Positions 1 through 42,519 of a DNA stretch of 42,519 nt are shown here, piece after piece; position 1 is the stretch's first letter; every line of letters begins with the position of its first letter. The stretch is from Cellulosimicrobium funkei. GTDB taxonomy: Bacteria > Actinomycetota > Actinomycetes > Actinomycetales > Cellulomonadaceae. A program made the position numbers and the translations under genes. The stretch lies in contig NZ_SOZH01000015.1 of NCBI RefSeq assembly GCF_004519295.1, forward strand, positions 1 to 42,519, written 5' to 3'. A model generated the notes under the pieces. It was not told the origin of the DNA, made no database searches, and worked only from the letters and a program-made list of their open reading frames with translations.

Positions 1-79
1 CGCGGCGGCCTCGCGCCTGCAGCTCGGCGACTACTACCGCCAGACGTACGCGTCCAAGCCCGACTGGCAGGGCCTCTAG
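1..79 (+). CDS. C-terminal end of an unrecognised protein (partial)
   Basis: The window opens inside an open frame (codons start at base 2) that ends with TAG at 77-79. The 25 visible residues end in YYRQTYASKPDWQGL. The codons have the G/C third positions expected of a real gene here. Too little is visible to assign a family. Downstream lie a weak short hairpin (83-96) and then the operator-like palindrome at 127-146, so its transcription unit probably ends here. Confidence 0.6.
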   Translation, partial: AAASRLQLGDYYRQTYASKPDWQGL

Positions 80-126
80 CCCGCCGCCCAGGCGGCTCGA
101 CACCGCCCGGACTTCACCCGCTCGAG

Positions 127-146
127 AACTGGACGCCTGTCCAGTT
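127..146. promoter_or_regulatory. Perfect palindrome, probable repressor operator (copy 1)
   Basis: AACTGGAC and GTCCAGTT form perfect 8-bp arms around the 4-nt spacer GCCT. A TAGGTT hexamer at 154-159 fits an actinobacterial -10 box, which would place the palindrome over the -35 region of a promoter reading toward the LAETG gene. The same core, ACTGGAC-N4-GTCCAGT, recurs at 21109-21126. The size and symmetry suit a TetR-family dimer, but the regulator is not identified. Confidence 0.55.
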
Positions 147-167
147 GGGTGTCTAGGTTGAGGCCCA

Positions 168-210
168 GCCGATGCCCGCACCACAGCCCCCTGCAGGTGC
201 GGGCATCGGC
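168..210 (+). other. Long perfect stem-loop upstream of the LAETG gene
   Basis: A 15-bp left arm (168-182, starting GCCGATGC) pairs perfectly with 196-210. The 13-nt loop can itself form a CAG/CTG mini-stem. There is no T-tract. It is either the terminator of the upstream partial gene or, if transcription starts near the TAGGTT box at 154-159, a leader hairpin at the extreme 5' end of the mRNA for the gene at 349. Confidence 0.5.
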
Positions 211-348
211 GACGACGGCGGTGCCGCCTCTCGTGTCCGACACGCCCGTGCCCCTGCCGCTCCGGTCCCGCTGGTCCGCGGGGGTACGGCGGCGCCCGTG
301 GACGACGCCCGCCGAGACCCGACCGACCACGACCCGACGGGAACCACC

Positions 349-1020
349 ATGAGCACCTCGACCGGGCGCCGCGCCGCCGGGCGGGCCACCGCCGCCGCCG
401 CTCTCGCCGCCACCGCCGCGCTCCTCGCGGGGCCGGCCCACGCGGCGGAGGGCGACACCTACGTGCCGACCGAGCCGTCGATGCGCCTCACGACCCTCGC
501 GCCCGTGTGCGAGAGCGACGCCGCGTACCTCGACTACGCGATCGAGGTGGAGGGCACCGACCACGACACCGCGACGGTCACGTGGATCAACCCGGACGGC
601 GAGAGCGTCGTGCAGAGCGGGCTCCCGCTCTCGGGCCGCCTCCTGTGGCCCGGCGCGGTCGTCGACGACTCCGGCCGCGGAGTCGACTGGCCCGGCTGGC
701 GCCTCGAGGACGGCCGGTGGGTCGAGGGCGACGAGTACGACTGGGTGCGCCCCTCCGTCGACGTCCGCTTCGAGGTCAACCCCCACGTCGTCGTGACGAC
801 CGTCTACCCGCCGGCGTCGCCCGACTGCGCGACGAACCCGCCCGGGCTCGGCGACCCGGCCGGCGTCGTCCCCGTCTCGAGCACGGTCAGCGCCTCCGCG
901 GCGAACCCGGGGCTCGCGGAGACCGGCGTGAGCGCCGCCCTGTACGCCGGGATCGCCGCGGCGCTCGCCGCCGCGGGCACCGCCGTCGTGATCGCGTCCC
1001 GCCGGACCCGCCGCGGCTGA
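349..1020 (+). CDS. Secreted, sortase-anchored surface protein (LAETG)
   Basis: The 223-residue product has an N-terminal signal peptide (charged MSTSTGRRAAGR, an Ala-rich hydrophobic stretch to about residue 36, then AHA|AEG). A middle region of about 140 residues matches no family I recognise. The C-terminus is a classical sorting signal: LAETG, a hydrophobic segment of about 20 residues and a basic tail RRTRRG. LAxTG is the form preferred by class E sortases of high-GC actinobacteria, so the protein is probably covalently attached to the cell wall. The ATG at 349 is chosen because the signal peptide begins there; earlier in-frame codons read through the operator and hairpin region. No sortase gene lies nearby. 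Confidence 0.85.
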   Translation: MSTSTGRRAAGRATAAAALAATAALLAGPAHAAEGDTYVPTEPSMRLTTLAPVCESDAAYLDYAIEVEGTDHDTATVTWINPDGESVVQSGLPLSGRLLWPGAVVDDSGRGVDWPGWRLEDGRWVEGDEYDWVRPSVDVRFEVNPHVVVTTVYPPASPDCATNPPGLGDPAGVVPVSSTVSASAANPGLAETGVSAALYAGIAAALAAAGTAVVIASRRTRRG

Positions 1021-1045
1021 GCCGCCGGAGAGCTCCGACCCCCAC

Positions 1046-1088
1046 CGACGCCCGTCGGCCGCGCACCCCGCGCGGCCGGCGGGCGTCG
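1046..1088 (+). terminator. Terminator-like hairpin after the LAETG gene
   Basis: An 18-bp stem with one mismatch (1046-1063 with 1071-1088) and a 7-nt loop begins 26 bp after the LAETG stop codon. It has no T-run, which is usual for high-GC actinobacterial terminators. It isolates the LAETG gene from the sialidase promoter that follows. Confidence 0.65.
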
Positions 1089-1107
1089 TGCTGTCCGCGC
1101 GCCGCCC

Positions 1108-1156
1108 TTGACCCTGCCGACCCGCCGGGCTACCTTCCTGACGTCAGACATCTGAC
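1108..1156 (+). promoter_or_regulatory. Sialidase promoter with overlapping operator
   Basis: TTGACC (1108-1113) and TACCTT (1131-1136) are separated by exactly 17 bp, giving a good sigma70-type promoter. Immediately downstream, over the expected transcription start, lies the dyad GTCAGA-CA-TCTGAC (1143-1156). Such GTC/GAC-type dyads are typical targets of FadR-subfamily GntR repressors, a group that includes sialic-acid regulators. A repressor bound here would block initiation. The regulator itself is not in the window. Confidence 0.6.
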
Positions 1157-1241
1157 ATCATCTGTTCAAGCGTTCTCGGCAGCGTCGCCGCGTTCCCCCG
1201 TGACCGTCCGCCCGCGCCGAGCACCGACCGGAAGGAACGGC

Positions 1242-3458
1242 ATGATCGGACACCTCCGCAGACCCGCGCACCGCGCGGTGACCGTCGCCGCGACGCTCGC
1301 GCTCGCGGTGGGCGGCGTCGTCGCCCCCGTCACGACGGCGTCGGCCCACCACACGACCCTCGCCCCCGACTTCGACCTCGCGCCCGCCACCGGCGGACCG
1401 GGCTCGTACACCGAGCAGCAGCTCGCGACGAACGGCCAGGGCGGCTTCCCCAACTACCGCATCCCCGCGCTCACCGTGGCGCCGAACGGCGACGTCCTCG
1501 CCTCGTACGACGGCCGCCCCACCGCGGCCGACTCCCCCGGGCCGAACTCGATCCTCCAGCGCCGCTCCACCGACGACGGCGTCACGTGGGGGCCGCAGGA
1601 GGTCGTCGCCGCCGGGAAGACCACCGCGCCGATCGAGGGCTACTCCGACCCGAGCTACGTCGTCGACCGGGAGACGGGGACGATCTTCAACTTCCACGTG
1701 AAGTCCTACGACCAGGGCTTCGGCGGCTCCCGGCCGGGCGTCGACCCGACCGCGCGCGACGTCATCCACGCCAACGTCTCCGCCTCCACCGACGACGGCC
1801 GCACGTGGACCCACCGCACCATCACCGCCGACGTCACGGCGGACCTCGGGTGGCGCTCGCGCTTCGCCGCGTCGGGCCAGGGCATCCAGCTCCGGTACGG
1901 CCCCCACGCGGGCCGGCTCCTGCAGCAGTACACGATCATCAACGGCTCCGGCCAGTTCCAGGCCGTGTCCGTCTACTCCGACGACCACGGCGCCACCTGG
2001 AAGGTCGGCACCCCCGTCGGCACGGGCATGGACGAGAACAAGACCGTCGAGCTCTCGGACGGGCGCGTCATGCTCAACTCGCGCGACTCCGCCGGGTCGA
2101 AGTACCGCAAGGTCGCGTACTCGACCGACGGCGGCGTGACGTACGGGCCGGTCACCCTCGACACCGAGCTGCCCGACCCGACCAACAACGCGTCGATCGT
2201 GCGCGCGTACCCGAACGCGCCCCAGGGGTCGGCCGAGGCGAAGGTGCTGCTCTTCTCGAACGCCGCGTCGCAGACCGGGCGCGTCAACGGCACCGTCCGC
2301 GTCAGCTACGACGACGGCGAGACGTGGCCCGTCGCGCGCGTCTTCCAGCCGGGAGGCATGGCGTACTCGACGCTCGCCACGCTCGCGGACGGGACCGTCG
2401 GCCTGCTCTACGAGCCGGGCGGCGGCGGGGGCGGCATCCGGTTCGCCAAGCTCGACCACGACTGGCTCCTCGCGGCCCCCAGCAGCACGCCCGGCGAGGT
2501 CGAGGTCACCACGGCGAGCGTCACGAGCGCCACGCCGGCCGACGGCTGGAAGGTCGGCGACATCGTCACCTACTCGTTCACGGTGACCAACCTGTCCGAC
2601 GCCGTGACGACCGTCTCGCCGACGGGGAACCTCGAGCGGTTCGACCCCGCGCAGGGCGCGCCGAACTGCCGCTACCGCAACCTCGGGGCGCGCGCGGCGT
2701 ACACGTGCACGTCCGCCCGGCACACGATCACGCAGGCCGACCTCGACGCGGGCTTCTTCGCGCCGCGCACCACGTGGACGTCGACGTCCGGCACGACCGT
2801 CACCACCGTGGAGCACGAGGGTCCCGGCGTGTACTTCGGCGCGCCCGGGAACATCAGCGTGCGCGGGACGCACGCGAACCTGCAGCAGTCGTACGCCGTG
2901 GGCGACCGGCTGAGCTTCACGTTCGACGTGCGCAACCTCTCGACGGCCGCGACCCAGGTGGTGCCGACGGGGAACCTCGCCGGGCTCGACCCCGCGAACG
3001 CCGCGCAGAACTGCCGGTACCGGAACCTCCCGGCCGAGGGGTCGTACACGTGCACGTTCGCGCACCACGTCGTCACGCAGGCCGACCTCGACCGCGGGTC
3101 GTTCACGCCCGCCACGACGTGGACCTCGACCTCCGGGTCGAGCGTGACGGTCGTCGAGCTCGACGGTCCGACGGTCGAGCTCACCGCCGCCCCGGCCGCG
3201 CTCGCGGTCCAGGCGACGAGCCGCTGCCTCGCCGGCGGCGCCTACGTCGCGGTCACGGCGCGCAACACCGGCGACGAGCCCGCCGACGTCACGCTGCGCA
3301 CGCCGTACGGCGAGCGCACGGTGGCGGACGTCCAGCCGGGCCGGGCGGCGTACCAGTCGTTCGCCGTCCGCGCGGCGTCGGTCGACGCCGGGAGCGCGAG
3401 CGCCGGGACGGCCACCGCGGCCGTGGACGCCGACTACGCGGCGACCGACTGCTCCTGA
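1242..3458 (+). CDS. Secreted sialidase (exo-alpha-sialidase, GH33)
   Basis: The 738-residue product hydrolyses terminal sialic acids from glycoconjugates outside the cell. A signal peptide covers residues 1 to about 35 (cleavage near ASA|HH). The catalytic beta-propeller spans about 55-410: it starts with the YRIP motif (72-75), which carries one of the arginine-triad residues, and holds five Asp-box repeats (STDDGVTW, STDDGRTW, SDDHGATW, STDGGVTY, SYDDGETW). Two tandem immunoglobulin-like repeats follow, each with an NCRYRNL and a YTCT motif, then a Cys-containing C-terminal domain. The extra domains probably bind carbohydrate or cell wall. There is no sorting signal, so it is likely released. 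Start ATG at 1242 follows a GGAAGGAA ribosome site. Confidence 0.93.
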   Translation: MIGHLRRPAHRAVTVAATLALAVGGVVAPVTTASAHHTTLAPDFDLAPATGGPGSYTEQQLATNGQGGFPNYRIPALTVAPNGDVLASYDGRPTAADSPGPNSILQRRSTDDGVTWGPQEVVAAGKTTAPIEGYSDPSYVVDRETGTIFNFHVKSYDQGFGGSRPGVDPTARDVIHANVSASTDDGRTWTHRTITADVTADLGWRSRFAASGQGIQLRYGPHAGRLLQQYTIINGSGQFQAVSVYSDDHGATWKVGTPVGTGMDENKTVELSDGRVMLNSRDSAGSKYRKVAYSTDGGVTYGPVTLDTELPDPTNNASIVRAYPNAPQGSAEAKVLLFSNAASQTGRVNGTVRVSYDDGETWPVARVFQPGGMAYSTLATLADGTVGLLYEPGGGGGGIRFAKLDHDWLLAAPSSTPGEVEVTTASVTSATPADGWKVGDIVTYSFTVTNLSDAVTTVSPTGNLERFDPAQGAPNCRYRNLGARAAYTCTSARHTITQADLDAGFFAPRTTWTSTSGTTVTTVEHEGPGVYFGAPGNISVRGTHANLQQSYAVGDRLSFTFDVRNLSTAATQVVPTGNLAGLDPANAAQNCRYRNLPAEGSYTCTFAHHVVTQADLDRGSFTPATTWTSTSGSSVTVVELDGPTVELTAAPAALAVQATSRCLAGGAYVAVTARNTGDEPADVTLRTPYGERTVADVQPGRAAYQSFAVRAASVDAGSASAGTATAAVDADYAATDCS

Positions 3459-3469
3459 CACCCGGAGCG

Positions 3470-3505
3470 CCCGGCCGGGTGACGCGGGGGCGTCACCCGG
3501 CCGGG
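3470..3505. terminator. Bidirectional terminator between sialidase and membrane-protein gene
   Basis: A perfect 15-bp stem (3470-3484 with 3491-3505, arm CCCGGCCGGGTGACG) has a 6-nt loop. It starts 11 bp after the sialidase stop and overlaps the stop codon of the convergent gene (3493-3495), so one hairpin serves both transcripts. Confidence 0.8.
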
Positions 3506-4161
3506 ACGGCGTCGGCGCGTGCCGGGGCACCGGCCGCCCGGCGCGAGAGCAGCGCGGCGGCGAGGAAGCAGACGGCGCCGAGGAGCGTCCCGGCGTCGTC
3601 CCACCACGCGCTCACGTACGTCCCCGTGGACGGGTCGACGTACGCCCCGACGGCGGACGCCGCGAAGGCGACGGAGCCGATCATGTTCAGCCACGTGCCG
3701 TGCCACGTGCGCGCGTCGGTGTCCCACAGGTGGCCCCGGTCGCGCGTCGCGAGGACCGCGAGCGCCGACGACACGAGGAACGCGACCGAGCCGTAGGCGT
3801 CGGGCCTCCACCCCACCCACAGCGCGGTCGGGGCCTTCACGGCCGCGACGAGGGCCGCCGTCGTGCTCACGTTGAAGCACAGCGTCCCGACGAGCTGCAC
3901 GGCCGCGGACCACCAGTCCCAGCGGTCGGCGGGCGGCGTGCCCGTGCGGGGCGGGCGGCGCCCGCTCAGGCCCAGCTGGACGAACGCCGCGGCCGTGAAG
4001 AACACCGAGCCGACGACGAACGTCACCCCGGTCGCCACGGCGCCCACCGCGCCCGCGAACGGCGGGAGCGCGCCGACGAGGAAGCACAGCGACCCGGCCG
4101 CGAACCCCCAGGCCTCGCGCCGCAGACGACGCCCCGGGTCGGCGGTGCGGGTCCGGGTCAT
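3493..4161 (-). CDS. Multi-pass membrane protein, YrhK-like
   Basis: The 222-residue protein has about six hydrophobic segments arranged as two similar halves, each with a GSxxF pattern (GSLCFLVGALPPF, GSVFFTAAAF; GSVAFLVSSAL, GSVAFAASAV). This recalls the YrhK domain of unknown function, but the match is from memory and tentative. A basic N-terminus (MTRTRTADPGRRLRRE) should be cytoplasmic. The ATG at 4161 is preferred because codons upstream translate to low-complexity Arg/Ser sequence. It is convergent with the sialidase and lies downstream of the SHOCT gene on the same strand with a 52-bp gap, so it may share that transcript. Confidence 0.75.
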   Translation of the reverse strand: MTRTRTADPGRRLRREAWGFAAGSLCFLVGALPPFAGAVGAVATGVTFVVGSVFFTAAAFVQLGLSGRRPPRTGTPPADRWDWWSAAVQLVGTLCFNVSTTAALVAAVKAPTALWVGWRPDAYGSVAFLVSSALAVLATRDRGHLWDTDARTWHGTWLNMIGSVAFAASAVGAYVDPSTGTYVSAWWDDAGTLLGAVCFLAAALLSRRAAGAPARADAVPAG

Positions 4162-4213
4162 GCTCGTCCTTCCGCCGTGCCGGGCCGGCCCGCGCGACGG
4201 CGGACCGGCCGTG

Positions 4214-4498
4214 TCAGGCGAGGATGCGGGCCTTCTGGGCCTCGAACTCTGCCGGGGTGAGCACGCCCTGGTCTCGGAGCGCGGCGAGCTGCGTGAGCTG
4301 CTCGATGCGCGCGTCCGTGGCCGCCGGGGCGGGTGCCGGCGCGGCGTACTGCGGCGGCGGGGCCGCGTACTGCGGCTCCTGCGCCGACTCCTGGGCGGCC
4401 CAGCGGCCCGCCTGGCGGCGCGAGACACGGTTCGAGACGGCGGTCGCCGTCCCGGCGACGACGGCGGTGCGGGCCACGCCGCGGAGCAGTCCTGGCAC
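4214..4498 (-). CDS. SHOCT-domain small protein
   Basis: The 94-residue product has a short hydrophobic segment near the N-terminus (RTAVVAGTATAVSNRVS), a linker rich in Pro, Ala, Gln and Tyr, and a C-terminal SHOCT domain: IEQLTQLAALRDQGVLTPAEF followed by EAQKARILA, the usual 30-residue helix-turn-helix end piece. SHOCT domains are short oligomerisation or interaction modules. The GTG start at 4498 is placed by a GGAAGGAG ribosome site. It follows the DUF6325 gene by 23 bp, and this pairing is common in actinobacteria, suggesting a joint, uncharacterised stress-related role at the membrane. Confidence 0.82.
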   Translation of the reverse strand: MPGLLRGVARTAVVAGTATAVSNRVSRRQAGRWAAQESAQEPQYAAPPPQYAAPAPAPAATDARIEQLTQLAALRDQGVLTPAEFEAQKARILA

Positions 4499-4521
4499 GG
4501 TGGTCTCCTTCCTGGCGCCGG

Positions 4522-4998
4522 TCAGCCGACCGGCTCGGTGGCGTCCAGCGACGCGATGAGCGCCTGGACCGGGATGCGCCCGCTCGCGACGAGCTGGGCA
4601 CCGTTGCGGCGCAGCGCGGTCGCGAACGGCGCCGCCCACACGTTCTCGTACACCAGCACGACGGCCGTCATGCCGGGCTCGACGGCGTCCACCGCCTGCG
4701 CGAGGTCGTCGTCGTCGAGCAGCCCCGACCGCGCGCCCTCGAACACGGCGAGCTCCGTCGACCCGTCGTCGAGCTCCTCGAGCCCGACGGCCGTCACGCC
4801 GCCGTCGTCCTCGCGGCGCACGACCACGAGGTCGAGCACGCGGATGATGCCGCGGTCCACGAGGTCGACGAGGTAGGGGAACGCGCGGTCACCCGTCGCG
4901 CGGTCGGTGGGGAGCTCGACGACGAGGAAGTCGACGGGCCCGCTCTCCCGGAGGTCGTCGAGCCCTGCACCAGGCCCGTCGCTGAGTTCCTGCGTCAT
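4522..4998 (-). CDS. DUF6325 family protein
   Basis: The 158-residue acidic, soluble protein has the layout of the DUF6325 (formerly DUF1269-like) family: a VDFLVVELP strand, the segment LVDRGIIRVLDLVVVRREDDG, an ELDDGS loop and a C-terminal Ala-rich helix (WAAPFATALRRNGAQLVASG). No catalytic residues are known for the family. The ATG at 4998 is preceded by GGGGAGG. It forms an operon with the SHOCT gene 23 bp downstream, as in many actinobacterial genomes. Confidence 0.82.
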   Translation of the reverse strand: MTQELSDGPGAGLDDLRESGPVDFLVVELPTDRATGDRAFPYLVDLVDRGIIRVLDLVVVRREDDGGVTAVGLEELDDGSTELAVFEGARSGLLDDDDLAQAVDAVEPGMTAVVLVYENVWAAPFATALRRNGAQLVASGRIPVQALIASLDATEPVG

Positions 4999-5101
4999 CG
5001 TCGCGTCCTCCCCGCGTCCGTCCCGCGCGGCGCACGGGCTCGACCCCCAGGCTGGCCCCCGGGCCCCGTCCGCGTCCTCACCCGGGAAGTGTGAAGTCGC
5101 G

Positions 5102-7441
5102 TCACAGGTACGCGACGTGCATGCCGTCGATGCGCCCGTCGAGCGCGAACGGCATCCGGTCCGCGTACGCGCGCGACACCGCGCCGCCGTACGCGCGTCC
5201 CACGTCGAGGCAGTCGTTCGCGGAGAACAGCAGGGGCGCGCTCACGGGCACCGTGCCGGAACCGACCTCCTCGCCGTCCACCCGCAGCACGACGTCGAGC
5301 GGGCCGCCCGGCCGCGGCTCGGCGTACGTCGTGACGATCTCGACCGTGTGGTCGCCCGCGGTGAGCGGCGCGCCCGACCGCACCACGGTCCGCTGGACGA
5401 GGAACAGGTTGTACTCGTAGGTGAGGACGCCGTCGAGCAGGAAGCAGGTCAGCCCGCCGCCCGCGCCCCCGAGCTTGTAGAGCACGCCGTTCGCAGCGTC
5501 GGGGACGGAGAGCCGGATCTCGACCCGGTTCGGGCGGTTGCCCAGCGCCGGCGCGCAGAACTCCGGGATGCGCACGGTGTCCCCCGCGAAGTCCCACGCG
5601 GTGTACGGGGGACTGATCCGGTCCTCGGGGTGCATGACCGGCACCCACAGCCCGCCGCCCACCGGGAGCGCGTCGTTGCGCGCCGCCTCGATCGCGAAGA
5701 GCTCCTTGAGCTCGGCGAGCTTCTCGGGGTGATCCGCGGCGAGGTCGTGCGCCTGGCTCCAGTCCTCGTCGAGGTGGTAGAGCTCCCACCGGTCCTGGTC
5801 CGGGGTCCACGTCTGGATCCCGGCCGGCATCCCCTGGACCCACGGCAGGCGTGGGCCGGTCGCCGACGCCATCCAGCCGTCGGAGTAGATCGACCGGCTG
5901 CCCATGATCTCGAAGTACTGCGTCCGACGGCGGCCCTCGGCCCCGGCGTCGTCGATCGAGTACGCGAGGCTCGTCCCGTCGATCGGGTCCTGCGGGACGC
6001 CGTTCACCGTCTCCGGGTGGGAGATGCCGAGGATCTCGTAGATCGTCGGCACGAGGTCGACGACGTGGTGGAACTGGGTGCGCGGCACGGGGTCGGGCTC
6101 GATGTGCCCGGGCCAGCTCACGAACATCGGGTTCCGCGTGCCGCCGAGGTGGGACGCGAGCAGCTTCATGCCCTGGTACGGCGACGACCCGGCCCACGCC
6201 CACGCGGCGTGGTACTGGTTGTCCGTCGCGGGGGTGCCGAGCGCGTCGAGGCCCCCGAGCTCCTCCAGGGCGGCGATGTGCTGCTCGACCGTCGAGGGGA
6301 TGCCGTTCTGCGCGAGCAGCTCGCTGATCGTCCCGTTCTGCCCCTCCCCCGACGAGCCGTTGTCGCCCCAGATGTAGACGACGATCGTGTCGTCCGCGTA
6401 GCCGAGCCGCTCCACCTCGTCGAGCAGACGCCCGGCCTGCACGTCCGCGTGCTCGCCGAACCCCGCGGCGACCTCCATGAGCCGCGCCTGGAACGCCTTC
6501 TGGTCGTCGGGGATGTCGTCCCACCCCGCGAGGCTCTCGGGGCGGGGCGTCAGCTCGGCGTCCTCGGGCACCCAGCCCGCCGCCTTCGCTCCCGCGAGGG
6601 CCCGCTCCCGATAGGCGTCCCACCCGTCGTCGAACGCGCCGGCGTACCTGTCCGCCCACTCCTTCATGACGTGGTGCGGCCCGTGCAGCGCGCCGGTGGC
6701 CCAGTAGACGAAGAACGGCTTGTCCGGCGCGTTCGCCTTGTGGTCGCGCAGCCACCGCATGGCGTCGTCGGCGATGTCCTCGCTGAGGTGGTACCCCTCC
6801 TCGGGGGTCCTCGGCGGAAGGGTCGGGGTCGTGTTGCGCACGAGGTGCGGCTCGTACTGCGACGCCTCGCCCGCGAGGAAGCCGTAGAAGTACTCGAACC
6901 CGTACCCGGTGGGCCAGCGGTCGAACGGGCCGGCCGTCGTCGTCTCCTCCGCCGGGGTGTTGTGCCACTTGCCCCACGCGCCGGTCGCGTACCCGTACTG
7001 GCGCAGCACCTCCGCGATCGTCGCGCTGCTCTTCGGGATGTGCCCCGAGTAGCCGTCCCAGTCGTTCGCGAGCTCCGCGATCTGGCCGTTGCCCACCCGG
7101 TGGTGGTTGCGCCCGGTGAGCAGGGACGCGCGCGTCGGCGAGCACATCGCGGTCGTGTGGAAGCGGTTGTACCCGATGCCGTTCGCGCGCACCCGGTCGA
7201 GCGTCGGGGTGCGGACGGCGCCCCCGAGCGTCGTCGGGAGCGCGGGCCCCGCGTCGTCGATGAGGATCACGACGACGTTCGGCGTGCCCGGGGGCAGGTG
7301 GCGTTCCGGCGGGCGAGGGGAGTACGTCGACTCCTGGATCGTCCGGCCCGCGACGCTGCCGGAGCGGCGGGGCGGGAACGGCAACGACCGCTCCGTGGGC
7401 AGGGGCGGTCCGACGACCGTCCGGCGGGGCTCGGTGCTCAT
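5102..7441 (-). CDS. Arylsulfatase (formylglycine-dependent sulfatase)
   Basis: The 779-residue enzyme belongs to the alkaline-phosphatase/sulfatase superfamily. The metal-binding IDDAG motif is at 61-65 and the sulfatase signature CSPTRASLLTGR at 100-111; Cys100 should be converted to formylglycine, the nucleophile for sulfate-ester hydrolysis. HNTPAE, GALHGPHHVMKEW and WGDNGSSGEGQNG supply further metal and substrate residues. It is longer than typical sulfatases (450-550 residues) because of a C-terminal beta-rich, jelly-roll-like region (about 590-779). There is no clear signal peptide, so it may be cytoplasmic or exported in an unusual way. No formylglycine-generating enzyme is in the window. 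The ATG at 7441 follows GGGAGAG. Confidence 0.92.
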   Translation of the reverse strand: MSTEPRRTVVGPPLPTERSLPFPPRRSGSVAGRTIQESTYSPRPPERHLPPGTPNVVVILIDDAGPALPTTLGGAVRTPTLDRVRANGIGYNRFHTTAMCSPTRASLLTGRNHHRVGNGQIAELANDWDGYSGHIPKSSATIAEVLRQYGYATGAWGKWHNTPAEETTTAGPFDRWPTGYGFEYFYGFLAGEASQYEPHLVRNTTPTLPPRTPEEGYHLSEDIADDAMRWLRDHKANAPDKPFFVYWATGALHGPHHVMKEWADRYAGAFDDGWDAYRERALAGAKAAGWVPEDAELTPRPESLAGWDDIPDDQKAFQARLMEVAAGFGEHADVQAGRLLDEVERLGYADDTIVVYIWGDNGSSGEGQNGTISELLAQNGIPSTVEQHIAALEELGGLDALGTPATDNQYHAAWAWAGSSPYQGMKLLASHLGGTRNPMFVSWPGHIEPDPVPRTQFHHVVDLVPTIYEILGISHPETVNGVPQDPIDGTSLAYSIDDAGAEGRRRTQYFEIMGSRSIYSDGWMASATGPRLPWVQGMPAGIQTWTPDQDRWELYHLDEDWSQAHDLAADHPEKLAELKELFAIEAARNDALPVGGGLWVPVMHPEDRISPPYTAWDFAGDTVRIPEFCAPALGNRPNRVEIRLSVPDAANGVLYKLGGAGGGLTCFLLDGVLTYEYNLFLVQRTVVRSGAPLTAGDHTVEIVTTYAEPRPGGPLDVVLRVDGEEVGSGTVPVSAPLLFSANDCLDVGRAYGGAVSRAYADRMPFALDGRIDGMHVAYL

Positions 7442-7813
7442 CCACTCTCTCCCGTCTGTCCTGGGCCGTGCGGACCGACGCCGTGGCCCGCCTCGGGTGC
7501 GGACCTGCCGAGGTGCGGTGGGCGGGTGCGACGTCGTCGCCGACCGGCGCGCAGCAGGACGGCGCGGCGGAGGGCATCGGCTCGACCGTACGGACGACGA
7601 GCGAGGCGCGGCATCACCCGCGGCGGGCGAACCGGGTGGGGTCCACGCCGCCACACCCGGCTCCGCGAGGAGACGCGGACCTGCGGGGACGGGTGCGCAC
7701 CGCCTGACCGGGCGGCGGATCGGCCATGATGGTCCTCGATGTCGCGCGCGGCCAGGGTCGTCCTCCGCGACGTGCACGGTACCGGGACCGGTCCCGCGAC
7801 GAGGGGGGCACTC
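7442..7813. other. Intergenic region without a supported gene
   Basis: This 372-bp stretch lies between the divergent arylsulfatase and membrane-protein genes. It must hold the promoters of both, but I see no convincing -35/-10 pair, operator or RNA structure. Frames crossing it read as low-complexity Arg/Gly sequence. Confidence 0.5.
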
Positions 7814-8299
7814 ATGGAGGAGCAGGACGTCGACCGGGCGCACCGGCCGACGAGACCTCGGCGCGTGCGCCTGCCCGTCTGGGCGGGGACGAGCCTCGTG
7901 GTCGTCGGGGCGCTGGTCGTCGTGGCGCTCCTCGTCTCGCGGCTCTCCGGCGGCGCCGAGGTCTGCCCCGCGATCGCGTACGCCGATCTCCTCGAGGTGG
8001 TGCTGACCGGCGACACCGAGGAGGTGCACCATCTTCAGGTGCGCGATGGCGGAGACGCCGGGTGGCAACCACCGCTGCCGACAGGTCCCGACGCGCAGGA
8101 GCCGGCCATCGCGACCTCACGGGAGGGTGACACCTGGTCCTTCACGGTCTTCTCGCGGACCAACCCGGTCGGGCTGCGCGCCCTCGACGAGACCGGAGCA
8201 GTCCTCGCCGAGACCGAGAAGTCCGTCGACTGGGTCCGCGTCGGAGGGTCGGAAGCGTGCGGCGGCCCGATGGAAGCCCGGGTGGGCTGGACGCTCTGA
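7814..8299 (+). CDS. Membrane-anchored protein of unknown function
   Basis: The 161-residue product has a basic N-terminal tail (RPTRPRRVRLP), one transmembrane helix at about residues 22-43 (AGTSLVVVGALVVVALLVS) and an extracytoplasmic domain of about 115 residues with two Cys residues (EVCPAI and SEACGG) that could form a disulfide. No family is recognised. The ATG at 7814 follows a purine-rich GAGGGGGG; an in-frame start 75 bp upstream lacks such a site. Its TGA abuts the TCA stop of a possible small gene on the other strand. Confidence 0.65.
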   Translation: MEEQDVDRAHRPTRPRRVRLPVWAGTSLVVVGALVVVALLVSRLSGGAEVCPAIAYADLLEVVLTGDTEEVHHLQVRDGGDAGWQPPLPTGPDAQEPAIATSREGDTWSFTVFSRTNPVGLRALDETGAVLAETEKSVDWVRVGGSEACGGPMEARVGWTL

Positions 8300-8482
8300 T
8301 CACCTCCGAGCACGGACCGGCCGTCGACGGCCCACCCGTGGGGCCCGAGCGTCGTCCGCGTGCCCTGCCGCCGGCCGATCAGCCAGCCAGGCGACGCAGA
8401 GCAGGACGGTCGCGATCGCGAACAGCTCGACGGCCGGGCGCGCAGCGCGAAAGCCCCACGTCCAGGCTCGTCCGTCGTCCAT
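8300..8482 (-). CDS. Possible small single-pass membrane protein
   Basis: A 60-codon frame gives MDDGRAWTWGFRAARPAVEL, then a hydrophobic stretch (FAIATVLLCVAWLAD) and a basic tail. The charge pattern would suit a small single-pass membrane protein. The ribosome site is weak (CAGG) and no homologue is recalled, so this is a tentative call. It converges on the preceding gene with adjacent stop codons (TGA/TCA at 8297-8302). Confidence 0.35.
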   Translation of the reverse strand: MDDGRAWTWGFRAARPAVELFAIATVLLCVAWLADRPAAGHADDARAPRVGRRRPVRARR

Positions 8483-8543
8483 GCCTGAGGAGTCTGGCAG
8501 AGGCCGGGTGTCGTCTCGGACGGATCGGCGCGCGGGTGTCGGC

Positions 8544-8708
8544 CTACGGCGTGGTGGGGGTGTCGAGCGCCTTCTCGGGCAGGACCTCACCGGTGCGCGC
8601 GCCGCTCCCCCGAGCGACAGGGGTACGGCACGACGACGCCTCTGCTGCTATCCCCTGGGCCGGTCGAGGCTCGTCGCTCCCGGACTCTGCGGCGCTCGTT
8701 GGCGTCAT
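8544..8708 (-). CDS. Possible short reading frame or gene remnant
   Basis: ATG at 8708 opens 54 codons ending in TGEVLPEKALDTPTTP, which reads like genuine protein rather than a frame shadow. No ribosome site is obvious and codon use is less biased than in neighbouring genes (ATA, GCA, CGA and CGT appear). It could be a small gene or the degenerate end of a lost one. Nothing else is evident in 8483-8753. Confidence 0.25.
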   Translation of the reverse strand: MTPTSAAESGSDEPRPAQGIAAEASSCRTPVARGSGARTGEVLPEKALDTPTTP

Positions 8709-8753
8709 CCCAGAGCCACGACCGCCCTTCCCGGCCTTCGCGCGCGAGCCGTC

Positions 8754-9125
8754 TCAGCTACAGCTGTTCTTGACGTGCTCGGTGACCGCGCTGAACGAGG
8801 CCTGGTAGTCGTCGTCGAGCAGGAGCTCGGTCCCGTCGTCGCCGTCGGCCAGGGCGTCCGCCACGTCCGAGGCCGTCGTCGTCACGCGGTCCCAGTCCGC
8901 GCTGAGCGCGTCGGGCGCGGTGACCTCGCGCATCGCCTCGGCGTCCTGCGCGAACGCGTCCGCGGCCTCGTCGCGCGTGAGCGACTCCGTGCTGGCCCTG
9001 ACGGTCGCTTCGTACGACCGGGCGGCGTCGCAGAAGCTCGGCTCGTCCGCCGAGCAGGCCCCGACCGACACCAGCACCACACCCGCCGCGGCGACCGCCG
9101 CGACCCGGGACCGCAGAGCTCTCAT
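8754..9125 (-). CDS. Putative lipoprotein
   Basis: The 123-residue product has a lipoprotein signal peptide: MRALRSRVAAVAAAGVVLVS followed by the lipobox VGAC, so Cys24 would be lipidated after cleavage. The mature part is acidic, helical and Asp/Ala-rich, with Cys residues at FCDAAR and the terminal NSCS that may pair. No known domain is recognised. The ATG at 9125 is placed by the signal peptide. It is divergent from the lactate dehydrogenase gene. Confidence 0.78.
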   Translation of the reverse strand: MRALRSRVAAVAAAGVVLVSVGACSADEPSFCDAARSYEATVRASTESLTRDEAADAFAQDAEAMREVTAPDALSADWDRVTTTASDVADALADGDDGTELLLDDDYQASFSAVTEHVKNSCS

Positions 9126-9263
9126 GACCGTCCTCGCCTCGCACCCTGCCCGGCCTGGCGGTCGGGCCTCCCCGGGCGGGCCGAGGAGCACTGCCGATGA
9201 TGCCCCAGGCCCTCCGGCACCGCCCCCGGACGCCGCGCACGAGCCGCGGCGGCGCCGTCTGCG

Positions 9264-9269
9264 TAGCGT
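9264..9269 (+). promoter_or_regulatory. -10 box of a leaderless promoter for ldh
   Basis: TAGCGT ends 7 bp before the ATG at 9277. This spacing would start the mRNA at or next to the start codon. No ribosome site precedes the ATG, which agrees with leaderless translation. Confidence 0.45.
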
Positions 9270-9276
9270 GGTGCCC

Positions 9277-10233
9277 ATGACACGCGTCGAGAGCTCGAAG
9301 GTCACGGTGGTGGGCGCCGGGAGCGTGGGGACCAGCCTGGCGTACGCCGCGCTGATCCGTGGCTCCGCACGGACGGTGGCGCTCTACGACATCAACCGCG
9401 CGAAGGTCGAGGCCGAGGTGCTCGACCTCGCCCACGGCACGCAGTTCACGGGGGCGAGCCAGGTCGTCGGCGGTGCGGACCCGTCGGTCGCGGAGGGGTC
9501 GCACGTCGTCGTCATCACCGCCGGTGCGAAGCAGGACCCGGGCCAGAGCCGCCTGGACCTCGCGGGCACGAACGTCCGCATCCTCGAGACGCTGCTGCCG
9601 CAGCTCCTCGAGCACGCGCCGGACGCCGTCTACTGCATCGTCACCAACCCGTGCGACGTGCTGACCGTCGCCGCGCAGCAGATCAGCGGCCTGCCGACGT
9701 CGCGCGTCTTCTCGTCCGGCACGGTGCTCGACACCTCCCGGCTGCGGCGCCTCATCGCCGACAAGGCGCAGGTCGCGACGACGAGCGTGCACGCCGACAT
9801 CGTGGGCGAGCACGGGGACACCGGGTTCGCGCTGTGGTCGCAGGCGCGCATCGGGCCGGTGCCGATCCTCGACTGGGTCTCGCCCGACGGCCACCACTTC
9901 ACGCACGGCGAGCTCGACGAGATCACCGACCAGGTGCGCCAGGCCGCGTACCGGGTGATCGAGGGCAAGGGCGCGACGAACTACGCGATCGGGCTCGCGG
10001 GGGCCCGGATCGTCGAGGCGGTCGTCAGCGACCAGCACGCCGTGCTGCCCGTCGGCACCGTGCACGACGACTACCGCGCCATCGGCGGCGTGGCGTTCTC
10101 CGTACCGAGCGTCATCAGCTCCGGCGGCGTCCAGCAGGTCCTCGACCTCACGATGTCGGCGGCCGAGGAGCGCCAGCTCCGCGCGTCCGCCGACGCCCTG
10201 CACGCCGCGCAGCAGGACCTCGGGCTCGAGTAG
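9277..10233 (+). CDS. ldh: L-lactate dehydrogenase
   Basis: The 318-residue enzyme interconverts pyruvate and L-lactate with NAD(H) in the cytoplasm, regenerating NAD+ when oxygen is limiting. Its length is normal for the family. The Rossmann motif GAGSVG is at 13-18 and the NAD-selecting Asp in ALYDIN at 38. The mobile loop KQDPGQSRLDL carries substrate Arg92, NPCDVLT contains the conserved Asn, Arg155 lies in DTSRLR, and GEHGDT supplies catalytic His179. Gln at 86 in the loop supports LDH over malate dehydrogenase. The gene appears monocistronic and probably leaderless. Confidence 0.95.
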   Translation: MTRVESSKVTVVGAGSVGTSLAYAALIRGSARTVALYDINRAKVEAEVLDLAHGTQFTGASQVVGGADPSVAEGSHVVVITAGAKQDPGQSRLDLAGTNVRILETLLPQLLEHAPDAVYCIVTNPCDVLTVAAQQISGLPTSRVFSSGTVLDTSRLRRLIADKAQVATTSVHADIVGEHGDTGFALWSQARIGPVPILDWVSPDGHHFTHGELDEITDQVRQAAYRVIEGKGATNYAIGLAGARIVEAVVSDQHAVLPVGTVHDDYRAIGGVAFSVPSVISSGGVQQVLDLTMSAAEERQLRASADALHAAQQDLGLE

Positions 10234-10367
10234 CCGCCGGCCCCAGGCCCCTCCGCTTGCGGGTGGAGCCCGGCGCACGGAGCGTGGTGCTCGTCCGGGA
10301 CGCGCCGTGAGGCCGTCCACCGACGCGAGCGTCGTGCGCCGAGGCGACGCCCACCGAGGAGGCCGCC

Positions 10368-11528
10368 ATGACCGACAGCAGCGGACGCCACGCGTCCGGC
10401 ACCGCACGGGACGAGGAGTCGCGGCCCGCCCCCGACGCCGACCACAAGCCCGACTCCCCCACGGACCTGCGCAAGCCGTCGTGGGGCTTCGCCGTCAAGG
10501 GCGCGGTGCGCGAGTTCATGGACGACCAGTGCACCGACCTGGCCGCCGCGCTGACGTACTACGCGGTGCTGGCGTCGGCGCCCGCGCTGCTGGCGCTCGT
10601 GTCGATCCTCGGGCTCGTAGGCGACGGCGAGAAGGCCGTCGAGTCGGTGCTCCAGAGCGTCGAGGGCGTCGTGCCGCAGACCACCCTCGACATGATCAAG
10701 CCGCTCGTCGAGAACGCCGCCAACACGGACAAGGCCGGGTTCGCGCTCGTCATCGGTGTCGTGCTGGCCCTGTGGTCGGCGTCCGGCTACGTGGGCGCGT
10801 TCTCGCGGTCGATGAACCGCATCTACGAGATCGAGGAGGGGCGCCCGATCTGGAAGCTGCGCCCCGTGATGCTGGGTGTCACCGTCATCACCGTGCTGCT
10901 CGCGGGCCTGGTCGTGGGGAGCCTCGTCCTGTCCGGGCCGATCGCGCGCCAGGTGGGCGAGCTCGTCGGCCTCGGGGACACCGCGATCGCCGTCTGGCAG
11001 GTCGCGAAGTGGCCGGTCGCGCTCCTGCTCGTCGTCGTCCTCGTCGCGCTGCTCTATCACCTCACGCCGAACATCAAGCAGCCGAAGTTCCGCTGGGTCA
11101 GCCCGGGCGCGATCCTGGCGATCCTCGTCTGGGTCGTCGCCTCGGCGGCGTTCGGCCTCTACCTCGGCAGCGGGCTGAGCAACTACGGCGCGACCTACGG
11201 CACCCTGGCGGGCGTCATCATCTTCCTCCTGTGGCTCTGGCTGACGAACCTCGCGCTCCTGCTCGGCGCCGAGCTCGACGCCGAGGTCGAGCGCAGCCGC
11301 GAGCTGCAGAGCGGCATGCCCGCGGAGGAGCGCATCCAGCTCCCGCCGCGCGACACGCGCGCGAGCGAGAAGAAGGCCGCCAAGCGGGAGGAGGCCGTCG
11401 AGCAGGCGCGCGCCCTCCGCGAGTCGAACGGCCGGTCGACGGACACCGACACCGACTCTCCCGGCACCGGGCGCACGAGCGCGGACGACGACGCCACCGA
11501 CCCGGGCACGACGCCGCGCCGCGACTGA
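10368..11528 (+). CDS. YihY/BrkB family membrane protein
   Basis: The 386-residue protein has an acidic, hydrophilic N-terminus (about 45 residues), then the YihY/BrkB core of six hydrophobic segments. Family hallmarks include DLAAALTYYAVLASAPALLA, LWSASGYVGAFSRSMNRIYE and NYGATYGTLAGVIIFLLWLW followed by TNLALLLGAELDAE. The C-terminal tail (about 330-386) is charged and rich in Lys, Glu, Asp and Thr. Family members are inner-membrane proteins of unsettled function; an older annotation as ribonuclease BN is wrong. The ATG at 10368 follows a strong GAGGAGG site, and a perfect hairpin terminator follows the gene. Confidence 0.93.
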   Translation: MTDSSGRHASGTARDEESRPAPDADHKPDSPTDLRKPSWGFAVKGAVREFMDDQCTDLAAALTYYAVLASAPALLALVSILGLVGDGEKAVESVLQSVEGVVPQTTLDMIKPLVENAANTDKAGFALVIGVVLALWSASGYVGAFSRSMNRIYEIEEGRPIWKLRPVMLGVTVITVLLAGLVVGSLVLSGPIARQVGELVGLGDTAIAVWQVAKWPVALLLVVVLVALLYHLTPNIKQPKFRWVSPGAILAILVWVVASAAFGLYLGSGLSNYGATYGTLAGVIIFLLWLWLTNLALLLGAELDAEVERSRELQSGMPAEERIQLPPRDTRASEKKAAKREEAVEQARALRESNGRSTDTDTDSPGTGRTSADDDATDPGTTPRRD

Positions 11529-11537
11529 GCTCACCGG

Positions 11538-11573
11538 CGACGACGGGCCGCCGCGCCCGGCGGCCCGTCGTCG
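11538..11573 (+). terminator. Terminator after the YihY/BrkB gene
   Basis: A perfect 16-bp stem (arm CGACGACGGGCCGCCG, 11538-11553 with 11558-11573) closes a 4-nt CGCC loop, 10 bp after the stop codon. Confidence 0.8.
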
Positions 11574-11715
11574 GCCCGCTCCGCCCGGCTGCCTGCGCGC
11601 CCTGTTCGTCTTCCCACACGGCCCGACCCGGGTTGGGCGCGCCCGGCGACGCGCCCGCGGTTACGGTCGTGGCGGGTCGAGACGAGGCCCGCCCTCGACC
11701 CTCGGGAGCCGCGAC

Positions 11716-12807
11716 ATGCCCGACCTCGCCCGACCCACCACGCCCGACCTCGTCCCGCTACACCTGGGGCCGCTGGCGACCCCGCCCGCCGACCGGTCTG
11801 CGCTCGTCGGGCCCGACGAGCTCGCCGCGATCGACGCGGCCGGGACCGACGTCGCCGCCCTCCTCGACCACGCGCGGACGATCGGCGCCCGGGCGCCGTT
11901 CCCCGGCGACGGGCGGACCGCCGAGCTCTGGGGCGCGCTCGCGTCGCTCGCCGCGACGGACGTGGGCGCCGCGCGCGTCGTCGAGCCGCACCTCGACGCC
12001 CTCGCGATCCTCGGTCAGGTCCCGGTCCACGTGGCGCTCGATGCCGTCGGGGCGGGTCCGGACAGCACGTGGGGCGTGTACGCGGCGGAGGGTCCCGGCG
12101 TCCGGCTGGAGGCGCACGAGCGCGACGGCGCGTGGGTGCTGTCGGGCACGAAGCCGTGGTGCTCCCTCGCCGCCGACCTCTCGCACGCGCTCGTCACCGC
12201 GTGGACCGACGCCGGTCGGCGGCTGTTCGCGGTCGGGCTGCGGTCGCCGGGTGTCGTCCCCGCCGACGGGCCGTGGGTCGCGCGCGGGCTCGCCCAGGTC
12301 GTGAGCGCCGCGGTCCGGTTCGACGACGTCCCGGCCGTGCCGGTCGGGGCGCCCGGCTGGTACCTGGAGCGGCCGGGGTTCGCGTGGGGCGGCATCGGCG
12401 TCGCGGCGTGCTGGTGGGGCGGCGCCGTCGGGCTGGCGCGGACGCAGCGCGACGCGCTCGCCGCGCGCGAGCCCGACCAGCTCGCGCTCGCGCACCTCGG
12501 CGCGACGGACCGCGCGCTCGCCGCCGGCCGGGCGGTCCTCGCGGAGGCCGCGAGCGCCGTCGACGCGGGCGTGGACGGCCCGGACGCCTCCCTGCTGGCG
12601 CGCCGCGTGCGCGGGGTCGTCGCGGAGGTCGTCGAGGAGGTGCAGCGCCGCTGCGCCCACGCGCTCGGCCCGGGCCCGCTGACCACGGACGAGCGGTTCG
12701 CGCGGCGCGTCGCGGACCTCGGCCTGTACGTGCGCCAGCACCACGCGGAGCGCGACGACGCGTCGCTCGGCCGCGCCCTCCTCGCGCACGGGACGACGGC
12801 GTGGTGA
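11716..12807 (+). CDS. Acyl-CoA dehydrogenase-like flavoprotein
   Basis: The 363-residue protein is slightly short for an acyl-CoA dehydrogenase (about 380-400). It keeps the middle beta-barrel pattern (TWGVYAAE, WVLSGTKPWCSLA, VRFDDVPA) and an all-helical C-terminal domain with an Arg-rich VRRRCAHALGPGP-like end. The N-terminal helical domain is reduced. The substrate is unknown; it may act on a carrier-bound or lipid acyl chain rather than acyl-CoA. It is the first gene of a coupled trio: its TGA (12805-12807) overlaps the GTG of the deacetylase/methyltransferase by 4 bases. The ATG at 11716 is used; the next 60 residues have typical codon bias. Confidence 0.82.
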   Translation: MPDLARPTTPDLVPLHLGPLATPPADRSALVGPDELAAIDAAGTDVAALLDHARTIGARAPFPGDGRTAELWGALASLAATDVGAARVVEPHLDALAILGQVPVHVALDAVGAGPDSTWGVYAAEGPGVRLEAHERDGAWVLSGTKPWCSLAADLSHALVTAWTDAGRRLFAVGLRSPGVVPADGPWVARGLAQVVSAAVRFDDVPAVPVGAPGWYLERPGFAWGGIGVAACWWGGAVGLARTQRDALAAREPDQLALAHLGATDRALAAGRAVLAEAASAVDAGVDGPDASLLARRVRGVVAEVVEEVQRRCAHALGPGPLTTDERFARRVADLGLYVRQHHAERDDASLGRALLAHGTTAW

Positions 12808-14211
12808 CGTTCGACCACCGCGAGCCCGGCACGTCGGAGGACGCGTGGGTGCGCGCCGGGATCCTGGACGTCCCACGCCTCGACGTGGGCGAGGTCGCAC
12901 ACCTCGTGGTGCTCGCCGCGCACCCCGACGACGAGTCGTTCGGCGCGGCGGGGCTCGTGCACGAGCTCGCCGGTCGCGGCACCGCGGTCACCGTGGTGGT
13001 CGCGACGGACGGCGAGGCGTCGCACGCGGGCTCGGCGACGATCTCGCCCGAGCGGCTCCGCGCCGTCCGCCGCGCGGAGGTGGCCGAGGCGGTGGGCGTC
13101 CTGGCGCCCGCGGCCCGGCTCGTGCTGCCCGGCCTGCCCGACGGCGGTCTGCGAGAGCACCGCGGCGACCTCGCCCGGGTGCTCGGCGACGTGCTGGACG
13201 ACGTGCTCGCCGGACCCGGCGGCGGGAGCGTGGCGGCGTCGTCGGTCGTGCTGTGCGCGCCGTGGCGCGGCGACGGGCACCGCGACCACCGGATCGCGGG
13301 CGAGGTGGCAGCGGAGGTCGCCGACCGCCTCGGCCTGCGCCTCCTGGAGTACCCGGTGTGGCTGTGGCACTGGGCGGACCCGGGCGACGACGCGGTGCCG
13401 TGGCCGACCCTGCGCGCCCTCCCCCTCGGCGCCGGGGCTCGCGACGCCAAGCGGCGCGCCCTCGCCGCCCACGTGACGCAGGTCGAGCCGCTGTCCGCGG
13501 CGCCGGGCGACGAGGCGACGCTCGGCCCGGAGATGCTCCGGCACGCGGACCGCGGGGTCGAGGTGCTCGTCGACGCGTCGGGCCGCCGGGTCGCGAAGGA
13601 GCCCGCGGACCCGGGCGCGAGCCTCGACGCAGGGTTCTTCGAGCGCTTCTACGCGGGCCGACGCGACCCGTGGGGGTTCGAGACGCGCTGGTACGAGCAG
13701 CGCAAGCGGGCCGTCCTCCTCGCGAGCCTCCCGCGGCCGCGGTTCCGGGCCGCGCTCGAGCTCGGGTGCTCGACGGGCGTGCTCACGGCCGAGCTCGCCG
13801 CGCGCTGCGACCGCGTGGTCGGGGTGGACGTCGCCGAGGCTCCGCTGGCGGAGGCGCGGCGCCGCCTCGGGCCGGAGGTCGAGCTGCTGCGTCTCGACAC
13901 CCCGGGCGAGTGGCCCGACGGCACGTTCGACCTCGTCGTGCTCTCGGAGGTCCTCTACTACTACGGTCGCGACGACCTACCGCGCGCTGGACCGGGCGAC
14001 GGCGTCGCTCGCCGCCGACGGCGTGCTCGTCGCGTGCCACTGGCGCCACGACGTCGTCGAGTACCCGCTGGGCGGCGACGAGGTGCACGCGCGTCTCGCC
14101 GCCCGCCCGGAGCTCGACCGGCTCGCGCACCACGTCGAGGAGGACTTCGTCCTCGACGTGCTCGTCCGCCGTCCGGCGGTGTCGGTCGCGCGCGCGACGG
14201 GGCTGCTGTGA
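12804..14211 (+). pseudogene. PIG-L deacetylase / SAM methyltransferase fusion, one-base frameshift
   Basis: Residues 1 to about 250 form a PIG-L/LmbE de-N-acetylase with zinc motif AAHPDDE and a distal DGHRDH. A linker leads to a class I methyltransferase (DPWGFETRWYEQRKR, ELGCSTGVLTAELA, VVGVDVAE, FDLVVLSEVLYYY). After GRDD the frame breaks: removing one C of the CC at 13976-13977 restores GRDDYRALDRATASLAADG, running on to a normal end at 14211 (VSVARATGLL). The full protein would be about 468 residues. GTG at 12804 overlaps the previous stop, and the repaired stop overlaps the next start (GTGA both times). Because both ends keep tight coupling and the shifted frame is still well conserved, the lesion is recent or a sequencing error. 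Confidence 0.85.
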
Positions 14212-14954
14212 GCGCCCCGGGGAGCCGGCCGGTGGGTGCAGTCGAGCGCGTCGTCGTGGTCGTCCCCGCCCGCGACGAGGAGGAGCTGCTGCCGCGCTGC
14301 CTCGCGGCGCTCGGGCGGGCGACGGCCGTCGTCGCGCGGGACCGGCCGGACGTGCGGGTCGCGGTCGTCGTCGTGCTCGACGGCTGCACGGACGGGAGCG
14401 CGCGCGTCGCCCGCGCCGCGGGCGTGCGCGTGGTGGAGGTCGCGCACGGCAACGTCGGGCGCGCCCGTCGGGCGGGGGTGCACGCCGGCGTGGCCGACCT
14501 TCAGGTGCGCCGGGACGGCGCCGCGTCGCGCACGTGGCTCGCGTGCACCGACGCGGACTCCGCGGTGCCCGACCACTGGCTGACGCGTCAGCTCGACCTG
14601 GCCGACGCCGGCGCGGACGTCGTGGTCGGCACGGTCCGCCCCGAGCTGGCCGCGCTCTCGCCGGACCGGGCGCGCGCATGGCTCGCGACGCACCGGCCGG
14701 GCACGGCCAACGGGCACGTGCACGGCGCCAACCTGGGCGTACGCCTCACGGCCCACGACGCCGCGGGCGGGTTCGCGCCCGTCGCCGAGCACGAGGACGT
14801 GGGCCTGGTGGAGCGCGCCCGGGCCGCGGGGGCGCGCGTCGTCGCCGACGCGTCCGCCGAGGTCCTGACGTCGGCGCGCCTCGTCGGACGCACGCCCGGC
14901 GGGTACGCCCGGCACCTGCGCGAGGACCTGCTCGCGCACGACCTCCCCGCCTGA
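14208..14954 (+). CDS. Family 2 glycosyltransferase
   Basis: The 248-residue GT-A enzyme opens with VVVVVPARDEEELLPRCLAA, the nucleotide-sugar binding start of GT2. It has VVVLDGCTDGSARVA, the DxD-type metal site CTDADSAVPDHW, and an acceptor-side AEHEDVGLVERA, where ED is the usual catalytic-base region. There is no membrane segment. The GTG at 14208 overlaps the stop of the deacetylase/methyltransferase by four bases. The trio suggests deacetylation, methylation and glycosylation of one cell-surface lipid or glycan, with the acyl-CoA dehydrogenase homologue acting on its acyl chain. The product is unknown. Confidence 0.88.
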   Translation: MSAPGSRPVGAVERVVVVVPARDEEELLPRCLAALGRATAVVARDRPDVRVAVVVVLDGCTDGSARVARAAGVRVVEVAHGNVGRARRAGVHAGVADLQVRRDGAASRTWLACTDADSAVPDHWLTRQLDLADAGADVVVGTVRPELAALSPDRARAWLATHRPGTANGHVHGANLGVRLTAHDAAGGFAPVAEHEDVGLVERARAAGARVVADASAEVLTSARLVGRTPGGYARHLREDLLAHDLPA

Positions 14955-15000
14955 GGCGCCACCCCCTGGCGAGCGGGCGAGCGCAGTCCCGACGGCCGGG

Positions 15001-15972
15001 TCAGGCGCTCGTGCGCCGCACGACGACGGACGGGAACGTCCGCTCGTCGTCGTGCCGCCGCCCGAGCAGGGCCGTGGTCGCGGCGGCCGCGATGCGCTCC
15101 ACCGGGTGCGTGGCCGTCGTCAGGCCGGGCCCGGCCTGCTCCGCGAACGGCTGGTCGTCGAACCCGGTGACCGCGACGTCGTCGGGCACGCGGACGCCGT
15201 CCTCCGCGAGCGCGCGCATCGCGCCCACGGCGAGGGTGTCGCTCATCGCGACGAGCGCGTCGACGCCGGGCCAGCGCCGCCGCGCCTCGCGCGCGGCCTC
15301 GGCGCCCGCGAGCCACGACAGGTCGGCCGCGACGACGCGCGCCGGGACCCCCGCCTCCCGGACCACGTCCTCGTACGCCTCGACGGCGCGCCGCGAGCCG
15401 GGCAGCCAGCCCGGACCGGTGAGCATGACGACGTCGCGCCGCCCGGCCGCGAGCACGTGCTCGACGAGCGCGGCGATCCCGGCGGCGGCGTCGACGTCGT
15501 ACGAGGCGACGCGGCCGTCCGCGGGGCCGATCGCCGCGACGCGCGCCACCAGCTCGAGCGGCACGCTCGCGAGCACGTCGGCCGAGTAGTCGACGAGCAG
15601 CACGCCGCCCACGCCGGGGTCGCGCGCGAGGCGTCGCAGCTCCCCGCCGGGGTCGCGGCCGAGCCAGCGCAGCGCCACCCCGACGCCCTGGGTGTCCGCG
15701 GTGCGGCTCGCCGCCGCGACGACGCGCGCGACGTAGGGGTCGGCGAGCAGGTCCGCCGACGGCGACCCGACCGCGACCACGACGCGCTCGCCCCGCCCGC
15801 TCGCGAGCGCCCGCGCGCCCGGGTGCGGTACGTAGCCCAGCTCGTCGACCGCCGCGAGGACGGCGCGGCGCGCCTCGTCCGACACGCGGCCCGCCCCGCG
15901 CACGACGCGCGACGCCGTCGACCGCGAGACGCGCGCGGCGGCCGCGACGTCGTCGAGCGTGGTGGTCGGCAT
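15001..15972 (-). CDS. LacI-family transcriptional regulator
   Basis: The 323-residue protein has the LacI helix-turn-helix at 5-24 (TLDDVAAAARVSRSTASRVV) and the hinge YVPHPGARALASGR (about 46-59) that inserts in the minor groove. A periplasmic-binding-protein-like sugar domain follows (SDTLAVGAMRALAEDG, TGFDDQPFAEQAGPGLTT). The ligand is probably a sugar. The ATG at 15972 follows CCAGGAGAACGCC. A LacI-type operator lies 82 bp upstream, so it probably represses itself. No sugar-uptake operon is adjacent, leaving its targets open. Confidence 0.93.
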   Translation of the reverse strand: MPTTTLDDVAAAARVSRSTASRVVRGAGRVSDEARRAVLAAVDELGYVPHPGARALASGRGERVVVAVGSPSADLLADPYVARVVAAASRTADTQGVGVALRWLGRDPGGELRRLARDPGVGGVLLVDYSADVLASVPLELVARVAAIGPADGRVASYDVDAAAGIAALVEHVLAAGRRDVVMLTGPGWLPGSRRAVEAYEDVVREAGVPARVVAADLSWLAGAEAAREARRRWPGVDALVAMSDTLAVGAMRALAEDGVRVPDDVAVTGFDDQPFAEQAGPGLTTATHPVERIAAAATTALLGRRHDDERTFPSVVVRRTSA

Positions 15973-16053
15973 GGCGTTCTCCTGGGCGGGGTCGTGTCGG
16001 CGGTGACGGGCGACGCGCCCGGACCACCACGCTAACCCGGTGAGCACGCTCCG

Positions 16054-16067
16054 TGGAAGCGTTCCCA
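16054..16067. promoter_or_regulatory. LacI-type operator
   Basis: TGGAAGCGTTCCCA is a dyad centred on CG, matching the general LacI/GalR and actinobacterial CelR operator pattern (TGGGAGCGCTCCCA). It is upstream of the LacI-family gene and is the likely autoregulatory site. Confidence 0.7.
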
Positions 16068-16070
16068 CAC

Positions 16071-16110
16071 CGTGTCCGCGCTGGAGTTCCCGTGTCCGCG
16101 CTGGAGTTCC
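16071..16110. repeat. Exact 20-bp tandem duplication beside the LacI operator
   Basis: CGTGTCCGCGCTGGAGTTCC occurs twice back to back (16071-16090 and 16091-16110), starting 4 bp from the LacI-type operator and ending 30 bp from the VanZ-like gene's stop. It contains no recognised promoter element. Confidence 0.9.
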
Positions 16111-16140
16111 CCGGCCGAGGTCGGGCGCGCGGCCGCGTCG

Positions 16141-16659
16141 TCAGGAGGCGCGGGTCGCGGCCACGCGGTCGTCGTCCGTCGTGCGCGCCCGCCGGGCGGC
16201 GAGGCGCAGCGCGACGACGGCGATCCCCGCGCCGACGAGCGCGCCGATCGAGTTGGAGAGCCAGTCGTTCGTGTCGCACGACCGTCCCAGCGCCGGGACG
16301 AGCGCCTGGAACGCCTCGACGAGCGCCGACGCGACGACCCCGCCCAGCAGCGCGACGAGCGGCCGGCGGAGCAGCAGCGCCGCGAGGAGAACAGGCGGCA
16401 CGAACAGCACGACGTTCGCGAACAGCTCGACCCGGGCCGGCGTCGGCAGCACCCAGCCCACCGTGCAGACGGCGTACAGCTCGCGGTCGACCGGGACGAG
16501 CGTCAGCAGGAGCAGCGGCACGAGGGACAGGGCGAGCAGCGCGCCGGTGAGCCGACGGCGCCCGACGAGCCACGAACCCAGGAACGGGCCGACGACGACG
16601 AGGGCCGCGAGCGCGAGCGGCGACATCCAGGGGTGCGCGACGAGGAGCGTGGAGATCAT
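16141..16659 (-). CDS. VanZ-like family membrane protein
   Basis: The 172-residue protein has four to five hydrophobic segments and the VanZ-like pattern: LLLTLVPVD after a helix, a central ELFANVVLFVPPVLL, VEAFQALVPALGRSCDTNDW and the SNSIGALVGA closing motif. VanZ proteins are linked to low-level teicoplanin resistance, but most genomic homologues have no proven role. The ATG at 16659 begins a hydrophobic helix. The gene is divergent from the MBL-fold hydrolase; an 11-bp dyad (GACAG-T-CTGTC, 16666-16676) lies between them. Confidence 0.88.
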   Translation of the reverse strand: MISTLLVAHPWMSPLALAALVVVGPFLGSWLVGRRRLTGALLALSLVPLLLLTLVPVDRELYAVCTVGWVLPTPARVELFANVVLFVPPVLLAALLLRRPLVALLGGVVASALVEAFQALVPALGRSCDTNDWLSNSIGALVGAGIAVVALRLAARRARTTDDDRVAATRAS

Positions 16660-16714
16660 GGGGGCGACAGTCTGTCAGGAGACGCGTGTCGGCGGGGCAC
16701 GGTAGACCTGTGCC

Positions 16715-17572
16715 ATGACGACGACGCCCGCGCCCTCGCCCGCCCCGACCCCGGACGCGGGCTGGTGGATCTGCCGCACGTGCGCCGTCGAGCATGCCGA
16801 GCGCCCCGCGGTGTGCGCGATCTGCGCCGACGAGCGCCAGTGGGTGCCCGCCACGGGCCAGGCGTGGACCACGCTCGCCGAGCTCGCCGCGGCGGGCGAG
16901 CGCCTCGTGCTGGAGGAGCTCGAGCCCGACCTGTTCGGCCTGACGAGCGAGCCGACCGTCGGCATCGGGCAGCAGGCCAAGGTCGTGCGCACCCCGGCAG
17001 GCACCTTGCTGTGGGACCCGCCGGGCTACGTGGACGACGCCGCCGTCGAGCAGGTGCGCGCGCTCGGCCCGGTCGTCGCGATCGCCGCGAGCCACCCCCA
17101 CATGTTCGGCGTCCAGGTCGAGTGGAGCCGTGCGCTCGGCGACGTCCCCGTGCTCGTCGCCGAGGCGGACGCGCACTGGGTCGCGCGGCCCGACCCGGTC
17201 GTCGAGACGTGGACCGGCGAGCGCGAGGTGCTGCCCGGCGTCGTGCTCTCGCAGCCGGGCGGCCACTTCCCCGGGAGCGCCGTCGTGCACTGGGCCGCAG
17301 GCGCCGACGGTCGGGGCGTGCTGCTCTCGGGCGACACGATCTTCGCCAACCCCGACCGCACCTCCGTGAGCTTCATGCGGTCCTACCCGAACCGCATCCC
17401 GCTCTCGGCGGCCGTCGTGCTGCGCGTCGCCGAGCGCGTGGCGCGGCGCCCGTTCGAGCGGCTCTACAACAACTTCGAGGGCGTGATCCCCGCCGACGCG
17501 CGGGCGGTCGTGCTCCGCTCCGCGCAGCGGCACGCCGCCTGGGTCCGCGGCGACTTCGACCACCTCACCTGA
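16715..17572 (+). CDS. MBL-fold metallo-hydrolase with N-terminal zinc ribbon
   Basis: The 285-residue protein starts with a Pro/Ala-rich tail, then a small zinc-ribbon-like pair (ICRTCAVEH and CAICADERQW, about residues 20-43). A metallo-beta-lactamase-like fold follows: LLWDPPGY, AIAASHPHMFG, GGHFPGSAVVHW, LLSGDTIF. The canonical HxHxDH metal motif is only partly present (SHPHMFG), so metal content or catalysis may differ from true MBL hydrolases. Substrate unknown. A TAGACC box 6 bp before the ATG at 16715 suggests a leaderless mRNA. Confidence 0.85.
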   Translation: MTTTPAPSPAPTPDAGWWICRTCAVEHAERPAVCAICADERQWVPATGQAWTTLAELAAAGERLVLEELEPDLFGLTSEPTVGIGQQAKVVRTPAGTLLWDPPGYVDDAAVEQVRALGPVVAIAASHPHMFGVQVEWSRALGDVPVLVAEADAHWVARPDPVVETWTGEREVLPGVVLSQPGGHFPGSAVVHWAAGADGRGVLLSGDTIFANPDRTSVSFMRSYPNRIPLSAAVVLRVAERVARRPFERLYNNFEGVIPADARAVVLRSAQRHAAWVRGDFDHLT

Positions 17573-17639
17573 CCGCACCGCCAGCCAGGGCTGCGACCGC
17601 GCGCAGCCCGGCCGAGGATGGGAGCCGGAGGTGACGACG

Positions 17640-17939
17640 ATGCCGAGACGTGTCTCAGGAGCCGCGGTGGCTGCGACGGGGACGTGGGTCGACCCGGACG
17701 GCGTCCGCATGCCCGCCGGCGAGGTCCACGCGTGGGAGCGCGGCACCAACGCGACGGTGTGCCGCCTGCAGCTCAGCCGCCAGGGTCTCGTCCGGTTCCC
17801 CCACGTGACGTGGGCCGACGTCCAGCCCGCGACCGGGCGGGACGCCGACGCCGTCACGTCCGTCTGCCGCCGCTGCGCCGCCGGGACGGGCGCCCGGCGC
17901 GACGAGAAGCCGTGGCGCCGGGTCGACCCGCGGCCGTGA
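17640..17939 (+). CDS. Small conserved actinobacterial protein with Cys pair
   Basis: The 99-residue protein has a compact pattern: GTWVDPDG, HAWERGTNATVCRLQLSR, LVRFPHVTWADVQP and a C-terminal SVCRRCAAG. The single Cys plus the CxxC, with His residues, could hold a zinc ion. I recall similar uncharacterised small proteins in actinobacteria but no assigned function. The ATG at 17640 is chosen over the in-frame GTG at 17631 because GGAGGTGA lies at ideal distance (8 nt). Its TGA overlaps the GTG of the lipoprotein gene, so the two are coupled. Confidence 0.72.
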   Translation: MPRRVSGAAVAATGTWVDPDGVRMPAGEVHAWERGTNATVCRLQLSRQGLVRFPHVTWADVQPATGRDADAVTSVCRRCAAGTGARRDEKPWRRVDPRP

Positions 17940-18427
17940 CGGCGTCCTCCCCGCCCGGCCGTGGACAGGTCGCCCGCAGGGCGCTCTGCGGGCTGGCCGT
18001 CGTCGTGGCCGTGGCGTCCGGCTGCGCTCTCGGGACCGGCGAGCCGACGGCGTACTGCCAGCCCGACGACCCGCTGGTGACGCCGCAGCGCGTCGCTCCG
18101 GGCGACGACCTGCACGTCGAGGTGGCGGGAAGCAGCGGCAGCACGGGGTGCGAGCGCGAGCTGCCCGCCCGCGCGCGCTACGAGGTGCTGATCACGGTCG
18201 CGGGGCCCGCGGACGATCCCGCCACCGGCCGGTACAGCGTCTCGCTCGGCGTGCTCGAGCCCGACGACGAGGGCGACGCGGTCGGCACGTTCCCGGTCCC
18301 CGACGACGCGCCGACCGGCGAGGCCGAGGTCTGGGTGAACCTCCGGCACGCCCCTACCGCGTGCGAGGTCGACCCGACGATCGGGTGCGCTGCGCCGCCG
18401 TCCGCGCTCGTCGACGTCGTGCCCTGA
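17936..18427 (+). CDS. Putative lipoprotein
   Basis: The 163-residue protein has a basic N-terminus, a hydrophobic stretch (ALCGLAVVVAVA) and a lipobox SGC, so the Cys of SGCALG should be lipidated. The mature domain is acidic with five Cys residues (AYCQPDD, TGCERE, TACEVDPTIGCAAPP), suggesting two disulfides, and an immunoglobulin-like strand pattern. No known family is recognised. The GTG at 17936 overlaps the preceding stop by four bases (GTGA). Confidence 0.8.
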   Translation: MTASSPPGRGQVARRALCGLAVVVAVASGCALGTGEPTAYCQPDDPLVTPQRVAPGDDLHVEVAGSSGSTGCERELPARARYEVLITVAGPADDPATGRYSVSLGVLEPDDEGDAVGTFPVPDDAPTGEAEVWVNLRHAPTACEVDPTIGCAAPPSALVDVVP

Positions 18428-18446
18428 CGCCGGCGCTCGCCGGGAC

Positions 18447-20195
18447 TCAGGCCGAGACGGCCACCGGGGTGCCGGGGACGTCGCGCCGCACGACCGCCGC
18501 CTGCGGACCGGTGCGGAGCGCGACGAGCGCGACGTCGTCCTCCCCGTCGCCGGGGAGGACCTGGGAGAGCGCCGTCCGCACCACGTCGTCCAGGCTCGCG
18601 CCCGCCAGGCCGCGCAGCGCGTCGGCGAGCGCGGCGACGTCGTCGCGGATGCTGTGCCCGCGGCGCTCCACGAGGCCGTCCGTGTACAGGACGAGGGTGT
18701 CGTCGGTGCCGAGCTCGACCGTGTGGTCGTGCCGGCCCGCACCCGGGCGCAGCCCGAGCGGGAGGTCGTTGCGCACGGTGAGCACCTCGACCGTGCCGTC
18801 CGCGCGGACGACGACCGGGGGCAGGTGGCCCGCGCTGGACCAGCGGACGGTCCGCACGCCGCGCGAGCGCTCGTCGTCGCTCTGCTCGATGCGGGCGACG
18901 ACGGCGGTCGCCACGGCGTTGATCCCCAGGGCGAGGCCGTCGATCGCGGCGTCCACGCGCTCGAGCAGGCAGGCCGGGGTCGCGCCGCTGTCGTAGCCGA
19001 TGGCGCGCACCAGGCCGCGGAGCTGGCCCATCGTCGCGGCGGCGCCGAGGTCGTGCCCGACGACGTCCCCGATGACGAGGGTCGTCACGCCGTCGGACGC
19101 CACGAACGCGTCGTACCAGTCGCCGCCGATGTCACGGTCGTTCGTCGCGGGCTGGTAGTGCACCGCGACCTCGAGGTCCTCGGGCTGCGGGGGCTCGGTG
19201 AGCACGGCCTGCTGGAGCACGAGCGCGAGCTCGCGTGCGCGCGCCGTCTCCTCCTCCGACCGCTCGGCCCGACGGCGCAGCTCGTCCAGGGTCGTCCGCA
19301 TCCGCGCGGCGTCGCGCAGCGCCGCACCGATGGTCGTGGCGAGACCCGTCAGGTAGCGCGCGTAGTCGTCGTCCCACGGACGCCCGGGCGCAGCCTGGAG
19401 GACCAGCACGCCCGCGGCGCCCCGCGGGCTCGCGTCCCGCAGGGGCTTCACGACGCGGCCCGCCGCGACCTCGCGCTGCCCGGTGGTGAGCGTGCGCCCG
19501 ACGGCCTCGGCCTCCGTACCGTCGGGCGCGGCGCCCGCCTCGAGGAGCACGCGCGGGCGCGGGCCGTCGATGGCGTAGAACGCGACGCGCGCGACGTCGG
19601 CGCTGCGGGCGAGCACCTCGACGACCGGGCGGGCGAACGCGGCCAGGCTGCCGGCCGTCGTCGGCAGGACGGCGTGCAGCTCCCCGAGCGTGAGCAGACG
19701 GCGCTGGTTCACGACCTCGCGCGTCGTCTCCGTCACGATGTCGAGGACGCCGGCGATCCGTCCGTCGTCGTCGACGAGGGGGCTGTAGGAGAAGGTGAAG
19801 TAGGTCTCCTCGTCGAAGCCTGAGCGGTTCATGACGAGGGGCATGTCCTCGCTCCAGGTGGACCGGCCCTCGGTGAGCACCACGTCGAACAGCGGCTCGA
19901 TGTCGTCCCAGATCTCCGGCCACACCGCACGGACCGGCGCGCCGAGCGCGCTCGGGTGCTTGTCGGTGCCGAGGAGGTCCCGGTACCCGTCGTTGTAGAG
20001 GAGCGTCAGCTCCGGGCCCCACACGATCATCGCGGGGAACCGGGTGGAGAAGCACAGCCGCACCGCGTGGCGGAGGGCGACCGGCCAGGTCGCGGGCTCT
20101 CCCAGCGGGGTGTCCGCCCACACGACCTCGCGAGCGAGGCGACCGACGTCGCTGCCCGACGTCGCCTCGTCAAACCAGCTCGCGTCCGCGTTCAC
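18447..20195 (-). CDS. PAS-GAF-SpoIIE (PP2C-type) serine phosphatase
   Basis: The protein of about 582 residues has a PAS domain (about 25-150: WGPELTLLYNDGYRDLLG, YFTFSYSPLVDDDGRIAGV), a GAF-like domain (about 165-310), a short coiled coil (RRRAERSEEETARARELALV) and a C-terminal SpoIIE/PP2C phosphatase (about 350-560: GGDWYDAF, IGDVVGHDLGAAATMGQLR, SSAGHLPPVVV, LVLYTDGLVERR, GEDDVALVALR). Such proteins dephosphorylate anti-sigma-factor antagonists in partner-switching control of sigma factors; a STAS antagonist is encoded 3 kb away (23304-23648). The start is uncertain: GTG at 20195 fits the N-terminus but its GGAG is too close. Confidence 0.88.
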   Translation of the reverse strand: MNADASWFDEATSGSDVGRLAREVVWADTPLGEPATWPVALRHAVRLCFSTRFPAMIVWGPELTLLYNDGYRDLLGTDKHPSALGAPVRAVWPEIWDDIEPLFDVVLTEGRSTWSEDMPLVMNRSGFDEETYFTFSYSPLVDDDGRIAGVLDIVTETTREVVNQRRLLTLGELHAVLPTTAGSLAAFARPVVEVLARSADVARVAFYAIDGPRPRVLLEAGAAPDGTEAEAVGRTLTTGQREVAAGRVVKPLRDASPRGAAGVLVLQAAPGRPWDDDYARYLTGLATTIGAALRDAARMRTTLDELRRRAERSEEETARARELALVLQQAVLTEPPQPEDLEVAVHYQPATNDRDIGGDWYDAFVASDGVTTLVIGDVVGHDLGAAATMGQLRGLVRAIGYDSGATPACLLERVDAAIDGLALGINAVATAVVARIEQSDDERSRGVRTVRWSSAGHLPPVVVRADGTVEVLTVRNDLPLGLRPGAGRHDHTVELGTDDTLVLYTDGLVERRGHSIRDDVAALADALRGLAGASLDDVVRTALSQVLPGDGEDDVALVALRTGPQAAVVRRDVPGTPVAVSA

Positions 20196-20301
20196 CTCCG
20201 CATCGTAGTGGGCGCCGGGGCCTCGCGACCGCACCTGGGGCGTGCTGAGACGGGCCGTTAATCGCTGTTCCACGCTCCGCGCACCGCGCAGGATCGGGGC
20301 C

Positions 20302-21036
20302 ATGGACGACACGACGGAGCAGGAGCTCACCGGCAGCACCGTGAACGACGTCGTGCGGCGCGGGGACACGGTGCGGCGCTCGGCGGGTCCGTGGACCCCG
20401 ACCGTCCAGGCGCTGCTGGCGTGGGTGCGTGCGCAGGGCGTCTCGTTCGTGCCCGCCCCGCTCGGGCTCGACGAGCAGGGCCGCGAGGTGCTCGGCTGGA
20501 TCCCCGGCGAGACGGGCGGCTGGCCCGTCCCGGACTGGGTGTGGACAGCCGCGGCGCGCGAGCAGGCCGCCCGGATGCTGCGCGCGGTGCACGACGCCTC
20601 GGTCGGCTTCGCTCCCCCGGGAGCCGTGTGGCGCTCGCCGGAGCGCGAGCCCGCGGAGGTCGTGTGCCTCAACGACGTCGCGCCGTACAACATGGTGCAC
20701 GACGGCGAACGGGTCGTCGGGTTCATCGACGTCGACATGGCGGCACCTGGGCCGCGCGCGTGGGACCTCGCCTACCTGGCCTACCGGATGTGCGGGTGGT
20801 GCGAGGACATGCCCGCTCCCGCGGACGCCCGGCCCGAAGAACGGCTAGCGCACCTGCTGGAGGCCTACGGGCCGGACGCGGCGCCGGGGGCCGCCGTCGT
20901 GCTCCGCACGATGCGCGAGCGCCTGCTCGACCTCGCGGACTGGACCGAGGAGCGTGCCCGGACGACGGGCCGCGACGACCTGCGGGAGCACGCCGCGCTC
21001 TACCGCCGGGACGTCGAGCGCCTGCCGTGGGGGTGA
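20302..21036 (+). CDS. Aminoglycoside phosphotransferase-like (APH family) protein
   Basis: The 244-residue kinase-fold protein carries the APH catalytic segment CLNDVAPYNMVHDGE (122-136) and a metal-binding FIDVDMAAPGPRAWDLAY (141-158). In close relatives the first segment usually reads C-H-N-D, with His before the catalytic Asp; here Leu123 replaces it, while Asp125 and Asn130 are kept. The N-terminal lobe is short and lacks a clear phosphate loop. It may phosphorylate a small metabolite or be catalytically altered; antibiotic resistance is not implied. The gene is divergent from the SpoIIE phosphatase. A 12-bp hairpin follows the stop codon. Confidence 0.82.
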   Translation: MDDTTEQELTGSTVNDVVRRGDTVRRSAGPWTPTVQALLAWVRAQGVSFVPAPLGLDEQGREVLGWIPGETGGWPVPDWVWTAAAREQAARMLRAVHDASVGFAPPGAVWRSPEREPAEVVCLNDVAPYNMVHDGERVVGFIDVDMAAPGPRAWDLAYLAYRMCGWCEDMPAPADARPEERLAHLLEAYGPDAAPGAAVVLRTMRERLLDLADWTEERARTTGRDDLREHAALYRRDVERLPWG

Positions 21037-21046
21037 GGGGGTGGTT

Positions 21047-21087
21047 GCCGGTGCCGCACCAGCAGGGGGCAGAGATGCGGCACCGGC
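21047..21087 (+). terminator. Terminator-like hairpin after the phosphotransferase gene
   Basis: Perfect 12-bp arms GCCGGTGCCGCA (21047-21058) and TGCGGCACCGGC (21076-21087) enclose a 17-nt loop, 10 bp after the stop codon. There is no T-tract. Confidence 0.6.
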
Positions 21088-21108
21088 TGCCCCTCACGCT
21101 AGATGCGA

Positions 21109-21126
21109 ACTGGACAAGCGTCCAGT
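21109..21126. promoter_or_regulatory. Palindrome ACTGGAC-N4-GTCCAGT, probable operator (copy 2)
   Basis: ACTGGAC and GTCCAGT are perfect 7-bp arms around AAGC. The same arms and spacer length occur at 127-146. It is 58 bp upstream of the hypothetical gene at 21185 and just downstream of a TAGATG hexamer (21100-21105), a possible -10. Two identical half-site pairs 21 kb apart suggest one regulator controlling both neighbours. Confidence 0.55.
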
Positions 21127-21184
21127 AGCAGGAGCGGGTGAAGTTGACGAAGGTCCCTTCCGCTGACAGCGCTTTCCGCTGAAG

Positions 21185-21580
21185 ATGTGGCCCATGGGGC
21201 TGAACTGGGGGAACACCGGACCGGACGTGTACGAGGCGCACGCGCCCGAGGGCGTCTACCGCATCGTCGCGCGGGGCACGGAGTGGTGCCTCGAGAAGCC
21301 GTTCCCGACGCCGGGCCGCATCGGCGGATTCCCGTCGACCGCCGAGGCCATGGCCTGGGGCGACGACCTGCACCTCGCCGCGAGCGGCCCGCGCGTCCGC
21401 ACGCCGCAGCCCGCGTGGCCCACCGTGGACGAGTTCGCGCGCGTCGTCGACGTCCAGCCGACGGTGCTGCGCTCGTGGATCGCGGTGCACGCCGGCGGCT
21501 CGACGAGCCCTCGCCGCCGCATCGACCCGGCGACCCAGCAGCGCATCCGCACGTTCTACCAGCTCGACGCGACGCCCTGA
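21185..21580 (+). CDS. Conserved hypothetical protein
   Basis: The product is 131 residues (128 if the second ATG, at 21194, is used). It begins with MWPMGLNWGNTGPDVYEAHA, continues with a compact beta-rich part (YRIVARGTEWCLEKPF, GGFPSTAEAMAWGDDLHLAA) and ends in a helix-turn-helix-like segment (TVDEFARVVDVQPTVLRSWI) followed by a basic stretch SPRRRIDPATQQRIRTFY. I do not recognise the family. The end could contact DNA, but this is speculative. It is preceded by the copy-2 palindrome and by a direct repeat TTCCGCTGA (21158-21181 area). Confidence 0.65.
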   Translation: MWPMGLNWGNTGPDVYEAHAPEGVYRIVARGTEWCLEKPFPTPGRIGGFPSTAEAMAWGDDLHLAASGPRVRTPQPAWPTVDEFARVVDVQPTVLRSWIAVHAGGSTSPRRRIDPATQQRIRTFYQLDATP

Positions 21581-21642
21581 CGCCGCGGCCCCACCGCCCC
21601 GTACCCCCGCGTGACCGCGCGCGGTGACCTGCCCCCAGCCTC

Positions 21643-22296
21643 TCAGCCACCCAGCAGCAGGGACACCCCGATCGTTGCCATGACGAGGGCGATCACGCCG
21701 TCGAGCACGCGCCACGCCCCGGGCCGGGCGAAGACCGGCGCGAGCAGCCGCGCGCCGAAGCCGAGCGCGGTGAACCAGACGACGCTCGCCACCATCGCCC
21801 CGGTGCCGAACAGCCACCGGGCGGTGTCGGCGCCTCCGGCCCCCGCCCCTCCCGCGTGGGCGGCGGCGTAGCCCGCGGCGAGCGACCCCAGCAGCAGGAC
21901 CGTGTCGAGGTACACGTGCGGGTTGAGCCACGTGAGGGCCAGCGACGTGCCCACGGCCGACCGCGCCGACGTCGCCCCCGCGCCCGACGCCGGGTCGAGC
22001 CCTCCGGGGCGCAGCGCCCGCCGGGCGGCGAGCGCCGCGAGCGTCAGGAGGAACGCGGCGCCACCCCAGCGCACGACGGTGAGGAGCACGGGCGCACCCG
22101 TGACGAGCGCGCCGAGGCCGGCCGTCCCGGCCGCGATGAGCACGAGGTCCGAGAGCGCGCAGACGAGGACGACGGGCACCACGTGCTCGCGCCGGAGCCC
22201 CTGGCGCAGCACGAACGCGTTCTGCGCGCCGATCGCGACGATGAGAGACAGCCCGGCGGCGACGCCGGCGGCAAGGGGCGCGAGGGGGGCGAGCAC
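21643..22296 (-). CDS. lysE: LysE/ArgO-family basic amino acid exporter
   Basis: The 217-residue membrane protein has six hydrophobic segments and the family opening [20 protein letters not shown], with the AxGxQNAFVLRxG signature, and the later [19 protein letters not shown]. LysE-type carriers export lysine and arginine to prevent accumulation during peptide use. An Ala/Gly-rich loop ([15 protein letters not shown]) is inserted between helices 4 and 5. The GTG at 22296 starts the first helix. It is divergent from a LysG/ArgP-type regulator, the usual arrangement. Confidence 0.93.
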
Positions 22297-22339
22297 CCCT
22301 CGACGGTAGGGACGCCGCTCGGTGAAGTACAGCGACAGA

Positions 22340-22358
22340 TTCTGCAGAACCGTAAGAT
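22340..22358 (+). promoter_or_regulatory. LysG-type operator and leaderless promoter
   Basis: TTCTGCAGAA (22340-22349) is a perfect palindrome in the 68-bp gap between the divergent lysE and lysG genes. TAAGAT (22353-22358) fits a -10 box 6 bp before the lysG ATG, giving a leaderless transcript. The palindrome, in the promoter spacer, is the likely LysR-type binding core controlling both genes. Confidence 0.5.
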
Positions 22359-22364
22359 CCGCTC

Positions 22365-23279
22365 ATGGTGGACCTGCAGCCCGACCAGCTCCGCGCGCTC
22401 GAGGCGATCGCCGCGACCGGCACGTTCGACGCCGCGGCGCGCCGGCTCGGCGTCACGCCGTCGGCCGTGAGCCAGCGCATGCGCGCGCTGGAGTCCGCCG
22501 TCGGGCAGGTGCTGGTGCGGCGGGGCAAGCCCGCGGCGCTGACGCCGCCCGGGCGCGTGCTCGTGCGGCACGCACGCCACCTCGCGCTCCAGCAGGCGGA
22601 CGTGCTCGACGATCTGGGCATCGGGCGGGGCGGGCAGGACGCGGGCGACCCGGCCGCGCTGCCCGAGATCACGCTCGTCGTGTCCGGGGACGCCCTGACG
22701 ACGTGGGCGCTGCCCGCGCTCGCCGAGGCGGCGGGGTGGGCGCGGCTGGAGGTGCTCCGCGAGGACGAGGAGCACTCGATCGGGCTCCTGCGCGACGGGA
22801 CGGCGGTCGCGGCCGTGACGTCGGTCGCGGACGCGGTGCCGGGCTGCCGGTCGACCCTCCTGGGCCGGATGCGGTACCGGCCGTGCGCGAGCCCGGCGTT
22901 CGTCGAGCGCTGGTTCCCCGACGGCCCGACGGCCGCCGCGCTGTCCCGGGCGCCGGTCCTCGCGTTCGACCGCAAGGACGACCTCCAGGAACGCTACCTG
23001 CGGCTGCGGGCGGAGGAGGCGGACACCGCGCTCGACCCGCCGCGCCACTACGTCCCGGCGTCGCACGAGTTCCGCCGGGCCGTCGAGCTCGGCATGGCGT
23101 GGGCGATGCTGCCCGACCTGCAGAGCGCCCGGGCCGAGCGGGCCGGGCGCCTCGTCGGCTTCGACGACGAGCGGGCGGTGGAGGTGCCGCAGCACTGGCA
23201 GCAGTGGCGGCTGCACTCCGCCTCGCTCGACTGGCTCGCGGCGGCGGTCGCACGCGCGGCGCGCGACGCGCTGGGATAG
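22365..23279 (+). CDS. lysG: LysG/ArgP-family LysR-type regulator
   Basis: The 304-residue protein has an N-terminal winged helix-turn-helix (LRALEAIAATGTFDAAARRL, GVTPSAVSQRMRALE) and a LysR effector domain. ArgP/LysG traits include the early VLVRRGKPAALTPPGRVLVRHAR and the closing QHWQQWRLHSASLDWLAAAV. Family members sense lysine or arginine and activate the divergent lysE exporter. The ATG at 22365 starts directly after a leaderless -10 box; there is no ribosome site. Confidence 0.92.
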   Translation: MVDLQPDQLRALEAIAATGTFDAAARRLGVTPSAVSQRMRALESAVGQVLVRRGKPAALTPPGRVLVRHARHLALQQADVLDDLGIGRGGQDAGDPAALPEITLVVSGDALTTWALPALAEAAGWARLEVLREDEEHSIGLLRDGTAVAAVTSVADAVPGCRSTLLGRMRYRPCASPAFVERWFPDGPTAAALSRAPVLAFDRKDDLQERYLRLRAEEADTALDPPRHYVPASHEFRRAVELGMAWAMLPDLQSARAERAGRLVGFDDERAVEVPQHWQQWRLHSASLDWLAAAVARAARDALG

Positions 23280-23303
23280 CACGTCGCGCGCCGCGGGCGT
23301 CGG

Positions 23304-23648
23304 TCAGCCGGCCAGCGCACCGGCCGGTTCGTCGGGCGGGGGCACCTCGGGGCCGACGATCTCGACGAGGTCGAGGGCGTGGCTGAACTCCAGGATCTCG
23401 AGCACCTGGGGCGGGACACCGAGGAGCCGCGGTCGCGACTCCTCGGTCACCTTCATGAGGAGCAGGTGCAGCCCCGACGAGTCCATGAACGTCACGGCCG
23501 AGAGGTCGACCGTCTTGGGGCGGCCGTCGATCGTGGCGGCGAGCCGGGCCTTGACGGCGTGCGTGACGGCGAAGTCGATCTGACCCCACATCACCCAGCG
23601 ACGGCCGCCGTCCTCGATGCGGACTCCCCCGTTGCCAGTGCTCCCCAC
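23304..23648 (-). CDS. STAS-domain anti-sigma factor antagonist
   Basis: The 114-residue protein has the STAS fold: a strand GGRRWVMWGQIDFAV, then TVDLSAVTFMDSSGLHLLLM, where the second Ser of DSSG is the usual phosphorylation site. In partner switching the unphosphorylated form binds an anti-sigma kinase and frees a sigma factor; a SpoIIE-type phosphatase is encoded at 18447-20195. No kinase is nearby. The GTG at 23648 is used; a later start is possible. It lies 45 bp downstream of the GlsB/YeaQ gene, with which it may be co-transcribed. Confidence 0.85.
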   Translation of the reverse strand: MGSTGNGGVRIEDGGRRWVMWGQIDFAVTHAVKARLAATIDGRPKTVDLSAVTFMDSSGLHLLLMKVTEESRPRLLGVPPQVLEILEFSHALDLVEIVGPEVPPPDEPAGALAG

Positions 23649-23693
23649 GACGCTCCCGTCCCCGACGTCACCGACGGTGCGCCGTGCGCACGG

Positions 23694-23957
23694 TCAGCCC
23701 CGGTTGTTCCGGGTGACCGCACCGTACACGCCGAGGGTGATGAGCGAACCCAGGATGGCGAGGAGCCAGGTGCGGAAGTCGCCCAGGTCGCCCAGCGAGG
23801 TCCCGAAGAACACCGAGCCGAGCCACCCACCGAGCAGCGCGCCCAGGATGCCCAGCAGGATGGTGATGATCACCGAACCGGTCTGCTTGCCCGGCAGGAC
23901 GGCACGGGCGATGAGACCGGCCACGAGGCCGAGGACGATGTACGCGATCCAACCCAT
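23694..23957 (-). CDS. GlsB/YeaQ/YmgE family stress-response membrane protein
   Basis: The 87-residue protein has three hydrophobic helices and the transglycosylase-associated (GlsB/YeaQ) pattern: MGWIAYIVLGLVAGLIARAV, LPGKQTGSVIITILLGILGA, LGGWLGSVFFG and a final hydrophobic helix. These small proteins are commonly induced in general stress. The ATG at 23957 follows a strong GGAGGAG site. Placement just before a STAS antagonist suggests membership of a stress regulon. Confidence 0.93.
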   Translation of the reverse strand: MGWIAYIVLGLVAGLIARAVLPGKQTGSVIITILLGILGALLGGWLGSVFFGTSLGDLGDFRTWLLAILGSLITLGVYGAVTRNNRG

Positions 23958-24068
23958 GAGTACTCCTCCGATACGTCGGTTTCCCTGCGGACGTGAACAC
24001 TCCCAGGCTCCGGCACTCCTCGCACGCGCTGGCGCCGTCTCACCCGCACCCCGTTGCGGACGTCACAC

Positions 24069-24085
24069 CGCCCGACGCGCGGGCG
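24069..24085 (-). terminator. Possible terminator at the end of the 14-gene operon
   Basis: CGCCCG (24069-24074) and CGGGCG (24080-24085) form a 6-bp stem with a 5-nt loop, 18 bp beyond the stop of the condensation-domain gene. It is short and has no T-tract, so support is weak. Confidence 0.35.
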
Positions 24086-24103
24086 TGGCCCTCGCTGCCC
24101 CGG

Positions 24104-25552
24104 TCAGGGGGCGGTAGGCCGAGGGCCGCGTCGGGGCGACGACGGGGTCGGGGCCCGGGACGCCGCCAGGACCGTGCGCTCGACGTCCCGCACCACGGAC
24201 GCCGCGGTCGCGTCGTCGAGGCGCGCCGCGTCCGCCGTGAGCACGACGTCGACGCCGCCGTCCGGCGCGTCCACGAGGTGCAACGTGAGCGTGACGCCGC
24301 CCTGCTCGTCGGACGCGTCGGCGCACGCCAGCCGCCGCGACCGCGTGGGTCGTGCGCGCAGCGTCCGGTCGGGCCCGGTGCCGCGCCGGTCGTTGTACCA
24401 GCACGTCCCGTCGTGCACGGTCGTCGGGTCGGCGGCGGCCTCGCGTCGGAGCAGGTCCTTGTCGTAGTACGCCGAGCGGTACGCGGTCATCGCGGCCCGC
24501 CAGACGCGCGGCCCGACCTCCTCGAACGGGGCGTCGAGGCCGTCGACGTGGAGCAGCCCCTCCATCGCCGTCGTCACGACGGCGTCCGCGAGCGCCGGCC
24601 GGAACCGGTTGCTCACCATGACCTGGAGGGCGAGGTCGTCGCGGCCCGCGGCGGCGGCCAGCGCCCGGCACGACGCCGCGAGCAGCACGCCGGACGTGCT
24701 CGTGCGCCACCGCGCGGCCACGCGCTCCGCGGCGGGCACGAGGCGGAGCGAGCGCAGGACGGTCTGCCGGTAGTGCGGCCGCGCGGCGGCCACCGCCTCG
24801 CCCGCGCCCCCGGCCTCCTCGCCTACGCCTCCTGTGCCCTTGCGGACGGTGCTCCCGCGGTCTGCGTCCCCGCCGTCCGGGCCCTCGGCGTCGGCGCTGC
24901 CTCGCGGGAAGACGACGACGGGCGCCGCCCGCATCGTGCGCAGGGTGCGGGCTCGGGCGGCGGCGTCGTGCCGGCGGCCGTCGTGCGACGTCTGCCAGGC
25001 CGCCTCGTCGAGCGGCGTCCATGCGGCCCGCTCCGGCGGGGCGCTCCCCGCGGCGAGGGCCGTGAGGTCGGCGTCGAGCACGGGCAGGCCCCAGCCGTCG
25101 AGGGCCGTGTGCGCGACGACGAGCACGGTGTGGTGCACCGCGCCGTCGACGGTCACGAGACCGGCGCGCACGGGCAGGTCCGTCGCGTAGTCGAACGCCC
25201 GGCCCCAGAGCTCGTGACGCATCCGTGCGCTGCGCACGGCGACGGCGGCGAGGTCGTCGACGCGCTCCTCGACCACCTCGACCGTCCCGGCGCCGCAGAG
25301 CTCCTGGGCGTAGCCGTCGCCCCGCGCGTGGATCCGCGTCCGCAGGGAGTCGTGGCGCTCGACGAGCGCCCGCACCACCTCGACCGCCGCGGCGGTGGGC
25401 AGCGGTCGGTCGAGCGGACCGCCCCACACGAGGTTGAACTGGTGGTCCTGCGGCGCGAGCGCCACGAGGGCCCGCCGGATGGCGGTCTGCCCCCACGTGG
25501 CGGGCCCCTCGCCCGCGCTCCCGCGGACCTCGACCCGGTGCACGACCCTCAT
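24104..25552 (-). CDS. Stand-alone condensation-domain protein
   Basis: The 482-residue protein resembles one nonribosomal peptide synthetase condensation domain: an N-terminal half with FNLVWGGPLDRP, VRALVERHDSLRTRI, and the active-site region VVAHTALDGWGLPVLDADL, then a second half (YRQTVLRSLRLV, LQVMVSNRFRP). In the HHxxxDG motif the first His is Ala, but the second, catalytic His and the DG are kept (AHTALDG), so amide or ester formation is plausible. A low-complexity insert (GDADRGSTVRKGTGGVGEEA) separates the halves. Last gene of the operon; its ATG overlaps the PPTase stop by four bases. It probably joins carrier-bound acyl and amino units. Confidence 0.82.
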   Translation of the reverse strand: MRVVHRVEVRGSAGEGPATWGQTAIRRALVALAPQDHQFNLVWGGPLDRPLPTAAAVEVVRALVERHDSLRTRIHARGDGYAQELCGAGTVEVVEERVDDLAAVAVRSARMRHELWGRAFDYATDLPVRAGLVTVDGAVHHTVLVVAHTALDGWGLPVLDADLTALAAGSAPPERAAWTPLDEAAWQTSHDGRRHDAAARARTLRTMRAAPVVVFPRGSADAEGPDGGDADRGSTVRKGTGGVGEEAGGAGEAVAAARPHYRQTVLRSLRLVPAAERVAARWRTSTSGVLLAASCRALAAAAGRDDLALQVMVSNRFRPALADAVVTTAMEGLLHVDGLDAPFEEVGPRVWRAAMTAYRSAYYDKDLLRREAAADPTTVHDGTCWYNDRRGTGPDRTLRARPTRSRRLACADASDEQGGVTLTLHLVDAPDGGVDVVLTADAARLDDATAASVVRDVERTVLAASRAPTPSSPRRGPRPTAP

Positions 25553-26247
25553 CGGGCCCCCTCCCCTGCGACGACCGGTCGTGGCACGCGGACCGGGCGG
25601 TCGCGCTGCTCCCCCGGCCACGCCCGGACGCGGCACACGTGCGGGCGCGCGCCCGGCGTCGCGCACGCGGCGACGGCTCCGTCCGGGGCCGGCACGTCGG
25701 ACACCCACCACTCCTGCCCGCGCCACGCGCCGTCGTCGGCCCGCACGACCCCGGGGGTGGTGACGTCGAGCCCGAGCACGTCGAGCAGGCGCCCGCCGAC
25801 CGCCTTGGCGCACGCCTCCAGGCGCGCGAGGCGACGCCAGTCGTCGGCGGCTCCCGCGGTCCGTGCCGCGGGGGCGAGGTAGCGCGCCGCGACGCGGGCG
25901 ACGTCCACGCGGGGGTCGCGCACCTGCACGTCGACGCCCACGTCGTCGGCCGCGAGCGCGACGAGCGCGTGCCCCCCGCTCCGGCTGAGGTTCCACCGCT
26001 GCCCGACGACGGGCCCCGGCTTCCCGTGCGGCCCCACCTCCCACCGGACGTCCGTGGGCGCCAGGCCCGCGCGTCGCGCGAGGATCACGCGGGCGGCGAC
26101 GTGGGCGTGCACGTACCGGGAGGCGTCGACCGCGGACACGAACCGCCGGGACCGCGTCCGCTCCGCCGCGCCCAGCAGGGCGTCCCCGCCGAGCACGGGG
26201 ACCGTCGTGTCGACGTACCAGGCCTCGACGTCGAGGGCTCCGCTCAT
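25549..26247 (-). CDS. Sfp-type 4'-phosphopantetheinyl transferase
   Basis: The 232-residue protein has the Sfp-family layout: [28 protein letters not shown] (the GxxGKP site), [20 protein letters not shown], then GVDVQ and [13 protein letters not shown] (Glu and Lys of the third motif). Two usual residues differ: His of NLSHS is Arg, and the second acidic metal ligand of GxDxE is Gln. Some activity may still be supported by the remaining Asp and Glu. Its role would be to arm the two carrier proteins of the operon with phosphopantetheine. Both ends overlap neighbouring genes by four bases (ATGA). Confidence 0.85.
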
Positions 26248-26942
26248 GCCACGACCTCCAGGCTCGCGACGCGCAGGGGGCGGTCGGCCCGCACGAGGAC
26301 CTCCAGCCCGCCGCGCAGGGGTCGTGCCGCCACCGGCCGCAGGTCCGGCACGCGGTGGTGCGCCCCCGGCACGGGCTCGGGCCCGACGGCGAGCACGGCC
26401 GCCGTCGCCTCGCGCCCCGCCGCGACGCCCGCCGCCGAGTCCTCGAGCACGAGGCACCGCCGCGGGTCGACGCCGAGCAGCCGGGCCCCGGCGCGGAAGC
26501 CCTCGGGGTCGGGCTTCCCGCGCGTCACGTCCTCCGAGCACACGAGGCGCCCCGGCACCGGCAGCCCCGCCGCGGTGAGGCGCGCGAGCGCGACCTCGCG
26601 CGCCGCCGACGTCACGACGGTCCACGTGCGCGGGTCCAGACCGGCGAGCAGCTCGGCCGCGCCCGGCACGGCGACGACGCCCTCGGTGTCGTCGCACGAG
26701 AGGCGGTGCAGCCACGCGACCTCGCGCGCGACGGCGGCGCCCGGCGCGACGAGACGGACGACCTCGACGTCGCGCCGTCCGTGCGACGCGGCGACGACGG
26801 CCTCGCCGTCGAGCCCGAGGCGGGCGGCCCACGCGAGCGTGTGGCGCTCGATCGCGGCGGACGAGTCGACGAGCGTGCCGTCGAGGTCGAGCAGCAACGC
26901 GTCACCGCGCCACCGCCACGCGCCCGCCGGGCCGCCGCTCAC
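26244..26942 (-). CDS. HAD-superfamily hydrolase
   Basis: The 232-residue protein has all four HAD motifs: [13 protein letters not shown] (nucleophile Asp), [10 protein letters not shown] (motif II), [16 protein letters not shown] (motif III Lys) and [14 protein letters not shown] (motif IV). The cap region follows motif I, as in beta-phosphoglucomutase/phosphatase types. It may remove a phosphate from a pathway intermediate or act on a sugar phosphate linked to the adjacent glycosyltransferase-like gene. A C-terminal extension of about 45 residues is basic. GTG start at 26942 overlaps the preceding stop (GTGA). Confidence 0.9.
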
Positions 26943-28966
26943 AGCAGCTCCGCCGCACGCGCGGAGAGCACCGCGGCGTACCGGTCGGCGTACTCCTGCG
27001 CAGCGCCCGTCGCGTGCTGGAGACCGAGCGGCGCGCGGCTCGGGCGGCCGAGCGGCTCGCCCACCGCGCGGGCCACGACGGGCAGGCCGGCCGCCTCGTC
27101 CGCGAGCGCCACGAGGAGGTCGGCGGCGTCGAGCCGCTCCCCGCCCGCGGTCGATGCGCGGCGTGCCGCCCACAGCCCGCGCGAGACGTGCCGTCCGCCC
27201 GGCACGAGGCCGAGGAACCCGCGCACCTCCAGCCGCTCGCACGCGAGGACCTCCACCGTCGCGCGGGCGTCCGGGGTCCGTCCGTCGCCGTGCACGGGGT
27301 CGGGGCCGCCAGGCGCCGGGCGAGGGCAGCCCGTCCCGTCGACCGCAGGGGACGCGTTGTCGTCCGACCCGACGGCGGTCGCCGCTACGCCGTGCTCGTC
27401 CACGACGCCGTGCTCGTCCACGACGTCCTGTTCGTCCGCCACGAGGTGCTCGGCCGCGCCGTCGAGGTCGCCGTGCGCGGCGAGGTCGGCGACGGCGTCC
27501 GCGGCCTGCGCGCCGCACGACGCGCAGCCGTGCACGACGACCCGGACTGGCACCGCGGGACCGGCCGCGCGGCAGACGACGACCGCGTCCCGCTCGGCCA
27601 GGACCCGCACCGCGTCGAGCGCGGCCGGGTCGAGCCGGTCGTCGCGAGCGGCCGGATCGAGCCGGTCGTCGCCAGCGGTCGGGCCACGACGGTCGTCACG
27701 TGCGGCCGGGTCGGGCCGGTCTCCGCGCGCGCCGGGGCCCGGCCGGGCGGGCCCGGCAGGAGACGCGTCGTCCGCCCTGGCGTCCCGCGCCGTGGCCGCC
27801 CAGGCCGCGCCCGCGGCGAGCGCGTCGAGACCGAACGCGACGAGCTCGTCGACGCGGTCCTCGGGGCGGTCGGCGGGGAGCAGCCCCGAGAGCACCCACG
27901 TCCGCACCGCGGCTGCCCGGTGCGCCGTCGTCCCGGGGCCCTCAGGCGGTGGCCAGGCGGTCCGCGCGACGTCGGACCCGAGCAGCCAGCACGCCGCGCC
28001 GAGCTCGACGAGCGCGGCGGGCGCGACGCCCCCCAGCCGCGGGCAGACGCCCGCGGCGAGCGCCGCGACGTCGTGCGCGACGACCGCCGGGTCGACGCCG
28101 AGCCACCCCGCCCAGGCGTCCCAGGCCCACCCGAAGGGGTGCTCGAGCGGCTCGCCCGCCGCGGGTCGCAGGACGCGCAGCGTGCAGCGCGACCGCTCGA
28201 GCGTGACGGCGACCGGCCGCAGGGTCGCCGGGACGCGCGCCGGCGTGCGCTCCGGCCCGGGCCGGTCCCACGCGTCCGGGTCGACGACGTCGTCCGCCGG
28301 GACGGTGGCGTGCCGGGCGCCGTGCGCGTCGTTGCCCGCGAGGCTGGGGCCGTCGCCGTGCTCGAGCAGGTGCGGCAGCGTCGCGACGACCGGGTATCGC
28401 TCGCGCGCGCAGAAGGTCACGACGGCCTCGTCGTCGTCGCGCGCGTCGTCGGGCAGGGTCGTGAGGTGCGCGGCGAGCCGTCGGGCGCCGTCGGCGGGGA
28501 GCACGAGGCCGAGCGTCGGCACCCACTCGTCGTGGCCGAGCGGCGCCCAGGCCTGGCCCGCCGCCGCGGCGGCGCGCACGAGGTAGGCGTTGCGCGGGCT
28601 GTTCCAGTTCGAGTACAGCGCGACGGCGTGCCGCGGCCGGGCCCGCACCGCGCGCCGGACGAGCTCCGCGAAGCCCGCGACGGGCGTGACGTCGTCCTGG
28701 AGCACGAGGTGGTGCGTCGCACCGGGCGCGACGGCGGCCCAGGCGCGCTTCGCGGTGCGCAGCGGGCTGGGCGGACCGTCCGGGTCGGGGTCCTCCACGA
28801 CGCGGACGTCCAGCGGCGCGCACGCGCGCACGAGGGCGGACACGTCGCCCCGCGCCGGGTGATGCATGACGACGACGCTCAGCACCGGGTCGCGGACCTC
28901 GCCCCGCGCGGCCACCCGCCCCGGCCCGGGTTCCCCGGTGCGCACGACCACCGGTCCGGCCGTCAC
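26939..28966 (-). CDS. Large protein with glycosyltransferase-like N-terminus
   Basis: The 675-residue protein begins with about 210 residues like a GT-A/GT25-type glycosyltransferase: [20 protein letters not shown], the metal-type [38 protein letters not shown] and a distal [12 protein letters not shown]. The remaining 460 residues are not recognised; they include helical segments, a 9-residue repeat (consensus DDRLDPAAR) and [13 protein letters not shown], both from DNA tandem repeats, plus [13 protein letters not shown]. It might transfer a sugar to the pathway product or recognise it in another way. Function is unassigned. It is coupled by GTGA to the MATE gene and by TCAC overlap to the HAD gene. 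Confidence 0.65.
27389..27424. repeat. 18-bp tandem repeat inside coding sequence
   Basis: GCCGTGCTCGTCCACGAC is repeated exactly twice (27389-27406, 27407-27424) with a degenerate third copy after it. On the minus strand it encodes repeated VVDEHG units in the glycosyltransferase-like protein. Confidence 0.85.
27621..27728. repeat. Four 27-bp tandem repeats inside coding sequence
   Basis: Units start at 27621, 27648, 27675 and 27702, each beginning GCGG. The first two differ at 2 of 27 positions, the others more. The array keeps frame and encodes nine-residue units such as DDRLDPAAR in a hydrophilic linker of the glycosyltransferase-like protein. Copy number may vary between strains. Confidence 0.85.
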
Positions 28967-30450
28967 GACGTGACCTGCCGCGCCCGGCCGCCGCCCGCGC
29001 GTCGTCGCACGAGACGCACCGCGACGGGGAGCAGGACGGCCAGCCCGACGACGTTCGCCACCGCGATCGTCGCGTACAGCGCGGTCGGCCCGCCCCCCGC
29101 CCGCGCGAGCGCCCCGCCGACCCCGAGCGACACCGCGTGGTAGAGCACGTTGAGCGTCACGGCGACGCGCCCGTACCCGAGCTGTTCCAGCAGCGTCACG
29201 AGGTACAGCACGAGGCCGACCCCCGCGTACGACGGCCCGACGACCCGCAGGTACAGCGCCGCCTGCGCGGCGACCTCCGGGTCGGCGGAGAGCTGCCCTG
29301 CGAGCAAGGGCGCCGCCGCGAGGACGAGGGCGCCCACGACGACGTACGTCCCCGCGACCACGACCGTCCCGGCACGGAACGTGCGCGGGAGGAGGCCGAG
29401 CGCACCTGCGCCCCACTGCTGGTTCATGACGATGCTCACCGCGGCCGCGAGGCCGATGGCCGGCACGACGACGAGCGTCTGCACCGTCGCGGCGCCGCCG
29501 AACCCGGCGACGACGTCGGTCCCCGACGGCCCGAGCACCCACACCATCACGAGGTTCGTCACGGTGAGCAGGAGGTAGGACAGACCCACCGGCAGGCCGA
29601 CGCCGAGGAGGAGCGCGCGCACGTCGACGCCCCGGCCGTCCCCCGCGCCCGGTCGCGAGGCGCCGCGCGTCGGCCGCCCCGGGCGCGGGAGAAGGCGCGC
29701 GCGCACGAGGAGGGCCCACGCGACGCCCGCGCCGACGAGCGTCGACCCGGCGATCGCGACCGGGACGGCGAGGACGCCGAACCCGCCGACCAGCCCGACG
29801 AGCCACACGACGAGCACCTGGAGCCCCGCGACGAGCAGCGCCACGGTCGCCGACGCGCCCGTGCGGCCCCAGCCGCGCAGCGCGGCGGCCGCCACCGCCG
29901 TCGGCACGGACAGGACGCTCGCGAGCACCGTCCAGCGCGCGAACGCCACGAACTCCGCGACGAGCGGGCCCGGCACGGAGAGCACGGTCGCGAGCGCCGG
30001 GGCGGCGAGGACGACGAGGAGCGCCACGGCGCCGAGCACCGCACCGCCCGCGGCGACGAACCGCCCCAGGAGCGCCGTCGTCGCGGACGCCGGTACGTCG
30101 TCCCGGCCGCGCGCGCCGCGCAGTCGCGCGAACCCGACCTGCGTCGAGACGTCGAGACCCTCCTGGACGGCGAGGACGAGGAACGTCACGGGGATGAACA
30201 GCGAGCGCACGTACAGGGCGTCGTCACCCATGTGCCCGAGGAGCGCCGCGACGACGAGCTGCGCGAGCGCTCCGACGACGAGCGCGGCGCAGATCGGGCC
30301 CGCGAGCCGCAGGACGCGTCGGCGCAGCTCCGCGACCGACGGCGCCGACGCGCCCGGCAGCCCCGACCCGCCCGGCGGCGCGGCGTCAGGATCGGGCCCG
30401 GGGACGGGCAGGGCCGGTGCCGTTCCTGCCTCCCTAGACGAGCTCGACAT
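28963..30450 (-). CDS. MATE-family multidrug/metabolite exporter
   Basis: The 495-residue membrane protein has about 12 hydrophobic helices in two halves, as in MATE carriers. Features include VAAALLGHMGDDALYVRSLF, VQEGLDVSTQVGFARLRGA, the mid-domain PVAIAGSTLVGAG, and SIVMNQQWGAG with FRAG in the second half. The first 35 residues are a Pro/Gly-rich cytoplasmic tail. In this operon it most likely exports the product. The ATG at 30450 lies inside the 3' end of the upstream acyl-CoA dehydrogenase gene (17-bp overlap). Confidence 0.9.
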   Translation of the reverse strand: MSSSSREAGTAPALPVPGPDPDAAPPGGSGLPGASAPSVAELRRRVLRLAGPICAALVVGALAQLVVAALLGHMGDDALYVRSLFIPVTFLVLAVQEGLDVSTQVGFARLRGARGRDDVPASATTALLGRFVAAGGAVLGAVALLVVLAAPALATVLSVPGPLVAEFVAFARWTVLASVLSVPTAVAAAALRGWGRTGASATVALLVAGLQVLVVWLVGLVGGFGVLAVPVAIAGSTLVGAGVAWALLVRARLLPRPGRPTRGASRPGAGDGRGVDVRALLLGVGLPVGLSYLLLTVTNLVMVWVLGPSGTDVVAGFGGAATVQTLVVVPAIGLAAAVSIVMNQQWGAGALGLLPRTFRAGTVVVAGTYVVVGALVLAAAPLLAGQLSADPEVAAQAALYLRVVGPSYAGVGLVLYLVTLLEQLGYGRVAVTLNVLYHAVSLGVGGALARAGGGPTALYATIAVANVVGLAVLLPVAVRLVRRRAGGGRARQVTS

Positions 30451-31657
30451 GCCGTGCCCTGCCCTGCAGCCAGCCCTGGGCGAGCGTGAGCCGCTGGACG
30501 GTCCGCGTGCCCTCCATCATCTCCAGGCCGGGCACGTCGCGGACGAGCTTGTCGAGGTACGGGTGCTCCCACCGCGCGCCGGGGCCGAGCAGCGCGGGCA
30601 CCGCGCGCGTGACCTCCTCCGCGAGGTCCAGCGCCGTGGCCTTCGCCGCCGCGGGCAGCGTCCCGTCCGCCGCGTCGGCGTCGGCGCCGCGCGCCGCCTG
30701 GAGCACGAGGGCCCGGGCCGCGTGGAGACGGTCGTCGAACGTCTCGAGCATCAGGCGCTCGTCGGCCAGGAACGACGACCGCGCGGCCCGCACGTAGTCG
30801 AGGGCCGCCTGCGTGACACCCACGGCGAGCGCCGCGACGACGGGCCGCAGCCGGTTGAACGTGCGGACCGCGCCGAGGAGGCCACGGCGCGACGGCGAGA
30901 GGTGCCGGCCCAGGGTGTCCTCCGGGCGGAGCGGCACGTCGCGGAGCCGGACCTCGCCGAGCTGCACGGCCCGCATGCCCGTCGTCACGAGCGGCGCGGC
31001 GTCGAAGCCCGGGCGCGCGGTGTCGACGAGGTAGACCCCGACCCCGAGCGGGCCGGGTCGGTGCCGCGCGAACACGACGCCGAGGCTCGCCCGGGCGACG
31101 TTGCCGACGTACTTCTTGTGGCCGCGCAGAACGGCGCCCGGGCTCCCGTCGTCCGCAGCTGCACCGCCCTCGGTCGCGCCATCCGCCGTCGCGCCGCCCG
31201 TGGGCACGCCTCGCGCGACCACCGCGGTCTCGAGCGCGGCGGCGTCCGAGCCGCGGTCGGGCTCGGTGAGCCCGAAGAACGTCCAGGTGCGCGGCTGCGC
31301 GACGTGCCGGTAGAAGCGGTCGCGCTGCTCGTCGTCCGCGAGGTCGTCCACGACGACCCCGGACATCGACGGCCCCGGCGCCCCGACGACGACGGACGCG
31401 TCGCCCCACGCGAGCGTCTCCGCGACGACGGCGCGCTCGACGCACGTCCGCACGAGCACGGGCACGCCCCGCACGCGCAGCGGGTCGTCGAGATAACCGG
31501 GCGGGAAGCCGCCGAGCTGCCGGTACGGCAGCACGCCGGCGTCGAGGAGCGCGTGCAGCGCGCCCGGGTCCGCGTCGACCGCGAGCGCGCGCTCGCGGAG
31601 CGCGACGGCCACGGGGCGCAGGTGGTCCCGCAGCGCGACGAGGTCGACGGTGGTCAT
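30434..31657 (-). CDS. Acyl-CoA/acyl-ACP dehydrogenase homologue (long subunit)
   Basis: The 407-residue flavoprotein has the full acyl-CoA dehydrogenase layout: N-terminal helices, a beta-barrel with TFFGLTEPDRGSDAAALET and VLRGHKKYVGNVARASLGVV, and a C-terminal helical domain (LRPVVAALAVGVTQAALDYV, LDKLVRDVPGLEMMEGTRTV). EGT near the end matches the region of the usual catalytic Glu, although in some branches Glu sits elsewhere. Linked carriers and ligase suggest it oxidises a carrier-bound acyl chain to the alpha,beta-unsaturated form. Its start overlaps the short homologue's stop (ATGA), as in heteromeric dehydrogenases. Confidence 0.9.
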   Translation of the reverse strand: MTTVDLVALRDHLRPVAVALRERALAVDADPGALHALLDAGVLPYRQLGGFPPGYLDDPLRVRGVPVLVRTCVERAVVAETLAWGDASVVVGAPGPSMSGVVVDDLADDEQRDRFYRHVAQPRTWTFFGLTEPDRGSDAAALETAVVARGVPTGGATADGATEGGAAADDGSPGAVLRGHKKYVGNVARASLGVVFARHRPGPLGVGVYLVDTARPGFDAAPLVTTGMRAVQLGEVRLRDVPLRPEDTLGRHLSPSRRGLLGAVRTFNRLRPVVAALAVGVTQAALDYVRAARSSFLADERLMLETFDDRLHAARALVLQAARGADADAADGTLPAAAKATALDLAEEVTRAVPALLGPGARWEHPYLDKLVRDVPGLEMMEGTRTVQRLTLAQGWLQGRARHVELV

Positions 31658-32373
31658 GCGTCCTGCCCTTCCCCGCCGCGGGTCGCCCCGGTCGGCAGCG
31701 TGCCGCTCGCGTGGCCGAGCAGGTCGATCGTGCGGGCCAGCCGGGCCGCGTCGCCGTCGACGAACCCGGAGGCGCCGAACAGGTTGTGGACGGTGCGCGA
31801 CGTGCGGTCGAGCACCGCGGTGACGCGCGCGAGCGTCGTGGCGGGCACCGGTCGGTCGTCCGCCCGCTCCCCGGGTTCCGCGGTCACGCGCGCCAGCAGC
31901 GCTTGCGCCTCCAGGTGCGCGAGCGCGGCGTCCGCGAGGACGAGGCGGACCGGCGGCAGGTTCACCGTCGCCGTGCCGCCGACGCTCCGGCCGCGCAGCC
32001 GGTCGACCGCACGGTCGGCCAGCCGTTCGCACAGGCCCGTCCGCGCCCAGGCGACCCCGACGCGCCACGCGGCGTCCGCGGCGCGGCCGCGCCGGTCGTC
32101 CACCGGCCCGGACGCCGCCGCGCGCCAGGCGAGCAGCGGGCCCGCGTCGGACACCACCTCGCCCAGCAGCACCGACCCGGGCGGCGGGGCGACGTCGTCG
32201 GGCAGCAGGACGCACTCCCCCGGCAGCACGGCGACCGGCAGCACCGCGGCGAGCGCGACGAGCGCCGCGACCGCGCCCTGCTCGCGCGCGACGTCGCGCA
32301 CCCCGGGGACCCCGGTCGCCACGACGTCGGCACCCACCGCGCCCGCGTCCCGCGAGACGACCCCCGCGCTCAT
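31654..32373 (-). CDS. Short acyl-CoA dehydrogenase-like protein (partner subunit)
   Basis: The 239-residue product covers roughly the middle and C-terminal parts of the acyl-CoA dehydrogenase fold: ECVLLPDDVAPPPGSVLLGE, ARTGLCERLADRAVDRLRG, LVLADAALAHLEAQALLARV and the terminal HNLFGASGFVDGDAARL pattern, which lines the FAD site. The N-terminal helical domain is reduced, so it may not work alone. In actinobacteria, alpha2beta2 acyl-CoA dehydrogenases with one degenerate subunit are established (mycobacterial ChsE1-ChsE2 type). Tight coupling on both sides supports a complex with the 30434-31657 product. Confidence 0.75.
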   Translation of the reverse strand: MSAGVVSRDAGAVGADVVATGVPGVRDVAREQGAVAALVALAAVLPVAVLPGECVLLPDDVAPPPGSVLLGEVVSDAGPLLAWRAAASGPVDDRRGRAADAAWRVGVAWARTGLCERLADRAVDRLRGRSVGGTATVNLPPVRLVLADAALAHLEAQALLARVTAEPGERADDRPVPATTLARVTAVLDRTSRTVHNLFGASGFVDGDAARLARTIDLLGHASGTLPTGATRGGEGQDA

Positions 32374-33383
32374 GCGATCACCACCTCGCGGGCGCGGCCG
32401 CCGGCCTCCAGGGCCGTCGCGGCCGACCGCGGACCGAGGGCGAGCGAGCAGCGGTAGCCGAGCTCGACGCACCGCTCGTGCAGCACGACGGGCGCGTCCG
32501 GGGCGTCGTCGTCCGCGAGCACCTCCCAGACGCCCGTCGCCGCGGCCCCGGGGTCGGCGTGCCGCACGACGTCGCCGTCGAGCAGGGGCACGTCGGCCGG
32601 GTCCACGTCGACACCGAGGACGACGCGCCGGACGTCCGGGCCCGCCGCGCGGGGCGCGTAGGACGAACCCGTCGGCGCGCCGCGGCCTGCGTGGCGCGGC
32701 CCCCGCGGGGCGCGCGCGACCGTCAGCTCCTCGACGGGCCGCCCCGCGCCGTCGCGCGCGACGACGAGCGCCACCACGCGGTCCCGCGCCGGGACGCGCG
32801 TCTCCGTGGGCGGGAGCGTGCACTGCTCGAGGACGAGCACGACGGCCGTCCCTGCTGGCCCGGCCCCGTCCGGCCCGCCGCCCGGCCCGCCTCCCGGTCC
32901 GCCTCCCGGTCCGCCGCGCGACCCGACACCCGACCCGCCGTCGGCGAGCAGCTCGCCCGCGAGGCGCAGCGCGGTGAACGGGCCCGCGAGCCCCTGCTCC
33001 GTGACGCAGAAGGTGGACGGGCCGCCGTCGAACAGGTCCGCGACGAACCCGCCGAGGAGCCGTTCGTGCTGGAGGTCGGGCGTCGTCACGACGAGCACGA
33101 CGAGGCGCACGTCGTCGAGCAGGCCGCGCCCGCCGAGCGCCGCGCGCGCCGCCCGGATCATCGTCGGGTAGTCGCGGCCCGGCCCGTCCTCGAGCCAGTC
33201 CGTCGGCTGGTCCTCGCCGTAGACGTACCGCAGGTCCTCCGCGACCGACCGCCGCGTCCCGTCCCCGACGGGCGCGAGGTCGTCGACCGGAACGTCCACG
33301 ACGGCCCGCACCCGCAGCGCGTCCTCGCGCGGACCCGACACCGGCGAGGCTCCGGGCCCCGCCCCGCTGCCCCCGAGCGGCAC
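32370..33383 (-). CDS. KAS/thiolase-fold protein lacking the catalytic cysteine
   Basis: The 337-residue product resembles a beta-ketoacyl synthase III: DYPTMIRAARAALGGRGLLD, VRLVVLVVTTPDLQ, and FCVTEQGLAGPFTALRLAGE where active KASIII enzymes place the nucleophile. Aligned by LAG(R/E)LLA to the KASIII gene at 36510-37541, the Cys falls on Leu, with Gln next to it. The His/Asn motifs are not clear either. A Gly/Pro repeat (GGPGGGPGGGPGGGP) forms a linker near residue 150. It is probably a non-catalytic partner or scaffold, as PqsB is to PqsC or chain-length factor is to a ketosynthase. GTG start at 33383 is uncertain. Confidence 0.6.
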   Translation of the reverse strand: MPLGGSGAGPGASPVSGPREDALRVRAVVDVPVDDLAPVGDGTRRSVAEDLRYVYGEDQPTDWLEDGPGRDYPTMIRAARAALGGRGLLDDVRLVVLVVTTPDLQHERLLGGFVADLFDGGPSTFCVTEQGLAGPFTALRLAGELLADGGSGVGSRGGPGGGPGGGPGGGPDGAGPAGTAVVLVLEQCTLPPTETRVPARDRVVALVVARDGAGRPVEELTVARAPRGPRHAGRGAPTGSSYAPRAAGPDVRRVVLGVDVDPADVPLLDGDVVRHADPGAAATGVWEVLADDDAPDAPVVLHERCVELGYRCSLALGPRSAATALEAGGRAREVVIA

Positions 33384-33384
33384 G

Positions 33385-33669
33385 TCAGTTCCGGGTCGAG
33401 TGCTCGACGACGAAGTCCGTCAGCGAGCCGACCGTCTCGAGGTGGTGCTGCTCGAGCGACTCCGGGTCGACCTCCATGTCGAGGGAGTCCTCGAGGGCCA
33501 TGAGCAGGCCGAGGACGCTCGTGGAGTCGAGGTCGAGGTCGTCGAACAGGCGCGTCGCCGCGGTCACGTCGGGCAGCGGTCGTCCGAGGACGCTCGACAG
33601 TGCCTCGACGACGGCCCCGACGACGCGCTCGCGGCCGAGGGCCTCCTGCGGCTCGGTGCTGGTGCTCAC
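33385..33669 (-). CDS. Acyl/aminoacyl carrier protein (ACP2)
   Basis: The 94-residue acidic four-helix carrier has the phosphopantetheine site DLDLDSTSVLGLLMALED (Ser49), as in acyl carrier proteins. It lies beside the PLP decarboxylase and the ATP-grasp ligase, the arrangement of BtrI with BtrK and BtrJ in butirosin, so it probably carries an amino acid thioester. GTG at 33669 follows a GGAGG site. It is the only gene in the operon with a real gap (73 bp) and a hairpin in front of it, which may give it separate expression. Confidence 0.9.
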   Translation of the reverse strand: MSTSTEPQEALGRERVVGAVVEALSSVLGRPLPDVTAATRLFDDLDLDSTSVLGLLMALEDSLDMEVDPESLEQHHLETVGSLTDFVVEHSTRN

Positions 33670-33695
33670 GATGGTTCCTCCGGGTGGTGGGTCGG

Positions 33696-33712
33696 CGCCC
33701 GCGGGGCGGGCG
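33696..33712 (-). other. Hairpin in the only gap of the operon, before ACP2
   Basis: CGCCCGC (33696-33702) and GCGGGCG (33706-33712) form a perfect 7-bp stem with a 3-nt loop between the decarboxylase stop and ACP2's start. It could be a processing or stability element, or a partial terminator. Confidence 0.45.
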
Positions 33713-33742
33713 GTGGCTGGACGACGGCGGACGGGCGGTGGG

Positions 33743-35062
33743 TCAGGGGACGGCGCCGACGGCGACGGGCTCGACCCGCGCGCCGAGGTCGTGGAACACC
33801 TGTCGCGCGAGGAGGTCGTCGGGCGTGTCCGCGTGCCGGACGAGGAACGTCTCGTCGCCCAGGGTGAGCACCTCGGCCGGGTACCCGTGGCTGAGGAAGT
33901 GCACCGGCGACGCCGTCGCGCCGTACGCGCCGGAGCGGTCGACCGCGACGAGGTCGCCCGGCGCGAGGTCGGCCGGGAGCGGCACCGCCTTGCCGATCGT
34001 GTCGTTGGGGGTGCACAGCGGGCCCGTCACGTTCCACGCGACGTCCTCGGCGGTCGACACGGGCCCCACGCGGCGCATCGGGAAGTTGCGCTTGACGAAC
34101 GACCCGATGCCGACGGCCGCCATGTGGTGGTTCGTGCCGCCGTCGGCCACGGCGAACCGCTCGCCCATGGACTCCTTGACGTAGCGCACGCGCGCGACGT
34201 ACGTGCCGCACAGCGCCACGAGGTAGCGGCCGAGCTCCATGACGAGGTCGGTCCGGGGGTGGCGCTGCACGAACGCCTCGACGACGGGGTTGAGCGCCGC
34301 GGTGAGGACCTCGACGTCGAGGTCCCGCTCGCGCTCGAAGTACGCGACGCCCAGGCCGCCGCCGACGTCGACGAGCTCGAGCGGGAACCGCAGGCGCTCC
34401 GCGAGCCGTTCGGCGAGCTCGAAGATCCGCGTCGTGTTCTCGACGATCGTGCCCTCGTCGAGGATCCGCGTCCCCATGTACACCTGGACGCCCACGACGC
34501 GGACCGCGGCGAGGCCGTCGCAGAGGTCCGGTGCGTCGAGGAGCTGCTGCTCGTCGATGCCGAACTGGCGCGGCTTGCCGCCCATGGTGAGCCCGGAGCC
34601 CTTGACCGAGAACGACGGGTTGACGCGCAGCACGACGCGCGCGGGCCGTCCCACCGCCTGCGCGAGCTCGTCCACGAGCGCGAGCTCGGGGAGCGACTCG
34701 ACGATGATCGCGCGCACGCCCGTGTTGAGGCACGAGACGAGCTCGTCCCGGCTCTTGCCGGGACCGAGGAACAGGACGTCCTGCGGTGCGACGCCCGCGG
34801 CGAGCGCGGTGCGCAGCTCGGCGAGCGACGACACCTCGGCGTTCGCGCCGAGCGCGTGCAGCAGCCCGCAGACGCTGACGTTCGGGTTCGCCTTGAGCGA
34901 GTAGAAGATCCCCAGCGCGGGGTGCAGCCGCTCGCGCAGCGCCCGGTAGTTCGCGGCGAGCACGTCGCCGTCGTACACGTACACGGGGGTCCCGTACCGC
35001 TCCGCGACCGCGGCGAGGTCCGCGCTCCCGGGCGTCGTCGGCCGGGTCGGGGTCGTGGTCAT
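33743..35062 (-). CDS. Fold-type III PLP decarboxylase (BtrK/DAP-decarboxylase-like)
   Basis: The 439-residue enzyme has an alanine-racemase-type TIM barrel and C-terminal beta domain. PLP-binding Lys57 lies in FYSLKANPNV; VDVGGGLG (232-239) holds the phosphate; GPLCTPNDTIGK supplies the Cys of the partner subunit; AYGATASPVHFLS completes the site. The HxGS motif of diaminopimelate decarboxylase is YMGT here, so substrate choice differs. Linked to an ATP-grasp ligase and a carrier protein it parallels BtrK, which decarboxylates carrier-bound glutamate. Similar enzymes also occur next to exosortase-associated acyl ligases. Its ATG overlaps the preceding stop by four bases. Confidence 0.9.
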   Translation of the reverse strand: MTTTPTRPTTPGSADLAAVAERYGTPVYVYDGDVLAANYRALRERLHPALGIFYSLKANPNVSVCGLLHALGANAEVSSLAELRTALAAGVAPQDVLFLGPGKSRDELVSCLNTGVRAIIVESLPELALVDELAQAVGRPARVVLRVNPSFSVKGSGLTMGGKPRQFGIDEQQLLDAPDLCDGLAAVRVVGVQVYMGTRILDEGTIVENTTRIFELAERLAERLRFPLELVDVGGGLGVAYFERERDLDVEVLTAALNPVVEAFVQRHPRTDLVMELGRYLVALCGTYVARVRYVKESMGERFAVADGGTNHHMAAVGIGSFVKRNFPMRRVGPVSTAEDVAWNVTGPLCTPNDTIGKAVPLPADLAPGDLVAVDRSGAYGATASPVHFLSHGYPAEVLTLGDETFLVRHADTPDDLLARQVFHDLGARVEPVAVGAVP

Positions 35063-36513
35063 CGGGCGTCTCCTTCGGTGGGGCGGCCGGTGGGCCGCGA
35101 GGCCAGCCGCTCCGTCACGGCGCGGTCGAGGCGGGTCAGGGTGTCGTCGTCGGGCGCGACGAGGAGGCCGTGGAGCCGTCCCGCGAACGTCGCGCCCGAC
35201 GTCGGCCCGGACGCGCCCGACGCCCCCGCGTTGACCGTGCCGGTCCCCTGGACCACGAGGCCCGCCTCGCCGGGGGCGCCGGGCAGCAGGTCGCCGAGCA
35301 GGCCGTGGAGCGCCGCGAACGGGAGCGGCGCGTCGAGCACCAGCGGGTACTGGCGCGCGAGCGCGACCCACCCGTCGGGCTGGAACCGCTCCTGGAGCGG
35401 GACCGTGTACGTCGACATGTTGCTGCGCGCGTTGATCTCGAGGACGGGCAGGAGCCGGCCGTCGGTGCGCACGAGCGCGTCGACCCCGACGAGGCCGTGG
35501 AAGCCGTCGGCCGCGAGGCGCGCGCCGAGGCGGCCCGACAGCTCGGCCAGCGCGTCGACCTGGTCCGCGGGCAGGCGCGACGGGATGCGGTGGCCCTTGT
35601 GGACGCCGCCCTCCGTGATCGCCTCCTTGACGAAGTCGAACGCGACCGAGCCGTCCCGCCCGACGGTGAAGTGGTAGTTCAGGTCCGTCGCCTTGTCGGC
35701 CCAGACCTCCACCACGACGGCGAGGCGGTCGTCGCCCGAGCGCGCGGCCCGGCGCGCGACCATGCGCACGAGCTGGTCGAGCCGGCGCGGGTCGTCGACG
35801 ACGAGGATCCCCTTCCCGGAGACGCCGTACGCGTCCTTGACGCCGACGGTCGCGCCGTCCGCGACGAGCCGCGCGGCCTCGGCGCACGCGCGCTCGAAGT
35901 CCTCGACGGTGCGGCACGCCCAGCCACGCGCCTGCTCGACGCCCAGCTCGTCGCACAGACCGCGGCTGTAGACCTTGCTGTTGACGGTCTTGGTCGTCGC
36001 CGCGTCGGGGAGCACCGAGCGCAGGCCCGTCGCCGTCGCGAGGTCCTCCTCGGCCGACGACGTCCCGTGCGCGAGGAGCCGCACGCCGTCCGCCGCGAGC
36101 TCCCCCAGGCGCGCGAGCAGCGCGGGCGAGTCGAGCGCGTCGAGCGTCACCGTGCGCAGCGGGTCGCTCGACCCGGCGACGTGCACCGTGGGGAGCCCGA
36201 CGCCGAGCGCGTCCAGGTGCGCGAGGTGGTCGGGGTCCGGCTCGGCCTTGAGCACGACGTGGTCGCGCGGGCCCGCGAGGAGCAGCGCGAGCTCGTCCAT
36301 GCGGTGGACGAGCGCGGCCGTCGCCGACGCGCCGCCGACGGCGGGCAGGCCGACCTCCCCGGCCGCCCACGCGTCCTCGACCTCGATGTTCGCCAGCAGC
36401 ACGAGCGGCGCGTCGGGCGCGCCCGCGAGCGCGCGCTTCGTCCGCGCGAGGAACGGCTCGCGGTGGGCCGTGGTGGTCTGCGGGGCTCTCCTCGTCACCT
36501 GGTCGACCGTCAT
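35059..36513 (-). CDS. ATP-grasp ligase (BtrJ-like)
   Basis: The 484-residue protein has a pre-ATP-grasp N-terminal region, then an ATP-grasp core: ATVGVKDAYGVSGKGILVVD (ATP-binding strands and Gly loop), VVEVWADKATDLNYHFTVG, VDALVRTDGRLLPVLEINAR (ExN metal site) and SNMSTYTVPLQER. ATP-grasp enzymes form acyl-phosphates and join acids to nucleophiles; in butirosin biosynthesis BtrJ attaches glutamate to the carrier BtrI. The position beside carrier and PLP decarboxylase suggests it charges ACP2 with an amino acid. The C-terminal 90 residues are variable, with an Ala/Ser/Gly-rich stretch. Four-base overlaps occur on both sides. Confidence 0.88.
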   Translation of the reverse strand: MTVDQVTRRAPQTTTAHREPFLARTKRALAGAPDAPLVLLANIEVEDAWAAGEVGLPAVGGASATAALVHRMDELALLLAGPRDHVVLKAEPDPDHLAHLDALGVGLPTVHVAGSSDPLRTVTLDALDSPALLARLGELAADGVRLLAHGTSSAEEDLATATGLRSVLPDAATTKTVNSKVYSRGLCDELGVEQARGWACRTVEDFERACAEAARLVADGATVGVKDAYGVSGKGILVVDDPRRLDQLVRMVARRAARSGDDRLAVVVEVWADKATDLNYHFTVGRDGSVAFDFVKEAITEGGVHKGHRIPSRLPADQVDALAELSGRLGARLAADGFHGLVGVDALVRTDGRLLPVLEINARSNMSTYTVPLQERFQPDGWVALARQYPLVLDAPLPFAALHGLLGDLLPGAPGEAGLVVQGTGTVNAGASGASGPTSGATFAGRLHGLLVAPDDDTLTRLDRAVTERLASRPTGRPTEGDAR

Positions 36514-37541
36514 ACCCGCTCCTTCGTGTCGTGGGCCGTGGCGCCTTCGGAGCCCTCGGAGAGCCCGGAGACCTCCGAGGCGTCGTGGCGCAGGACCATG
36601 GCGGAGAACGTCGCGCCCAGCCCGACGGCGACCATGAGGAACGGGTCGCCGGGCCGCAGCCGACCCTCGGCGCGCGCGGCCGCGTAGCCGATGAACGAGT
36701 CCGCCCCGAAGCAGTGCCCGGTCACCGGGACGTCGTCGAGCCGGACGCGCGCGAGCGGGAGGTCGAGACGCGTGCACAGCCGCCGCCAGGACACGCGGTT
36801 GACGTTGTGCGGCAGGACGAGGGCGAGGTCGTCCAGCGTGAGGCCCGCGCGTCCGACGGCCTCCAGCACGACCTCGGCGAGCACCTCGGTGTACGCGACG
36901 CCGAACGGGCCCGCGAGATCCTCGGGGAGCGGCACCTGGTGGTACTCGCCCAGCGTGCGGGTCGCGTAGGCGAGGACGGGGCTGCCCAGCGCGGGCCCGT
37001 CGGCGGACGAGCCTGCCGGTCGCGACGCCGCGACGAGGCACGCCGCCGTGCCCTCGCCCATGATCGTCGTGCCCTCGATGAGCCGGGAGCCCGGGCTGAA
37101 CGCCTTCTCCCCCGTGAGCACGAGGGCGAGCGCGTCCGGGTCGCCGTCCGACGCGAGGAGGCGCCCCGCCAGGTCGACCGCGAGCAGCGCCGACGCGCAC
37201 GCGTGCTGGGTGAGCGTCCACACGACCGCGTGGTCCAGGCCGAGGCGCGTCGCGGCGTCGTGCAGGGGGTTCACCCCGACCGGGGCGACCGTCGCGATGG
37301 TCCGCGCCCCCAGCACGTACCGGACGCGGTGCTCGTTGCCCGCGAGCCCGGGCACCGCGCGCGCCGCGGCGACGAGCAGGTCGGTGAGGGTCTGCCCCGG
37401 CGCCGTGCACACCTCGCGCAGCCCGAAGAACCGCTCGAACACGCCGAGCTCGAGGTGGTCGAGGCCGAGCTCGTCGGCGAGGTCCCGGATCGGCACGCGC
37501 GTCGCGGGCACGTGCGCGCCGACGTCGACGAGGGTCGTCAT
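36510..37541 (-). CDS. 3-oxoacyl-ACP synthase III (KASIII)-like enzyme
   Basis: The 343-residue thiolase-fold protein keeps nucleophile Cys115 (LTQHACASALLAVDLA) and His245 (VLPHNVNRVSW). The third KASIII residue, Asn of the GNTSAAS motif, aligns with VTGHCFGADSFIG, so Asn seems replaced by His276. This is typical of KASIII relatives that do acyl transfer or unusual condensations (such as PqsC, which lacks the Asn). It probably joins the ligase-derived acyl unit on ACP1 to a second substrate. The C-terminal tail (SEVSGLSEGSEGATAHDTKE) is acidic. The ATG at 37541 overlaps the ACP1 stop (ATGA). Confidence 0.88.
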   Translation of the reverse strand: MTTLVDVGAHVPATRVPIRDLADELGLDHLELGVFERFFGLREVCTAPGQTLTDLLVAAARAVPGLAGNEHRVRYVLGARTIATVAPVGVNPLHDAATRLGLDHAVVWTLTQHACASALLAVDLAGRLLASDGDPDALALVLTGEKAFSPGSRLIEGTTIMGEGTAACLVAASRPAGSSADGPALGSPVLAYATRTLGEYHQVPLPEDLAGPFGVAYTEVLAEVVLEAVGRAGLTLDDLALVLPHNVNRVSWRRLCTRLDLPLARVRLDDVPVTGHCFGADSFIGYAAARAEGRLRPGDPFLMVAVGLGATFSAMVLRHDASEVSGLSEGSEGATAHDTKERV

Positions 37542-37804
37542 GCCGCCGTCCCTGGGACGTCGACGACGCTGCGTAGGTGCGCCGCGAGCGCGCGCGGCGT
37601 CGGGTTGTCGACGACGGCCTCCGGGTCGAGGTCGACGCCGAGCGCGTCCTCCAGGTCGCCGAGCAGCGCCAGCACCTGGACCGAGCCGAGGCCGAGCCCG
37701 GCGAGGTCGGCCCCCGCGTCCACGTCGGCGGGGGCGACGCCGAGCGCGGTGGCGACGTGGCGCAGCACGAGGTCGTCGAAGGCGTCGGGGCGGGGTGCGG
37801 TCAT
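37538..37804 (-). CDS. Acyl carrier protein (ACP1)
   Basis: The 88-residue carrier has the phosphopantetheine attachment motif GLGLGSVQVLALLGDLE (Ser41), a Gly where most ACPs have Asp before Ser, so it is closer to peptidyl-carrier or polyketide-type carriers. Helices 2-4 read as usual. It directly follows the acyl-AMP ligase, overlapping it by four bases, so it is the likely acceptor of the adenylated acid, and precedes the KASIII-like gene that would use the acyl-ACP. Confidence 0.92.
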   Translation of the reverse strand: MTAPRPDAFDDLVLRHVATALGVAPADVDAGADLAGLGLGSVQVLALLGDLEDALGVDLDPEAVVDNPTPRALAAHLRSVVDVPGTAA

Positions 37805-39621
37805 GGTCGGGTCCCTGCGAGCTCGGGGTGCGCGCGGTCCCGGGCAGCGCGCAGGGAGCGGAGCGCAGCCAGGTCGCCCCGGCCGTGCAGGTCGCGCGCC
37901 CGGCCGCGCTGGATCTTGCCGCTCGTGGTCCGCGGCACCTGGCCGGGACGCACGAGGACGACGTCGTGCACCGCGGCGCCCGAGACCGTCGCGAGGTGGG
38001 CCGCCATCTGCCGGACGACGGCGTCCAGCTCCTCCTCGGCGCTCGCCGCCCCGCCCGCCCGGGCGCCCGGCGTGGGGCGGAACTCCTGGACCGCGCACAG
38101 CGCTCCCGGTCGGCCGTCCGCCTCGAACACCGCGCCCGGGCGGCCCTCGGCCCCGGGGTGCAGGCGGCGCAGCTCGCGCTCCAGGTCGTACGGGTAGAGG
38201 TTGCGGCCCGCGACGATGAGCAGCTCCTTGATGCGGCCCGTGACGACGAGCTGGCCGCCGTGCAGGGCCCCCAGGTCGCCGGTCCGCAGCCACGGTCCCG
38301 TGCCGTCCGCGGCGACGGCGCCGAAGGTCTCCGCCGTCGCGGTCGCCGCCGCCTCGCCCCAGTACCCGGCCGCGACGCTGTCGCCGCGCAGCCAGACCTC
38401 GCCGACCGCGCCGTCCGGCACGGTGGCGCCCTCGCCGTCCACGACCCGCAGCTCCACCCCGCTCGGCACGCCGCAGCACACAAGGCGCGTGCCCGGCCCC
38501 TCGACCGCCGCGGCGTCGGGGAGGGCGGACAGATAGGAAGCCTCCTCCGTCACGACCAGGCGGCCGTCGGCGAGCGCCGTCTCGTCCGCCGTGACGACGA
38601 GCGGGAGCCGCCTGTCGGGGTACGTGGCCGTCAGCGTCGCCTCCGCGAGGCCGTACCCCGGGCCGTGCGCGGACCCCCGGAAGCCCACGGGCTCGAACCG
38701 GCGCGTGAACGCGTCGAGGACGGCCGGGTCGACCGGCTCGGCGCCGCCGAGCGCCCACCGCAGGCGGGACAGGTCGAGCTCGGCGAGCTGGTCGTCGCGC
38801 ACGCGCCGCGCGCACTGGTCGTAGCCGAAGTTCGGCGACGCCGTGACCGTCGCCCCCGTCTCGGTGATGGCGGAGAGCCAGCGGACGGGGCGCTTGAGGA
38901 ACGACGTCGAGGGCACGACGACCGCCGTCGCCCCGAGGCCGAGCGGCACGAGCAGCATCCCGACGAGGCCGAAGTCGTGGTACCCCGGGAGCCAGCTGCA
39001 GAAGACGTCGTCCGGGACGAGGCCGAGCGTCGTGGTGAAGGTGTCGTGGTGGTGCAGCACGTTCGCGTGCGTGACGACGACGCCCTTGGGGCTGCTCGTG
39101 GACCCGGAGGTGTACTGGAGGAACGCGACGTCCTGCGGGTCCGGGCGGTCCCGCCGCGCCGGGCCGTCCGTCGCGCCGTCGACCACGGTGACGGCGACCG
39201 GTCCGCCGTCGGCGCGCCGCAGCGGCACGGCCCACTCCGTCGTCTCGATCGCGGCGGTCGGGTCGACGAGGACGACGGCGGCGTCGCAGTCCGCGAGCAT
39301 GCCGCGCACGCGCTCGCGCTGGTACGCCTGCCCGCCCGGGAGGGGGGACGGGACGGGCACCAGCCCGGCGGAGAAGCACGCGAGGAGCCCGACGACGAAC
39401 GACGCGGTGGCCGAGTAGAGCACCAGCGCGCGGTCGCCGGGCTCGTGGCGGGCGGCGAGGCGGGCTGCGAGCGCCGCCGCCTGCGCGTCGAGCTCGGCGT
39501 AGGTGAGCGTCCGCCGCTCCCCCACCTCCGGCACGACGACGACCGCGGGGTGGTCCGGGCGCTCGCGCACGTGGTCGCGGACGAGGTCCACGAGAGTCCG
39601 GTCGTCCGGCAGCACGCCCAC
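37801..39621 (-). CDS. Fatty-acyl-AMP ligase (FAAL-type)
   Basis: The protein of about 606 residues adenylates a carboxylic acid with ATP and passes it to a carrier. Motifs: phosphate loop YTSGSTSSPKG (170-180), FAAL-type WLPGYHDFGLVGMLLVPLG, GPGYGLAEATLTATYP, WLRTGDLGALHGGQLVVTGR and IKELLIVAGRNLYPYDLE, and the C-terminal PRTTSGKIQR with the catalytic Lys. The YPYDLE segment and the GYHDFGL segment favour FAAL over acyl-CoA synthetase, so the acceptor should be ACP1 next door. GTG at 39621 is chosen for its AGGGGG site; longer starts near 39762 read through the AT-rich promoter. First gene of the operon. Confidence 0.92.
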   Translation of the reverse strand: MGVLPDDRTLVDLVRDHVRERPDHPAVVVVPEVGERRTLTYAELDAQAAALAARLAARHEPGDRALVLYSATASFVVGLLACFSAGLVPVPSPLPGGQAYQRERVRGMLADCDAAVVLVDPTAAIETTEWAVPLRRADGGPVAVTVVDGATDGPARRDRPDPQDVAFLQYTSGSTSSPKGVVVTHANVLHHHDTFTTTLGLVPDDVFCSWLPGYHDFGLVGMLLVPLGLGATAVVVPSTSFLKRPVRWLSAITETGATVTASPNFGYDQCARRVRDDQLAELDLSRLRWALGGAEPVDPAVLDAFTRRFEPVGFRGSAHGPGYGLAEATLTATYPDRRLPLVVTADETALADGRLVVTEEASYLSALPDAAAVEGPGTRLVCCGVPSGVELRVVDGEGATVPDGAVGEVWLRGDSVAAGYWGEAAATATAETFGAVAADGTGPWLRTGDLGALHGGQLVVTGRIKELLIVAGRNLYPYDLERELRRLHPGAEGRPGAVFEADGRPGALCAVQEFRPTPGARAGGAASAEEELDAVVRQMAAHLATVSGAAVHDVVLVRPGQVPRTTSGKIQRGRARDLHGRGDLAALRSLRAARDRAHPELAGTRP

Positions 39622-39850
39622 GTCGCCCCCTGCTCGCCGGCGCCGGGACCGTCCCGACGCACGCGGACGCCAGGAAGCACACGCCCCACCCCGGCGGTCC
39701 GGGGGAAGCCTCGCAGCGGTTGCTCGCGGTGTAAACAAATTCACGTGGCCGGAAGAGGACAAATGCCTTCTCTCGACCGCAACCCGTCACATCGGTCCGC
39801 ACCGCGGGACGGCCCGGGACCGTTGCCGGGGTCGACTACAGTCACACGGC
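39622..39850. promoter_or_regulatory. Divergent promoter region of the operon and its LuxR gene
   Basis: The 229-bp gap holds the only AT-rich patch nearby (39731-39763, containing TAAACAAATTCACGTG and GGACAAATG). On the minus strand a TTGTCC (39762-39757) could be a -35, but no good -10 is evident. CACGTG at 39742-39747 is a possible regulator dyad. On the plus strand TACAGT (39837-39842) ends 8 bp before the GTG of the LuxR gene, suggesting leaderless transcription. Confidence 0.5.
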
Positions 39851-40522
39851 GTGACCTCGACGGAGCGGGACCCGGTCCTCGGGGCCCGCCGTTCCGCGCG
39901 GGCCCTCGCGCTGCGCCGCGCGCACGACGTCCTCGTCCTCGACGACGGCAGCGAGGCCTGCCCGGAGCCCCTGTGGCTCCGGGTCCGCGAGCGCGCCCGC
40001 CACGCCGCACGCCTCCGCGTCGTGACGCTCGGCGCCGGCGCCGTCGGTGCGGGTCGCGGCGAGGGCACGGACGGCGCACCCGCGCAGGACCGCGGCCCCC
40101 ACCGTGCGGCGGGTCGGCCCGGTGAGACGAGCGGCGGCACCCCCGCGGTCGAGCGACGGGTCGCGACCTCCCTCCCGGTGTCGCTCGTCGCCCTCGACGA
40201 CACCGTCGTGCTCGTGGCACGCCCCGGGCGCACGCGCGCGGTGACGGACCGCGACGCCGTCGCCGCGCTCCGCGCCCTCGCCGAGTCCGAGTGGGACCGC
40301 GCACGGCCCGACGGCGACGCCCTCGCCCCGAGCGAGGACACGCTGCTGCGGCTGCTCGCCGAGGGCAAGACCGACACCGCCGTCGCCGTCCGGCTCGGCG
40401 TCTCGCCCCGCACCGTGCGCCGTCACGCCGCCGGCCTCATGGGACGGCTCGGCGCCACCAGCCGGTTCCAGGCCGGCGTCCGGGCCGCGCAGCGCGGCTG
40501 GATCCGGATGACCGACCGCTAG
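39851..40522 (+). CDS. LuxR-type helix-turn-helix regulator
   Basis: The 223-residue protein has an unrecognised N-terminal region (about 150 residues, with an Ala/Gly-rich insert GAPAQDRGPHRAAGRPGE) and a C-terminal LuxR/NarL helix-turn-helix at about 158-223: LLRLLAEGKTDTAVAVRLGV, SPRTVRRHAAGLMGRLGA, then TSRFQAGVRAAQRGW. No receiver-phosphorylation or autoinducer motifs are apparent. It is divergent from the 14-gene operon and is its likely pathway activator. The GTG at 39851 is preferred because TACAGT lies at leaderless distance. Its TAG overlaps the convergent VOC gene's stop at CTAG (40519-40522). Confidence 0.82.
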   Translation: MTSTERDPVLGARRSARALALRRAHDVLVLDDGSEACPEPLWLRVRERARHAARLRVVTLGAGAVGAGRGEGTDGAPAQDRGPHRAAGRPGETSGGTPAVERRVATSLPVSLVALDDTVVLVARPGRTRAVTDRDAVAALRALAESEWDRARPDGDALAPSEDTLLRLLAEGKTDTAVAVRLGVSPRTVRRHAAGLMGRLGATSRFQAGVRAAQRGWIRMTDR

Positions 40523-40938
40523 CGCGCCGCGTCCGCCGCGACCTGGGCGTCGCTGCGCAGGATGCAGAACTCGTTGCCCTCCGGGTCGGCGAGCACGACC
40601 CAGCCCATCCCGTCGGGCGTGCGGCGGTCGGCGACCTGGGTCGCGCCGAGCGCGAGCAGGCGCTCGACCTCTTCCTCGCGCGACCTGTCGGTGGGCCGCA
40701 GGTCGAGGTGGACGCGGTTCTTCAGCTGCTTGTCGTCGGGCACCTCGACGAACAGGACGTGCCCACGGCTCTCGGCGGGCGTCGTCGCGTCGGCCGGCGG
40801 GACGATCATGCACTCCTCGTGGCCGGGGAGGTTCGGGTCGCCGGGCACGTCGGTGTACCCGAGGACCTGGGCCCAGAAGACGGACTGCGCGTAGGCGTCC
40901 CGCGCGTCGAACGTGGTGTGGGAGATACGAGAGGTCAT
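40519..40938 (-). CDS. VOC-superfamily (glyoxalase/bleomycin-resistance fold) protein
   Basis: The 139-residue protein has the paired beta-alpha-beta-beta-beta repeats of the VOC fold: ISHTTFDARDAYAQSVFWAQ, VLGYTDVPG, HVLFVEVPDDKQLKNRVHLD, LGATQVADRR, GWVVLADPEGNEFCIL. Conserved His in RVHLDL and Glu in GNEFCIL fit a metal site. This subgroup is abundant in actinobacteria and seldom assigned; it could be a resistance or detoxification factor for the neighbouring pathway, but proximity alone is weak evidence. The ATG at 40938 is clear. Confidence 0.88.
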   Translation of the reverse strand: MTSRISHTTFDARDAYAQSVFWAQVLGYTDVPGDPNLPGHEECMIVPPADATTPAESRGHVLFVEVPDDKQLKNRVHLDLRPTDRSREEEVERLLALGATQVADRRTPDGMGWVVLADPEGNEFCILRSDAQVAADAAR

Positions 40939-40999
40939 GGCGCGACCCTGCCACGCGCTCGCCGCGCGGGCACCGGCTTTTCGGCCCACACTGACCGGC

Positions 41000-41629
41000 G
41001 TGAGCCCACGGACGAGGCACGTCGCATGGACCGGCTGGGACGACGACCCCGACCGCCTCGAGGCGGCGACGGTCACCGTCCGCGGCGACCGCCTGGCCGC
41101 GCTCGGCACGTCGCGCGCCACCACCTACGCGACGGCGTGGGCGCTGCGCACCGGGCCGGGCTGGGTCACGGAGCACCTCGACGTGTCGGTGCGTGGCCTC
41201 GGGTGGTCGCGGCACCTCGACCTCGTCCGGGTGCCCGACGGCGCGTGGCGGGCCGACGTGCGCGAGGCGGGGACGCCGCCGTCGGGCCTGGCCGCGCCCG
41301 GCGTGGAGGACCCGGCCACGCTCGACGGGGCGCTGGACTGCGACATCGCGCTCTGCCCGGTGACGAACACGATGCCGATCCTGCGGCTCGGGCTGCTCGG
41401 GGACGACCCGCCGGCGCACGAGACGCACCTCGTGATGGCCTGGGTCGAGGTGCCGTCGCTGCGCGTCCTGCGCAGCGACCAGGTCTACGCGGCGCGCGAG
41501 CCGCTCGACCCCGCGACCGGGCGGGGCGTCGTCACGTACACGAGCGCGACGCGGGACTTCACGGCCGACCTCACCGTCGACGCCGACGGTCTCGTCGTGG
41601 ACTACCCGGAGCTCGCGCGCCGCCTCTGA
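41000..41629 (+). CDS. Putative glycolipid-binding domain protein (DUF1089-like)
   Basis: The 209-residue protein matches my memory of the putative glycolipid-binding (DUF1089) family: it starts with TRHVAWTGWDDDPDRLEAAT and has paired beta strands around YATAWALRTGPGWVTEHLDV and HLDLVRVPDGAWRADV. It also has the conserved LDCDIALCPVTNTMPILRL and ends with VVTYTSATRDFTADLTVDAD. The fold is a beta-roll thought to bind lipid-linked ligands. GTG at 41000 is preferred over the in-frame ATG at 40937 because homologues start at the RHVAW motif. Confidence 0.85.
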   Translation: MSPRTRHVAWTGWDDDPDRLEAATVTVRGDRLAALGTSRATTYATAWALRTGPGWVTEHLDVSVRGLGWSRHLDLVRVPDGAWRADVREAGTPPSGLAAPGVEDPATLDGALDCDIALCPVTNTMPILRLGLLGDDPPAHETHLVMAWVEVPSLRVLRSDQVYAAREPLDPATGRGVVTYTSATRDFTADLTVDADGLVVDYPELARRL

Positions 41630-41634
41630 CCCCG

Positions 41635-41713
41635 CCGACCACGAGGTTGCTGTCGCTCTCGCGTCGAGGACGACAGGAGGCTCGTGCTCGACCGCGCGCA
41701 GGGTCGTGGTCGG
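41635..41713. repeat. Spaced inverted repeat between convergent genes
   Basis: CCGACCACGA (41635-41644) and TCGTGGTCGG (41704-41713) are perfect 10-bp arms 59 bp apart, with smaller complementary words (CTGTCG/CGACAG) inside. It lies between the stop codons of the DUF1089-like and ArfB-like genes and may act as a bidirectional terminator or a structured RNA. Confidence 0.45.
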
Positions 41714-41731
41714 TGAGGCGTGCCCGCCCGG

Positions 41732-42169
41732 TCAGTCCTGCGGCGGGCGGCGCAGGCGCTTGACGTCGGTCCGCCGCTTCTTGGCGGCGATCCGCCGCTC
41801 GACGGACCCGCGCGTGGGCCGCGTCGCCCGCCGCGACGGCCCGGGAGGCGCGACGGCCGCGGCCAGCAGCGCGGCGAGCCGGGTGCGTGCGGCCTCGCGG
41901 TTGCGCCGCTGCTCCCGGTGCTCGGACGCCGCGACCGTGACGACGCCCCCGACGACGCGGCGACCCAGCCGGTCGAGCAGGCGCGCGCGCTGGGCCTCGG
42001 TGAGGACCGCCGACCGGGCGACGTCCCACGACAGCTCGACGCGCGAGTCCGTCGTGTTGACGCCCTGCCCGCCGGGGCCGGACGAGCGCGAGAACCGCCA
42101 CGACAGCTCCGCCTCGGGGACGACCAGTGCGGTCGTCACGCGCAGGCCGGGGCGGGCGTCGTCGGGCAT
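41732..42169 (-). CDS. arfB: Peptidyl-tRNA hydrolase ArfB-like (GGQ release factor family)
   Basis: The 145-residue protein has the release-factor catalytic domain FSRSSGPGGQGVNTTDSRVE (GGQ, about residues 30-40) and a C-terminal basic tail (RRIAAKKRRTDVKRLRRPP) that inserts in the mRNA channel of stalled ribosomes. ArfB-type proteins release peptides from non-stop ribosomes. There is no codon-recognition domain. The ATG at 42169 begins MPDDARPG; sequence upstream reads as low complexity. The gene is divergent from superoxide dismutase. Confidence 0.92.
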   Translation of the reverse strand: MPDDARPGLRVTTALVVPEAELSWRFSRSSGPGGQGVNTTDSRVELSWDVARSAVLTEAQRARLLDRLGRRVVGGVVTVAASEHREQRRNREAARTRLAALLAAAVAPPGPSRRATRPTRGSVERRIAAKKRRTDVKRLRRPPQD

Positions 42170-42360
42170 CCGTCCATCGTGCCCGACGAGGACCCCCCAG
42201 CCCAACGGATTCGGGCCCCGGCCCCCTGGCCGACCACCGTCCGTCGAGCACGGGACGAGCGACCGGAAAGGGGCCCACGCGGTCGCGGACCGCGTGCTCG
42301 GCGCAGCCGTTCGACGGGCGGGACGACCCGTCCGACCTGCAAGATCACAGCGCGCCCTCC

Positions 42361-42391
42361 TTGACCTCAACCGTGGTCGAGGTCCTAGCGT
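42361..42391 (+). promoter_or_regulatory. MerR/SoxR-type promoter of superoxide dismutase
   Basis: TTGACC (42361-42366) and TAGCGT (42386-42391) are separated by 19 bp, the over-long spacer typical of promoters activated by MerR-family proteins. The spacer holds a dyad, GACCTCAACC-GT-GGTCGAGGTC (42363-42384, one mismatch), closely like the CCTCAA...TTGAGG SoxR box. The start site would be near 42398, about 27 nt before the ATG. Confidence 0.7.
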
Positions 42392-42424
42392 GGCTGCATA
42401 CCGACGGAAGGAACCTGAGGAACC

Positions 42425-42519
42425 ATGCCTGTCTACACTCTCCCCGAGCTGTCCTACGACTACGGTGCGCTCGAGCCGCACATCTCCGGGCGGATCATGG
42501 AGCTGCACCACTCCAAGCA
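42425..42519 (+). CDS. sodA: Mn/Fe superoxide dismutase, N-terminal part (cut by window end)
   Basis: The visible 31 residues begin [20 protein letters not shown] and reach MELHHSK, the standard start of cytoplasmic Mn/Fe superoxide dismutases; His in EPHIS is the first metal ligand and HHSKH the helix that follows. The enzyme converts superoxide to oxygen and hydrogen peroxide. Two purine-rich sites (GGAAGGAA and GAGGAA) precede the ATG at 42425. The gene continues beyond the window. The MerR-type promoter suggests induction by redox-active compounds. Confidence 0.95.

Follow-up and report, generated by a model that had tools for sequence, protein, structure and literature searches.

Organization of the operon

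The window analysed here is the whole 42,519-nucleotide stretch of contig NZ_SOZH01000015.1 from Cellulosimicrobium funkei (assembly GCF_004519295.1). It holds 14 operon genes, all on the minus strand between positions 24104 and 39621, running from a fatty acyl-AMP ligase (FAAL) to a condensation (C) domain. In that order, and preceded by a divergent upstream gene, the features are as follows:

39851-40522, plus strand: LuxR-type regulator (PF00196, 38.6 bits), divergent, upstream of the operon
37801-39621, minus strand: FAAL, fatty acyl-AMP ligase (PF00501, 237 bits), start codon GTG at 39621
37538-37804, minus strand: ACP1, free-standing carrier (PF00550, 56.7 bits), phosphopantetheine site LGLGS
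36510-37541, minus strand: ks3, KAS III-like protein (PF08541, 57.2 bits) with Cys115, His245 and His276
35059-36513, minus strand: grasp, PreATP-grasp ligase (PF18604, 63.1 bits)
33743-35062, minus strand: dec, PLP decarboxylase of the BtrK type (BtrK structure 2j66, E 8e-97, 327.8 bits)
33385-33669, minus strand: ACP2, second carrier (PF00550, 38 bits), site LDLDS
32370-33383, minus strand: KSL, degenerate KAS III-fold partner of ks3, assigned by fold; alternative start at 33341
31654-32373, minus strand: acd1, short acyl-CoA dehydrogenase-like protein, C-terminal domain only (PF00441, 27.7 bits)
30434-31657, minus strand: acd2, acyl-CoA dehydrogenase-type flavoprotein (PF00441, 58.7 bits; PF02770, 51.9 bits)
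28963-30450, minus strand: MATE-family exporter (PF01554, 90.1 bits)
26939-28966, minus strand: GT-like protein, with an N-terminal GT-A-like domain and a C-terminal domain (Foldseek, low-confidence model)
26244-26942, minus strand: HAD phosphatase, closest to sugar phosphatases (PF00702, 66.9 bits)
25549-26247, minus strand: Sfp-type phosphopantetheinyl transferase (PPTase), weak match (PF01648, 14 bits; cut-off 25)
24104-25552, minus strand: stand-alone C domain (PF00668, 40.2 bits; cut-off 30.6), motif AHTALDG

Ten of the 13 gene junctions are 4-base overlaps, in agreement with the initial annotation, which had described fourteen one-strand genes with mostly such overlaps. The remaining junctions are a 17-base overlap, a 73-base gap between dec and acp2, and a 1-base gap that assumes the KSL start at 33383. 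The extent first given to the unit, 24104 to 39850, holds at its lower end but not at its upper end, since the FAAL gene most likely starts at the GTG at 39621. The free-standing assembly set that had been proposed is borne out by Pfam and NCBIfam matches for 12 of the 14 genes, although that of the PPTase is weak (in NCBIfam, HetI at 36.6 bits against a cut-off of 370). KSL and the GT-like gene had no family in these searches.

The absence of a modular synthetase, also claimed at the outset, was confirmed by family searches of the 14 genes, which found no NRPS or PKS modules, and, for NRPSs, by a whole-genome PF00668 search. At E ≤ 0.001, the sole place retrieved was the stand-alone C domain; no NRPS was therefore found in the genome, and a modular NRPS encoded elsewhere in it was rejected.

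Conservation of the operon and distribution of its core

The full 14-gene order, shared by Cellulosimicrobium and Oerskovia, was present in 11 out of 13 fetched relative loci, indicating that it is not due to chance and answering the check on gene-order conservation suggested in the initial annotation. The order is still complete in Oerskovia, where the operon proteins share 44-80% identity. One of the other two loci is cut by a contig end, and that of Cellulomonas sp. B6 contains the core only. The LuxR-type gene adjoins the operon in all 11 fetched Cellulosimicrobium genomes, is absent from Oerskovia, and is a likely regulator of the operon. Among the 13 usable genes, ksl and acd1 showed the weakest constraint in the comparison with locus L015 (dN/dS of 0.59 and 0.55), and the value for ksl reached 0.83 against L025. 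The acp1 gene was excluded from dN/dS and from homologue counts, because the rows assigned to it were acp2.

A seven-gene core also occurs in Streptomyces, Micromonospora, Amycolatopsis and others. In these, it often adjoins NRPS genes, genes for glutamate mutase or those for Dpr-type synthases. A C domain standing alone with no NRPS seen nearby was found in Cellulosimicrobium, Oerskovia, Microbispora and loci L052, L059, L061 and L073, where 'NRPS-free', outside this genome, refers to the 11-21 kb stretches inspected. At its edge, the L059 stretch includes a PKS-type fragment. A single origin of the NRPS-free FAAL type was rejected: in a midpoint-rooted FastTree phylogeny of ks3, grasp and dec (39 taxa), the 17 loci of this type were not monophyletic, although the support of their common node was poor (0.304).

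Locus L047 was considered as an outright enamidonin cluster and rejected. It encodes four modules, the second of which is followed by an epimerase-like motif. Judged by motif, module 2 is Phe-like, whereas a different code is common to modules 1, 3 and 4, which does not correspond to the order Phe-Dpr-Dpr-Gly. L047 also carries genes matching the Pfam families PALP and OCD_Mu_crystall, which we take to be of the SbnA/SbnB type.

Relationship to known enamide pathways

We read the operon as an NRPS-free version of the N-acyl-dehydro-β-alanine (enamide) route of bolagladin, AFC-BC11 and autucedine/enamidonin. Its 14 separate proteins would probably make a fatty acyl enamide (N-acyl-dehydro-β-alanine) thioester on a carrier and pass it to an amine via the C domain, which is consistent with the acylated amine initially suggested as the product.

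In bolagladin biosynthesis, N-acyl-dehydro-β-alanine is made from aspartyl-ACP with the help of a BtrK-like decarboxylase, of KAS III homologues and of an acyl-CoA dehydrogenase; deletion of bolQ (acyl-CoA dehydrogenase) yielded a β-alanine analogue of bolagladin, and deletion of bolN (BtrK-like) was not rescued by β-alanine (PMC7756342). The operon resembles this starter route in ACP-bound aspartate (predicted here), in a decarboxylase like BtrK, in a set of two KAS III homologues and in an acyl-CoA dehydrogenase (BolQ in bolagladin). Unlike the operon, bolagladin uses a VinN-like adenylation enzyme and an NRPS, and the Cys that ks3 keeps is replaced by Ser in BolM and by Thr in BolP.

For AFC-BC11, encoded by the Burkholderia afc genes, aspartate loading, on-carrier decarboxylation and acylation have been rebuilt in vitro (PMC12186527). 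The system shares with the operon a free-standing FAAL, a carrier, a PLP decarboxylase, KAS III-like enzymes, dehydrogenases, a glycosyltransferase-type gene (UDP-glycosyltransferase-type in afc) and dehydro-β-alanine (predicted here). It also differs: AFC-BC11 involves no C domains, whereas the operon has one standing alone, and it relies on VinN-type aspartate adenylation and one carrier, whereas the operon has an ATP-grasp ligase, two carriers and a degenerate KAS III partner. The AFC-BC11 product is a dehydro-β-alanine trimer ended by dehydro-lysine.

For autucedine/olenamidonin, the proposed role of a 3-oxoacyl-ACP synthase is the ligation of acyl-CoA with a dehydro-β-alanine-type unit on a carrier, written 'DHA-ACP' (PMC11204786). 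Autucedine, enamidonin and olenamidonin are thus similar to the operon, by description only, in being actinobacterial and in acyl ligation by a 3-oxoacyl-ACP synthase; unlike the operon, the aut/ole product is described with the peptide Phe-Dpr-Dpr-Gly. The autucedine genes may be the closest known to the operon, and their loader may well be of the same ATP-grasp type.

The operon has the traits shared by the bol, aut and afc pathways, namely a BtrK-type decarboxylase and a carrier with intact sites, a desaturase with its catalytic Glu (acd2) and KAS III homologues (ks3 by family, KSL by fold). The modular NRPS of the bol and aut lipopeptide clusters is absent, the genome containing one PF00668 place. 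A literature search covering few subscription papers retrieved no described cluster with the exact 14-gene set, and the literature searched on Cellulosimicrobium clusters held no description of this operon. This agrees with the earlier view that no characterised pathway is known to have this exact set, but the logic has precedents in bolagladin and AFC-BC11.

Proposed carrier loading and on-carrier decarboxylation

In the proposed pathway, the PPTase would arm ACP1 and ACP2, and FAAL is predicted to load a fatty acyl chain on ACP1. The top NCBIfam matches of FAAL are FAAL models (best, 375 bits), all under their cut-offs; the CoA ligase-named model PRK07768 also matches, at 310 bits and under its cut-off. 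The LGLGS site of ACP1 is also found in the five relatives inspected (L015, L016 and L024-L026). The site Ser of ACP2 is present in all 38 profile-assigned homologues, although in L033 and L034 the protein assigned may be a different carrier. Family matches support the coupling noted initially, with ACP1 paired with the acyl-AMP ligase and ACP2 with the ATP-grasp ligase and the decarboxylase.

Among the 14 genes, FAAL is the sole AMP-binding protein; there is no VinN-type aspartate adenylation enzyme, and a PreATP-grasp ligase is present instead. The four residues checked in grasp are identical in 36/36 homologues, and no PDB relative was found by sequence at E ≤ 0.01. The best DAP decarboxylase in the PDB scores 167 bits against dec, versus 327.8 bits for BtrK, and the PLP Lys and the Cys of the CTPND motif are kept in 36/36 dec homologues. 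Assignment of dec as an ordinary DAP decarboxylase (LysA, 276.6 bits; cut-off 297.9) or as an exosortase-type enzyme (TIGR03099, 352 bits; cut-off 478) was rejected, as both scores are below cut-off and BtrK is closer in the PDB. Across the 40 loci compared, grasp and dec co-occur in all 36 that have either one. We predict that grasp loads an acidic amino acid on ACP2 via its side-chain carboxyl and that dec acts on the resulting aminoacyl-S-ACP2. With aspartate, removal of the alpha-carboxylate would give β-alanyl-S-ACP2.

Aspartate is the presumed substrate, although BtrK itself acts on glutamate. The butirosin proteins BtrI/BtrJ/BtrK resemble the operon in having a carrier, an ATP-grasp loader and, in BtrK, the nearest solved relative of dec; they are not known to be accompanied by a FAAL, a KAS III pair, dehydrogenases or a C domain. 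The butirosin unit is an aminoglycoside side chain. Given that BtrK is a glutamyl-ACP decarboxylase, the same assembly line could be loaded with glutamate, as by BtrJ/BtrK, producing a GABA unit and, after dehydrogenation, a 4-aminocrotonyl unit. This seems unlikely, since glutamate mutase E lies beside the core in 9 out of 11 loci of one clade (support 1.0). Glutamate mutase makes 3-methylaspartate, and its association with the core favours an aspartate-type substrate. Moreover, the published carrier-bound routes with an acyl-CoA dehydrogenase and KAS III begin from aspartate.

Predicted acyl transfer by ks3 and its degenerate partner

A profile search for ks3 relatives retrieved 1378 proteins at E ≤ 1e-10 among 7998 scored candidates. 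The Cys and the second His of ks3 are kept in 40/40 homologues and the first His in 39/40; the second one, His276, replaces the Asn of FabH. ks3 is predicted to be an acyl transferase. The structure model of KSL (pLDDT 74, pTM 0.78) gave 50 listed Foldseek matches, all of them condensing or acyl-transfer enzymes of the KAS III fold; the best among those listed was ChlB3 (E 1.2e-8; TM about 0.5, rmsd over 10 Å). When KSL and ks3 are aligned jointly, the residues of KSL that face the ks3 Cys, His and His are Leu, Asp and Tyr. Only 1 of 38 KSL homologues has the Cys (L047), 1 has the first-place His and 2 have the second-place His. These counts leave out L034, whose assigned KSL is ks3 itself and where ks3 is followed only by a short, weakly similar gene. 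KSL was assigned in 39 of the 40 loci compared; the one without it, L053, is cut by a contig end. An active-site-Cys subunit thus lies beside a Cys-less partner, as in PqsBC-like KAS III enzymes, and we presume that the active/degenerate pair resembles PqsBC.

This pair would shift the acyl chain from ACP1, via the ks3 Cys, to the free amine of β-alanyl-S-ACP2. ks3 and KSL need not act on β-alanyl-ACP, because they are also found without grasp and dec in L032, L033, L061 and, weakly, L034. Nor need a KAS III protein be the acylating enzyme, since in AFC-BC11 the FAAL is able to carry out amine acylation itself in vitro (PMC12186527).

Both proteins are related to KAS III by family or fold, and their active/degenerate pairing resembles PqsBC; these features would also suit a PqsBC-like C-C bond formation between the acyl chain and the carrier-bound unit, leading to an aminoketone, tetramate or pyrroline. 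We regard this as very unlikely: no malonyl-loading enzyme or ketoreductase family occurs among the 14 genes, ks3, with His where FabH has Asn, departs from the FabH triad, and the acyltransferases ChlB3 and CerJ are among the nearest solved folds of KSL.

Alternatively, the C domain would join acyl-S-ACP1 and aminoacyl-S-ACP2 (lipoinitiation), leaving ks3/KSL for release, like AfcL of AFC-BC11. Lipoinitiation C domains with FAAL and a free ACP are described for daptomycin-type lipopeptides (PMC9113097), and AfcL stores a β-alanyl chain and passes it to lysyl-CoA (PMC12186527). However, ks3 and KSL are present in NRPS-type loci (those long enough) in which no stand-alone C domain was assigned. 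An early step therefore suits them better than release, making this arrangement rather unlikely.

Proposed desaturation, transfer and acceptor

In the enamide reading that we prefer, acylation by ks3 would be followed, in this tentative order, by desaturation of the β-alanyl unit by acd2, together with acd1, to form the enamide. The catalytic Glu of acd2 is present (MMEGT) and kept in 29/29 homologues. acd1 has no middle domain in the Pfam search and is predicted to be an inactive partner of acd2. The loss of its catalytic Glu is not firm: the active-site place holds Ala in one alignment and Thr in a gappy joint alignment, in which 8/27 homologues have Glu. In L025, the gene caller overlooked acd1, which nevertheless matched in the sequence comparison of the locus. 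L052 lacks acd1 and acd2 beside KSL, having a distant acyl-CoA dehydrogenase-like gene upstream of ks3, and no acyl-CoA dehydrogenase was seen among the listed ORFs of L057, so the enamide is not obligatory.

The second His and the Asp of the C domain motif are kept in 15/15 homologues. We predict that this protein substitutes for the first NRPS C domain of related clusters, in which role it would pass the lipid unit on to the amine of an acceptor. A sugar-containing acceptor may be prepared or finished by the GT-like protein together with the HAD phosphatase, and the MATE protein would export the product. The GT-like model is of low confidence (pLDDT 59, pTM 0.37), and its top Foldseek matches are GT-A glycosyltransferases (E 4e-4, TM 0.18 of the query). 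Its C-terminal part is a separate gene in L072 (2233-2766; 33% identity over 112 aa, E 2e-6 computed against three sequences). The HAD phosphatase matches the PRK11587 sugar phosphatase model at 150.8 bits, below the cut-off of 282.

In a Microbispora genome, FAAL and two C domains accompany the core, together with glycosyltransferase-like genes and genes for a NodB-like deacetylase, for an aminotransferase and for a sugar-type dehydrogenase, a setting that hints at an amino sugar as the acceptor. The L052 gene after the C domain, transposase-like by eye, is a polysaccharide deacetylase in Pfam, and the former assignment was rejected. NodA acylates its sugar after deacetylation by NodB. It is conceivable, albeit doubtful, that the operon encodes a lipid-enamide glycoconjugate route with the core as an exchangeable cassette, in which N-acyl-dehydro-β-alanine would be transferred to an amino sugar via the stand-alone C domain, in a NodA-like manner. 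The cassette would then be built on ks3 with its degenerate partner and the dehydrogenase with its short partner, and actinobacteria would have coupled it several times to NRPSs or to sugar-building genes.

Significance

Some antibacterial and antifungal lipopeptides carry acyl enamides on dehydro-β-alanine, which is a rare motif. The predicted enamide pathway is here reduced to separate proteins, making each step testable in vitro. Its ATP-grasp loader differs from that of bolagladin and AFC-BC11, and two of its catalysts each have a degenerate or short partner. The combination of ks3-KSL with grasp-dec offers a sequence handle for uncharacterised clusters. If the acceptor is indeed a sugar, the operon would represent a new way of lipidating amino sugars.

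Operon structure and conservation

The host genome (4.38 Mb, 19 contigs) carries an operon of separate genes and a divergent neighbour:

39621 -> 24104, minus: operon, whose first nine genes are, in order, FAAL (acyl-AMP ligase), ACP1, ks3 (KAS III-like), grasp (PreATP-grasp ligase), dec (PLP decarboxylase), ACP2, KSL (degenerate KAS III-fold partner of ks3), acd1 and acd2 (short and full acyl-CoA dehydrogenase-type proteins)
Ending at 24104, minus: operon tail after acd2, comprising MATE, GT-like, HAD, PPTase and C-domain genes
39851-40522, plus: LuxR-type gene, divergent and upstream of the operon

The initial annotation had described fourteen genes on a single strand with mostly 4-base overlaps, as was borne out at 10 of the 13 junctions; one overlap is 17 bases long, and the remaining junctions are gaps of 1 base and of 73 bases, the latter ending in a GGAGGA site. 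The proposed comparison of gene order with other genomes also favoured a genuine unit, with all 14 genes in unchanged order in 11 of the 13 further loci fetched. A contig end cuts locus L023 after KSL, and Cellulomonas sp. B6 (L027) has only the core, namely ks3, grasp, dec, acp2, KSL, acd1 and acd2. The most distant complete locus (L026, Oerskovia) shares 44-80% identity per gene, and dN/dS relative to locus L015 was 0.09-0.59 for 13 measurable genes, acp1 being excluded. The gene set is real and conserved, and its logic is recognizable.

Counting the host itself, grasp relatives were detected in 14 of 200 genomes of the family and in 12 of the 17 same-genus genomes among those listed (both E <= 1e-20), as well as in 7 of 394 genomes of the class (E <= 1e-40), and ks3 relatives in 4 of 297 genomes of the order (E <= 1e-30). 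With so few genomes carrying ks3 in the order or grasp in the class, the set is scattered and uncommon. The operon is also present in record QAPD01000069.1, titled Sphaerisporangium cinnabarinum ATCC 31213, where grasp is 94% identical; this record is probably mislabelled, as its contig has the same length as one in G106, a genome that belongs to the same genus as the window.

A recurrent core module

Scanning the grasp alignment against named genomes yielded 25 loci in one scan. The comparison set comprised 40 loci, some short, picked via grasp or ks3, leaving out duplicates and unextended loci (e.g. L077-L080). Profiles assigned ks3 in 40, KSL in 39, acp2 in 38, grasp and dec in 36 each, acd2 in 29 and acd1 in 27. 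The KSL assignment in L034 was rejected, since ks3 is followed there by just a short, weakly similar gene. The core recurs as an exchangeable module, within which ks3 and KSL form a unit of their own, being found near each other without grasp or dec in L032, L033 and L061.

Three loci carry ks3 with an AurF-like oxygenase and a methyltransferase-like gene (L034:9178-14119, L057:4746-13769 and L063:4614-14621), the AurF-like call coming from Pfam for L063 and by eye for the other two. KSL, grasp and dec accompany ks3 in L057 and L063, and an adenylation-type protein is encoded in L034 and L057. These loci probably represent a different pathway reusing the same enzymes. In a second cluster of the Micromonospora gifhornensis genome (L062:8040-15703), dec lies on the opposite strand, and ks3, grasp, acp2, acd1 and acd2 remain together. 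In Amycolatopsis vastitatis (L060), the core adjoins a four-module NRPS with one A domain that reads as Phe-like and three with a common motif code; SbnA/SbnB-type genes are present, and the cluster possibly specifies an uncharacterised Dpr-rich lipopeptide. An 11-kb NRPS gene lies beside the core, with the dehydrogenase slightly apart, on the linear Streptomyces decoyicus plasmid NZ_CP108348.1 (L082); the module can thus be plasmid-borne.

Paired proteins and the condensation domain

Both the Cys of ks3 and, by alignment, a His at the FabH Asn position are kept in 40/40 homologues. KSL is modelled with a KAS III fold (pLDDT 74, pTM 0.78; best Foldseek E 1.2e-8, TM about 0.5, rmsd over 10 A). 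When 38 true KSL homologues were aligned jointly with ks3, the Cys and the first His were each kept in one (the Cys in L047) and the second His in two. The catalytic Glu of acd2 is present in 29/29 homologues. Its partner acd1 matches the C-terminal acyl-CoA dehydrogenase domain alone and has no Glu at the active-site position in the window; since the joint alignment is gappy and places a Glu there in 8 of 27 homologues, acd1 inactivity is only a prediction, on which the proposed mechanism does not rest. The partner proteins presumably form complexes.

A whole-genome PF00668 search (E <= 0.001) matched one place, the operon C domain, and found no NRPS, in agreement, as far as NRPSs go, with the earlier claim that no modular synthetase is present. 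Ala replaces the first His of the HHxxxDG motif; the second His, the catalytic one in C domains, and the Asp are kept in 15/15 homologues.

Candidate substrate and acceptor

Eleven Streptomyces, Micromonospora and Allorhizocola loci form one clade (support 1.0). Upstream of ks3, all eleven carry AsnRS-like and glutamate synthase-like genes, 9 have glutamate mutase E and 7 have its S subunit, three of the contigs being shorter than 8.5 kb. Glutamate mutase produces 3-methylaspartate, which points to aspartate-type substrates in these loci. In L047 and L055, acd2 is followed by SbnB-type and SbnA-type genes. We infer that aspartate is the amino acid loaded in the window.

We propose that an N-acyl-dehydro-beta-alanine (enamide) would be built on a carrier and handed to an acceptor amine. 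The acyl unit would pass to the NRPS where the locus is of NRPS type, and to the lone C domain in the window. A Microbispora stretch (G842) encodes MATE, GT-like, a short gene, a C domain and an opposite-strand inositol-phosphatase-family gene, then a class III aminotransferase, a Gfo/Idh/MocA oxidoreductase, a NodB-like deacetylase and a second GT-like gene, and further on FAAL, two large dehydrogenases, an ACP, the core, a second C domain and PPTase. Genome G607 has much the same set, mostly read by likeness, with one C domain seen, and in L052 a NodB-like-type deacetylase directly follows the C domain. An ino1 gene beside the Microbispora cluster fits the mycothiol-type model and was not counted. 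The GT-like protein occurs in 6 of the 24 searched genomes with a ks3 relative, near grasp in G607 and G842 and on a different contig or far off in the other four; in Kitasatospora sp. NPDC004240 and in Streptosporangium subroseum, too, the GT-like and grasp proteins apparently come from one contig. Some lineages therefore have a real sugar link, and many have none.

The GT-like protein (26939-28966) ends in a part with a CxxC-like motif, which in L072 and, judged from position only, in L109 and L111 is encoded by a small gene of its own; the copies in L072 and L111 had no Pfam match.

Precedents for the chemistry

The dec protein matches BtrK (E 8e-97, 327.8 bits) well ahead of the best DAP decarboxylase (167 bits). 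The route proposed for bolagladin starts from ACP-bound aspartate: a BtrK-like enzyme decarboxylates it, a KAS III homologue acylates the nitrogen and BolQ introduces the double bond; bolQ deletion gave the beta-alanine analogue (PMC7756342). For AFC-BC11, loading, decarboxylation and acylation, the last by the FAAL, have been rebuilt in vitro with no C domains (PMC12186527). For olenamidonin/autucedine, the proposal is that a 3-oxoacyl-ACP synthase joins acyl-CoA to DHA-ACP (PMC11204786); the autucedine pathway is compared here from its description, and its loader may be the same ATP-grasp as ours. The operon has a counterpart for every step of these precedents, the candidate loader being the PreATP-grasp ligase (PF18604). 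Acyl-enamide pathways, among them one built of separate proteins, were known before this operon; with no NRPS found, it joins an ATP-grasp loader, two carriers, a degenerate KAS III partner and a lone C domain with GT-like and HAD genes, a combination that we have not seen elsewhere.
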